Assembly: GCF_000003815.2 (NCBI RefSeq)
Contig: NC_049981.1
Location: forward strand, 11,626,028-11,690,027
Length of the DNA stretch: 64,000 bases
From: Branchiostoma floridae
Taxonomy: Eukaryota > Chordata > Leptocardii > Amphioxiformes > Branchiostomatidae
Direction of reading: 5' to 3'
In this document: piece by piece, positions 1 to 64,000 of the stretch
How positions within the stretch are numbered: position 1 is the stretch's first letter
Layout of the letters: each line of letters opens with the position of its first letter
Notes under the pieces: generated by a model
Database searches by the model: none
Told to the model about the DNA's origin: nothing
What the model saw: only the letters and a program-made list of their open reading frames with translations
Position numbers and translations under genes: made by a program

Positions 1-840
1 CAATCAGCGAAGAGGAGGCCAAAGGCTAATTAATATTCATAAGCGGGGCCTCATGATCCCGTATATAGCAGTGTTCCCGCCAAAGCCCGCCTAAGGCTCT
101 CGCATTTTAGACTATTCAGAAGGCTTTATATTGTATCAGTTCTTAGGGGCATATCTATGATAATCGCAGCAGTCACTTAACTTCTCTTCAGGAGTTTAGC
201 GTAACACTGTTTCAGGTAAAACCGTCAAAGGCAACTAAAAACACCCTGTACCCTGGTATGAGTAACATTTGGTATAGATAGGCATAATATAGTTGGTAAA
301 ATGATCCAAGTAAAATTTTTGGCATAAAGTACTGTAAAAGGCTTAATTACAGCACTTTTTTTAGGGGAAATTGGTTTTCTTTCGTTCTCCATGCCGTGAC
401 CTTTCGGACGTTCACCCCACAGAGCCGACATCTGCACCTGTGTCTAGCCGGCAGGAAGAGTTAATTCAATTAATGGTTCAGCCAATCAGCGAAGAGGAAA
501 GCGAAGGCTAATTAATATTCATAAGCGGGACCACACAATACTTTAACTTGAAGACTCAGGCCGTACAGACTTCTCGCCAGGATTTTTTCAAAGCGTCGGA
601 CAGGGGTCCGGGGGCCGCCTAATGTCCCTGGCGGGGTCCAGGGGCAGGGCCACTGTGGGGGGGACCCAGGTGGGCGAAGCCCCCCGGAAGCTCTTGCATT
701 TTAGGCTATTGAGAAGGCTTCTTTTATCAGTTTTTTTAGGGCCATATCTACGATAATCGTAGCAGTCACTTACTTCTCTTCAGCAGTTTGACTTTAAAAT
801 ATTTCGGGTCAAAGCTTCAAAGACAACTAAAACCTCATAA
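1..840. repeat. Diverged direct duplication, two units
   Basis: Two diverged copies of one sequence lie here, at about 1-250 and 481-840. Both begin with CAATCAGCGAAGAGGA, followed by CTAATTAATATTCATAAGCG. Both also contain a later block (97-246 and 690-835) around GCATTTTAG, TATCTA(C/T)GATAATCG and CAGTCACTTA. The second unit has an extra GC-rich insert at about 590-690. No coding signal was seen. It may be a dispersed repeat or a duplicated regulatory segment. Confidence 0.6.
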
Positions 841-2386
841 ACAACAAACTTTACTTAGCTCAACAGTATACAAAAATATTGTACGGGTTGCCATCCTTAG
901 TTGAAGCGCTTATTTATAGGCTAGCGCTAGTATCTTCGCTGCGCCGTTAGCCGCCGTGCGACTTTTGTTGACGGTCTGATATCCCTACGTCGCCGCCTCG
1001 CTGATATTCCCACGGACATGTTTCAAAAAAAATACCCAGCAAAAAACGCTGTTCTGCGTCAAATTCTATTCTATAAAACTCAGTGTTACAGTCTAAATAT
1101 TTTGTAGAAGCACCGCTGTAGGAAAGAAGGTCCAAGCAATGTAAAACATCACGTAGCATGAAGTTCGCTGTCAACTGGCACACAGCACATGACTGTTTGA
1201 AACTCTAAGTCTAATCAACAGCCGTGTTTGATTGATAGCCGGCGGTCCTATGATGAAGTCGGCGAAAGGTGCGTTAGTTAGAAAATCTGCGTTTAGTTTT
1301 GATACGTAATTATAAGTTAGACAGTGGCGAGAATGATTATTTTCTCATCAATATTTCTCTTCAGAATTATTTGAACTTAATTGTACATCTAAACAATTGG
1401 CTTACCTGTGCAATGTTTATATGATTAATGATCAGTGTACTGAAATCATGTGTAACGTATGGCTCCTAGTCAATAGATCAGCATTTTCTCTATAGTGACC
1501 ACCTGTCTATAGTGGCCACATTTCCTAGTGCTGTTGTTGTTTGGCATAAACTTTGAACATTTAAATTGTAAGTAACTTTAAACTGCCAGAGTTTCAGCCC
1601 AATAAAACACTTTCAGCGCCAGGGTATGAACAGACTGACCAGACAGACGAAAATAAATCCTCGAACAAGGTTCAATCGTATCTTCCGGGTCTGGCAGGAA
1701 GTTGTTAAACTAAAATAAGAATAGGCTCGATGGTTGATTGCATACAAAGTAAAACAGTTTAACAGTTTTACAGCTTGAAGAAAACAAACGCTCCTACAGT
1801 ACCTGCACCTGCTTGATAATTATTAAATCGTATGCCCTACTTGAATAAAAAAAGTTCATTGCAATAATAAATGTACCCACATCACAAGGAGCTTATACTT
1901 TTTTAAACTTACACCTAGTTATCGTACTGAAAATCGTTAATGACATTACATGAAGTCATTCAACAATTTTCAGTCATGATGAAAATTTTCTGAATGGAAG
2001 GTGTGATTATTGTCATTTTCTGAAAAATAGAAGCAAGCTCTGTTTTTACCTGGAGTCAATTCACAATACCAGTCAACTTTGGGGGATAATGTACTGTTAA
2101 GAGGATGTTCCATTTTTGCGCAGGGGTGATTTGGAACAGTCCAATGTTGCGTGGGAAGGGGTATGGCTGAAATATGCTGTATTTGCTCTTAAGCAAATGT
2201 CGGCCTTTCTAGTACACTTTAAGTTTTTACATTCTTCCAACTTGCATAGGCCCACCTCGACAAACAAATCGCACTATTACAACTAATGCCTCCGTGATTC
2301 GAACAAAAGATCAATGTATAAAGGAACAGTGAACATTACATTATATACCAGTATTTGTAGATTTTAATGCTGTATGTTATTTCTAG
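841..2386. other. Non-coding, probably intron of the left-hand gene
   Basis: I see no exon with good splice sites, no RNA gene and no clear repeat in this AT-rich stretch. It ends at the TTTCTAG acceptor of the exon at 2387. It is probably intron, because the following exon starts in the middle of a codon. Confidence 0.4.
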
Positions 2387-2485
2387 TTCGAAGTTCTCCA
2401 AGAAGCTGCAGTTCGTGGACAACTTTAAGGACCTCCAGAAGCAGCTTCCTGTAGATCCTGAGGCCATTCCTGAAGACGTCAAGAA
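2387..2485 (+). CDS. BCH-like gene, penultimate coding exon
   Basis: This 99-bp exon is phase 2 in and phase 2 out. It carries the S-K-F-S-K-K-L-Q-F-V motif and the IPEDV motif near the end of a Sec14/BCH fold. Reading straight through the donor would give an immediate TAA, so a shorter isoform ending here is possible. Confidence 0.6.
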
Positions 2486-2968
2486 GTAAGTCATGTATTT
2501 TCAAATTGCTCCAAGAGACACGGTCATGAGAAATCTTGGCAAGGGGGTTGTAAAACATTATAAGAATGTGTAAAAGTTCTTCCTGATTCATTACGGCTTC
2601 AATATTGTATTTGACTCAATAGCCCCTTTCAAACTCCGGCGCCATTTTGGATATATTCTCTCGCAAGGGTATAATATGACGTGAACGGTTCTGATTTTGG
2701 GTGTTGGGTGGCAAAACGTTTTCAGGATAGATATGTTACGATGGTGTCCACAGAAGCAAGTACATTTTTGTCTCTCTGTTGTTCCCTCAGATTTGAAGAA
2801 GAGTTGGTAGGAAGTACTTCCAACAAAAGAGGAACCTTCGCTGCGCTGAAGGCGGCACTGGGAAGGGAAGTCCAGCAAGGCAGTGTGCCGGAAAACGCGT
2901 TCTGTGCTCCATATAACAAGGGACTTGCTAGTAGCATGTGGGAAGGGTTTCCAACACTGCGGTTGTAG
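2387..2968 (+). CDS. C-terminus of a BCH/Sec14-like domain protein (partial gene)
   Basis: The last two coding exons of a gene that enters from the left are 2387-2485 and 2791-2968. The first follows a TTTCTAG acceptor, ends at a GTAAGT donor, and is phase 2 at both ends. It encodes SKFSKKLQFVDNFKDL and then a segment ending IPEDVKK. The second follows CCCTCAG, completes the split lysine codon, continues FEEELVGS and stops at TAG 2966-2968. The pattern S-x-K-F-x-x-K-(I/L)-x-(F/Y)-V, then IPE-x-V and an acidic stretch, matches the end of the BCH domain as I remember it in BNIP2, caytaxin and ARHGAP1. BCH domains are lipid- or GTPase-interacting Sec14-like folds. The early stop argues against a following RhoGAP domain, so BNIP2/caytaxin-like is the better guess. 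The upstream exons lie outside the window. Confidence 0.6.
2791..2968 (+). CDS. BCH-like gene, terminal coding exon
   Basis: The acceptor is GTTCCCTCAG. The first base completes a Lys codon left by the previous exon. The exon encodes about 59 residues rich in Gly, Ala and Lys and ends at TAG. Its phase match with the preceding exon is the main support; I recognise no domain in it. Confidence 0.5.
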
Positions 2969-5070
2969 GATGTTATTATCTTCAAGTTTAGCTTTCATGT
3001 TTTTGTGCTTTTAGTTTTCATAAGGCACAACAAACTTTACTCTATCATGTCTAGCTTTAGTTGTTGCAATAGAAATGTATTGTCAGTGCTGAATATATAT
3101 AGGTTAGAATGAGCTCTTTGCTACATTGCTCAAGTTAGCAGTGTATATCTTTTGGACAACATAACTTCGTGTTTGTAGTTGTAAATTTGGTGAGGGTAAT
3201 GCTGTTCTAATGTTAGCTTGTAAATTTAGACTTACGCTGCATGTTACATTGCTATTACTGGTGCAAAATGATACATATTGTTTCATGCAGTGATTCACCG
3301 TGAGTGATTATGGTGCTGAAGTGACTTATTTGTTGCAGTGTTTAAGAGAAACAAAAAAGGGATTGGTGTGTGGGATATAACTGCATGCATGTTTGAAAAT
3401 GAAGCATGTCTTTTATATGTTAAGTTTGATATGCCAGCACCGAAGCTAACAACGTTCGATACATACAGAGACATCTGTACATGCTTGTTAGACTTTGTAG
3501 ACCGTCAGGTTTATCCTGTGAGGGATTTCAACAAAAATAAAGTGTTTTTTTCTCTAAGGAATGTGTATGCTGTGTTTAACTAGTAACTATGTAATGGTCA
3601 GAATGCCTGTTTAACCTTACATATGTATAGAGCTTTTTGTGTTTCATAGTTTGCAAGCAAGCTAAGCTATGCATACATCACACGAAATCCAACATGTACG
3701 CATGCTTTGAAGGTGGTTGTTTTATGAAAGTAAATGCTTTACGTACGTGTTACGTTTGTCAAAGTATTCTCACAGAGGGGACTCATCATTGATAAAACAT
3801 AAAAGTTTCTCTTTGCTCTTTCCCTTTTTTGCCTCTTTATCTAGTCACATAAACCCCTCTCACCTTATTAATGAAATATCCCAACTTTATCAGGTCTACC
3901 GCATTGAGGCCAGAAGTGGTTATACCGGTCCGCTGTACTTGTTGCTAGGCAACTGTCTGTTCAAATCAGTGTCGCCCAACCGTTTCTTTGCATAGCTTAA
4001 CTTTGGTATGTTTCCAACTTTCTAACCACCTGAATATTAATGAGGATTCATCTGTATATACGTCAGCGCTCTTGAATTTGCGGGGGTGATTAGTATTTGC
4101 TAGGTAAAGGCATAAAAAGGCACTGAACTATGTCTGACATAGACTATTATTTGTGGTCATGGTGGGAAAAAGTTTGAACATTACTACAAATGTAATACAT
4201 ATAGCCTGACTAATATCGCTTTTCTTGCGGCTTATTTTATTTATCTATTTTATTTATTCATTTGTTCAGCTGTTTTTACAAATAGCCAGGGCTGCCCAAC
4301 TTGCGGCTTATCTGCTAACTCCTCACTTGTAGGAGGGAACCCTTCCGTCCCTGAGGCTATGTATATTTTATTTACGGATGACATCAATTTTCGTCAGTTT
4401 CCAAAGAAAAAAAGTTTTGAATCGTAACAAGCATCTGAAAAAATGAACCGTAGACTGGAAAAAATCGGAAAACGTATCCTAACGTCATAGAATGTCACCA
4501 TCAAGTCCAAGGTCAAGGAAGAAGAATGCGTAAGAATGAAAAATATCTTGTTCGGCATACCACATTCTGTGTGTCATGGCATCATCCAACCTTCCAGACC
4601 ACTTTTGTTCCATAAATTGTTAATGAATTGGCAATTTCCGATTATCAATGGAATAATATAACTACGTAGTGACACCTACTTCATGTATATGCATACAGTG
4701 TAATTCCACCGGATACAACATTTGTACACGGTAAATTCATTTTTAATTTCCATTTTAGCTCGCAACTCATGCAATGCAGATTCTACCGTTTTTACAGAGG
4801 TCAAGATCAAGTTGACCCCACGCTGCTGTTGACCTTTGCACTCGTGTCTCTCCCAGCATTCCCTGATTACCCAATTACTCTCACTAAGTGTGCTTTGTGT
4901 GAGTCAGATGATCTCATGATCTGCCCCTGATGAATTATTCAACGGCCCGTTCGCGGTTGGGGAAGACTTGTGGCCCCTGGGGCGACTGGTCTTACCTGTT
5001 TTGTGCAGTGAAGGGGGGAGGGGCGGCATATTTGTCGGTTTACTCAACGTAGAACAGCTGTCATTGCCCA
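2969..5070. other. 3' UTR and intergenic sequence
   Basis: This holds the presumed 3' UTR to about 3560, then intergenic sequence. About 4380-4640 resembles a segment at 10120-10270: both contain GTCATAGAAT, then CAA(G/T)TCCAAGGTCA and a downstream CAACCTT block. That makes it a dispersed repeat. No gene was seen. Confidence 0.4.
3536..3541 (+). terminator. Candidate polyadenylation signal AATAAA
   Basis: AATAAA is followed closely by GTGTTTTTTT, a GU/U-rich element. It lies about 570 bases after the stop of the BCH-like gene and is a plausible end of its 3' UTR. Confidence 0.4.
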
Positions 5071-5307
5071 AACAACTCACGTCGGCACGTTACTTTTCGG
5101 ACCACCAACGGAAACCGTCAAAGTTGTCCACCATGAGAAGTGGGTAAGACCTGAGGAAAAAGTCGTCTGCTCTCTGACAGGAAATTTGACACCAATTGTC
5201 GTCTGACAGAAGGTGTGACAACGGGGATTCGACAACTTGTTTTCACTCTGGGTGGGAACTTTTATTAGCAGCTGCAGAGAAAAAAACATCAGCCGACTTA
5301 TGAGAAA
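5071..5307 (+). other. Candidate non-coding first exon
   Basis: This segment ends at a good donor, GAGAAAG|GTAAGA, and lacks a long ORF. It could be a 5' UTR exon of the TRIM-Ig/FN3 gene, whose first coding exon starts three bases after an acceptor and so needs an upstream exon. The link is a guess. The exon start is unknown; 5071 is arbitrary. Confidence 0.15.
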
Positions 5308-8300
5308 GGTAAGACAATTTCTGTCCCTTTTCAAGCATTTTTACTATTTCTAGGTCATTTCTTTGTGCCATAAGCATTCCTTGTCACTGCAACGCCGGTT
5401 CCAAGAGAACGGTTGAGGTCTATTGTTTGTTCGTTTGGGTTTGAATTTCATGCTTGTCTGGTTTGCGACAGGGCATTGTGGGTCGTTTTCTTCTACCGAA
5501 TGAATCTATTTTTGCCATGCATCCATTCATTCACATTCATATCATTCTTGCTCTGGCAGTTTTAAGTTGTCTGAACCCAGTGTAGTCGACTGAATTATAG
5601 TTACTGTAACATTTTTACGTGCGATTACCTGCCATGAATGTTAGGAACACGAAATACAGAATATTTACCTAAGTGCTACTTGTTGTGCATACATGTACAT
5701 GTGCGCCTATTATAATTTAATAATTTAATAAGTTAAACGAGTGACGCTTGGAAATAAGATACGTAAGATTCAACAGTAATATTCAAGCAACTAGATTTTT
5801 AACGGTCAGACGTTAAAATTCATATATATGTCAGCTAGCATCCGCTGTTCATGTAATGTTGCTTTTCCCCATCCTCTTTGAATAACGTTATGAATAGTGT
5901 TTGCTATGTGTGCTTAACCGTGTGTGCATCTGTGTATACGTTTGAGCTTTTAGTCGTTAAGCTAAGCTTTAGCTGTATAGAAACGCAGACAGAAAGATGT
6001 ATTGTTCAGGTCGTGCAGTTAAGAAGGTTAACTGTTTGACTCCTTGTTCCCGCCCTGTCCCGATCCGATAGAAACGGCTAAAGAACGATTACGTGCCTAG
6101 AATAGACCTTATTCATGGTTGAGCATGAGCGTAGGAGGGACAGTACTGTAATTTGTATCAGAACAGGCAGATACTATATTTGATCAACTCACACTTCACC
6201 GAGTGGGAAGGACCCATCTGGTTCAGGTGTGGCTCTCCTCAAACACAGAACCTCCATTTAATGTTATTTCCGAGGGACGTCGCTAGCTGAAAGCTCAATA
6301 GGACCAACATCATTTACACCTGTGTCGAGTAAGTAGTGGTTAAATGCATTTCTCAATGGCACAGCATTAGAACTTGTCAGGGATTCAAACTCAGTACCTC
6401 CAGGTTTAACACGAGTCAATAACCCTAAGCACAGTGCCACCATCATAGTTGTCTTGATAACGTCCCAGAACAATACATGTTCCACAAGGAAGGTCATGCC
6501 TATTGTTGCCGAGCTGGCGAAAGAATCTGTTACATGAAACATGTGTAGTCAGACGTTTCTACATGATTCGTCTATCAACGTAACTATCTAGCTATACAAT
6601 ATCTATCTATGTATGAAATCATAAAGATGCTAAGCAACTGAATTTTATAAAATCTTCTAAAACTAAAAGATCTAACGTTACAGAAAAAGTAACTTGACTC
6701 GTGTTAATGATACTAGTACATAGCATAAAAATGTGGCCTGACCAAATGTTGACGTCGTTGTCCAAAATAAGTAGAATATTAACGTTAACATATTACATGC
6801 TCCTTAACTATCATATCAACATAAACCCTAAGCGGCCTTACGTTTGAATTCAAACTGTTCCACCGTGTATATACCACGACGGTTCAAGGCTACAGTAACG
6901 ATCTACATCTAATTGTATGTACAGAAATTGCGGCCGAAGTTTAACCGTCGCCACTACCACTGATACATTACTAATTCCCAAGTGTGAGCTTGGTTGAACT
7001 ATGAAGACGACAGGCAAAGGGCAGTCAGAAAACAACCTCTGCTTCTGGATTAGGAAACGTATTATATAACTTTCTGTCATTGGTAGTGGGTAATGGGCAC
7101 GTTTAAAACACATTTGGGAAGAGAAATAATGAGCATTCCTACGACATTCTGTTGTGCATTATTTTAATGATTGCTTGCTCTCTGTTTGTATCTATTCAAA
7201 TGAGAAAATATATCGTATATCGTATGGTAGCCTTTCATTGTTTTTGTTGACACTAGAGCGATAGCCTTGATTGCAGTGGCCAACTTGATATTGAAGGGAT
7301 ACTACCACACCAGTGTCTGGTCACATACTAGTAGTGTACTTCTCGACTTGTTCACTGTGATGTCATGCTTTGTTGCTTCATCTTATTTTTGTGCCTTTTT
7401 GGAGTATGTGGCCTATTACGCTTGGTGAACTACGCGAGTTTGACTGCAGCTAGGTCAGAATGTTGCCTATCCCCGACCGGAAGACATGCCTTGCAGCCAG
7501 GTGTTCTCACGACACATTATTTACCTGCCTGGCATTGTTTTCCTTGGGTGAAGACCCTGGCATGTTGTTATGGGAAGACTCCATTGTTTAGCCCGGTAAT
7601 TGCAAGGTACCCGGAAGGCCTGAAAAGAAGCAGTTGTCCCTCAAAATGGGCATTCTTTAATATAAAGAAGTTCTGTTAGCATGTTGATAGGATCTTTTGA
7701 GTCTGTCCTATATGTAAGTTACCTCCATGAACGTTTGAGGGTACGTCATAGTTTGGCTCCACTTGTCTGTGTACTGTAGATCTGACAATATTTGGTTTGT
7801 GGTTAAGTGTTGAGAACACAAAGGTCAAGGCCAAGTTCTGGCCTCCTGGCGGCTAACCATGGTACTGCAGAAGAACTGTATCTTTTGTCCTACACATGCT
7901 GTTGTCTTGTTTATTGTTTTTTCAGCACTTAAGTGTAACTACAATGTGGTTATAAAAACTGTCAGATATTCTATTACACGTGCAAAACCGATTCACTTAA
8001 AGGAATAGTTTTAAAACTAACACATTCAAAATTTGGACAGTTACAAGAGAATATCATATAAACCAACCCCAATGTGAATATTTCTAAGAGTCAGCAACGG
8101 CACAGTCCAGACTTGTAACTGTTTCTTCTCTCTCTTTTTTTTGTATGAATGACCTTTCCCAGGCTTTGTGTGGGTGTTTCCCCGACTCGAGGACGCCATG
8201 TTGTTCTCTTCTTGTTCCCAGTTCAGTGGACAAGTACAATGCACACGATTGGCCCTCCTGACCTCTCGTTCCCACGACTTCTATGTTTTCTACTTGCTAT

Positions 8301-8739
8301 AAATCATATAGAAGGCTATATGCACGTTTACAATAGCTAGTGACAGATTGAGCGCTATAATACATAAAATCAAAGCAAAGAAACTTAAGTAGACTGGGTT
8401 GGAGAAGTGTTGTGTCCTTTGATAAAAACTAAGGCGTTAACAATGTGCGATTGTTAGCCAACTGTATCATTGCCATAATTATGGAGTGTAAAACTCAATT
8501 TTGTCAAGAATATAACACCAATCCGTAATTATAACACCGTACATTTTCTTCTTTCTTCGCCGACATGTAATAGTCAAGTAATAACCATTATATGCTTTCC
8601 TTCAGAATAGCAGAGGTAACTTGAAAACAGTTATAACCAATCACATTTCTCTGTTTTCATTCGGAAGTCTTACTCTTAATGACTATATTTTCTATGTATC
8701 TGAATGACCGTTTTTTTCATGATGACAATATTGCATCTC
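5308..8739. other. Intergenic or 5' intron sequence without a visible gene
   Basis: No exon with family similarity was seen. About 6303-6425 on the minus strand looks like a degenerate tRNA-derived SINE: a GTGGCAC...TTAGGGTTA A-box region and a GTTTGAATCCC B-box-like sequence. The remainder is featureless to me. Confidence 0.35.
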
Positions 8740-9130
8740 ATAGATAAGTATAACTTTATTGCCAAATATTGCCAGAGGGCTAATTGCAGGTAACAAAAAG
8801 GGAGGGACAAATACTGTAGAACAATATAGAGCTCTAAGTTCTCACTTGTTGGGGTAGACTTCTTTTTCAATGGAAGACGAAGGATGCTACATTTTTATGT
8901 TATGTGTGGGTTTTGTGATACATATGTAAAAAGGAAAACCGTCTCTTTTTGCCTGTAAACCCAAAGAAAATAGGGTGCACTTCAGTGGCCTCTTCTTGAA
9001 AGAGCTTTTTTTGGTGATCGTAGAAGGAACAGTTTGAAATAAGATGTTTTTCACTTTCCATGATTGACGTGCAGTCTTTCAAAGTCTCATGCAGCTAACT
9101 TCCTTCATCACCCTTTCTCCATTTCAAGAG
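8740..9130 (-). mobile_element. CR1-like LINE 3' fragment
   Basis: On the minus strand the sequence encodes ESEKHLISNCSFYDHQKKLF, the residues often found near the C-terminus of CR1/Jockey-clade reverse transcriptase ORFs (E-x-E-x-H-x-(I/L)-x-x-C-x-x-Y). Downstream on that strand comes a tail GGCAATAAAGTTATACTTAT, typical of LINE 3' ends in amphioxus. Stops and the short length show it is a dead fragment. Confidence 0.6.
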
Positions 9131-9532
9131 GGAGGGCAATTCTTAGTTTATCAAAACATTGAATCCTTCGCACATGTACAAGATCAGTATATAGACTGGT
9201 GGTGGCATAGCTAAGTAATATCATAGAAAATTGCACACAAAACTGTTCCGGAAAATCACGACATTTGTGTCAGCTAGGCAAACCCGCATGAAAAGTAGGT
9301 CAGACTGGGTGAATTATTCAGTAGTTTGTACAAGGAAAACCCATTTAGACATCAGGGCTCGTCTCAGATTTCGGTCAGCGATGTAACCAATCGTCTTAAA
9401 TACATCGCGGACAAGGAATACATTCAGTGGGCGTACCTCTGTTACTGCTCTCACCGTCAGGAGCCGCTAGGAGCGCTATTTTCAGCTAGGCCCCAGTCAA
9501 CGCATTTTGCCTTCCAAGTGATAGACTGTACT

Positions 9533-9648
9533 CTCCAAGCAGAGGTTGAGTCGCGTAGATATAGTAGTCGGAAAATTACACCGGCGCGCCGGTGCAATTT
9601 TTCCGACTTCTACTATATCTACGCGACTCAACCTCTGCTTGGAGAGTA
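9533..9648. mobile_element. Palindromic MITE, CTCCAAGCAGAGGTT family
   Basis: This is a near-perfect inverted repeat centred on GGCGCGCC at 9583-9590, with arms of about 57 bp. The ends read CTCCAAGCAGAGGTTGAG and its complement. The same 12 bases, ATAGACTGTACT, flank it at 9521-9532 and 9649-9660 and look like a target-site duplication. It has no coding capacity. Confidence 0.75.
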
Positions 9649-10119
9649 ATAGACTGTACTATGTGACCCTTTGCTTTATATTGTCGTGTTTTATTTTTGC
9701 TGGCCACATCGACATTCAGTAGTGGTTTTTCTTAGGAGAAAATGTCTTATTTGATGTACAATATCATCTGAGATCTTACTATATTCAATAGAGTTCCCCC
9801 GCTCGTTTCATGATTGTGAAGGTCACAACCGAGAAAGAATATCGGTAACATTGTGTAGGTGAACACTTTGAATGAACTTATTTGTCACACCAATTTGACA
9901 GTTCCTGTATTGTCTGTAGGCGGATGACTCAGTACAGTCTGGGTGTCATCCTGGTTAGGTCATGTTCATTTGATCATGTGGATGGCATCCGCGCGCGCAT
10001 TGAGATTCAACCGTAACGTTTCCAAAAAGTACAATAAGAAAACAGTTTCCATGCAGTATTGTAAATCATTCAAAGCCGCTCCAAAATGAGCAAATATATG
10101 TCGTAAATTGCAAAAATAA

Positions 10120-10275
10120 TATCAGAAAGCGTATATTAATGTCATAGAATACCAACGTCAATTCCAAGGTCATGGAAGATGTGAAAAAAGCAAAAATGTA
10201 GAATTATTGTTTGTTATGTCATATTGTGTGCTCAGACATTTGTTCAACCTTTCTGACTTAGGTTTCATCAGAGAT
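10120..10275. repeat. Dispersed repeat copy
   Basis: This segment resembles 4480-4605: it shares GTCATAGAAT, a TCCAAGGTCA(T/A)GGAAGA block and a following CAACCTT(T/C)C. It lies just upstream of the ~262-bp tandem array and may be a diverged relative of it. Confidence 0.4.
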
Positions 10276-10382
10276 TCCCAGAGGATGTCATTCATATATT
10301 AATCACATCAACGTGGCCTTACATCATTTTATTATATCCACTCCGATAGTCCCGGCTTTTGCTATTGGAAGAGTCTCTCAAA

Positions 10383-10480
10383 ATACTACTCTCCAAGCAG
10401 ATGTGGGGGTTTGAGAATAGAAGCCAAGAGCTATGGGCTGCCATTTTCCCTTCAAATGTCTGCTTGAAAGTTACTAAAAG
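10383..10480. mobile_element. Possible degenerate MITE of the CTCCAAGCAGA family
   Basis: ACTCTCCAAGCAGATG at about 10385 and an inverted, degenerate partner (ATGTCTGCTTGAAAGT) at about 10458 resemble the ends of the elements at 9533 and 49129. No clear flanking duplication was found. Confidence 0.35.
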
Positions 10481-10649
10481 AAGTGGATTTGACTTCCTAA
10501 TTGGTATCCTCAAGATCCGTCTGGCCCGTACTCCCGAGAATCGTTGTGATCATGAGCTGAGAACATCTGCATGAAAAGTAGCAAAAAAAACTGGACCTTT
10601 TTATTTAACACGAATGTATTCTGAATGCGGAACGTAGTTTGAAAAAGAC

Positions 10650-11600
10650 ACAAATATTTCCATTCGTTTATAGGACAACACATAAAGTCACATCATAATG
10701 CGATATAAACTTAGTATAATCATCCAACCTTCGTTATCATCAAATGGTTCCTGGCAATCCAAAACATGTAGCAGTAAACAGCTGAAGAATCTTCAAGACC
10801 AAGGCCATAGTCAACTTCTAAAATCTGCTCGGGAATCAACGAAAGTAGCTAAATACTGACGTTTCCTGACAGAAATTATATAATTTTTTAAAAAAAAATA
10901 CAATAAAATGGTCTAACATTTCCATTTACGTATGAGACAACAAATCAAATCACGCCATAATGCAATATGTTTAGTACAGTATAATATTCAACAGTCGTTA
11001 TCATAAAATGGTTCCTGGCAATCCCAAACATGTAGCAGTAAACAGCTGAAGAATCTTCAAGGCCAAAGCCATGGTCAACTTCTAAAATCTGCTCGGGAAT
11101 CAACGAAACTAGCTGAAACTTGACCTTTCCTGGCGGGAATTATAATATAAGTTTAAAGAAGACACTAAAATGGTCTAAGATTACCATTCACTTACGAGAC
11201 AACAAATCAAATCACGCCATAATGCAATATGTCTAGTATAGTATGAAATCCAACAGTCGTAATCATAAAAAGGTTCCTGGCAATCCAAAATATGTAGCAG
11301 TAAACAGCTGAAGAATCTTGTCATGTGTCAATGTCATGGTCAACTTCGTAAATATGCCTAGAATGAATTTACTAGCTGCAAGCTCAGCCAGGCCTTACCT
11401 GACGGGAATCGAAGACCAAATGTTGAATATGATTTTAAAATTTCTGTAAAATTTCTTTTCATCTTTGAGACAACAAACAAAGTCACTCCATAACGCAATA
11501 CAATTTAGTTGAGGGCAGTCGCCGTATGACACTGACTGAATGGTCCTGACAATCCAAAATATGTAGCGGTAAACAACTGAAGAATCCTAAACCCACAAGG
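10650..11600. repeat. Tandem array, ~262-bp unit, about four copies
   Basis: Units recur with GAGACAACA-like anchors near 10671, 10934, 11196 and 11467, so the period is about 261-271 bp. Each unit carries GGTTCCTGGCAATCC (or a close variant) followed by CAGTAAACAGCTGAAGAATC. Copies 2 and 3 are the most alike. The last unit is truncated. No ORF is conserved between units. Confidence 0.75.
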
Positions 11601-12644
11601 TCGCTCCATGTACCCTCCATGTTTGGTTGTGGCCTTGCAAATTCTTCCCACAACGCGCGGTTTGAAGGAACCTATATAAGTTATTCTAGAGTACGGACCA
11701 TCCATTGATAGTGTACAGAATGAATAGAGCCCGTTGCGTGACTTGCTGAACTCTCCCACATAATCAGCGAGACGACACTGCCCTAATCCGTTGTTCACCC
11801 CTGGTCTCTAGTCACGTGATTAGCATATCCAAGATGGCGGGGGCCACCAACTTGCAGTGGGTCCTCTCTGCTTTATTTCCAAATCCCCGTGTGTGTAAGT
11901 ATGCGACGTGTCCTATTCTTACGCTGGCGAGTCTTGTACGGCATCATTAAAATAGTTGTGTTAGCATAGTCCTGTACCGTGAACACATAGCGGTCTTGTC
12001 TGCATAGGGTTGGGTGTACTGTCAAACGGTCACCACATGTTGCTAACGATTTCCCTTCCCCTAGAGGCTTCGACCAAAGATTTGACAACTAGCTGAACGA
12101 ATATCATAGATAAAGACTTTACCTTTCTGATGTTTCGTTGTCTTTAAAACCATACTTTGACAACATATTCTAGCCATGAAATCAAGGCACGCGAGCTTCA
12201 ACTTTGGTCGCTATCCTGTCGCTGAACAGCGACCTCCGTATGTGGAAAGGGGTTTTCCACAAATACTTTTCCATTGATATCTTTAGTCTGTATTTAAAGT
12301 CATCTATAGGGTAGTGCTGGTATGGTTTTGATAGCAGACCGTTGGGGTGTTGCATGTACTCAGGAATTTCGTTCCGGTCCGGCCGGATAGCCTTGTATTC
12401 TGGTAGATGTTAGTTTAGACCGGCTTAGGTCATGGTCACGGTCAGAGATGGCGTCAAAGCGACCCTCAATCGGCTGTGGCTCTTCCAGCCAAACTTAAAT
12501 CCAGATGGTGTTAGTTTGTTGGCCGTCGTGTCATACCCAGCACCCAGGGCACGGGGAGGATCGTACTTCGGGAACTGTACCCAAGCCCTCCGGTTACGGG
12601 TCACATCTCTGACGTGATCCGCTATCGCGTAGCTTCCTCAGTCC
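11601..12644. other. Intergenic, no gene seen
   Basis: I see no exon with good splice sites plus protein similarity, no RNA gene and no clear repeat. Confidence 0.3.
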
Positions 12645-12650
12645 AATGAT

Positions 12651-13840
12651 GAGGGCCCCCAAGGGGGGGTACCGACAACGCTCTACGCTAAATTCGGGAG
12701 GGCCGGCTACGTAATACGCTAAATTATTGACACATTATTACGCTCTACGCTAAATTACGAAATTTCATAATGCATTATGCAAATCTTTATCGTCTTTTGG
12801 CTGAACTCCGTCGACGGCAGAACGCCGTGAAGAGGAGATCTAAACAAAACTGATAATTCCATCAACAAGATTAAAACTTCTAAATACGTCTTGCTGGCCA
12901 GAGGCGGCGACAGCAAATTCTCATGTGATGTAATTTTCAGCACTTGTAGCACCGAAAGCGGAGGGGTGACAATCCTAGAGGCGTCCGGGGGCATGCTCCC
13001 CCGGGAATATTGTGAAATCTTGACCCTCTGAAACGCCATTTTATGCATTTTGAAGGACAGATTTTGTTCACAGACTAAGCTAAGTTAAATAGCATCAGAT
13101 TAGAAAATCACATGGTTTTAGAGGGCAACGCCCCCAAACATCATTTTCAGATTTCGAGTGACGAAAGCACGAACTGTCGCAAGGTAGGTACGGGAAAATT
13201 TGGAATTTTTACCCTCTAAAACACCATTTCCTGCATTTTGAGGGACAAATTTTGCTGGCAGACCATATGCTCAATGTAATGACATTTCTGTCAGAGAAAC
13301 GTCTTTGAGGGCGACGAGTGCCGGAGAGTCGTGAGCGCCGGAGGCCCAAGTCGTCGCAAGCCTAGGCAAGGGCCGTCCGGCGCCCGGAGAAAAATTGAAA
13401 TCTCGACCCTCTGAAATGCCATTTCATGCATTTAAGGGGCACATTTTGCTTGTTAACTAAGCTAAGGTCGGTAAAAAAATTCTACTACCGCAACATATTT
13501 TCACCATGTCCAATGCCGAAGGGGTTAGCAAGGAATGTCCGGCGAAATTTTGAAATCTGGACCCTTTGAAACGCAATTTCCAGCATTTTCGCGGGTAAAA
13601 TTTGCCGGTAGACTTAAGTTTAATGAAACTTTGATTACGCTTGACGAAAAACTAATATGAATTACGTTTTACGGTAAAATCCGGTTAGCTTCTACGTAAT
13701 ACGTTGAATTAAAGGGGCCAATATCGCTCGACGCAAAATGCACCGATTACGCTCTACGTTGAATTCGAGCGGTCCCGCTACGGAGTACGTAGAATTAAAA
13801 CAGCCGATTACGCTCTACGGAAAAGGGCTTTGGGGCCCCC
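12651..13840. mobile_element. Non-autonomous element with 6-bp target duplication
   Basis: AATGAT flanks the segment at 12645-12650 and 13841-13846. The termini are GAGGGCCCCCAA and TTGGGGCCCCC, roughly inverted copies. Both subterminal regions are packed with variants of TACGCTCTACGCTAAATT. The middle holds about four diverged copies of a module with ACCCTCTGAAACGCCATTT and GCATTTTGAGGGAC (near 13022, 13211, 13408 and 13559). No transposase was seen. A 6-bp duplication is known for several DNA-transposon superfamilies, including Polinton and IS3EU; I cannot assign one. Confidence 0.6.
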
Positions 13841-13846
13841 AATGAT

Positions 13847-15162
13847 TACAAGATTCCAGAGATATTTTTCCTACCCCGTATTCTATAAAACACCCCCCTG
13901 TGAACACTCCTCTGTAAAAGTTAACCAGATATCTCACTGTTATCAACCACCCACGCGTTTATACAGACTCAGAAGTTGGCAGTTGTCGCCGTTTGTTGGT
14001 CCATGGGAGCTCTCATGTGATTTCTATAGCTCTAAGTCTAACGTTTACAAACAAGACGAAATATTCAATTTGTGTTGGCAGCTGTGTCGTTGTACTAGAC
14101 TGATAAGCCGGTAAATTTTTGAATGGGTATAGTATAGACAGACGAACTGGTGATGTTTTCAACGATGTGCCGTACAGCTGGATATAGTTACAACGTTTGC
14201 AGAAGATCGTTGTTCAAACTTTGTAAGCCTTCTTTTCTGCGATTTCAGAGTCTTTCACAAATGGGATGACCTATATTCGTGTTGGCAGTAGATATCGCTG
14301 TGCCGGTCAACCGATATCCCATTGACTGAGTGACTAGACAAGCGAAGCTGGTGACGTTTTTCAACAGTTGTAACGACAGATTTAGTCAGGTCAAATTCGG
14401 GAAGACAAATGTTCAGGACGGTGCTACTGTTTGTACAGGGATGTAAGGGGAGTCCGAGTGTTTGAAAGTCTCCCTCTTCAGTTCTTTGAGTGACGGAATG
14501 GGATCATCTTCGAACTTCTTGGCGACTATCTGTGTAATTCTGGACGGTTGGGGGGAGGGGGTGTAGTTGACAATTCACAGGGTTTACACAAATTTTAGTC
14601 CAATTTACCGGCAATGCTTTGGTTGCTGTCCAAGTTTTGGTATATACAGGTTGACAAAGTGTGGTTGGTTTGTTGCAGAAGCAGTTCGGTCTTATCGCTA
14701 TTTGGGAGAATATATATCATGCCTGTGTGTGTGTATAAAGTTTATTAAGTTTAATATTCCGGTATTGTTGTTGTTATTTCTATTTGAAGGGGTGTCGTCC
14801 GGTGTTTATAGTATTTATCGTTTTATTTAGATATTTTTCTTCTTACATAAAGGCCCCCATATCCCATCCCAACCCTTTCCGGCCCATCCCTCCTAAGTCC
14901 TGACGTATCGTCTTTCACAACACAGTGCAGCCCGACACGCTACTGTACATCAGGAATGTGCACTCAGCTCGGCGTACTGATAGTAGTGTCATTATTCGCT
15001 CCCGTTGATTCGAAGAAAATTGTTATTTTTTTTATTACTCGAAAGGGACACATGTAAAAGTTGTGTATGGTTCGGTAATAGAAGTAATACGGATTCAACC
15101 AAAGATAGAATGTCCCCGACAATACAGTAATCACCAATATTCCACTAGACGGCGATCTTGCT
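13847..15162. other. Intergenic, no gene seen
   Basis: The sequence is AT-rich with a GGGGGGAGGGGG stretch near 14550. No supported gene or RNA was found. Confidence 0.3.
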
Positions 15163-15171
15163 GTGAACTCG

Positions 15172-15288
15172 TAGCCTGAGTATCATCCGTATTCTACCGG
15201 GGCTCCTTACATTCCGGTAGAAATAGGATGGTACCCAGGCGAAGTGAGTGTAAGGAGCCCCGGTAGAAATAGGATGGTACCCAGGCTA
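15172..15288. mobile_element. 117-bp MITE with 9-bp target duplication
   Basis: Terminal inverted repeats start TAGCCTGAGTATCATCC and end GGATGGTACCCAGGCTA. Internally, CTACCGGGGCTCCTTAC pairs with GTAAGGAGCCCCGGTAG. A second direct copy of CCGGTAGAAATAGGATGG lies in the middle. GTGAACTCG flanks the element at 15163-15171 and 15289-15297. Confidence 0.75.
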
Positions 15289-15328
15289 GTGAACTCGCTG
15301 CGACCTAAATTGGATTTGCTTATTTGGA

Positions 15329-15542
15329 ATACTGTAAATGCAGAAATGTTCGCGGTGGATTTATGTTCGCGGTTTTCGCGTCGGCCATTTCACCGCGAAT
15401 TTAAAACCACCGCGAACATTTTTCCAGGGCATTAAGATACTACAGTACATGCTGCTACCGCTAAATTAAAACCACCGCGAAAAGTCCTTTTTCCCGCTAC
15501 CGCGAAATAAAATCCCCGCGAACTAAAATGCATTTACAGTAT
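15329..15542. mobile_element. MITE with CCGCGAAC inverted repeats
   Basis: The ends are ATACTGTAAATGCA and TGCATTTACAGTAT. The interior repeats ACCGCGAACAT / ATGTTCGCGGT and CACCGCGAA several times in both orientations. Degenerate relatives ending in ATTTACAGTA occur near 52970 and 56000. Confidence 0.7.
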
Positions 15543-17494
15543 CATGTACAACGTAAAAGCCTTGGTAAAAGGTATGAGTGACAAGACAACAAAGCACACA
15601 AAGAATCACAAGATTCGCTTGTTTATCTATCTATGGAACACGTTGCGCGCTCAGTCAAAATTTATGTTTGAAGCGCTGTCACAGCTGACAAGAACACCGT
15701 TTCTCGCACAATAAAAGGGAAAGATAATTGCTTGGTACATGTAATTATACCGTGATGTTACTATTTTCTTCATAAAATGTTGTAATGGAGTGACCATACA
15801 CTACGTCCATGGCATCACCACGGTGACGAATGGGCCTGGGAAATATGACAACTGTCCTGTGGTAATCGATGTATTTTAGACATCTGAGCCTAATAGTGAC
15901 ATGTAAGACCATCTGCCACACAGCAGAGCAGACTAACAGCTTTATCGATCATGTTGACATTTGAGAAGGGGACAATAACTTATGACGTGACATTTGGGCT
16001 GGGTATCCGCAGGCGCTCTCAAAATATGAAATTAACCGAGAGTTCCAAAGGCCTGTCCCCCAAAGTGTCGATAATTTTTATATATGATATGATAATCTTT
16101 ATTGCATATTCATGCCCGAGGGCTAAATGCACAAAGGGACCACATATGGTCTTATGGATGCGTCTTATAACCAAGACTTGATTTCAAGAGCGTATATTCC
16201 TCACCCCTTCAGTGCACGGTGGAATCGGCCAAGTTCACACGCTCAAGTTCAACATCGGCATTCAGATCAGATATATACGATTTTGCCGAAGGTCACATGC
16301 AACCCCTCCACACACCCCCACCCCGGGCCCCGCCAACCGCCTCCTCAAGCAATCTTCACCCCTTTCTTTCGATGAGAACGTAGATAACTCAGCCCTTTTG
16401 TCCAGATATGTATATACTAGTTTACTATGCCCTTGAATTATGTTGGACTCGACGCTAAGAATGCGGGACCGCATGCCGGTTCTGTTTATACAACGCGGCT
16501 ACGCAAGTCTTCCTTCTACGTCCTCTGTACATGTCATTTGTCATCCAGCCATGCACGGCCGGATCGTCTGTTGTCTGAAACTGCAGCTTTTGTATTCGCG
16601 CCTTTCGGGGACCAAGACCCCCGCCCTTAAAAAAGATAATTTAAAGATAGCCATTGGTCAAGCATTATTGCATTGTGTAACATTCTATGTATCAATGAGC
16701 CTTGAAAGAAAATATACATATACACATGTACAATGTTTACTTGTAAAATTAAAAGTTACGCTCTTATTAAGAGCTTAAACACTGTATGATAACATAGCCT
16801 CCTTCACAGACTTCGAGCGGGCTGGATTTTATTTAGTGGAGGGGGGGGGGGGGGTTCAAAGTTGAATAATGTTCTCTATTAAATGCCGGGAAAGGGAGTT
16901 TGCGACACGTATAACACCCGTAGATTAGCCCTGATTCATTTCGCAATCAAATGAGACATCGTTTAATATGTGCAGGTTAGTGTAGACACAAGGGAACCGC
17001 CCGTCCGTTTGCCACCTGGCTTCCCCTGAGGATAATACCCGTATTTCATGATGCGTTCTTTACCTAGTCTCCTAGGAATTAGCATATGATATCACACACA
17101 TAAATGCATGTTATCAAAATAATACATTTGATTGTTAGATTTACACGCAAAGTACAGATACTTCACTCGTAAGGGTACACAATTTGATACTTCTTTGTCA
17201 TTTCACAACTTAATACTATTTAGAAACTTAACAGAAAGAGCTAGACAGACAGAGAGAGAGAAAGTATTTAGAAGCTAAAATCACAGAATCCGTGCATTTC
17301 AGAACAGGTATGGTATTATATTTCTTTTCCGAATTGATCAGACAAAGAACTAAATATTAACGTTATATCAGAAATTACTGAAATAGTCACCATAGTCGTT
17401 AGCGATGCCTCTGTACATTGCCATGCTGCCATTATACCTCGGGCCTTGAACTTTGCAAATGACACATCTATATATCGTATGTTTATGTTTTGCA
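15543..17494. other. Intergenic or 5' intron; LINE tail and poly-G run
   Basis: About 16080-16150 on the minus strand looks like a LINE 3' tail (TTAGCCCTCGGGCAT, then CAATAAAGATTATCATATC). A run of about 18 G occurs near 16838-16855. No coding exon is supported. The stretch ends at the TTTTGCAG acceptor before the RING exon. Confidence 0.4.
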
Positions 17495-17497
17495 GAC

Positions 17498-17676
17498 ATG
17501 GATGTAAACCAGAGAGGACTCATCTGCCCAGTTTGTAATGACCAGTTCAAGTCGCCCCTCACCCTCCCCTGCCTCCACTCCGTCTGCCGGAAGTGCGCGG
17601 AGGAAATTCTCGTGTCTCGCGAGAACGAGAGGAACGTCACTTCCGGAAGGTACACACCTGTTAGCGAACCCCGGAG
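17498..17676 (+). CDS. TRIM-Ig/FN3 exon 1: start and first part of RING
   Basis: ATG lies just after the TTTTGCAG acceptor. The exon encodes C-P-V-C, then C-L-H-S-V-C-R-K-C, six of the eight RING zinc ligands. The donor is GGAG|GTAAGC, phase 2. Confidence 0.85.
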
Positions 17677-20600
17677 GTAAGCAAGGACAAGCACGTTCGC
17701 GGTTGCATGTGCGTATGCGCGGCTACAGAAAGTGTGGGTAATACGTCAAAGGTGAACGCCAGTAGCTTTTACATTACGTATACAGTTGTCGTCTCAACCA
17801 TTGTCTCGATGTGCACAACAATGTTCAGACGTGATTTGTTTGTCTCAGGGGCCTTCACCTTTGACATATTACCCACAATTCTTTTCGCTGTGCATGTGTA
17901 CTTGGCACCGTGAACATGCTTATTGCTTTCAATTCCATGTACATGTATCTACTGCCGCAAAGGACCCATATAGAAAAGAGTAAAGAATGTTTAAAAGAAA
18001 GAAAGAAAATTACATGATTCACCGTTGCACAGCCCATATCCACCAATCGAAACAAAGATATTGAATGTAAAAATGGGTAACTTTAAAGTGTAAACATTCC
18101 AATTCAACTTACCTCACACAGTAGCCCACTGTGTCAAGGGTTCCAAAAGTCTTCTTCTTATAGATTCAGCATTTTTTTAAATCGCGGAATATGTCGCCGT
18201 TTCAAACACTGCCGCCATAAGTTTAAGTCAAGTTAGTGCCTGACCGCTTCAAATTGCACATACAGGGCTAGACGATTGGACAAACGTGTTGTTTGTCATT
18301 ACAAATATGAACTGGTCGTCTATGTGCTTCTCAATGTAGATTGGCATGTCAAGATCGAATTCTTCTGTTTTCTACAGTGTCTTGAAGTGCCCAGCCTGTA
18401 AGAAAGAAGTACCTCTGGACTCCCGGGGTCTGGACGGGCTGACCGAAAACTTCATCCTGAGGAATATCATCGACTCCATGCAAGAAGCCAAAGAGTATTC
18501 CGAACTTGACGATGACCTTGGCGTCCAGTGTGATGTTTGTCAGGAGGAACCCCCAAACCTCGCCACCAAAACCTGCGTGAAGTGCGAACTCTGTTACTGC
18601 GAGGAGTGTCTAAACTTGACCCATCCACCGGGGCGCCCCCTGACGGGGCACCAGCTCATCGCACCCACACGTGACCCAAAGTCAAACATCGTGAGATGTC
18701 AGGAGCACAACGAGATCATATCCCTGTACTGTGAGGATGACGACACAGTGGTGTGTCCCACATGTCATGCGCGCAGCCACAAAGGTCACAAGGTTATCCC
18801 AACGGACGAAAAATACCGTCAAATGAAGGTAGGTCGTTTTTCGGTAAAAGTCCCGGGAACGAGTCAACTAACCTTTGACCAGACAACTCTGTTGTTGTAG
18901 ACAATAAGTTATAACGGTGTTAGCTATAACAGCTTTTACATATGTGGAAAAAAAAAACTTTACGTAACAAACACCAAGTTTGATTGGGACTTGCCCCAAT
19001 GCGTTGGTGTTGGTTACGTAAAGTTTTTTTCACGGTGTCATTTACGAACACAGATTAGCTTTAATGCTAAGCTTTCACATATTCTCATGATTTATACACA
19101 ATATGAGTTGTGCAACGGCTTATATAGCTGTATCCTTTTTGTATAAACGATATGTATTTGCTTGCTATTAGCACCGCTTGACTGTGGGAGGTCGAGGGAT
19201 TTTTAGTATTTTCACAAAAACGTATTTTGTTATGACCTATGATAGTTCTTACTCCATTGTATTTTTGTCTCTCCAGGCTGCCCTGAAGGACAGTGTGAAA
19301 AGCCTGGTGAACGTGAACAGTACGTACGTCCAGCACATCGGGAAACTGCGCTCTGTTTGTGACGGGATCCAGGTATGGATCTTGTCATCAGTTCATTTGT
19401 TTTCTGTCTTATTGTGCGTAAGCAGTCATTTTAAGGTTGCAGAGTGGCAGGATGTGAGGAGGAAGTGGTGTAATGGATACTCAAAGAATTGGACGTATGG
19501 TAGGCAGTGGCAGGAAGTAGAGTTTAGGAGATGGTAAAGTCTGTCGTTAATTAGATTTGACAGTATAGGTCATGAGTCAATGGTAGAGGCTGCGAATTAA
19601 CGGGAGGTATTGTTTTAGCTATGTCTGTGTTTTCGCAGTCATGTATCTGCCAAATATGCGTATACAGTGTACGAACTTTTCATTGCAATCTGTATTTCAG
19701 AAGAGGGAGACCATCAAATGTTCGCTCATGCCCTTTGAATCTATCGCAATTTCAGGGCCATTTTGACAAGCAGGAAGGTTCGGTTAAGAAGGAGTTCTCC
19801 GATGTGAAGGCACTGGTTCAGAAGAAGGAGAAGGACATGCTGACCACGATAGAGAAGGAGAGGCGGGAGAAGGTTGAGGTCCGTCAGCAGCAGATAGACC
19901 ACTACAGGCGGACGTTAGAAAACACCACCGCGGCCGTCAGCTTCGCACAGGAGGCTCTGAGAGAGCGGGGACAGGCGTCGTTTTTACAGGTTGGAATTAC
20001 GTATATGGCACACACTTCTGACGTCATTTGGTACAGTGCACAAGCATTGATGATGGAGTAGTAGCCCCGAGAAGTAGGCAACAGGAAATGTTCGTTTTTT
20101 TTTCCACTTAGATGGTGAATAATTTAGATAGTCATATATTTAGGTGAACAACAAAACTTTTCAACAAAAGTTCGTCTCAGTAACTCTCTTGTTCTCCTCT
20201 CTGTTTCAGAAAGCCAACATGATCGACAAGAAGTAAGTTAACAAGCCTTTGAATTTTTCATCTTTGTACTGTCCATTTTTGAATAATATGTTTTCTTTTT
20301 TGAAACAAAATCATTCAACTGTTCTTCCCCTTGGTAGAGTGAAGTCAGCACTGGATTCAGCTCCACCAATACAAGACACTGAGCTGACGGAAATGCCCGA
20401 CAACCTTTTCGAGGCGAACCTTGATCTTGCCGACATCGCTTCTGTCATAAACAACAAGGCGTCAGTATCAAAAGGTAAATCACTGAACATCAATATGCAT
20501 ACAAAAATATTCGTTTTCACCGTACACTTTTATTACTTTTGATGATGCACGAACAGATACATGATAAACGTTGAATAGAAACGATTTTACATTGTGTTTC

Positions 20601-23600
20601 AGAATTACTTCATCAGACTTATTGTTCACTTCTCTATTTTATTTTTATAGCCCCGCCACCACCGGAAATACGCAAGAGCCAGTGCATTGTGGGAGAGTCT
20701 TCCATCTCCATCCGGTGGCATGTGCCCGACCCCTCGGTCTACAAGGACTACCAGGTAAAACTCAAGACAACCACAAAGTTTTAACACAGGTGTAATTGCA
20801 ACTTAATTGTACACTATGCGTACGATGCGAACATCACGCGTACGATACGAACATCACGCATACGATACGAACACTATGCGTACGTTACGAACACCACGTT
20901 TCCATGTATTGGTAAAGACAATGTAGAACTGCAAGGTTAAATCTTCTTCACCATTGATATTAAGAATGAAATCAGCATTAGCCTCGTGGGGCCTCGCCCG
21001 TGGCCTGTACTACGTTGAGGAGTCTCTGTTAAACCGAGCTGAGGTTTCTACATTTGTGATCGTGGCATCTAAACAGCTGTTAGCCTATCATAAAATTGTC
21101 TTTACCTAAAGAAAGCATTTATGCGATACTCTGATTGGTTGGCAGCTGGAAACCTCAGCCCTATTTGGTAAAGACTCCCCAAGGTATATTGTATAGGTGA
21201 CGGGCGAGCCTCTGCGTATAGGAGATTGGAAATCAGTAGCTACATACAGAACTGCATACTGTAACTGCCTTCTCCACTGTGGATGTAATGGATTACAGGT
21301 ACAATACTCAACCTTGCCGGATGTCGTGCGTAGCACGTCCCGTACCTCGGAGCGCCTGGCGGTGTTAGAGTCCCTCTCCCCCGGCACCACGTACACCTGC
21401 ACGGTACGGGCCAGGGACAAGGACGGCACCATCCACTGCAGCAAACCCGTGGACTTCAAAACTAAGGAACCAGGTGATCAGTAAGGCCAGAGCTGCCTGG
21501 TCTTTGGTTACTCGATCTTTTGAAATCTTTTGAACTTTTCTTGTCTTTGTTCTTCATTCTCGACTCACCAGTATGAATGTTTTCTTTTTCTTTTCTTTAT
21601 TAACTTTAGTACGATTTATACATTTGCAAATATAAGATGTATTAGTGGACGGATTAAAGGACCTATAGATTAATTCTCATGAAAAAGTCCCTTTATAACG
21701 ATTTAGCTTAAACTTTTAAACATGTAAGTCGTTGTGCACTCGCGTATGGTTCTTCATAATCCGTCCCTAATTCTTGACAAATTACCCCACCATTAACAAC
21801 ACTGGTAACATATCGTGAAAAAAGAGGATTTTTCTCCCCCATAATGTTCTCCCCCCTTCTTGTCTCATGTGTTTTAAAGGCAGCCTTGTTCAATATCGTT
21901 TGCGTCAAATGAAGATTAGGACCTGACGTCTACGTCTTAACTTTCCTGGGGATCGTCCCAGATCATCGATATCCATCCTTAGTGGTCGTTATTCTTCTAA
22001 CACGTATTCGGGAAAAAAGAGCACTCGTAAATTAATGGGTTAACATTAGGGGTACTCTTTTGGCGAAGTGTAATTGTTAGGTAAGATTTGGGGGTTGATG
22101 ATTTCGATACAGTGAAACAATCTTTGTATTCAATTATCTTCATTTCCCTTTAGTTTTAATTTCATGACTTTCTTTCTTCCTTTGCCTCGGTTGCATGTGC
22201 CTGACTTTATATGAACTGTAATGCATCTTTGAATGTATGAAATTAAAGTCCTTTGTTTCCCATTCTCTTTCTCCTTTAATTTATTTCGTATTCATTCTTT
22301 GGAGTGAAAAATTAAACGGAGTGTGCCATGATAAACAATGCATTTTGATTGCCAACAATTATGAATTGTTACGCCATATATGAGGAACATTAAGATATTG
22401 TTATGATATAATGGCCGAATCCTAAGTGTTGCTTATGAATGGATTACTAGTATTTGTAACACAAACCATATACAACTATGGCAGAAGGGCCAGAATCTTT
22501 GCCATACCAGCGCCTGGTGTCATCCGTTAGTTGCGCTTGGTATGCATATGAGATATACATGTATTTATAGAGAACGCATCTTGCATTTCACAGTCGCTAC
22601 TAGAGTAGTTAAAGCTACTACGTCAGAAGCTACGTCATCTTCGGCTGCTCGGCTTGCATCGTCACGCGAAGCTACGTCATCTTCGGCTGCTCGGCCTGTA
22701 TCGTCACGCGAAGATTCGCTTGCTCCGCCGAGCGAAGTGGCGTCCTCTCCGGATGCCCAGCTTACTAGTACTTCTTCAGGCGAAGCGTCGTCCTCTTTAG
22801 CTGCTCGGAAATATTCGTCAGGCAAAGCTACACCATCTTCGGCTGCTCGGCTTGCTTCGTCAGCCGAACCTAGCTCGGTGTCAACGCCAGTTAGCTCGGT
22901 AGAAAACGACGCCCAAATGACAAAGGAAGAAAAGCACGAGAATAAAGTTGAAAGTCTGTTGGCAACCAAAGAAAAACGCACCTCTCGAGTCATGGACTTG
23001 GTGGATGGATTTGAAAATCAGACCATAACTAATGGTATGCTTCTTGTCAAGTGCCCCAAATGGTGTCCTCTTGCTTGTAATACCTGCTAGCTAGTATCAT
23101 TCATGGTCTATCATAAATAGGCGATCAAACTATCCGCAAAAAAGTCGTCTATATATTTAGACATTGTCTGTGAATGTAAAAAGACTAGTTAGATATTTTT
23201 CAGTTTCGAATATTTTACAATGGAATCGTATTTTCAAGAATATTCCATTTGATAAGATAAATGACAGTTTTTTCATCAATGATTTCACGAAGGATCGGCA
23301 ACAAAATGGGTTATTGTAAAAGTCGCTGGTGTCGGTCTGTGTGCTGCAAGTACCTGTTTTGTTGGTGATAAGGTGAAATACGGTGCCTCGCTGCAGTATA
23401 TTTGTTATTTCTAGCTTTAACCGTGAGCATGGTATTCTCCATACAGCAGAAACGACAGAAAACGACGAATCTACGAAAGACATACCTGTGGAGAAACCGC
23501 CCTCCTCTGTGACACGTCAACCCTCGGCACGGCGCACCTCTGCTCAACGGGAGGAGAAAACTCCCGAACCCTCCCCTCCCAAAAAAGTGGAACCTTCCAA

Positions 23601-26600
23601 ACCCTCTCGGAAGGTGGAGGCGCCTAAACCGAACCCTCCGGCCATTCCTGCAAGGACCAGGTCGTTTTCCAAGCCACCCCCTCCCCAAAGGACCATGTCC
23701 CCGCCCCTCAAGGAAGATGTACGCAAACCCCCTCCTGCGCCAAGACATCCCGACCCCCCTCAACCGGAAATCAAGGGGAAAACAGAACCGAAAGTGGTCG
23801 TTGAGGGTATGATTTGAAACTTCAACATGGTGACCACACTTGATAGGATGGCTATTAAATGCCAACACTCTTTTACACGCTGGTGAAATGGGCTTTTCCT
23901 TCAGGGTTTTTTTCCTTAGGATTTCATAGTGGTCATCTTATGTTTTTCCTAATTTGACACCACCGTACCTGATTCTATTAAATAGAGTAACCACGCACAA
24001 TGCACTATGGAGTGGTGATACTGTTGGTATATTTTTGCGGTGGAATGGTGGATCGGACATCCAGGGCTTGTGGTGACTATATGGTAGAACTGTTTACCGT
24101 AGAATCTACCTGAGGGTTTCCTTGGTGCTGCAGTATCATGGGTACAACGGAGTCACTTTCTTCCCGTCTTTTTCATCATATTCATCACACACGTTTCATC
24201 ACACCCCTCGCTGGTGAAGGGCCGACCGGGTATGAAAAGTGAGTTTTTGCTAGTTTATTTTTAACGCCTTCTTGTTCAAACTCTCCCGGTTTTTAGATCC
24301 CAACGCCCCGGCCAGGGTGACGTCATTCCTGACGGATCTGGAAGTGAGAGGTCTCGCCGACGCCAAGTTCACCTGCGCCATCACGAGACCCGCCAGCGAA
24401 GTGCAGGCCAAGTGGTGCGTGTAGATATTTTTGGCAACGCCTCAAGAGCGGAGCCTGATTTAATCTGTCTTCTGAAAAATGCGTTTTATCAAAGCATAGT
24501 AAAATCTTTACATAGGTATCATATCAAATGTTTTCTGATTTATAAAATGAACTGAAATTTTGAAATGACTGTGGCTTAGGGAGTCACATAACTAAAAAAT
24601 GATTTAAATTATTCGTCTATGTAAGAATGCTGTGTATGATAACTAAACACAAATGACATAATTTCACAGGTCATGTGACGACAACGTGATCACGCCAAGT
24701 TCAAAGTACGAGATGACACACGAAGGCAAGACCCTGACCCTGATCGTGCACAACGTCCAGTCATCTGACACTGGGGAGTATGCGTGTGAAGTGGATGATA
24801 GCAAAACATGTGCCCAACTCTCCATAAAAGGTAGAACTAACCGTTTCATACCTTTAAAACAGTTGTTGCAGTGTTACTAAGTATCCATTTATGATTTAAG
24901 TAGACCGTTCATAATGACAGCATTGTGTACCTACCTCTTCAGAACCAGCATTGCCAGCCATCAACATCCAAAAATGTGAAGTGGAGGACAATGCCATTAT
25001 TGTCAGGTGGAATGTGCCGGAGGATGAGAAATATGACAATTTCCAGGTAATTCTGTCTCTCCCTCATACCTGTAGGTATCATTGCACCCACATTCCTTAC
25101 ACATGACTTAAGCTTAAATTTATGTAAAACAAATAAGAAAACATTTCTGTCAGACCCCGCACTTGGCCACCACCCACAGGCCCACTGCTACAGGTAGTTA
25201 CAGCCCCGGGCAGCGGAGTGTGCGGTAAGCAGGGGAGTGTGCGTTTCACATGTGAGGACCAGGTCCCACCACATATGAGGGTCCTGGTCCATCTGGTTTA
25301 TGTTATCTCGAAATGACAATAAAGACGACCAACTCTTGTGGTCGAGTCAATTCTAGAGTGTAAGCCAATGCATCCAGACCTCCTCTCTGTGCCACCCAAC
25401 CACACGCTACACAAAGGCTAATACAATGCATTTTCAACTGCATTTCTGTTCATCAATCCAATATTCCAATCCTATGAAGTCATTAAGACTTTGCACTTTG
25501 CCATGACTAACACAGAACCCTGTTTTGTTGTAGCTTCTGTATTCCAAGTCATTCCAGAGCGTGGGAAACCGGTTTTTGGAGAGCTCCATCTTTAAGACAG
25601 TGAACAACATCAAGGAAACGGAGTGCAAAGTGCTCGGCCTGTCCCCAGACTCTCACTACAGGTATACTACATTTGTTTCTGTCCTAATTGGTCAATGGAG
25701 GATGACAATAACATTACATTAATACCTTCTCAATATTAACATCAAAACAATGTCATTTCAAGTTACTGGTAGTTGATCCAGAGCCTGAATATTATAAGCT
25801 CTCTTAGTCCAAAATACCCAATTAACAATATGTCACACTAATACACATACATACCTGCTCTTCATCCCTGCGTACAATGATTTATCTTTCGTAATAGCTA
25901 ACAATCATTTAGTCTTTTTAATGAGTCAATGTCTGAACATATCATTGTTGAATACTTTATCTGCCAGGTTCTATGTACGTTCAACAACCGAGTGGGGCCT
26001 TAGTCAGCGGAGCAGTGGGGTACTCTTAAGGACACTCAAGAAAGGTAAGAAAATATACAATGTGATTTTGCTATTGAATTGCAGCTTGCTGTTAAAGAAG
26101 TGGGCAAAATCGCTTGTTGGTTCCCAGAGAGGCCATTAGAATTGTTTGTTCTGATTGGTTTGTTGGTTTTATTCTAATCACAATAATTCTGTCGTGCTCT
26201 TCTTGTAGTGCCGCCGCCATCTTTCTACAGGCAGCTTATCAGCTTGTCTGTCTCCGAGAAAGATTCCGCAAGATTCTCATGTGAACTTTCGAGACCTGTG
26301 CCTGTCAAATGGCTGAAGAACGATAAACCTATACCAGAGGATCCGCGCTTTAAGGTTCGTATTGGACAGATCTGCTAGGATAATTCCTATGTGGCTGCTT
26401 ATTATACTCTGATTTGATTGAGAAGGGACAGACCTGCTTAGTATACGACCTAACTCATCTGGATATATCTTGTCAACTTGCTTGGGTTTTCTTTATAGAT
26501 ATATGGGTTTATTTTGCAAGCAGGAGCAGGCTCTAAGAGGAGGTTAGGTCTACAACGATAGTATAATCGTATACAGAGAAAAACTGAAAACCCAACAACA

Positions 26601-29600
26601 TGGCTGAACAATGAAAGTCCCAAACAGGCCAGAACCTGGGTTTTCCAATGAGACAAATACACAACTGTTTGACACACAGGTATATTGATATTCCCATTAT
26701 CATCCAGGTCGAAGTTGATCGCAGACGACACGTCTTGACAATCACTGACATCAAGGCAGATGATGCGGGAGAATACTCTTGTGACACAGGGAGCACAAGG
26801 TCATCAGCTTCGCTGAAGGTCAAAGGTAAACCTAACTTAAAATCCTCACCCGTTTGAAATTCCGTATGTCCAAACAGCCCTTGGGTGGCATCAACACATT
26901 GCCTCACATTGACGAGAGCTTAAAACGTTTTATTCAAATGAAGCGGCATTAGCCTGTTAGCATTTGTACACAAAAACGCATCACATTTCCACTGCCATGC
27001 TCACTGATGTCCAACATCCAACCATTCCACCATTCCACAGCTGAGCCTGCCACATTCATAAAGCCGCTAAAGGACGTGGAGGTAGTGCGTCATGGCAAGG
27101 CGACACTTGAATGTGAGGTGTCGAGGGACGACGCCAAGGTCCGCTGGCTGAAGAGCGGCATGGACGTCCTACAGAACACCAAACACGACCTTAAACAAAA
27201 TGGCTGCCTCCATCAGCTGATTATCAGTGACGTCAGATTGGACGATGCATCGGAGTACGCGTGCGAGGTGGTCCAAGGGAATGGCTCCCCCACTGGGGTC
27301 AGGAGTACAGCCAAACTGAAGATCAGAGGTACGCGCTCTATTTGGACCCAATGTATCCGCTAGCACAAACTAACAAACAAGACTGCCGGTGATGGTTTAT
27401 GTTTGCTGTGGATGGAGTAGTTACTGAGTTGTATCTGAGTGGCTTTAGCACGTAGCTCCCACCCCCTCTCTTCTCTAGCCCTGTAGAAGTTTGATGCTTT
27501 TACACCCTGCACTTTTTCCTTAGCCATTTTTTTTTCATGCACAAGTTGACAGTAAGTTTGCAGGAAACCAGATCCATTTGAAATACATACTTATTAGAGA
27601 TTTTGATGGGTTACATTGCAAGCGTCAAATTGCCTTGAAATGTCCCCTTGATAATTGCAACCAGCACCTAGAATGCCAAGGTAGAACATTGCACTTCAAA
27701 GACTTGATTGCTCCAAGCTAATACAAACAGAGTCCAACCATTTGAAAAAAAGCCATACAACGTCATGGATATCAAACTTGTGAATTTCAAAGCTGAGTGT
27801 TGTAATGTCTTCTTGAGAGAATCCAAGACAATACTTTTGGCGACGCCCCAGGGGCAGAGACATTTTTGCAGCTGTGTTTGGACTCTGTCAAAGGTTGTCA
27901 GAGTATTTGCTTCTCCCTCAAACGTTTTTGATGTTTTTCCGTGCAAAGTAAAGAGGGGCCGTATCCATGACAACCATTTTCTCCCTCCCCAGGGAAAGGC
28001 CGCCGTCGTCTTAGCCGGCTTAGCTCGCGCTCGCAATGCAGCCCATCCTGACCCCTCATTGGTGGAGAGTCACGTGCTCACAATACTCAACAATCTCATC
28101 GACATGATTAGTCTAACACCAAGGTGGTGGGGTTAGAGGGTAAAGGTCATGGGTGGAGGCGGTGTTTCATTACATCACATTACCATACATGGGAGAGGGA
28201 ACTGGTTAACGCTAGTTCATCTGTATCAGCGGGGTAGTCTATTTCTGTTGATTTTAAAAACAGAGCATCTAGGGATATCAAGCAAAGGATGATAGTTTCA
28301 AACTAATGTGTTGAAAGTATTGCAAAGTCTGTGAACTTGATGTCCCTAAGTACCCCGTTTTTAAAAACAACAGACATAGGTTACCCCGCGGATAAAGTTG
28401 AACTAGTGTTATATAACATCCTGACTGAGCTAATGTTTTGTATGTTTTGCCAAATGTCATGTGTTTGTACTGTCTGAGTGTCAAAGCTATACATGTGCCT
28501 AACTGTGGCTTGGATGAAAGGACACCAATAGAAGATAGGATGAACAAAAAATGTCTTCTTTGGTGTCAATTCATCTCATCCCAACACAAATTTTGTAGAA
28601 AATTCTGTCAGATGTTCGATTGCAGCTTGTCGCTAGGTAATGTATGTTGCTCTGTCTTGAATTTTGGTGTAACGTGCACCATGGCCGTTTAAGTGCACAC
28701 GACACAGAGAGGCTTAAACTTTTTTACCACTGGGTACACAAAATAGGATGACGTATTTTATCAATAGATGGCAATCAAATCAAATGAAAAAATGCTAATT
28801 GTGTCCGTCCAATTGAAAATGAGGCAATAAAGTTCCTATAATATTATGTACAATACTCTAAAGTAAGTACTTTGCTGCTGGAAAAAAGTTTGCACTAAAA
28901 GTCCTCCTCCAAATCAAAGTCCCTGTATTAGCTGTCTTTGTCATAATTATATAAAAGGTTTCATTGTTAATACATATCGATACATACTATGTATAAATTC
29001 CTAACCCTTACTGCATAAGACATTAGAAAATATTTTTATGATCTATACCTTATCTATATCCCTTTACGATTGATTTATAATCAAACCAAAATTATGCCAA
29101 CATTGCACAGCAAAAAGATACAAACATTTCAAATATTAATGTACGTTTGTACACAATTTAGATTAGAATCTGCATCAATTGCATGCTATGTTGGTGCTCT
29201 AATATACATGTATGATTATAATGCACTATGCGCTCAACAATCATAATGTGCTGCAATATATGCGCTACCGCGTTGTAATAAGCTGCTTGCTAGCACTATC
29301 AGATATATACGTAGCTCTTTTTAATCATGTATCGAAAGCATTATGGTACTTTGAATATTCTTTAGAGAGGTTCACTAGTTGCCAAAAATGATTCTTACCA
29401 ATTTTTTTGGAGTTAAAGCAAATTATTTCAGGTTTAAATGTCAATTGAAGAGCATAAGTCATTTGTAGCAACCACTTGCTAAATCAAAATAACAATTATG
29501 AATAACAAAACATGTGAAGAATTGCGATTCCGTCCCAATATAAAACACACTGACCAAATGTTAGCGGTCTGTTTTTTTTTCCCCAAAACCAATTATAGGA

Positions 29601-32600
29601 TTTTGAAAGAACAAAAAGAATTGCAATTGACATTTTATTCGCTACTGGCAATAACTTATCTCAGGGTGTAAAAAGGACACTTTGTCGCTGAGTTTTTCAA
29701 GTCATTTTATTGGCGTCTTTGTATGTACTTTGTTGTGAGGAAATGTGAGAAAATGTTTGACATGTACTGTACAGGAGTACTGGTCGGGTGTACTGTATGT
29801 GCATTCAGCAGAACAATGTTTAGGTTTGAGTTTGACAGGGCTATCGAAAACACTTAATCGAGCAGAGACAGGGCCTATGTTATAGAGAGCAGTTATGTTC
29901 GTTGAGTACTCTATAGCGAAGGAATTTAGAATGTTGGAGCTGAAAACACTACTGTTGGATGACCATGAATGGTTTCAATGGTACATGGTAATGACAAATT
30001 GGTAACCTTAAGGCATATTGACATACATGTTGTTTGCAATGGTTACATGTAATCCGTAATAGGCCAAATGTTGGAAGAATCTTGTATGAAAGCAAACTAA
30101 CTCAGGTATGCCATAACCATAAACCTGTCTTATGATTCAAGCTTATAACAACATCATTGTGTCATAAGAAAGTATTGCAGATGTTTGGCAGAAAAGTAAA
30201 ATACAAAATGACATGTTCGCTTAACCAGGACATTGTCCTGAGTGCATCTATTTAAGAGAAGCATTCTTTACTATTCGAAACAGTTACTTATGATTTAGAC
30301 TCTAGCATTTCTAGCCTTTATAATAAGTAGCTAGATTGTTGAGTTGTGACCATAACTACTGCAGAATAAAGTGCCTCATTCCACAGCTAGAGGTGTGTGG
30401 AGCTTCTGTTGGTCTTCTTTTTCTTCAGCTCTTCTTTAATGACAATGGTAGCTTCCTTTAACAATGAAGTGTATCTTTGCTGACAATGTTGATATATTTT
30501 AACATTTCCTATTGACAAAACCAATCTATGGTCTCTTTGAACTCTTTCCTTAAGGCATTCACATGGTTTTAATTTCTAAGTAATAACTGTGTTGGTATAT
30601 CTTTAACAACCTGGATGGTAATCTCTGATGTGAAAGCAACAGAAGACTTTGGACCTGGCTAAAAAAACTAAAATATCCCAAAATGTTGATGTCTCATTTA
30701 CTAGGCTTTACAGATGGCCAATTCATTTCCAAGATCATAAATCCGATTTAAATCAACCTAAAAAGTGTAGTCGATGTGTTTGGAGTATCAAAGTGTCCAT
30801 AACAAGTTATCGAATCACAGTTCTAAATCCGTTATGATATGTATAAAATGTTTCCAGTCTGTTAACGTGCAACATGAAGAAAAAAATCCTTAATAATGTT
30901 TCTTAATGTGAAATAGGTCTTTCTCAAAACACCCGTGTGTGTCCCTGTCACTTTCAGAACAGCAACAGACAAATGTGAATAAAAGCGAATATTTTGTGAC
31001 TTTAGCCATAAATCACTCAGTCCCAGGCACGCCTGAGATCATCGCGGATGAGAGCACGGTAACGCCCAACTCCGTAACCCTGGTGTGGAAGGACCCGGAC
31101 CCGTCCAACGGTGACGTGTACCACGTGCTGTACGCCAAGTTCTACGGACAGAGTTCGGGAAGGTGAGGGTCAACTATGTGGTTTTGTTACTTCTGTTATG
31201 TGAGGAGGCTACATAGTAAGAGCTATATTTACAAATTTGAAATGTAATTTCGAACTCAAAAGTTGGATCTTGTTTTTGAATGTCCAGCTCCTGTCTTTGT
31301 CAAGGAATGAGCAATCCATCGCTTCTTTGTTACCTCATATTGTACAGATATAAAGACTTAGAACAGAAGAATAATATATCCTTAAACTTAACTCGATGAG
31401 TAGTGAATCATACGTATGACTCCCCTGTCCAATTTATGTAGTTTGCAGCATGCAATGATTATCATAGCGTCACCAACTCAGCAAGAATGAAAGCAATTGC
31501 AATTGCCATTTGTATTCATTCGTCATTTGAAAAAAACATATTCTCAGACTTGTTCCTTCACTTTGTCAGATATAAGACAATCTCCGGAGTTAAAGAACGC
31601 CAGTGCACCGTGAGTAACCTTGAACCAGACACTAAGTACAAGTTCTACGTGCGAGCAGTGGACAAGGCTGGCATCAGCAGGGGCGTGGTCATAGCCACGT
31701 CACCGCCAGGTAAACAACCATGTTGTTAGCGTTCATTTTGAAAATATTGCAAACTGAAATCACCGTTTTTTACTTGATCTCCCTACATAATGGTGGATAT
31801 TGGATAAAACATGAACTATAGCGTGACATACATGCATTCCAGGCGATGATGTCATAACTTTTTAAGGAGGTTTCTTGAGTACAATCTACATGTATATGAA
31901 CTCTTAAACTGCCAGCTAGGTGATAACCAAAATCTTCTTCATCATTTGAACCAACCTTAGACGATGGAGGAGTCCAGTTTCAGAAGATTCTTCGTGACGA
32001 AGAGGTGTTCTCCAAGGAGACTGCGACCTTCGAGTGCCAGCTGTCCGCTCCTAACGCCGAAGTGAAGTGGTTACGTAACAGCGTCCAGATTCACAGTAGC
32101 GGGAAATACAAGATAGAGGAGGATGGGAATCGGATGACACACAGGTATGCAAGTCTTCCTTTATCTGTGACCATCATTGTAGAAGCTTTAAGATGTTGTA
32201 GCAATAGTTGTATGTTGGTTTTGATTGTCATTGAAAACATATTGCAGCAATCGTATCTCCATATATGTGTCCCATTGATAAAGGCTACTATATGATCTAA
32301 AGTCATTGACCAAAATATGTTGTTCAGGCTTTGAATTGGCCGGGTCTTTTCTCTATTATGTCCGACTCATTATCTTCAACAATTTAATGATATGGCTTAA
32401 ACCGTATCATTGTTTGCGTCAAAACTACGTACACATAGCTTTAAGATCATCTATCATCGATAGAGCAAATACAGCGAAATAGTATCTATATATATGATCT
32501 CATGACAGGCAGTTGGTACAACCTGTCTGTAAGACACTCTACCGTAAGGCCTCCTTTTTGCCGCGTACTATCAGTGACTGGAACCTACTATCACAAGTAG

Positions 32601-35600
32601 CGGTCGAAGCAATCACCATTGACATGTTTGTGTCAATGGTCTCCAAGCTCATGTGAAAACCGAAACCTTGGCCGATGACCGTGACCCTTCACTCACAAGC
32701 GACAGAATAATCAGCACGTTGATTGTGGTCGCCTCAAAAGGAAGAGAGGAGAGATATACTGTACTCTGTTGTCCTCCAGGTTGATTGTAAACAACTGTGG
32801 CAAAGAGGACGTGGCTGAGTACACCTGCCAGTGTGGCATCAACAAAACAACTGCCAGTCTACGTGTCAAAGGTCGGTAACGCTGAAAAACTGAAAGCTTG
32901 CATCAATTTGCTTACGTATGTCATTTCCACAAATCAGCTCATTCATGTGGCAAGAAATTCCCAATCTGCCTCCACCCTTATCATGCCTCGCATTGTTTTT
33001 GGGGTGACTTAATTTATGTACATGGGTCATTCATTTCACATTGTTTTGCTGCTGCTTTCTTCTTTCTTTTGAATCTCGGGAGGACACGTCCTCCGTTGGT
33101 GTTTTCTATCTATCTCTTCTTCCATGTTCACTTTTGCAGATTCAGTGCTCTTTCGAACATACCTCTATTACAAAATCATATGTGAGTACTTGTGTGCTCT
33201 TCACTATGGAGATAATAAAACAACTAACCCCAGTATCATCTGTGTTCGTCATTTGGCTAACGAAAATCAAACACATGTAATAAAATGCATTAACTATTTT
33301 GCAATGTTTTGTGACGTTTGCCTAGCATTTACAAAGGCCAACAGCTCATACTTGAGCTATCCTATTGCTTTGTGTGGTATGTAGACATCATTTTAACAGG
33401 CAAACTTGTGGCACCATGTGTAGCTTAGGTTGTATATTATGTCTATTGTATAGTGTATGTTATGTTTATTGTATAGTGTTAGTACCACAATCAATGCATA
33501 TGTTTCTTTAATATTTGGTATTTACTAATCACCATCATATCATATTGTTGATGTATGTAGCAATCACTGCCATACATGTATCACCACTCTCCCTCTTTGC
33601 ATTTTGCACAGATTCCATGTCCTGTTCATGATCATCTTGTCAAACCATCTCAAAACCTTGTATTTCCATTTTACACTATTTGCCCCAGTGTACAATACGC
33701 TTCGCATCAGTCAATGAATACATGCATCAAAACATATTTCTCTGTTCTCCTTACATGAAGATGTCATGTTCTTTTAAAACTGGTGGAAGACGAAATACAT
33801 TTTATTTCTAAATGCCCCTCTAATGACCAAGGAAAGATGAGCTATTCAAAGAGGCCTATGCGGCTATGCCTGTAAAACCCCACAACAATTTCCAAACGTT
33901 TACTGACGAAAATAAAACTATAACCTTGTTAATTTAACAAAACCCAAAACAAGTGGACGTGTCTTCTTTCACTGCTTCCAAAAAAGAAGTTAAACTGTAA
34001 AAGCTTAGATTATAGTTACCATCAGTTCATATTTAGAATTGTCACTTGTTGTCACCATTAATATTGTTATCTACATGACTTGTATATTACTGAAGTCTTG
34101 TGTTTTCCATATACTGTATGTTTTCGTGTTGAAGTTAGCCCTCGGTCATAAACATGCAAATAAACTCCCTTATACTTTTATCTCCCTCCAGAATCACAAG
34201 GCCCAGAGATTCTGTCCGACAAGTGTAAGATAGAAAGCGACTCTATCACCCTTTACTGGACCACTCCCACCCTCAGCACGTTCCGTACGTACCAAGTCCT
34301 GTACGCCACCAGTTTCGGACCCAACGTCACCGATAACTACGACTACCAGACCCTGTCGGACATCCGCACCACGTTCTGCCGTATCCCCGCCCTACAGGCC
34401 GACACCACGTACAAGTTTTACGTCCGAGGCGTCACGAAGGACGGCATCAGCCGGCCAAGTCGAGGCGTGGAGCTGACGACCCAGCCCGAAGGTACAGCCG
34501 AGCGCCCGGGCTCCGAGACTCTCAGAATTACCGTAGTGTAGGAAAATGTTGCAGCTACAAATAATAATTTTAAGTCAATAACCTAGCAATATTCTACTTA
34601 TTTATAATGATGATGATGTTGATAGTTGAATTTTAGGCATGATACCTTGCTTTGGAAGTTTCTTATTAGGGCAAGCTGGATACATCTCAGGCCGAAAAAG
34701 TGCTGACCAAACTTTGGTTCTTGGTGTAGATATGCATACTATTTTATAGGTACGTTAATTCCTTTAGGTTCAAAGAGCGCATCATGACATAGCATCTACT
34801 GTATGTATATGTACATTAGGATAACATGTATTTATGAGCCAATTGACAAAAATGGGGTTAGAATAGCTCAAGGACTACCTTGTCTGATGTTCCCCTTGTG
34901 CTAGCTGTCTGCCTTTGCCATGATGGGGCGGGTATCTGTGGTGTAGAAGCTATTGCGTTGCTTACAAAGGTCAGCAAACAAGTCATTGCAGTGCCTACTT
35001 CAAGCATTGTTGCTTTCAGATACTCATATGTACATATGTACATCTCCATCGAAGAGCTACATTTTGTATTTGAAAATTATAGTTCACCTTTATCCTGGGA
35101 TAACCTATATCTGTTGTTTTTAAAAATAGAGTATTTACTAATAGGGATATCAACAGTTGAACTCGTTGTCGCTGGTATCAAACTGCGGTATTTTGAAAAT
35201 ATTGCAGCTTAAAACCACTGCTCATCGACTTGATATACCTAAATACCCTGGTTTTGAAAACAGCAGATATAGGTTACCCCATGAATAAAGGTGAACTAGT
35301 GTTATGTTCATACTGCGTGAAATTTGGCAATATTCTGAACAAGCCAAGAGATTCCACCAAATGTACAATTCTAAACTCATTTTTCGGACTTAGCCTCCTC
35401 AGAAAAACATTTTTTATTCTATTTTCAACTTAACAGAAACATCTTTGATAGGTTTCAATTCTCGGTACATTTACATGTTCGTTGGAGGTGTCTAATCGTA
35501 TGTACATTGCTTTAGCTCAGCAGAGAGCTGTGCTTAGCTCTAAGGTGCCTTAGACTATGTAGTGCCTTGATTTAGGTCAAACTACAGCTCTTAGTTGTCA

Positions 35601-38600
35601 TACCTAGACATGCATTACATCCTGGACACATGGGGCTTGTGCTGTTACCATGGCAACCATTTTGCCACGCCCAACTGGTGAGGGGTTCTATCTAACAATG
35701 GCCGTGTGGGTGTGGTTAATGGTGATGGTGTCTTCTTTGTGTGTTCTTGTCTGGTGTTGTCGATTCTTCTTGGTCTAATAAAATATGTCTTCTCCACTGC
35801 GATTCCCTGCTTCTTTTTCCTTGATTGCTTGTTTCTACTAACACTCTTCATGTTGTGTGGAAAAGCAAAGTAGAATGCTCAACGTTTGTTCATCCGTAGG
35901 TTACGCCTTGTGGCCATCAAGCAATACCATACATGTATGTATGCAGCTACAAGTTCAATCAGTACAAGTCTAAGGACCACAATACACATGCTTAAACTCA
36001 AGGCATATAAAGCTTCTAAAGGTGGAAGGTCGTATATAGAAGCTCGTGTAATCATATGTACATGTTTTAATAGTGACAAAGAGAACTTTAAAGCTAAATA
36101 AGACAGAAAATCAAGGCAAACTATTTTGTCCAAAATAGGACAACAACAATCCAGGATTCAAATTTCTTAACAGAATTTGTGTTTGATCTGCAGCATTTCC
36201 AGATTACCAGGTCCAAAACTACTATCAACGCCACCAACAACTTTTATTAGGTTTTGAAATCCCCCTTTTTTATTTTGTCTTCACCATAAAGGCGACACTC
36301 TACATATCATAGAACAAATCATTCTCATTTATCATGCCAGCACTCCCTTACCCTACATAACGCATCACCATATAACGTTTATACATCAGGCTTTCATCAC
36401 TCAAATCACTCACGGTGAAATTTTGCCCCAAGGTTTATCCATTAAACTTAAAGGACACCATCAAAGCATGAAAGCACGCACATATAGGCTTACTCCCTGA
36501 AAGCGTTGGCAAAAAAAAAACCCCACTGGCTTGCTGTGTCCCATATTCCTAGTTTTCAGTAAAATCCATCCACAAATTAAACGTTTATGTTACAACATGT
36601 ACGACAATGGGTCAGTTAGGTACCCGGCTATATTTGCGAGCGTTCTGGACATTTTTAAACTGATTATGTTGATTTAAAATGTAGATTTAGCCCTTCGAAA
36701 ATGCGTCCAACAGGGCGCAGGGTACCTAACTGTCTACTACGATACTGGTGTTGGGTTTAACCAAGTGGCAAGTCCTTGGTTTAACGAAGTCAGAAACAAC
36801 CATCGGCCAGTTAGGTACCCGGCTATATTTGTGAGCATTCGGGCCATTTTTCAACTGAATATGTCGATTTGAAATGTATTTGTGATACCAAAACTTTGTC
36901 CGAGGGGGCGCTCGGTACCTACCTGTCCTATAACGTTATATGTACTGGTGTTGGGTTTAACGAAGTCGGGATGTGGTACTTGTACTCACAGGAAGGCGGA
37001 GCCGCTTGCGGACTCGAGCCAGAAGCGAGGAGAACCTGTCCCGGGCACTCTCTCCGTCCGCTCAGAAAAAACGACTTTCCTTCAACTTCAAAGACTTCAT
37101 AAGTGACAGCGCACCCGGACTAACACGTACGGTGTACACATGGATTTTTTTGCAGCTTTCCGCTGAAAAAATGCATCCAAAGTCTCTACTTGCAGTTGCT
37201 CGCATATTTGACCAAAAAGGGAAATTTTGTTTTGTATAAACAAAAAAAAAAGCTTGTAAACGATTTTCAAGAAATGATCTAGGCTTGATGCAAACCTACA
37301 AACATAAACTACGATTTTGTTTGTTAGATTTGGCAAAAGTTAATTGGCAAAGGCTTCTGCTGGCTATGGTATAATTCATACAGTAGAAAAATGTTTGTGC
37401 TTGCTATCTTTCTTTGACTATTCACCTTTACTGTAAAAGTATTGAAGATAAAACTTGCCATATCTATTGGGCAAGGTCTCCTTTACTACTGTATGTTTTG
37501 CTAAGTCGTTACTATCGATATCATCTCTGTCCTTTACGGCACACATATTGACACCCGCACCGTGTCAAAATGTACACATAGGAACACTTCGGACAAAGAT
37601 TTCAATGATATATAAGAGTTTGTGCATAAAAACTTCATAGCCAGTTCATAGGCGGAATACTCCAGCTATGGCGGTAAGTGGAGGGGGGCAAACAATTGTT
37701 TTGTATTTCTTGAATTTCAGAGGCATGGTAGGATTCGATTTTTAAACATGTTGTGTTGCGTGTTGTTGCACAGTGCATATTACATACCTCCGGATCCTAT
37801 TCAAATTCTGCAATATCAAATTTTCATTTTTCAAATGTTCTCCCTTTGATTTTTGCAAACGGTAGCAAACTGAACTGCAAAAGAAACTGTATTTGAGGCG
37901 CTTACTTCATGCCTTGATATCAAAGTCTTTAGGCAAGTACATGAATAGTTTTTCATGTTCGTATTTAGGGAAGGACCCAGGGATCAACATGTCCGACGTG
38001 CTGAGGAACTACGTGTCTCCGTTCTTCAAGAAGGGACTGGTCAGTACCATGGTCAAGATCGGGTCCGAAGTGCGGTTTGAGTGCAGCATTGGAGGGTTTC
38101 CTAACCCCATGGTCATCTGGTCAGTCGCCTATATAAGCCTATAGCTAATTCAAGCGATTTCTGCATCCTCACCACAGTTTTACACACGATTTATCTAGAC
38201 TTGCAAACATAGTATACTAGTAATGTGTGTATTCAGCATACATGAAAGATGGCTTGTTTCCATACATTGCATGTGTTGAAATGATATATCTCTAATTACA
38301 TGTACATATCAATGATATCCAAGTTTTATTTGAAACTCGTTGAGTGCTCTGTTACTCGGTCGTAGCGCCATTGAGGCCACCGTCGTGGTGAATTGAAATG
38401 ACTTAGTTACTTGGGCCCTTTGTTCCGGTCGGAACATAGGCCACCGATGATGGTCCTCCATTGTACCCTCCTCTGGGCTTTCTTCCTCAGATCCTGCCAG
38501 CTGTTGCAGATACTTTTCATCTCTTCCTCCGTATCTCTCCTCCAACTATTCCTGGGCCTCCCCCTCTTCCGCTTGCCCTGAATTGAAATGAGGGTGCTCC

Positions 38601-39906
38601 AAATCCCCACCGCACAATATTGTGGCTCTCCTTGGTGCTGAAATGGGCTCAGTTGTATCATAAGCCGTTATACTCAGTGAGAAAAAGATGTTTTCAACCA
38701 TGACTTGCATGTTGTTCCACAGGGAGAAAGACGGCCGTGAGATTCGGCAGGACTACAGACACAAACTGATCCGGGAAAGCGAGGAGCTGTTCACACTTGT
38801 CATCTTCAGGGCCCGCGCCGAGGATTCTGGGACTTACGAAGTAGTAGCCACAAACGAGGCTGGCGAGCGACGCAGTTCAGCCACCCTCGGGGTCACCGAA
38901 CTCGAGTCCGTTAACGAAGTCGGGAGCTCGCCCGTCCCCCCTCCCCGCAGGAGGGGACGGATCAGCGCGCCCATCTTCGGGGACGTGAGGGAGAAGGTCG
39001 GACAGTTCGAGCGGGGGGCGAAAAGGTACGAGAGCTTCCGGGAGCGGCGACAACCGACACCGCCCGAGGTTACCGAGTCCAACCTGCGCCGGTCACAGAG
39101 CACAGAGGTATGCAAGTCCTGCGATTCTTAATGTTTCTTAGACAGAGTGCAAGTGTACTTAAATCATAGCTTTTCAGAGCTTTTCCCAAGGAGGGGAAGA
39201 CGGTTCATGTGCCCCCATGCTCTGACATAGTACCCCCATACTATTGGGATTAGATTCTCTGACCAGCTCAAAATTTAGATTGACCTTGTTACTGAATCAC
39301 ATTTGGCCTGCCACAGTCTTAAATTTTGTCCCCCAGGAAGTCTTAGGATGCCCCATTCGCTCACCACTTGCTCCCTTGCAATGTTTCTCCTTGCAATGTT
39401 TATCTAGAAAAACGGTACAAGTATGTGATGATAGGGAAGATCTCGAAGCGACACAAGTAAAAATAGTCACCAGTTGTTCAACCGTTCGTTCTTGGCCTTC
39501 TTCAGAATGATTAACCCAACTATTTGACAATGTGACCTGAAGTACTATCGTTATTGGTCAAAGGTGTCCTGAAGTTAGTATACTTCACCTTCGATCACCT
39601 ATTCCCATCCTCAGCTGGAGGGTAGGGGACTAAGACCACGTCTGGACCGCTAGGAGCGCGATTTGTCAGGCTACTTCCATCCCTCATCTTCCTAAAGATT
39701 GTTCAAATCATTCTCGTTCACAGATGCTGTCCCATCACCAGCGGTCCAAAGTGAGCGCCCCGCTGTCCTGGCTCAAGAAGCAGCTGCGGTCATCTCTGGC
39801 TGATGACGAACTGAAAGACGATAAGGAAGAACGCGAATCAAAGCCGAGCAAGGCCCGAAGCTTCTTCGGCTCCCTTCGGAAGACTCACAGTACTAGCCGA
39901 TTCTAG
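17498..39906 (+). CDS. TRIM-Ig/FN3 chimeric protein (RING-Bbox-coiled coil-COS/FN3 plus titin-like array)
   Basis: This is a predicted E3 ubiquitin ligase with 27 coding exons joining to 1683 codons plus stop; every junction keeps frame. Approximate domains by residue: RING 10-67 (C10, C13, C25, H27, C30, C33, C64, C67), B-box 1 111-153, B-box 2 166-206, coiled coil 211-325, COS-like box 317-373, FN3-1 374-466, low-complexity and Pro-rich linker 467-733, Ig1 734-826, FN3-2 827-929, Ig2 930-1017, Ig3 1018-1113, FN3-3 1114-1207, Ig4 1208-1299, FN3-4 1300-1399, basic linker 1400-1444, Ig5 from 1445, basic tail to 1683. The front end matches class-I TRIM proteins such as MID1. The usual B30.2/SPRY domain is absent and an I-set Ig/FN3 array of the titin/obscurin/UNC-89 kind replaces it. 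No signal peptide or membrane segment is present, so it is probably cytosolic and cytoskeletal. ATG 17498 is chosen because it lies three bases after an acceptor and directly before the RING; a 5' UTR exon must lie upstream. Confidence 0.85.
18378..18828 (+). CDS. TRIM-Ig/FN3 exon 2: end of RING, B-box 1 and B-box 2
   Basis: The acceptor is TTTCTACAG. It opens with the last RING ligands (K-C-P-A-C), making a C3HC4 finger with a long loop. B-box 1 follows (CDVC, CVKC, CYCEEC, two His), then B-box 2 (C-x2-H-x7-C-x7-C-x2-C-x4-H-x2-H). The donor is ATGAAG|GTAGGT, phase 0. Confidence 0.88.
18950..19031. repeat. Intronic inverted repeat (small MITE-like hairpin)
   Basis: AAAAAAACTTTACGTAAC with AACACCAA pairs with TTGGTGTT and GGTTACGTAAAGTTTTTTT, giving arms of about 27 bp around a 28-base loop. 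It lies in intron 2 of the TRIM-Ig/FN3 gene. Confidence 0.65.
19277..19372 (+). CDS. TRIM-Ig/FN3 exon 3: coiled coil
   Basis: This 96-bp exon has a TCTCTCCAG acceptor and a CAG|GTATGG donor, phase 0 at both ends. It encodes 32 helical residues starting A-A-L-K-D-S-V. An exon of this size (96 bp) after the B-boxes is common in TRIM genes. Confidence 0.82.
19756..19989 (+). CDS. TRIM-Ig/FN3 exon 4: coiled coil
   Basis: This 234-bp exon is phase 0 at both ends. It encodes 78 charged helical residues (K-K-E-K-D-M-L-T-T-I-E, then R-Q-Q-Q-I) and ends in A-S-F-L-Q, the start of the COS-like region. A 234-bp coiled-coil exon is typical of TRIM genes. Confidence 0.85.
20210..20232 (+). CDS. TRIM-Ig/FN3 exon 5: 23-bp micro-exon of the COS-like box
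   Basis: The acceptor is CTGTTTCAG and the donor AAGAA|GTAAGT. It encodes K-A-N-M-I-D-K plus two bases of the next Lys codon. A micro-exon of exactly this size at this point is a known feature of several TRIM genes. Confidence 0.75.
20338..20474 (+). CDS. TRIM-Ig/FN3 exon 6: COS-like box
   Basis: The acceptor is CTTGGTAG. The first base completes Lys, then V-K-S-A-L-D-S-A. Two predicted helices flank an acidic stretch, resembling the COS microtubule-targeting box of class-I TRIMs such as MID1. The donor is AAAG|GTAAAT, phase 1. Confidence 0.78.
20651..20754 (+). CDS. TRIM-Ig/FN3 exon 7: first half of FN3-1
   Basis: The exon encodes A-P-P-P-P-E-I, then S-I-S-I-R-W-H-V, the N-terminal strands of an FN3 with the conserved Trp. 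It ends at D-Y-Q in phase 0. The acceptor is TTTTTATAG. Confidence 0.82.
20818..20897. repeat. 20-bp minisatellite, four copies
   Basis: The units are GCGTACGATGCGAACATCAC and three variants with one to five changes. The array lies in intron 7, between the two halves of FN3-1. Confidence 0.8.
21299..21473 (+). CDS. TRIM-Ig/FN3 exon 8: second half of FN3-1
   Basis: It encodes V-Q-Y-S-T-L, then L-S-P-G-T-T-Y-T-C-T-V-R-A-R-D and ends in E-P in phase 1. The L-x-P-x-T-x-Y motif is the FN3 tyrosine corner. A second donor 7 bases later (21481) would break the phase with the next exon. Confidence 0.82.
22594..23034 (+). CDS. TRIM-Ig/FN3 exon 9: Ser/Ala-rich repetitive linker
   Basis: The acceptor is CATTTCACAG and the donor AATG|GTATGC, phase 1 at both ends. 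It encodes about 147 residues. The first half repeats a 14-residue motif, A-T-S-S-S-A-A-R-L-A-S-S-R-E, from a 42-bp unit, with degenerate copies after it. It is predicted to be disordered. Both strands are open here, probably because of the repeat composition. Confidence 0.7.
23447..23806 (+). CDS. TRIM-Ig/FN3 exon 10: proline-rich linker
   Basis: This 360-bp exon is phase 1 at both ends. It encodes about 120 residues rich in Pro, Lys and Ser, with stretches such as K-P-N-P-P-A-I-P-A-R and S-K-P-P-P-P-Q-R. These are candidate SH3-binding polyproline segments. It contains no fold I recognise. Confidence 0.72.
24297..24414 (+). CDS. TRIM-Ig/FN3 exon 11: first half of Ig1
   Basis: It begins D-P-N-A-P-A and includes A-K-F-T-C (B-strand Cys). 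It ends two bases into the conserved Trp codon, and the donor is AAGTG|GTGCGT. Confidence 0.8.
24670..24830 (+). CDS. TRIM-Ig/FN3 exon 12: second half of Ig1
   Basis: The first base completes Trp. L-T-L-I-V and D-T-G-E-Y-A-C-E (F-strand Cys) follow. It ends in L-S-I-K, phase 1. The acceptor is ATTTCACAG. Confidence 0.84.
24943..25046 (+). CDS. TRIM-Ig/FN3 exon 13: first part of FN3-2
   Basis: It encodes E-P-A-L-P-A-I, then A-I-I-V-R-W-N-V-P. It has exactly the length (104 bp) and phases (1 in, 0 out) of exon 7, the matching half of FN3-1. Confidence 0.84.
25534..25661 (+). CDS. TRIM-Ig/FN3 exon 14: middle of FN3-2
   Basis: It encodes L-L-Y-S-K-S-F and ends L-S-P-D-S-H-Y-R, where the Arg codon is split (phase 2). 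The donor is TACAG|GTATAC. Confidence 0.8.
25968..26044 (+). CDS. TRIM-Ig/FN3 exon 15: end of FN3-2
   Basis: This 77-bp exon completes Arg, then F-Y-V-R-S-T-T-E-W-G-L-S, the F and G strands of FN3. It ends in phase 1. Confidence 0.8.
26209..26354 (+). CDS. TRIM-Ig/FN3 exon 16: first half of Ig2
   Basis: It encodes V-P-P-P-S-F, then A-R-F-S-C-E and V-K-W-L-K-N-D, with both the B-strand Cys and the C-strand Trp. It ends P-R-F-K in phase 0. Confidence 0.84.
26708..26825 (+). CDS. TRIM-Ig/FN3 exon 17: second half of Ig2
   Basis: It encodes H-V-L-T-I-T-D-I, then D-D-A-G-E-Y-S-C-D, the F-strand motif. It ends in L-K-V-K, phase 1. Confidence 0.84.
27041..27328 (+). CDS. TRIM-Ig/FN3 exon 18: complete Ig3
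   Basis: A whole I-set Ig domain lies in one phase 1-1 exon. It shows A-T-F-I-K-P-L, L-E-C-E-V, V-R-W-L-K-S-G, L-I-I-S-D-V and D-A-S-E-Y-A-C-E. It directly follows Ig2 with no FN3 between them. Confidence 0.88.
27329..31020. other. Largest intron of the TRIM-Ig/FN3 gene (3.7 kb)
   Basis: The intron lies between Ig3 and FN3-3. It contains the MITE at 28210-28410. The rest is AT-rich. I found no further exon with Ig or FN3 motifs in any frame, although a missed exon flanked by phase 1 introns would not disturb the frame. Confidence 0.5.
28210..28410. mobile_element. MITE, CTAGTTCA...TGAACTAG family (copy 1)
   Basis: The ends are inverted: GCTAGTTCATCTGTATCAGCGGGGTA and its degenerate complement ending in GTTGAACTAGTG. 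The subterminal GTT(G)TTTTTAAAAAC and TAGGGATATCAA blocks are shared with the copy at 35079. Confidence 0.6.
31021..31162 (+). CDS. TRIM-Ig/FN3 exon 19: first half of FN3-3
   Basis: It encodes V-P-G-T-P-E-I-I, then S-V-T-L-V-W-K-D-P-D and Y-H-V-L-Y-A-K-F. It ends in a split Arg codon (phase 2). The acceptor is ATCACTCAG. Confidence 0.84.
31570..31709 (+). CDS. TRIM-Ig/FN3 exon 20: second half of FN3-3
   Basis: It encodes Y-K-T-I-S-G-V, then L-E-P-D-T-K-Y-K-F-Y-V-R-A-V-D-K-A-G, a textbook FN3 end. It ends P-P in phase 1. Confidence 0.86.
31961..32144 (+). CDS. TRIM-Ig/FN3 exon 21: first two thirds of Ig4
   Basis: It encodes V-Q-F-Q-K-I-L, then A-T-F-E-C-Q-L and V-K-W-L-R-N-S. It ends in a split Arg codon (phase 2). 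Confidence 0.84.
32508..32656 (+). mobile_element. LINE reverse-transcriptase C-terminal fragment
   Basis: One frame reads C-K-T-L-Y-R-K-A-S-F-L-P-R-T-I, then S-D-W-N-L-L and ends in TGA. This is the usual C-terminal end of CR1-like LINE ORF2 (F-x-P-R-x-I-x-x-W-N). It lies in intron 21 in the same orientation as the host gene. Confidence 0.6.
32780..32871 (+). CDS. TRIM-Ig/FN3 exon 22: end of Ig4
   Basis: It completes Arg, then L-I-V-N-N-C-G-K-E-D-V-A-E-Y-T-C-Q-C-G, with the F-strand Cys. It ends L-R-V-K in phase 1. The donor is GTCGGT, weaker than the others. Confidence 0.82.
33764..33935 (+). mobile_element. CR1-like LINE remnant
   Basis: One frame contains V-E-D-E-I-H-F-I-S-K-C-P, the E-x-x-x-H-F-x-x-x-C-P motif of LINE ORF2 ends. 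An AATAAAACTATAACCTT tail follows. It lies in intron 22. Confidence 0.5.
34192..34491 (+). CDS. TRIM-Ig/FN3 exon 23: complete FN3-4
   Basis: A whole FN3 lies in one 300-bp phase 1-1 exon. It shows S-I-T-L-Y-W-T-T-P, T-Y-Q-V-L-Y-A-T-S-F and T-T-Y-K-F-Y-V-R-G-V-T. The acceptor is CTCCCTCCAG. Confidence 0.88.
35079..35302. mobile_element. MITE, CTAGTTCA...TGAACTAG family (copy 2)
   Basis: The left end, AGTTCACCTTTATCC with ACCTATATCTGTTG, is the complement of the right end, CAGATATAGGT with GGTGAACTAGTG. The interior has GTTTTTAAAAA and TAGGGATATCAA as in the copy at 28210. Confidence 0.7.
36613..36925. repeat. Tandem pair of ~120-bp elements with inverted ends
   Basis: The units are 36613-36732 and 36808-36925. 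Each starts CAGTTAGGTACCCGGCTATA and ends GGTACCTA(A/C)CTG. The sequence TACTGGTGTTGGGTTTAAC follows both, so flank and element were duplicated together, about 200 bp in all. The second copy ends 66 bases before exon 24. Confidence 0.7.
36992..37126 (+). CDS. TRIM-Ig/FN3 exon 24: basic Ser-rich linker
   Basis: The acceptor is TACTCACAG and the donor AACAC|GTACGG, phase 1 at both ends; this donor is the only one tested that fits the next exon. It encodes R-R-S-R-L-R-T-R-A-R-S-E-E-N-L-S and then L-S-F-N-F-K-D-F. R-S-E-E-N-L-S resembles a basophilic-kinase or 14-3-3 type site (inference). Confidence 0.65.
37969..38119 (+). CDS. TRIM-Ig/FN3 exon 25: first half of Ig5
   Basis: It encodes K-D-P-G-I-N, then P-F-F-K-K-G-L, V-R-F-E-C-S-I-G-G-F-P-N-P and V-I-W. 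The Trp codon is split in phase 2, exactly as in Ig1. Confidence 0.84.
38305..38661 (-). mobile_element. LINE ORF2 C-terminal fragment
   Basis: On the minus strand it reads G-K-R-K-R-G-R-P-R-N-S-W-R-R-D-T, then W-x-D-L-R-K-K-A-Q-R-R-V-Q-W-R and G-L-C-S. This conserved C-terminal block is common to many LINE endonuclease/reverse-transcriptase ORFs. It lies in intron 25, opposite to the host gene. Confidence 0.75.
38723..39107 (+). CDS. TRIM-Ig/FN3 exon 26: end of Ig5 and basic tail
   Basis: It completes Trp, then E-K-D-G-R-E, L-F-T-L-V-I and E-D-S-G-T-Y-E-V. The F-strand Cys is replaced (Y-E-V instead of Y-x-C). A tail with S-S-P-V-P-P-P-R-R-R-G-R follows, a candidate SH3 ligand, then an Arg-rich helix. 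It ends in phase 0. Confidence 0.84.
39724..39906 (+). CDS. TRIM-Ig/FN3 exon 27: C-terminus and stop
   Basis: It follows a CAG acceptor in phase 0. It encodes 60 residues, Lys/Arg/Ser-rich, with W-L-K-K-Q-L and A-R-S-F-F-G-S-L-R-K, and ends S-R-F-TAG. No domain is recognised. Confidence 0.78.
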   Translation: MLSHHQRSKVSAPLSWLKKQLRSSLADDELKDDKEERESKPSKARSFFGSLRKTHSTSRF

Positions 39907-39977
39907 GCCGAAGTGTGTTCGGAAGTTGACATACTTCAATCAATTCTAGTTCACATTATCATATTACCATGCTACGA

Positions 39978-39983
39978 AATAAA
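39978..39983 (+). terminator. Polyadenylation signal AATAAA of the TRIM-Ig/FN3 gene
   Basis: AATAAA lies 72 bases after the TAG stop. A later T-rich and GT-containing stretch (about 40005-40040) could serve as the downstream element. Confidence 0.55.
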
Positions 39984-41500
39984 CAGATGACAGAGCTGTG
40001 TGCTATTTATTTTAGCTCCTGTTGTACATAATTGGTGTTTAGATTCTTTTTCATGTACAGCCATCCTTTACATCTTATTTACCATTCCACAGGCCTCGTG
40101 ACGTGTTTAACTGAGGGCTTAATTTCCTTTTTGTTTATTGTTAACTTGGGAAGCTAAATGGAAATTTAAGTGTCTCAAGAGATATAAGCAGTTATAGCCC
40201 AGAACATTGTTAGAGCTTGAGTAATGGTTACGCTACGAAAGAACTGTGTTACAGACATAACATCTAGCTACTGCCAACTATAAAAAGACTAACGAAGGAC
40301 TTCTAGCAATGCCTTATATAAGTAATACCTCGAAGTCTTTATTTTTCTTAACATCAGCATATAAATCAAACATGTCAATATCAATGTCAAATACCAATTC
40401 GTACATGACAGTCTGGTGGCTTGATGGCATTAGATGCATATGGCTGAAAATAGATACGAAACTAGACAGGTAACATACTTACAAGCAAATACATAATGTT
40501 TACCTTCACATGGTCTAGCCTAGTACTGATCTCTTCAATTTTACTCAAAACTTAAATGCTGATATTATATATTATATGATGATATCATATATTACATAGT
40601 GACCAGCCCTGGCAGCTCTGTCCTACCACTTGCTACATAATGTAATTGGACACCACAGAGTGTCTGCTACTTTACCAGTTAACTAACAACTAGTGTTGCA
40701 AAGTGAACATGTGAAAACATGTCGAATGTGTGGAAATTGAATGTTAACATCCGAAGTAGATGTTACATGTACGATGTGCTGCTAGAAGACGAAATGTTAT
40801 ATAACAATGTGCTAGTATTTATATGTGGGATCAAGTTATAGGATGATTATCTGGTAAAAGTTGGGGTAAGGTTTGAATGATAAAACTTTGGGGGCGAATG
40901 GGTTGAAAGGACATTTTAAAGAAATAAAAGTGAACTATTTTGCTGTATAATTGAAGTCTGTATAACAGTGCCTCGTGATTTTGTTGTTTCAACGGATTAT
41001 ATATTTTGTGTCTCATCTCCTAGTCTTGACATAAGGTTGTAAGTCACTTCATTTCATCAGAGTTATCTTGAATGCAATAATTCCTACTTCTTTCTGCTCA
41101 ATGGAAACAACATTGGCATTATTCCGGGCCTATCTCTGTGTGTCAATGGCGCCATTAAGCTGTTAGTGTTACATGATTAAAAGAGAACGACACAAGAATA
41201 TTTCAAGTACGATTTTACATTCATTATCTAAGAGCGACCCCTAGCAGTCAATGAAATAAATGCTGCAGATTAACTAGGGTGTCATATTAGCTGCACATTG
41301 ATTGGTCAATAAACATTGACCTATCAGCATATAACTTTTTTTTATTTGCAGTAATATTCTTCTTGATATGTCATAAGTGTTCAAGCCGTATTCAATAGTT
41401 AATTTCTTTCATGATTTTGTTTGTTTGATTTAATTCATTTTATAGACTGCTGTAGAGGTTGATTATTTACAAAAGTTATAAATTTCGCACAAGCGACATT
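39984..41500. other. Intergenic between the TRIM-Ig/FN3 and PRUNE2-like genes
   Basis: This is AT-rich sequence with no exon, RNA gene or clear repeat seen. The two genes are in tandem, about 1.7-2.2 kb apart. Confidence 0.4.
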
Positions 41501-41585
41501 GCATGCAGTACTGCATCTACCTAATAGACGGCGCTCGTAGACCGTCATCGTCACGCGGGAGCGCTTGCCAAGAGGATAAAATGGC
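41500..41585 (+). promoter_or_regulatory. CpG-dense putative promoter/5' UTR of the PRUNE2-like gene
   Basis: A local cluster of CpG (GACGGCGCTCGTAGACCGTC, then CGTCACGCGGGAGCGC) stands out from AT-rich flanks, directly before a possible first exon. No TATA box at a convincing spacing was seen. Confidence 0.35.
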
Positions 41586-41675
41586 ATGGCCCGTTTAGGG
41601 CCATTCCTTATCATTCTAGCCTTCTCTTTGGTCTTGTACTGTCTTGTTTTCTTCTCCACAACACTCCCAAATCAA
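41586..41675 (+). CDS. Possible alternative first exon: hydrophobic leader
   Basis: ATG with a good context (GGCATGG) opens M-A-R-L-G-P-F-L-I-I-L-A-F-S-L-V-L-Y-C-L and then V-F-F-S-T-T-L-P-N-Q. That is a continuous hydrophobic stretch like a signal anchor. It ends at CAA|GTAAGT, phase 0. A plausible acceptor, AACTTCCAG at 42092-42100, opens a phase-0 exon that is free of stops into the PRUNE2 ATG at 42143. If used, it adds 44 residues. A five-codon upstream ORF overlaps its start (41581-41598), so it might equally be 5' UTR. Confidence 0.35.
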
Positions 41676-42100
41676 GTAAGTGTACGTTTCGTATTATTTT
41701 CAGCCGTTCCCCTGTGCTTGCAGACCGTAACTTTCCATGCAAGCCGGTCCAAAGGTCAAAAGTCAAATCTTACCTTGAAACCTGATAGAAAAGATTACGC
41801 ATCATGCAGTGTTGGGTGTTTTTATTTCCTTTATTCCATGAAAAGATAAAGAAACCTCTTTCTATGTCTCTAAACATCCTTCATGATATAAACGGAGCAC
41901 ATGGATGTGGTGAACAGTCGTTTATTTTGAAAAGAAAGAGATTGCGAATTTCCTAGGTTTGAAGAGGTCATCGTGTAATGAGGTAAGGGGGAGTGGTGAA
42001 GGATTCTCAGTTAGAGTCCAGCAGTCGTCGTGATGCGATGTCATCTCCGATGTTTCTTCTTGATTTTTCTCCTCCTACGATGATTTCCTGAAACTTCCAG

Positions 42101-42178
42101 CGGATTCCTCCGTTCAGAGACACTCATAAAGGACGATCAGCCATGGAAGAATTTCTGCAGAAAGCCAAGCAAGCTGCG
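42101..42178 (+). CDS. PRUNE2: PRUNE2-like exon 1: start of the DHH protein
   Basis: The coding part from ATG 42143 encodes [12 protein letters not shown] and ends at GCG|GTGAGT, phase 0. The 42 bases before the ATG are open in frame after a possible acceptor at 42100, allowing a longer N-terminus. Confidence 0.75.
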
Positions 42179-45100
42179 GTGAGTAAATATTCTTCTTATT
42201 TGATCAGCTCTCTTGGAGAAAAAAAACGTCGTCTGAAATTTGAGGGCATTGGGACTGTGCCAAGTTCAAGTCTCTAGTCTGGGAATCGTTAGGGTTTTAC
42301 CTTTTATGTACGAAAGGAATATTCCTGGTGGTGATGTCGCATACGCTGTTGTGGTATTTTGTTTTTCTGGCCATATGCGGTCTTGAAAACAATGACGTAA
42401 GTTTCAAAACAATTGATCCGATTCTGAAAGAAGGGGGTGGGGGGTAACGTAAGCAGCGATGTCAAAAATCATATTCTTTGATTTCTCGATATTCTTTTTA
42501 CGTCAATTCAAATAAGGGTCAGAATTGAATTATTTCTATAGATAAATGATAGAAATCACAAATCATTTGAATCGGTTTATTACAATTTTCAAAGAAATCT
42601 TTCAATTTCTTGTCAATTGATTTTCCTTTGCTGCAATAATGGAATAGAGTCCAATAAATAAATTTTGATTGCTTCAAACATTTTTTGTTGAGAAATAGTT
42701 TTTTGCTTGTTGACCCACAACTATGATAAGTTTATGACTTGGTAGAACACTATTAACACCATTTGTCTGCAAGTAATATCTATAATTATATATATATGTA
42801 TAATCATGTGATATTTACATTTCTCTCAATGACTCAAGTGTTTTTCATGTAACTTGAGCAACTTTGAAGCCGAAAGCGTGATATTCTACTCGCAGGTTAC
42901 TGTACATGATGACAGAACATTTCTTCTTCCTTTCTGTATATTTCTTTTCACTGGTTGTAAATATACCTGTAAATAAACCGTACAGGGTCAAATTTTTGGT
43001 ACTAGTGTCGGAACAGAAGGGGGAGTTACCGTAAGCAAACAAATCTCTTTCAACATCATGTCATGTTTGTTTGGTCAACAGTTAGACTGTGGGTGGCTGT
43101 TTTGAACATTGGTCTTGTTCTGATTCCCAATTCTAAATTTGAGGTGTCACGGTGACCTTGTGGTTAAGGTTGTTGGCTCAGAACGGACCCGGAGGTACAG
43201 TGTTCGAATAAATCCCAGACAGGTCCTGATGATGTGCCCTTGGGAAAGGCACTTATATAATTAACACCTATTTCCTCAATAGAGTGAGGTAAAGTGAGGA
43301 ACAACCTTTGGCTCAGGACGTCCCTTGGATTGGAGGCCGCATGTTTCAGGACAGCCACACCTGAAGCACGTAAAAAAAAAAGACATTTAACTTTAAGAGA
43401 AAGCAAGGATTAAAAAAGAACCTCCCTGGTTAAAGTGTAAGCTTAGGGTTCATCCCTGTATGAGGATATGAAATAAATATACACTTTAGTAAAAACTTGG
43501 TATGTTATGAAGGTGCTAGATATGCAACTCAAATACAATGTACTAGTAAACAATAAAAACAAATGAACAACCCCAAAAAATAACATATTTATAACCATCC
43601 TTGTTTCACATGTCACCAACCCTACTTCTACATGGTATGATGAATTGGAGGACACATTTCAAATCTGCTGAAGAAGGCCACACAGAGTACCGACAAAATC
43701 TCATCTATGTCTGTGGACAGGTGGTCGCTATAGACAGGATTATGATTTAATGTTTGTAGCTATGGGGAAAATTATCTATGGGACAACCAAAAGGTCACAC
43801 ATTTGGTCCTTTCCCATAGGGTATGTTGATGTGGCTGCTTTTAAATTCCAGGTTTTACTGTGCTTCATTTAAAATCCGAATATGAACATGTGTAGCTTGT
43901 TTGAAGTTTATAATGGTGACATCTCTCCCATCTGTTTACATATATATTATTATCATTGCTTGCTTCAATGTAGACAGAAAATTAAGTTAATTGCCCTGTT
44001 TTCATTTCTCATGTGAAACAGGAAGCACACTAGTTACAAGAACAAATGATTGTAATCATCTCCTTTATGATGTTGTAGGACAAGCTGTTCAGTAATGAAA
44101 TTTGCACATGGAATATATGCATGAGTGAACCAATTTCTCACTGTATTGCTTTAACCAGTGGACTATTCATATTTTTGTAGGCAACGCCAGGCTCTTTTGA
44201 AGAACTGCGAAAATGCTTACCTTTCCTTTGGCAACATATTCTTTCTATTAGCCCATTTCATTGCTTATACAACTATTTTTCAACAAAAGAAATTAAATGC
44301 ATGACTTGATGTATCAATTGAATACTGTAAATTCTTTTATTTTGTGTGCACTTGATTTCACGTAAGCTAGGAAAGGGGGAAATAGTTGAAGGAATTCTAT
44401 AGTACAGTGGTAATAAAAGTGGAAATGTATTATTCAATATCAATGTGAAAATTGAAAAAAATTCAGCTACATGACGTTTACTGTGAAGATTTCAAGATTT
44501 ACTGTATAGCGTCCACATGTTGAAATACAAACAATGAAGGAAGAAAAGGACAACCATATTATAATGACAATTTATTATGAAGATGGTTTAGTTTTCTTTT
44601 GGCATTTTGCTTGGCTCGTTAATAATTAATTAGTAGGGAAATGTACATCGTTAACATAGCATGGAATTTTGGATGTTGTCAGCCATGACAAATTATGCAG
44701 GGTAGATCATAGATGCGACCTTTTTTTGCAAGGTCAGTCCATCTAAATCAGCTGTCTTAGAACATTCCTGAATCCACTGCCTGTTTTTAGCTAAGATATA
44801 CAGAATTATATTATTCAAATCTTACTTTTCCTTCTAAATCTATATCAATCCTTTACTTGATAATTTCAAGAATAGGAAAAATATCTTTAACTATATATCA
44901 CATGACGTACAAAATATATCTTGAACCATATTATAATGCTACCTTCTAAAATGTGTAAAAAATTTTATTTTTTTAAATTTTAACCCTGTGACCTAATGAT
45001 ACTATAATATTTATTACCTCACTGTCTCTAGAGACTGCAATGTTTATGTAGCACCATTATTTTAATACTAAGTGGTAAAATGGTAACCATGACAATAAAC

Positions 45101-48100
45101 AGACAAATGCCCTAAGGCCTTAAACTTAAAGGAAACTACATGGTTGTACATGATTTCTAGCACTGAGCACCAGATACTTATTAGGGATATACTCTTGATA
45201 TTTTGCCTCTGAGTCACTGATTTATAATAAGACTGGGGCTTTGCCCATACTCTGGGTCTAACCAAATAGAGTTTTATTTTTATGCCTTTTCTTTCCCATC
45301 GTTCAGCAACAGAAATTTCATGTAGATTGAAATAGTTGTCATGCATTTTTTGTGTGCATGTTGTAAAAACATGTTGGTGCAATTTTCCATAATATACTTC
45401 ATGGCTCTTTTCAAGCACTCCAAGTACTCCAATGACATGTACAGGATGAAAGTATCTTGTAGTGTACATGTGTATGTAGTGATGAATGATGTTAAATTTT
45501 GATAGCAGCACTTATCAAGAAGGGGTATCTAACCTTCTGGATAGATGGTTTGAAATACAGTACTGTATATGTACACATGTACATGTAGGATTGTAGGAGC
45601 ATAGCAGTATATGTACTGAAGGTAGAATTGGAGCTGATGGTCAGTAGGACACATACTGTACATCCTGTACATAGGACTGCAACCCTTTCCAGTAGCTACT
45701 GTAGGGTGAGCAACATAGCTGGGATTTGAACTCATGGTTGCTTGCTCAAGAGGCAGGGTCACTTAACCACTGGACTATGCATGCTACATGTAATGGTCTA
45801 AAGTACTTTGAAGCCGTGTGTCCTGTGGTGTAAAAATGATCTATAGCAGTACTTATCCCCAGGAAGCATGCAGTTATGTCCCCAGGGACCAAACACTTGA
45901 CTGGGCCTATCAAGTCTGCAGCTCTAGGAGACTGCCTAATGGAAGTGAAGATTGCAACCATAAAACTTGTCAGAAGTGTTTTTCTCCCTCCAAAGCAGTA
46001 TAATCCATCTCGTTTGTTTTCTTGTTCGCTGACTGTAGACCTCTTGATACTTCGTGTATAAGAAGATTGGAAATTAGGATACAATGTATTTTCAACAAGA
46101 TGATTTATTGTGTGATTAGACTATTATAGCTAATAGCAATACTAGTAATACTAATAGCCAGAGTTTTGACTGTTAAGTAAGATAGTAAGCATAACAGTAA
46201 AATTATATTGCTCCATATGGAAATACATGTGTGTCAGAAAAGAATTTTAGCAATCAATAGTACAGTTTAAACAGCAGTAGGTAAGTAATTAAATGAAAAA
46301 AGAAAGAATGAATGAATGAATAAATTCTAGAAGTAGATTACAATTAGGTAACTAGTATATATTTTTTAACAATTATTTATTGTAAACAAGTCTGAAAAAG
46401 GGACAAGTCATTTGATTTGATTCATTATGTGGTGATACAATGTGCTGCTGGTACATTACTTTGGATTAGCAAATTGTGTTTGACCAGAGTTAAGCTAAAT
46501 TATTAAGAATAGAAATTAGAATATTTAGATTTAAATGAGCTATAATTCATTGTTATTATTACTAGTATTAAATACATCTATCAGAAAATAGTAGTAATTT
46601 TTCAGTGTATAATTTACAAGTCTTCCTCTTGAATATGTACATAACCAAGCCAGGTGGGGATAGAAATTAGAATATGGTCAATTTTATCAATGATAATTGA
46701 TTTATCCATGTGTTTTGGTCCACCCTGAAGTTTCCATTCTGTTTTGGTCCCTCCCCCTACCACAGTACCAGTCAGGTCAGTTTGCTTTAGTCCAAAGGCC
46801 GGGTAGTGTCTGTAACTTGTTTGTCTGGAGTCTACCTACAAATATCAAACATGGCAGATTCTGCACCCGTGGTGAATGGGAAATTGTTGAACCATGCACA
46901 AATTTTTTTCAGCAAATATATATTAACTGTTTGTTCAGAAACAGTCCTGTCATCCTATATTTTAGAATAAAAGTGGAAAATGAAGATGAAATTTTACCTG
47001 GAGGTTGCAAGATATTTGTTGCCATTACAGTTTGTCGTAATCAAAAGAAAGTAAAAAGAAAAAAAAAAAAACTGGAAAAAAATCTACATTTAGCATGCAA
47101 TTTGTTCAAAGTGTTAAGTTTGTTAACCAAGAAATACAAGTGTCAATCTGAATTAAAACTTGGGCCACTATCAAACTACATCAGCCTGTGACCTGGTAGG
47201 TTCCTCATCATGACCTGGTTACTGATCCTGACCTGAAAGAGATGCCTTGTGGCTATTTTTGTCTCAAGTCACACGTTTTATTCATGACAAGTGCGTCATC
47301 AATGCAGCAAACGTCATCATAAAATGGTATATAATTGCCAAGAATGGTCAATCAGAGATAGCAGACTTCACCTCCTCAAAGGTTCTTACCCCCCCCCCTT
47401 TGATATTTATGGTATTATTACAATTAGTACTAGTGCTTCCTCACTGTCATCTTTCGACCCTACACAGTTGTTGACCTTGGTTTCATGGATGATCTTCTAC
47501 TTCACCCACCCATGTTACAAGGGCAAGTCTCATCCTTTCACAGAAAATTAGCATAACATTCCCTCATAAATTATGCAAATATCCTATACTTTCATCTGTG
47601 ATATGGTTCTTTCAACTGCTATAGTACAAGTGGTGCCACCCCCCCTCCATACACACAAAAAAATTATGTAGTCTATAAAATAGTATGAATTTTAGATTTT
47701 CCAGTCATTAGTTACAAACAAGAAAGACTGGTACGAAAATATGATCTTAAATGCACTATTAGAATACATGTACTATAATTATGTAGTGTGTCTGACAAAA
47801 AAGGAAAAGATTTATAACAAGACCCCCCTCATTGCAAGCTTATGGGGGGGGGGGGGGGGGGCAAAATCTAACCAGTTTGAGGTCTCATCAAGACCTACCC
47901 ATGTATCAAATGTCAATATGATTTATGAAGACAATTTGCTCAGGCATCATTGAGTTGTCACAGACAAACATGGAAAAACACACAAAAATGCTAACAAAAA
48001 CATACAATGTAACCTTTATGCGAAAATAACAATGAATATTACAATATCGGGTATGAGTTTTTACCTTTACATCTAGCTGAAGGTCATTGAATTAGAAATC

Positions 48101-51100
48101 AGGCCCAGGACATTTCTGCTTGGGTACTACTAGTACTAGTCGTAATTTGCTCTAGAAAATTGCTCTGAGTTCTGAATGTGATCTTGATGCTTCCCCAAAG
48201 CATTATTGGATACCAAATGATATAGAGATGATGAAGACAGGTCAGTGATGCAAAGTGTTTGACCTTGATATTGTAGATTATTGTATAAGGAACGAGATCC
48301 CAAAATAATAACCTCTTTTCCTTCCATTTGTAGTAAAGCCTTTCCAATTGCAGAGTTGCTCTTGACCCCTCCCACCTTTTGACCATGAAAATCAAACTAG
48401 CAAAACACAGTTTGTGCGCGATCCCCAGGGTTTATGTCATGGGAACATAAAGTAGTACGGATAAACTTGTTGAAGAAGAGGTAAAAATCCTTGTTTGATA
48501 GGCAGCCAGATATAACATGTACTGCATGGTCGAGGAAGGTGTCGAATTTGAGACTGTATTTGGATTGTGAAAGTTCCTGTATAAATATGCTCCATTATGC
48601 AACTACCCTTCTAGTGTGAGCCGGCTGCAATTATGTGACCTCCACAGAGCGGCATTTAAAAGTGGGCATGAGAAGGCGATCTGCTGACAGGATTTTTTTT
48701 TTATAAATATTTTGTGGCTTGTACACTATACTAAAACATATTCATTTTTGGTATTCCTCAAGTGCACCCTATAGCTACTACATATTTTTCCACGTCGAAG
48801 CCAGTCGCCCTATAGAAATCCCCATAGGCCAAAAACTGTGTTCTTCTAGTTCCCTAACGTTGTTAAAGAGAGAATCGGGGTAAGAGAGAATTGATGATGA
48901 TGAGAGAATTAGAGACACGATAGATGAAAAAAAAAGAGATTGACCTATACTATTTTTTGTGTAATTTTTGTATTGAAATTGCAACAGAGGACATTCCATG
49001 CAGCAATTTGCTACTTTGGGGTGCCATCTAGTAATAATCTTTTGTTGAAAAATTATCATTTACAAATGTAGGACAAATGCCCCCTAGCAGATTTCTTTGC
49101 TCTTCAGGCCGAACTACGGATCACTTTCTCTCCAATTCAAGCAGAGGTTTGGCTCCAAGTGTGGTTTTTGATGTGTTTTTAGGCATTGTCATCAGTTTTT
49201 CTATTTGTATTGTATTCCTACCAAATCACCTATTAAAAAACATGTAACTTAAGGAAAACAGCCATAGCCGAACCTCTGCTTGGAGGTTGATCACTTTCCT
49301 GGCAAAGCCTTCTTTCTAAATCTCTTGTTACAGATTGATAGAATCAGAAAAGTATCTATAAGTGTTGACTCATCCTTGATTGTTTCCTGATTTACAGGGT
49401 TCTCCAGAAGAGTTCTCCAAGTTCCATGTAGTAATAGGGAATGAAGCCTGTGATCTGGACTCCACAGTTTCAGCCTTGGCTTATGCCTTCTTTTTGCACA
49501 AGGTATGTAAAAATATTGTACAATCCATTGAACGATCTGTACACATTATACAAGTCTTATTGCTGATGTCTGAGTTCTGAGTGTCTTGGCCTAACATGTT
49601 TTCAAGTTGTCCTAACTTATGAGAGTTAGATAAATTATATAAACTGTACATATGATAGGCTATGGTTCTTCAATGCTAGCTTTGTACTACTAGTTTGTGT
49701 GTTGATCACTGTATATCTGTCCTCGTCATTAATCAATAATCTTTTTTTTCCAGACTGCTGCTAATGATGACACAAGTGTTGCACATGTCCCTGTCCTCAA
49801 CATCCCCCGTGCCGACCTACCGCTGCGTACAGAAATAACGTTCTTCCTCGCACAGCAGGAGATTCCCACAGACTCCCTCACCTTCCGCGATGACATCAAC
49901 CTCACAGCGCTGCACAGCCAAGACAAACTCTCACTAACTCTGGTGGACCACAATGTTATAAGGGCCCCGAGAGACCAGGACTTCGAGTCAGTGGTTGTGG
50001 AGGTTATAGACCACCATAAAGATGAAAGACCAGAAAGCGATGTCTGTGAGAAAACGGTTGAGATGGTCGGGTCCTGCACCACTCTGGTGGCAGAGAAGAT
50101 TCTAGAGAAGGATGCAACTGTTATGGACAAAAAACTTGCAACATTGCTGATAGGTAAACTTTCATTGTAATGATTTTGTTAGAAGAAAATAAGTGACACG
50201 AATGTGTGTGTGCATGCGTGTGTATGGGGGAGGTATTTATAGATTGTTACCAAATATAATTGTTATTAGTTTATTTCCGCATTTATGTTGTTTCTTTGCA
50301 TACAAAACTTTCATGGTTCTAGAATATTATTGATATGTTTACGATGCAATCAGGTTGCTGAGATTTTGTGACAGCCACCAATCCTGAATATCACAGAATT
50401 TTTGCAATATCTATTTCAATTTTGATGAATGTTCAATTGTGCTATGTACAACATATGCTCTGGTCCATTTGAATCTGCTCCTGAAATTGTTATGCCACGG
50501 CCAAAGAAAGACCAAGGTTAACTGAAAGGCATCTTATCGATCCAAGTTCCCAAGTAAATCAAGTGATGTGCACAATCTGTATGTTGGCTACATCACAAAC
50601 GTCGAAACGCTCCTCTTCCGAGAAAAAGCTAACATACATTTCACGGTTCAAGTATGAAGCAATCAATCATTCAGTTGGAATCTACTTTGTCTCTGAATTT
50701 TGTGTTTAATGCCTAAATGTTGTTATACTGTGGGAAAAGTTACAATTCTTTCTCCCTAGGAAGTTAAAACTTGTTCACCACAAAATCAAATATAATGTAA
50801 AACAAAGTGATATGTTCTAAGTTTTGTTTAGAAACTGTTTTAATTGTGTATCATCACTATGTATGACTAGAATTGTAGTCAATTATAGTGTACAATGTAC
50901 TATAACAGTTAGTCTTTTAACTTTAACAGTTTTTGTGGTGGCCTGTCCACTGCAAATTCATAGCATTACAAATATGTCTCCAACGTATTATGTTAACTAT
51001 ACTACACAGTTGTTCCAACCACGACTTTAAAACACTGCAGAAACCTTTTTTTTCTATCTTACAGTAAGATAAAAGTTTAACCATGACAAAATTTGATTGA

Positions 51101-54100
51101 TTTCCTAGGCATTTCCCAGGTTTCCCCCCAGCTTTAACAATGTTTTTCCCACTGCAGGTACGATTCTTGTAGACACAGTAAACCGCTCAGTGGAGGCACA
51201 GAAGGTTACGCCCAAAGACGAGGACATTCTGGGGAGACTTAAAGATTTCTGCCCTGAGGTGGATGAAGGGGAATTGTTCCAAAGCATACAGGAGGCCAAG
51301 TTTGATATATCAGGTATGCCTAGGCAATTTCTATTGGAAAATATCTGATGGTAGATAATGGTTTTTCATCCCTAGGCCATATACATGATTGTACGGATTT
51401 GATTACATGGATATGGATGCCATCCTCTGGGCACTTCAAAACTGGTGCGAGCATACAAAAAAGAAAAATATTTAGATAGGCTAAAAATATTGCCTTCATA
51501 TTGACAAATGACTGAAAACACAGAAAACATGGTATACCCATTAAAATTTTTTTTATTTTTGTTTTGTCAAATCTTCCTTGAAAATTTGCTCATTATTGTG
51601 TATTTCCCAATATTTCTTTTGCATTTATGGCATAAATTTGCTCATTTTGCATGCAGCTCCTTTCTTTGATTCACAGTCTGATTACAAACTTTTATTTTTG
51701 GAAATGGACAATAATTGATGCACACACTGCAGGTGGTCCTATCCAAAGCTTCTTGTAGAATAAGGGCCAGTTTTTATCTTTTTAGCAAATCTCAGATTGA
51801 AGGTGGTTGAACTCCATTGACCTGATGAGCCGGCAAATGATTGACTGGAGATCTTTTTCAGTTAATCTGATTGATGTAAGACTTAGAGGCTTCCCAGTGA
51901 TTTGTGTTTGGTATCTCTTACCCAAAGGATTATGGAAATTGAAGATTTAAATGAAATATGAAAGCATTTAGGGGTTCTAGAAGCTTATTACCTGTGGTAT
52001 GAATTGAAGCTGGATGATAAGTATCAACAATCCTTCGATATTATTGTCAAAACAGATATAGATCATCATCAGCCTCGTGAAGCATCTATTAAAATATATT
52101 GAATTTATTTGCAAGATTTTTATTTGACTTAAAAAAGAGTCATAATTATACAATGTATTACTAGCTTGTTCATTGTACAATATACATGTATGTGCACACT
52201 GACACACCAACCTGTTCCTCATAATGGTTGTCAGATGTGGTAAGCAGGGTGCCTCCAGCTTTTAATTTTCTCCATACCACTCATTTTGGGGGCATTCTCC
52301 CACACAGAAATGAACCTACATGTACATGCCTGAACTCCAATTGAGTTCCAGGACACTGGTTTCAATCTGCACAGGAGAAATTTTTGTGTTTGAAGCCTAT
52401 TTCATAATATGTTGTGAATTTTCATCATGCTAAGCTTAATATGTATTTTTATCAATTTTATGTCATGTAGTTTAGATATTTTGGATAGATGTGGTGAAAA
52501 GTCTGTCCTGACAAGCAAATTTCTATCATAGGAAGGAGGAACTGGTGACAGCCCTGGTCATAAGGAAAAGAAAAATAACACACTTTAAAATTTGAAGGCC
52601 ATGATGAAAACACAGAGAGGAAACTTAAATCTGACTACAATGTACTTGTCACTCTCTGGCACAGTACTGTGTGTACCAAAGTACAGACTTTTGTCTGACT
52701 CTATTATCATGTAAATCTTCCATCATGTTTCTGAATCAGATAACCATCAAATTACTGTTAATTCTTGAAATTTTGTAACAGTTTTATATGTTTGTGGTTT
52801 TTGCAGCGACCCTTTCAAAGAGAACTTAGTTTTACCACCACTGCTGTTGACATTTCTGTGCAGTCGTGACTAAAATGCCATCCCGAATTTAAAACCACTG
52901 CCAACACTCCATTTGCTCTTTTACTGCAAAACTACTATAACAGCTCAGCAAACTAAAGGCATTTACAGTAGATACCTATGGCTTTAGCACTTTTAATGGA
53001 TAGCAGGTAGGCTGACAGCTTTTGAAGGATGGCTACTGTCATGCTGTGTCCAAATCTTATTACTTTATTGACCCCAATACCATAACTAGATGCACTTTAT
53101 TACCAACGTGAGTGTTTGTACGGCATTTATGACAAGCTATTACCATCGTGTTTGCATTACATTCAATTTGTACCTCTTGGTATTTAGGAATATCATTTCA
53201 ATTTGGGAAGATTATACGCTAAGATGTCATATCTTTATTTTATTCAGTTCACATATATTTCTTGACAACTGTGCTATACACACAGCTCTCTCTTCAATAA
53301 CATGAATATGAATATAAAACAATAACACTGAGTTCAGCATGCATATAAATTATACAAGATGGATAACAAAAAGTTCAAGGGAAACAATAAAAGTTTACGT
53401 GCAATCAATCACAAAAATCTACCTGTACAATCAATGATATTGTGAATAATATTGAAAATGTTACAGTTTTGTAGTAAGTGTGAAAATGACATGGGACATA
53501 GTTACGTAAAGAACATTAATGATAAAAATTGATAATATGGGTGTTATATTTGTTCAGGACATTGTACATGAATCATTTTGCTTGAATTGTAACAGTGGTG
53601 TTCAAATACCGCCTACCGTCCTTGCCCAAGGGCTCTAGAGTTTTTGTGGCGACAGCGATAGCGGTCATGATTTGAAATCCACCGCCCCGGGTTCGATCCC
53701 GGGTGTTGGCATGTTTGTTTCTTTCTGTTCTTACTCACCACTCTCAATTTCTACAGAATATCCATTAAGGACTGAAATTGTTCTGTTAGGGAATGTAATT
53801 TACTGTACATAAATGATGCATACCTGATAGTAATCTAATCCATGTTGCCCCCCTCCCCACAGAGCTGAGTGTACCAGACTTGCTGAGGAAGGACCTGAAG
53901 TCCATCTCCAATAATGACATCACCATCGCCATGGCTTCAATCACCATGGATCTGGAGGTACAAAAATCTATATTACAAGGGACTAGAAATAAAGTCACCT
54001 AATCAAATCTACAATTTTTAACTGAAATTGACTATAAATTCAAAGAGATAAGGCTCCGAAAGCAAACTTTTGTCAGATGTATTATGGAGAAAACTGAAAA

Positions 54101-57100
54101 GAATATTTGACAAACTATATTTTATCACTGATAAATTATTTCTTTATTTGCAAAATGTAACAAGACATTACCCTGATCCTTAGGGCAGCATTGCTGATGT
54201 TTGGGGGTCAAAAATCATGACTGCAGCTTGTCCAGAACACAAGATGTCTTAACCGGAATGCCAATAGGGGGCATTATCGAACTTGACCTTCTATTTCCAG
54301 ACCTGTACCTGCCTAACAAATATCACAAGGATTCACAGCTTCTCCAGTTATCCTTTCCACACACAGACAGATGAACATATGGCACAGAAAACATTATCTT
54401 CTTGGCAAAAACAAAAATTGTTTTTAAAAATCTTTAAATTTTTCTAGTAGGTACAGAAAATTTTTTTAAAAGAATTTCGAAATTTTCACAAAAAAACTAG
54501 AATAAAAGATTAAAAAATCTCAAAATTTATTTAGAATTTCTTTAGTTTTTAATAAAGCATGAATATTCTCACCGTTGTTTTTTTTTACCATTTTCACAAA
54601 TAATGATCAAACCCCACCCAATTGCAACATTCTTCTTGGTCCATCCAATATTTATGCCAGCCTTTCTGATATTTCCACAATAAACAACCTCCTTAGATGA
54701 AGAATTTGACTTTACAACCCGTAAATAAATAACATAGTTTACAGTAACAACATGAGACTAAAATGATGCACTCAAAAAATAGTGTGTGGGAAATGTGTAT
54801 TCATTTGTATACAGGGCAGAAGAATGCACAGCTGACTGAGAATTCAATACAGGGTGGGCGGCACATCTGCCCATTGTGTGGGCTGTAGTGAAGTCAGACC
54901 TATGCATTATTTATGAAATAACCTTCGTGTCAGCAAGCATCGGTTACACCCACATACTGGTAATGATCACAGTAGCATGAAGTTAAACTGTCAGTCAGTA
55001 AATTTGAGACTTGAACACAACTTACAGTTACATCGTGTTATTGTGGCTAATTGTGTGGCTAAGGCTTGCAGGGAGAAGATGGGTGGGTCACGGGTTCGAA
55101 TCCTGGTGTCCTTGCGAAAGGCACTTTCCTCACTCCACCCAGGAGTAAAAATGAGTACTTGACTTTGGTTGGGTAAGTAAAAAGCAGTGGAAGGAGAGGG
55201 ATGGGCTCCAGATTCCAATTCCATGCCTTAGACACTGCCCCTATACATCCTCAAAAAGTCCTTTATCTACCTTATGATTTCAGTTGTGCGTAAGATTTAT
55301 GGAATCTACTTGTTAACTAAATACAGTGATTTTTCAATGCTTCTATCCGGTTATACTGGGCTAAGCCTACCTTTAGGTTGTCATATTCCATGATGTAATG
55401 AACTATTGATCTAAGGTATCAACTGACATTGTTCATATTGAATTTAAGACAGAAACAATCCAATCACATGTAAAGCTACCTGGGGTGGCTTAGTGGATGA
55501 TATAGATTATGTGTTGGCCATAAATTTTGATAGTCTAATGCTTTTTCTGTTGTCACTAATCCAGATAATAAAATCATATCAATAATTTCTAAAGACTTTA
55601 ACCCTTTCTTTAAAATTACTTTGTATAAGTTATTGTTTCATATTATTTTCCTGTAGGCTTATACTATTAAATTCATTTCCTTATTCCCTACTAGTAACTA
55701 AGGCATAGCTATTGATATCCTTTGAAAAAAATTGAAGATAGTTTTGCACCAGGTTTATACAGTAATAAGCATCTAGAAGGAAAATATATTTATTATAGAA
55801 GGCAGATAGGAAGTCATTTTGCAGTATTCTCTCTGTCACAAATTCATAACACCATGAAAATATGCTTTTCAATGTATTACTACCATAACTGAACTACGGA
55901 ATAGTTTGGACAGCAAATTTAGATTCAGTTAGAACACCATGAAAACCTTGATTTCTCTTCTACCGCAAAAGCAAGTCCCCACAAAAATAAATGAATTTAC
56001 AGTAAAAATGCACGGAGCAGTACTGACACAAGATTTGTCCATATGATAACAGGGGCTTACGTGTACTTCATAACATAGAGATCCTCGCTTGTAATGCTTA
56101 AAAGTCAGACCCTACATGTAAATCGCAGTAAACAAGATTCAGTATTCAATCACTCTCAGTTTCAGAAAGGTCGTCTGTTCCGGGATGCCCTTGTTGGGTC
56201 CCCCCTGTGTCATTCCCAGTGTGATCTGTTTGTCTGATCTATTAAGGGAATGATCTGTCATGATTGAGAATCGAGATTAAATTTGGGACTGCAGCTGCAT
56301 ATATAGTACAGTCATATACAATGCATACATAGTGACTGCAGCGTTAGCAAGACCACAGCTCCCCCTAGAGACAAATAGAAGAAATGCAGGGAAAGCTTCA
56401 TCCATTCTTTCCTAGCAAGGTTTTTGATTCCTAGTTTCCTCAGTGAATATGTTTGTGTGTCCTGGCATATCTTCAAAGCCATCTAAATATTGTGGAGTGG
56501 CAGAATGTGAGGCAGTAAACGGTGTAACTGGAGATTTGTAGGGTGGGAAGCTTAAGTTTGGCCCACCCAGGTCAACGTTACCTGTAGGAAGGCAGGAAAA
56601 TGTATAGAGAGCATTGGCAAGAAATTCACTAATAGAATAAAAACTTCACAAAAACTCGGGGAAAATATTTCACAGAAGTACAAGTCAAGGTTTTTGATTT
56701 CTTGGGATATTGGGATGCTAATGGAAAACTTTGGCCTTTTTTCAGGAATTGTTGGACAAACCTAATGTGATAGAGTCTATGAAGGAGTTCTGCTCCAGGC
56801 AAGATGCAAAAGTCTTGGTCGTCATGACGATATCCACAAACAAGACAGGAGGCATGGAACGTCAGCTGGCTGTGTACAGTGAAGACAGCATCCTCAGAGA
56901 GAGGGTGAGGATGAAATCTTAAGACATTCTTCATTTTAGTACATCCGTATTATTCATAACTATACATATATACTATAAAACATACATATTCTAATTTCTA
57001 AACTAGTGCCACATTTGCAAAACTGGTGAAAGTAGTGTGATACTTTGCATTGTATGAATGATATGGAGTTCATTGAGAATTTGAGATACCCTAATTATGG

Positions 57101-60100
57101 AAATGTGATGCTGCAAAAGATGGGATAAAATTAAGCATGATAGCATGAACTCATGTTGTCTTGATACTATGTAGATATTGCAGTAAAAGTACTTCAGTAT
57201 TAACAACTTGTTGCACAATATTGTAAAAATGTAAAGCATGTGTAGTGTGTAGTTGAATGTCCCCAACCCTGTTTGATACCATTTCTGTGTTTTTACAGGT
57301 GTCTGTATCGTTACAGGTGGCTGAAACACTTGACACGGCCACTAACGTTACCCTCGGGCTGTCTCACTTCGAGACCGGCATTTCCACCCTGCGAGCCTAT
57401 CACCAAGGTAATGTCGCCGCCTCGCGGAAAAAAGTCCTTCCCATCCTCCAAGATTTCCTCCAAACACCATTTCAAGAACCCTCCAAACCACACCTTGCAG
57501 AAACCAGGGGCTTGTTTTCTCCAGAAAGTTCAGATACAGGGTTTGATAAGACACCGGATAGCGACGGTTGGGAACAGGAAGCGTGGTCGCCTATGAAGCA
57601 CTCGGACAGTGGCCTTTTGTCAGATGACTTATTAGACAAGGAGCAAGGAAAGCCTGACTCCAACGATGTAGCGAACGTTGACGTGGAATTATTTGGTGGA
57701 AGTAGTGCTACAGCTTCAAGTACGGGTATGCAGCTTGAAGTGCAGAATGACAACCTGCTCATGTTTTCACCAGACCCCTCCCCTATGTTGGAACTACCCA
57801 ACCAGATGCCTGGAAATCTGCTGGCGATATCCGACGAGGCATCACCTAACACGAGCTGCCCACGCACCCCACCAAATAGTTTCATCGACTCGACGCTAAA
57901 CAACCAGAACTTTGACCAGATGAAGTTCACCACAGAAGAATTCATGGAGAGGATGAAACGAAAAAGCGAGAGCGAGGAGTTTGCCGACTTTGACCCCATA
58001 GCGACGAAGGACGTGGATATCTCGGAAAAGGACGTTGACCTCATGCAGCTGCCAACAGAGGCGACGGGGAACGTTGTGGCCTACCTCTTTGCTCAAGAAA
58101 TGGTGAGCAACGTGGGGAAAGACCTAGAATCTCTACAGTTAGGAGAAAGCACTGACAATCAACAGGATGCGGATAGTAGTAGTCAAGAGGTCCTCCGTGA
58201 TGACTCCGAGTTAAATGAATCCAAAGAAAGAGCCAACCCTTTCATGGATAAAACACCCGTCATTGAAACAATGCCAGATCCGTTCAGTTCTGGAGATCCG
58301 TTTGGACTTGGTTTAGACCCATTCTCTTCCGGGGGTGCTTTTGGCGAGTCGTCACCGATCGATAGCAGCAACCCATTTGGCGATAATTTCACTCCATCTG
58401 AAGTGAAACTACAGCCAGATATCTTAGGAAATGGGCTTGTGGACACATTGGTGGAAAGCCAACAACCTAAAATGGAAGAGCTTGATAAACCAAACAGCCA
58501 GGAAAATCCTTACACTGATCCTGATTTTTGGAGTTCTGGTACTAAAGAGAACACAGCAGCTGATCTTCTTGGGGATGACCCTTTTGGTCTGAAGGAAATA
58601 CCACCTGATGATTTTGACAAACAATCAAGCTCATCAGGCAACTCCATCAACAACCCCTTTATGGATGACTTCGGTAACATCGAGCAAGAGCTTGATGCTG
58701 CACATACTAAACAGGAGCAAGGATCTGCTTCTCCAAACCCTTTCCTTGAAGACTTAGAAGTTATTCCTGAAGAAAACAAAACAGAAGAAAAAACTGAAAG
58801 TGATACCACAGATCTGTTTGAAGGTGAAGTAATATCAACAGCTACTGCTGAATCATCAAGAAATGACTTGACCAATCAGCAACAAGAAGGCCAAGTAACA
58901 AAAGATGAATCAGCCAATCAGAGTACAGGGGCCTTATTAGATGTTTTTGGTTCTTTCCCTCCAAGCATAGAGGACCCAGCCGGTGGTAGTCCATACTTTG
59001 ACACTGAAGAAGTGTTGGATGATGCACCAGAAACTATGAGTACTCCGAAAGCGGAGGAAAAACGGGAAGCATGGAAACCGCTTTACTCTGTAGAGTCCTT
59101 GGACGAGGAATCGGAGCAGAGCACGATAACAGAGACGTCACCAGACAGCATCACAAGCCCTGTTGCAAGTCGTCTTCTAGACGTGGCGTCCCCTATGTCG
59201 TCCGAGTACAGGTCCGCTACAGAGTCTCTCGGTGCAGTGACAGACTCCGTCACTCAAAGTGAAAGTGAGATTACGGAAACATGGCCAGACGGCATAACAA
59301 GCCCTGTTGCAAGTCGTCTTCTAGACGTTACGTCCCCTTCTTCGTCCGAGTACAGGTCCGCTACAGAGTCTATCGGTGCAATGACAGACTCCGTCACTCA
59401 AAGTGAAAGTGAGATTACGGAAACATGGCCAGACGGCATAACAAGCCCTGTTGCAAGTCGTCTTCTAGACGTTACGTCCCCTTCTTCGTCCGAGTACAGG
59501 TCCGCTACAGAGTCTCTCGGTGCAATGACAGACTCCGTCACTCAAAGTGAAAGTGAGATTACGGAAACATGGCCAGACGGCATAACAAGCCCTGTTGCAA
59601 GTCGTCTTCTAGACGTGACATCCCCCACATTCTCTGACTACAAATCTGCCACAGAGTCTCTTGGTGCAATGACTCAAAGTTCCATCACTCAAAGTGAAAG
59701 TGAGTTCTTCTCTGTCACAAGTCCATCAGAAGAAAATGTCTCAGCTCTTGAGTCGCCCCCTCCTGAACCAAATGAACTTGACGATCTTGAGCACATAGAA
59801 GATATGCAGAAAAAGGATGATTCCAGTGATGATATGTCCTCTAGCCCTGGAAAGATTTCGGACGTAACCGACTCCTCGGACAGCTCAAACTCATATTCTC
59901 TGGAGAGTTCAGAACCAGCTAACACAGAATTCATGTTCTCCAAGGCTCCTACAGAAGTCATAAAAGAAGAAGACGAAGAGGAAGAAGATGATGAGCAAAA
60001 AACTCCAGTTGCACCCAGTCAAGGATTGGACCTTTTAGGACAAGATCTTCCCACTGAAAAATTCAACCCGTTTCTGGCAAAAACACCAATTGAAATGCCA

Positions 60101-62891
60101 AAGGAAAACCCTTTTGGGCCTGCTTCCCTCAAAGAGGTTGAAGAAAGCAGTCAGTATCCAGCTCTTGATATTTTCAGCTTTGATCCGATGCACACAGTAG
60201 ACTACAGGCAAGAAGAAGAAAAATCAAAGTTTACATCCACGGAGATTGTCACTGGAGACGCCTTTGTGCCAGGGGAGCCTGAAGAAGACCAGAAGGTATA
60301 TTCTTTCGGAGATGTTAACACAGAACAGTTTGCAGAGGAACTCTCCTCACAGATTGTAGGTTCTGGATTGTCCGAGTCTATCCAAGAAGCAAAGACAGTG
60401 GAGAAGCAGCCAAGTTTAGAGGAAGAAAGCACTGAGAGGTTTGCAGAGAACCTGACGACAGACGTTCTCCGTAAGGCTGTCATGGCATCCCTGAAAACTG
60501 CTGAGTCAATTGAGCAAGCTATTGAGACTCAGGACACACATGAGAGCTTTGCAGAAGACACGCTCGAACTCCCAAGCCCCATCACAGAGGAGCACTCTGA
60601 TATCGATACCCAGGCAGCAGAAGAGTTTGCTGAGATGCTGACAAACCAGGTCATGAAGGATGCAACAAACAAGGATCAGGCCGCCACTGCAGTTGCCGAA
60701 CGCCTTACGAAGATTGCCTTTGAGCAGGCTGCAAGGGAAGGACTGGAACTGGAACAGTTTGCAGAGAACGTCACAAGCGCCGTGTTGCAGCAGGCTGTAA
60801 CGACGGACAGTGGCGAAACTGCAGACGTCCAGATCCAAGATCTAACCCCACGGTCGCAAGACAACACCATGGAGTCTTTTGCAGCTGTGGGAGAGTCTCT
60901 TGCAGCGGTGCAAACGGCAATGAGGGCAACTCTGCAAACAGCGGAGTCGATTGACGTGGCTATCAGCAAAACAGAAGCAAAGGAGGCGTTTGCCAGGGGT
61001 TTCTCACAGTTACAGGATAGTGAAGAAGAGCTGTCCAGCCCCTTGTCTGATGGCTACCCAGCCATGGATAGCTCCACGACTGATGACACCTCCACCACGT
61101 TCAGTGTCAGCAGTACGCCTCAGCTCACGTCTCCTGAAACACCAGTCAAAGCGTTTCCCGATCTCAGCGGGCCCTGGCAGGAATCCGACCAGGTGGAACT
61201 GGTTGGTACCAGGGAAGAACCGGATGGAAATAGCGAAGATCTTAACGCTGAGACAAGTGAGCAACTGCCTACAAGTGGAGAGATTGTAGAGGATCTGTTT
61301 GGATTTGGAGACAAAACAACAAAGATAGAAACCATACAAGAGCCAGCTGTTATTGTTGAAGGAACTGTGGCAATGGCTACGGGGGTAGAAGAGATGCAGG
61401 GAGCAGTAGGAGGTGTCGGGATTCTTGAAGTTCCCACGGTCAGCGTACAAAAAGCCAGTCCCATCCACACTCCGACAGACCATGACCTGGCCTATATACC
61501 GAGGGAGCTACGGGAGTCTGTCGCAGAAACTGGTGAAGCTGAACAGTTACCAGGGGTGAGAAGTCCTTTATGTTACATGGTATATTACCTTCTACATTAC
61601 GTATGGTGTGCTTCTTTGTTTAGATATGAAATATTTTTGTAGTTTTGTAGTGATATTGCAAAATATCAGTTCTCAAAATTTACTTACAGTGACCAAAAAA
61701 ATTACTTTAAAAACTTGATGAAGTATAACATAAACAGACTTATCAGTAGTTTTATAGACAGGTACATGTAGGAACATGTAATTTGAAATAATACTTTGCT
61801 TTGAGTTTTCCAAAACTTTAAATTTTCTAAGTACAGTATGTCTTTGTAACGTTTGTTTCTTCCTATTCAGGAGCCACTGATGTCATCATCCCCCAAGACA
61901 TCAGTAATGAGTCACCCCCTGGCTGGGTCAGCACCTCCTACTCCTGAACACACAGCACAAGCAGGTGGGAACTGTTACCTTTATTTGTAGTCAGAATGTC
62001 ATTACAGGTCAAACCCAACATGATGCATACATAAGGCCCCAGGAAGGGGTAGCCTGGATGGGTAGCCAGCCCAGCCCAGCCGCTCAGCCTTTTCTGTAAA
62101 CCCGAACCCGAGTTATATCTAAAGTTAAGTCAAATCTGTATATTGCCACATGGCATCACATCTGTAAAGAATGGGTTTATCATTTAAAACATGATGGTAC
62201 TGAGGAGGGCAGGAAGTCCACCCCAGTGTCACTGACCCTGCCAATCAAACAGACATCACTGTCGCTCGACTGAGATGGAACTTTATGCTGCCCCAGAGTT
62301 CCCAGTACTGAGAAGGAAGTTAGATCAATATCAGTGCTATTCTGTCTGGAAATATTTAGACAACAGGGTTGTATTTTTTATGGACCATAGCGCAATAGCT
62401 AGAGTCTATAGTGCTATTTCTAGATTTTTATTGCAAATTCTTCCTTTTTGAACTGTTAAGTCATAATCGAGCTTCAAAAACATGATAAATTTTTCATGTT
62501 TTGCAAACTTGGCCTTCATCCAGCCACATCTCCAAGGAGACACCAACATATGATCCATGCATGCTATATGCACGATACACCGCGCACAAGGGGATAGTTT
62601 AATCAGAAGATTCTCTCTGTAAAACACTGTAAGACATATCTTGTTAGAGACTGCAGGTTATAACAGCAGAGTGGTTTTGTCTGAAAAGAATATTTAACAT
62701 CAGACTTCCTCATGACTTTGATGTACAGTGAATACTGAAATCAGTCCCTTCCAGACCATTGTGTGAGTCAGATAACAATAAGCAGCTTCCTGTCTTTCCT
62801 ACCCAGAGTCTTCCGGGCGCAGGGAACGCTCCAGCCACGTGATGGAGGGGGTCGCAGTGCAGGAGGAGTGGCAAGACGATGAACTTCCAGG
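42143..62891 (+). CDS. PRUNE2: PRUNE2-like protein: DHH phosphoesterase plus BNIP2-homology region (3' end outside window)
   Basis: Nine exons are visible: 42143-42178, 49398-49502, 49754-50153, 51158-51313, 53863-53957, 56746-56904, 57299-61555, 61871-61964 and 62807-62891. They encode at least 1795 residues. Residues 1-380 match the prune/PPX1 family of DHH phosphoesterases, which hydrolyse short polyphosphates or nucleotides: [12 protein letters not shown] (N27, D31), L-V-D-H-N (112-114), I-D-H-H (133-135), I-L-V-D-T-V-N (D186), a DHHA2-like domain and S-R-K-K-V-L-P. A very long acidic region follows, then M-E-G-V and E-E-W-Q-D-D-E-L-P, which matches the N-terminus of BNIP2. In vertebrates the PRUNE2 chain ends in a BCH domain; that part must lie to the right. 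The ATG at 42143 gives M-E-E-F-L-Q, matching the prune start. Confidence 0.85.
43142..43383 (+). mobile_element. tRNA-derived SINE
   Basis: The head has an A-box-like GTGGTTAAGG and B-box-like GTGTTCGAATAAATCC. The body has CCTTGGGAAAGGCACTT and TTTCCTCA...AGTGAGG. The tail ends in an A-rich run near 43371-43382. The body is shared with the element at 55045. Confidence 0.6.
45690..45795 (-). mobile_element. tRNA-derived SINE head, minus strand
   Basis: On the minus strand it reads AGTCCAGTGGTTAAGTGACC (A-box-like), then GAGTTCAAATCCCAGC (B-box-like) about 55 bases later. It does not fold as an intact tRNA that I can see. Confidence 0.5.
47843..47861. repeat. Long G homopolymer
   Basis: A run of about 19 G lies on the + strand. 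With a run of 9 C near 47389, the region could form quadruplex DNA or be an assembly-difficult site. Confidence 0.6.
49129..49288. mobile_element. MITE, CTCCAAGCAGAGGTT family
   Basis: The left end is CTCCAATTCAAGCAGAGGTTTGG and the right end the complement, CGAACCTCTGCTTGGAGG. GATCACTTTC flanks it on both sides (49119-49128 and 49289-49298). It shares ends with the palindrome at 9533. Confidence 0.7.
49398..49502 (+). CDS. PRUNE2: PRUNE2-like exon 2: DHH motif I
   Basis: It encodes [20 protein letters not shown], then [18 protein letters not shown] is the prune-type metal-binding motif. It is phase 0 at both ends. Confidence 0.9.
49754..50153 (+). CDS. PRUNE2: PRUNE2-like exon 3: DHH motifs II and III
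   Basis: This 400-bp exon is phase 0 in, 1 out. It encodes [29 protein letters not shown] and [12 protein letters not shown], all colinear with human PRUNE1. The acceptor is TTTTTTTTCCAG. Confidence 0.92.
50154..51157. other. PRUNE2-like intron 3
   Basis: AT-rich intron without a feature I can support. Confidence 0.5.
51158..51313 (+). CDS. PRUNE2: PRUNE2-like exon 4: motif IV
   Basis: It encodes G-T-I-L-V-D-T-V-N, with the fourth catalytic Asp (D186), then K-D-E-D-I-L and Q-E-A-K-F-D-I-S. It is phase 1 at both ends. The acceptor is CCACTGCAG. Confidence 0.9.
51314..53862. other. PRUNE2-like intron 4 with a degenerate MITE
   Basis: About 52790-52970 looks like a worn copy of the CCGCGAAC element at 15329 (AATTTAAAACCACTGC, then GGCATTTACAGTA). 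A tRNA-like segment lies at 53647. No exon was seen. Confidence 0.4.
53647..53711 (+). pseudogene. tRNA-like pseudogene (Ser-like)
   Basis: GATTTGAAATC resembles a Ser(UGA) anticodon loop. CCGGGTTCGATCCCGG is a good T-arm with B-box. The acceptor stem halves do not pair and the anticodon stem is poor, so it is not a functional tRNA by my reading. Confidence 0.4.
53863..53957 (+). CDS. PRUNE2: PRUNE2-like exon 5: DHHA2-like part
   Basis: It encodes [13 protein letters not shown], then [11 protein letters not shown]. This is colinear with the L-R-K-D and A-I-S region of PRUNE1. Phase 1 in, 0 out. Confidence 0.88.
53958..56745. other. PRUNE2-like intron 5
   Basis: It contains the SINE at 55045 and a degenerate CCGCGAAC-type element end near 55900-56000. 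The rest has nothing I can support. Confidence 0.45.
55045..55250 (+). mobile_element. tRNA-derived SINE
   Basis: The head has GTGGCTAAGGC (A-box) and CGGGTTCGAATCCTGG (B-box). The body has CCTTGCGAAAGGCACTT and TTTCCTCACTCCACCCAGG, shared with the element at 43142. GGTGGAAGGAGAGG-like sequence follows. No perfect flanking repeat was identified. Confidence 0.65.
56746..56904 (+). CDS. PRUNE2: PRUNE2-like exon 6: DHHA2-like part
   Basis: It encodes E-L-L-D-K-P-N-V-I, then [11 protein letters not shown] and R-Q-L-A-V-Y, colinear with V-L-V-A-M-T-I and R-Q-L-A-I-F in PRUNE1. It is phase 0 at both ends. The donor is AGG|GTGAGG. Confidence 0.88.
57299..61555 (+). CDS. PRUNE2: PRUNE2-like exon 7: giant acidic exon (4257 bp)
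   Basis: The first ~60 residues complete the prune domain (R-A-Y-H-Q-G-N, then S-R-K-K-V-L-P-I-L). The remaining ~1360 residues are acidic and Ser/Thr-rich, probably disordered. Contents in order: NPF and DPF motifs (58235-58744), a 48-residue tandem repeat (59126-59704), an acidic run (about 59960-60000), two more NPF motifs (60065 and 60107), and repeated FAE-type helices (60326-60990). Vertebrate PRUNE2 also has one very large internal exon. The acceptor is GTTTTTACAG and the donor CCAGGG|GTGAGA, phase 0. Confidence 0.88.
58235..60115 (+). other. PRUNE2: NPF/DPF motif cluster within the giant exon
   Basis: NPF codons start at 58235, 58370, 58652, 58736, 60065 and 60107; an NPY is near 58505. 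DPF codons start at 58277, 58295, 58316 and 58577. NPF is the EH-domain ligand and DPF binds the AP-2 alpha appendage, as known from epsin, Eps15 and Dab2. The context is disordered and acidic, as in those adaptors. Confidence 0.6.
59126..59704 (+). repeat. PRUNE2: Coding tandem repeat, 144 bp / 48 residues, four copies
   Basis: Copies start at 59126, 59270, 59414 and 59558. Each reads I-T-E-T-(W/S)-P-D-(G/S)[12 protein letters not shown], then E-Y-R-S-A-T-E-S and S-V-T-Q-S-E-S-E. Copies 2 and 3 appear to differ at a single base. Copy 4 carries one extra codon. Confidence 0.9.
60326..60990 (+). repeat. PRUNE2: Repeated FAE-x-L amphipathic helices
   Basis: [10 protein letters not shown] (60329), [10 protein letters not shown] (about 60439), [20 protein letters not shown] and [10 protein letters not shown] share one pattern. 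A second repeat is [11 protein letters not shown] / [11 protein letters not shown], each followed by an E-x-F-A. The helices have the spacing of PKA-anchoring helices, but none matches the strict consensus throughout. Confidence 0.55.
61871..61964 (+). CDS. PRUNE2: PRUNE2-like exon 8: linker
   Basis: It encodes [11 protein letters not shown], then [10 protein letters not shown]. Phase 0 in, 1 out. The acceptor is TCCTATTCAG. Confidence 0.75.
62807..62891 (+). CDS. PRUNE2: PRUNE2-like exon 9: start of BNIP2-homology region
   Basis: It encodes E-S-S-G-R-R-E-R, then [16 protein letters not shown] and P. This matches the BNIP2 N-terminus (M-E-G-V, E-E-W-Q-D). Phase 1 in, 2 out. The donor is CCAGG|GTAAGG. 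The in-frame ATG in M-E-G-V could serve as an internal start for a short BNIP2-like product. Confidence 0.82.
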
Positions 62892-64000
62892 GTAAGGCAG
62901 TCCTGCATCTTTAACATCTTCGCTGTGATTCTTAATTCATGTCTTTTGTTGTGGTGAATTTAGATGTATGTTCAGTGTCTTCCAATGTGTTGCAACAGTT
63001 GTTTCACTTTAGTTACTGTGGAGTTATAAAGATATGGCAAAGTCTTCATTCTGAGTTCAAATGCCCCAACCATGGTGAACTTAACTGAAATATGTGATTG
63101 CTACAAAATTCATGCTTTGCCATTTCTATCATTCACTACTTTTTATTTGTTTTTGTTTATATTTCAACTTTGTCATAATTTTATATTATACAATGTGCAG
63201 GACAGCACTAACAGGACACACAAAGCTTTGTTATCGTGATGATATATACAAATATGATATAATATGTGGACCACAAATAATGATACCACTAGCAAAAGCA
63301 TAAACCTAAGCATTCTTGAATCAGTGTTAAGTGCATAGCCAATTTCTCTCTGCAATGTATTTTAAACTTCAATAAATTTTAGAATCAGGATGTTGTAGAA
63401 ATGCACAAAATTCATGTAGGTGACTGACAACATGTTATTCTTAGAAGTTAGAAAACATAGTCTGTTAAAATAGTATAACTTTTATTTTTAAGAATTAGTG
63501 CAGACCTTGAAGTTAATATGGAGAGCAACGTTTATCAATAAATGATTTAAGTGCCAAGAAACTTCTATCAACTTGACACGGCCCATACATGTATAAGAGC
63601 TCAGTTCACGTCGTGCCTAGCATTCTTCATAATCCTCTTTTATTGATGCCCTGTCTGACATGACAGTCACTGTGACATAGTCTTGTGACAGCATCTATAC
63701 TTATTTATTAGTTCTTAAATTGGAACAGTGTCTCTTATAGTCTTTGCTAGCGTGTGACCCACTGCATACTGACAGGGTCTTCAGTAATACATTATGTCGA
63801 CTTGAATCAATGTTGAGGACTGAATGACACAGTTGTGACGTCAGCAGGCTCTGATTAGTTGCCATGGCAACAGATGATGTCCGTTGTGTCCATGGAGGTC
63901 TCTGCCGAGAAATTGCTGGGCTGTTTCTGGTAACGACGTTGTTGTGTGACGTGAAATAATCCCTCCCACTGTGGTTTTAATATTTTATGACTCAAAGATA
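62892..64000. other. PRUNE2-like intron 9, running off the window
   Basis: No further exon with BNIP2 similarity was found. The next exon, expected to start with the acidic P-L-P-E-D-like segment, must be outside. Confidence 0.4.

Follow-up and report, generated by a model that had tools for sequence, protein, structure and literature searches.

MID1, TRIM9, TRIM36 and TRIM46 belong to subfamily B of the TRIM proteins (PMC3503706), and two COS motifs, FLQ and LDY/IDF, have been named for MID1 and MuRF1 (PMC3971405). The helical region of MuRF1 binds titin at site A168-A170, a tandem with the order Ig-Ig-FN3 (PMC3971405), and introns at the ends of titin and twitchin modules have been described as phase 1 (PMC8001218). 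Orthologues of TRIM42 are reported from amniotes and not from fish in the accessible part of PMC3137616, which also describes other exchanges of C-terminal domains among fish TRIMs; Branchiostoma TRIMs with two MATH domains have been described as well (PMC3503706). The entries consulted in the human TRIM table of PMC2533329 include Ig of filamin type but no I-set array. No description of a TRIM with an Ig/FN3 array was found in the openly accessible literature, as judged by titles and the beginnings of abstracts; databases may well carry the gene described below under some unspecific name.

A stretch of Branchiostoma floridae DNA of 64,000 nucleotides (G000:C3:11626028-11690027, hereafter the window) was analysed. 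A chain of 26 exons on the + strand, running from 17498 to 39906, gave one frame of 1637 codons with a single terminal stop (Table 1). All 25 introns (25/25) are GT-AG and their phases join. An earlier, sequence-only reading had joined a TRIM ligase to an Ig/FN3 array in a single frame-consistent model; this was confirmed on the genomic sequence, and the start at 17498 and stop at 39906 of that reading were recovered to the base in the model. The encoded order is RING, two B-boxes, a putative coiled coil, a COS-like region and FN3, followed by two linkers, Ig-FN3-Ig-Ig-FN3-Ig-FN3-Ig and a basic tail.

Table 1. Exons of the TRIM-Ig/FN3 gene and one probable further exon, in window coordinates
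Feature	Position	Strand	Support or remark
Exon 1: start codon and RING first half (C..C, CxHxxCxxC; Pfam RING 10-43)	17498..17676	+	
Exon 2: RING last CxxC (CPAC-K), B-box 1, B-box 2	18378..18828	+	MID1 B-boxes 2jun 4.3e-20
Exon 3: putative coiled coil, 96 nt	19277..19372	+	gene model
Exon 4: putative coiled coil, 234 nt; COS motif FLQ (residues 318-320) at its end	19756..19989	+	
Exon 5: 23 nt microexon, COS-like region	20210..20232	+	gene model
Exon 6: COS-like region; INN at second COS motif	20338..20474	+	gene model
Exon 7: FN3a first half	20651..20754	+	phase-0 intron after column 35, as FN3b and C10
Exon 8: FN3a second half; stop 21482-21484 if read past donor	21299..21473	+	
Exon 9: Ser/Ala-rich linker, 42-nt repeat, phase 1-1	22594..23034	+	held-out codon score 0.003
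Exon 10: Pro/Lys-rich linker, phase 1-1	23447..23806	+	held-out codon score 0.376
Exon 11: Ig1 first half	24297..24414	+	gene model, Pfam
Exon 12: Ig1 second half	24670..24830	+	gene model, Pfam
Exon 13: FN3b part 1	24943..25046	+	phase-0 intron after column 35, as FN3a and C10
Exon 14: FN3b part 2	25534..25661	+	gene model
Exon 15: FN3b part 3	25968..26044	+	gene model
Exon 16: Ig2 first half	26209..26354	+	gene model, Pfam
Exon 17: Ig2 second half	26708..26825	+	gene model, Pfam
Exon 18: Ig3, entire domain	27041..27328	+	gene model, Pfam
Exon 19: FN3c first half	31027..31162	+	gene model, Pfam
Exon 20: FN3c second half	31570..31709	+	gene model, Pfam
Exon 21: Ig4 first half	31961..32144	+	gene model, Pfam
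Exon 22: Ig4 second half	32780..32871	+	gene model, Pfam
Exon 23: FN3d, entire domain in single exon	34192..34491	+	
Probable extra exon: phase 1-1, 45 residues, Ser/Arg-rich, outside the 26-exon model	36992..37126	+	codon score 0.368
Exon 24: Ig5 first half	37969..38119	+	gene model, Pfam
Exon 25: Ig5 second half (titin/palladin/Robo-like I-set) and basic, Pro/Ser-rich tail	38723..39107	+	
Exon 26: basic tail and stop codon	39724..39906	+	AATAAA at 39978

A dynamic-programming exon finder, although free to break the region up into more than one gene, gave a single chain across this interval. Its codon table was trained on segments that we had chosen by hand, and the finder is therefore not independent of the manual reading; the cost per gene was also our choice. 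The output was edited at exon 8 (where a single exon replaced two small ones), at the starts of exons 9, 10, 14 and 26 and where exon 23 ends; a further exon was left out. Each edit was made for a better-placed acceptor or donor that restored domain sequence. At the intron stop frequency of 5.3% of triplets, 1637 open codons would arise by chance with a probability of about 1e-39, a figure that ignores the freedom in choosing splice sites. Introns at module ends, whether of a domain or a linker, are all phase 1 (10/10), so that any two such modules fit and the agreement in frame is less telling; among the remaining 15 introns phase 1 occurs once, in the intron opening the first FN3. Every array domain but Ig5, whose last exon continues into the tail, is a symmetric phase 1-1 module (seven of eight). 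An AATAAA lies 72 bases past the final stop. An acceptor-like AG is found 2 bases 5' of the ATG (acceptor score 2.9 at 17496), and a 5' UTR exon may lie further upstream of exon 1.

Codon scores were set against 88 open intron stretches (mean -0.53, 95% point -0.12, maximum 0.139). The segment between FN3d and Ig5, at 36992-37126, scored above that maximum, in a set that includes its own frame. It is probably coding and possibly alternatively spliced; its donor is weak and an alternative end lies at 37102. The exon finder had proposed 37023-37126, which was replaced. Two tandem repeats were noted in the gene: one with a 42-nt unit at 22626-22713 (2.1 copies, 95% match) within linker exon 9, of a length that preserves the frame, and one with a 20-nt unit at 20818-20898 (4.1 copies) in the intron splitting FN3a.

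The sequence-only reading had named a full C3HC4 RING, both B-boxes and an FN3 following the COS-like box, and each was recovered. The RING has eight of eight zinc ligands (CPVC, CLHSVCRKC, CPAC) and matched Pfam RING families from 4e-8, three of them above their cut-offs. B-box 2 matched zf-B_box (2.4e-9), B-box 1 matched ANCHR-like_BBOX at 3.8e-5 (24.1 bits, below its cut-off of 27), and the double B-box structure of MID1 covered residues 109-201. In a PDB search with the TRIM part (32 sequences), the top matches were these Midline-1 B-boxes at 4.3e-20 and TRIM3 at 3.6e-18. Matches to TRIM3, TRIM72, TIF1-beta and TRIM25 extended through the coiled coil, which alone matched weakly (TRIM3, E 0.018; MuRF1, E 0.09). 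FN3a matched Pfam fn3 at 386-461 (2.1e-10). Microtubule binding through the COS-like region was half supported: FLQ is kept at 318-320, but the position of LDY/IDF, within one residue of the MuRF1 spacing, reads INN (365-367). LDL at 356-358 is another candidate for the second motif, both motifs having been read by eye and by count on the model translation.

No SPRY was found in the Pfam scan of the model, and the SPRY of the paralogue described below, used as a query across the whole window, gave a best E of 0.65; a hidden SPRY in the window was rejected on this ground. The gene has an FN3 after a COS-like region, the FN3 position of class I TRIMs, but not their C-terminal SPRY/B30.2. Class III chains end at the FN3, whereas in the present gene model the frame continues through exons 9-26; the TRIM part would fall into class III if the locus held two genes. 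The MuRFs of class II have a single B-box and no FN3, whereas here two B-boxes and an FN3 are present.

The further five Ig and three FN3 domains of the earlier reading were borne out by Pfam on the translation (I-set 9.2e-77 in five stretches, fn3 1.7e-31 in three). No kinase or RhoGEF domain was found in the Pfam scan of the 26-exon model. Against the PDB, the array matches were led by MyBP-C (3.1e-50) and titin (8.8e-48) among the best 60 of 237 sequences; a profile of Ig1-4 also placed MyBP-C and titin at the top, with obscurin 2edf (82.0 bits) as the best single-domain chain among the best 60 of 233. The array had been described as titin/obscurin-style. This stands for the Igs, which are of obscurin/titin/MyBP-C type, but not for the FN3s, whose nearest match is the FN3 of a class I TRIM; the tandem of titin-type Ig and titin-type FN3 that defines the titin/obscurin family is present in its Ig half only.

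A profile of FN3b-d had MID2 (40.2 bits) and TRIM9 (38.4) among its best single-domain PDB chains, with Robo FN3s level with these at 38.1-38.2, EphA8 at 37.0 and single-domain titin chains at 26.4 and 24.9 (all among the best 60 of 169). The 16 titin FN3s among the matches listed each reached at most 22.0 bits. FN3d alone matched a Robo FN3 first (27.1 bits), then MID2 (21.6) and TRIM9 (21.1); its predicted structure had a mean pLDDT of 58.5 and was hence set aside as evidence. FN3a alone matched fibronectin and Eph receptors best, with MID2 at 22.2 bits. A profile of MID2 and TRIM9 scored ROBO2 highest (42.9), just over FN3c (42.6) and FN3d (41.5), while FN3a, at 23.2, fell under ROBO2 and three of eight titin pieces. 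Human proteins alone leave the origin of the FN3s undecided, because MID2/TRIM9 and Robo are level and FN3a is not TRIM-like in the PDB.

The closest relative of the TRIM part in its own genome, among 86 matches outside the locus, lies at G000:C10:16242424-16255924 (hereafter C10), with 55% identity over residues 5-146 and 53-55% over RING and B-box 1. On one strand it carries a RING, B-boxes, coiled-coil pieces, an FN3 and PRY-SPRY (1.6e-14, 1.1e-17), read from separate pieces of the genomic stretch rather than from a spliced full model, and by this domain order it is a class I TRIM. No Ig was found in the C10 stretch with the Ig1-4 profile or the five window Igs as queries. The FN3b-d profile gave the C10 FN3 98.4 bits, the gene's own FN3a 44.4, MID2 38.7, ROBO2 38.3 and TRIM9 33.3; eight human titin FN3 pieces reached at most 28.1, and FN3s from contig C18 at most 26.1 (eight listed of nine). 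The latter had been retrieved with a profile built from the eight human titin pieces, with a minimum length of 65 residues; all nine came from locus L045 and none from L046. With the C10 FN3 as query, FN3d scored 65.3, FN3c 63.9, FN3b 61.1, FN3a 39.4, MID2 34.9 and titin at most 17.8.

In a tree of FN3s, in which titin, MID2 and TRIM9 are represented by aligned pieces rather than whole domains, FN3a-d and C10 fell on one side of a branch with support 91/82, below the star level of the tool (95/80). MID2 came next (90/73), and 17 titin-type rows stood apart (88/73). FN3a-d had grouped together (84/77) before C10 was added; with it they no longer formed a group of their own (2% of bootstrap trees), which means that the copies may predate the split from the C10 line, or that too short a signal hides the order. 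Among the window FN3s, FN3a sits on the longest branch. A phase-0 intron after alignment column 35 is common to FN3a, FN3b and the C10 FN3 and absent from FN3c and FN3d. We conclude that the FN3s of the array most likely arose by copying from a class I TRIM FN3, so that a TRIM joined to a titin-like block appears less likely; a titin/obscurin source for the FN3s was judged unlikely from the domain scores and the tree. It appears that in a class I-type TRIM the SPRY was lost, the FN3 duplicated and cytoskeletal Igs interleaved. The gene is unusual, a variant of the class I TRIM architecture, and half of the earlier reading is corrected.

The whole genome (513,431,437 bases, 431 contigs) was searched, and 54 of 351 array candidates and 91 of 520 TRIM candidates were scored. 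Of 39 matches to the array query, 15 fell in the locus and 24 outside it at 23-40% identity; 21 of these 24 are on C18, and C3, C5 and C13 have one apiece. The TRIM query gave 91, five in the locus and 86 outside at 21-55%. None of the 24 outside array matches lay within 1 Mb of an outside TRIM match, and no near-copy of the gene was found among the scored candidates. Nine stretches on contigs of prokaryote genomes matched a pattern, none of them a relative. All 150 B-box candidates scored in the amphioxus genome, of 569, passed the family cut-off; its TRIM repertoire is strongly expanded. Two TRIMs on C5 with RING, B-box 1 and B-box 2, L042/L043 (G000:C5:5179984-5189196, -) and L038 (G000:C5:8360176-8367465, -), both have Ras/Rab GTPase exons after them on their own strand (Pfam Ras 2.1e-47 over four joined pieces, 5.3e-13 in one piece). 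They are possible TRIM-Rab fusions, and the recurrence of this arrangement in two paralogues argues against a chance juxtaposition. Downstream in the window, at 49733-61642 on the + strand, are open frames with a DHH-like piece (Pfam DHH 9.7e-5, 23.1 bits, cut-off 28.1) and a 1461-codon frame without a Pfam match; together these look to us like a PRUNE/PRUNE2 homologue.

The TRIM part and the Ig/FN3 tail look like one gene in the genomic sequence. In a two-gene alternative, a class III-like TRIM (RING-B1-B2-CC-COS-FN3) would stop at 21484, and a neighbouring gene for a cytoskeletal Ig/FN3 protein would begin within exon 9 or close to it. This would fit the stop codon found three codons past the exon 8 donor on read-through; human TRIM42 has exactly this TRIM domain order in the table of PMC2533329. 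The frame of exon 9 is open upstream to 22407 and contains ATGs, so that a second start is possible there, and ATTAAA occurs at 21653, 22242 and 22311. However, AATAAA is absent from the 1120-base interval that separates exons 8 and 9. With linker exons 9 and 10 left out of the codon table, exon 10 scored above the null maximum and exon 9 above its 95% point but under its maximum; immediately ahead of exon 9, where its frame is still open, the score dropped to -0.68, and exon 9 accordingly appears to be joined in phase 1 to an upstream exon. The FN3s that would fall into a second gene are, moreover, closest to the class I TRIM FN3 and group with C10 and FN3a, which favours a single gene with internal duplication over two neighbours. 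We regard two genes as unlikely. Still less credible is the origin implied by the earlier reading, in which exon shuffling would have brought in the entire array in one piece from a titin/obscurin-like gene. In its favour, the Igs are of the right kind, the module-end introns are phase 1 as in titin and twitchin (PMC8001218), and C18 holds most of the outside array matches, at 0.66-0.71 and 16.57-17.28 Mb; against this, the array FN3s reach 98 bits with a class I TRIM FN3 but at most 28.1 with the tested titin FN3s, and share an intron with C10.

For function, the main rival to a sarcomeric ligase is one protein acting on microtubules, cilia or axons, as MID1, TRIM9 and TRIM46 do, with the rod as a spacer or as a docking arm for adhesion complexes. 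By its domains the TRIM part groups with MID1, TRIM9, TRIM36 and TRIM46 (subfamily B, PMC3503706), its best PDB match is the MID1 B-boxes and FLQ is retained; the second COS motif is not kept as read, however, and the Ig1-4 profile turns to MyBP-C, titin and obscurin. This alternative is possible, if on balance rather improbable. The rod also includes an Ig-Ig-FN3 run (Ig2-Ig3-FN3c) in the order of titin A168-A170, which suggests that the coiled-coil/COS region may bind the protein's own rod or that of titin. The gene might represent a separate TRIM class with ligase and sarcomere address in one chain, which stretch or filament binding could activate, and a genomic record of the MuRF-titin partnership; as FN3c is of TRIM type and not titin type, we hold this to be doubtful.

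We consider it probable that the locus is one gene for a predicted cytoplasmic class I-type TRIM ligase in which five Ig and three FN3 domains form a rod that takes the place of the SPRY and would dock the ligase on a cytoskeletal lattice. The RING, with its zinc ligands in place, would recruit an E2, and the coiled coil would dimerise the ligase, as in the TRIM family. The two Ig/FN3 arms would then attach it to the lattice, most likely in striated muscle, where it would mark neighbouring proteins with ubiquitin. Since the modules are symmetric (phase 1-1), splicing could alter arm length without loss of frame. A cytoskeletal and probably sarcomeric predicted E3 ligase is the most likely role, favoured because the Igs are closest to those of obscurin, MyBP-C and titin. 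The gene suggests that a ubiquitin ligase can swap its substrate-reading domain for a scaffold rod made partly of TRIM FN3 copies, and cautions that an 'Ig/FN3 array' may be just half titin-like. If it is sarcomeric, a chordate would have local protein turnover and a filament address in one gene, and the MuRF-titin coupling would become testable from the genome side.

With the class I TRIMs of subfamily B (MID1, MID2, TRIM9, TRIM36, TRIM46 and TRIM67) the gene has in common the RING, both B-boxes, the FN3 and, putatively, the coiled coil and COS-like region, and with the C10 paralogue also the intron within the FN3; the C10 stretch continues to PRY-SPRY, whereas here an eight-domain Ig/FN3 rod stands in place of the SPRY. 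TRIM42 (class III, RBCC-COS-FN3) agrees with the predicted domain order up to the FN3, and the table of PMC2533329 gives no array for it. In the same table MuRF1-3 (class II; TRIM54, 55 and 63) share RING and B-box 2 and, putatively, coiled coil and COS, with no B-box 1 or FN3 given, but they are separate proteins that bind titin, and their coiled-coil similarity to the window gene is weak (E 0.09). Myospryn (CMYA5) and FSD2, muscle TRIM-related proteins with two FN3 domains, differ in their terminal SPRY; the accessible part of PMC5524797 mentions no Ig array in them and gives no RING for FSD2. Obscurin, titin and MyBP-C, from which the gene departs in lacking a kinase or RhoGEF match and in FN3s nearer those of class I TRIMs, are the best PDB matches of its Igs.
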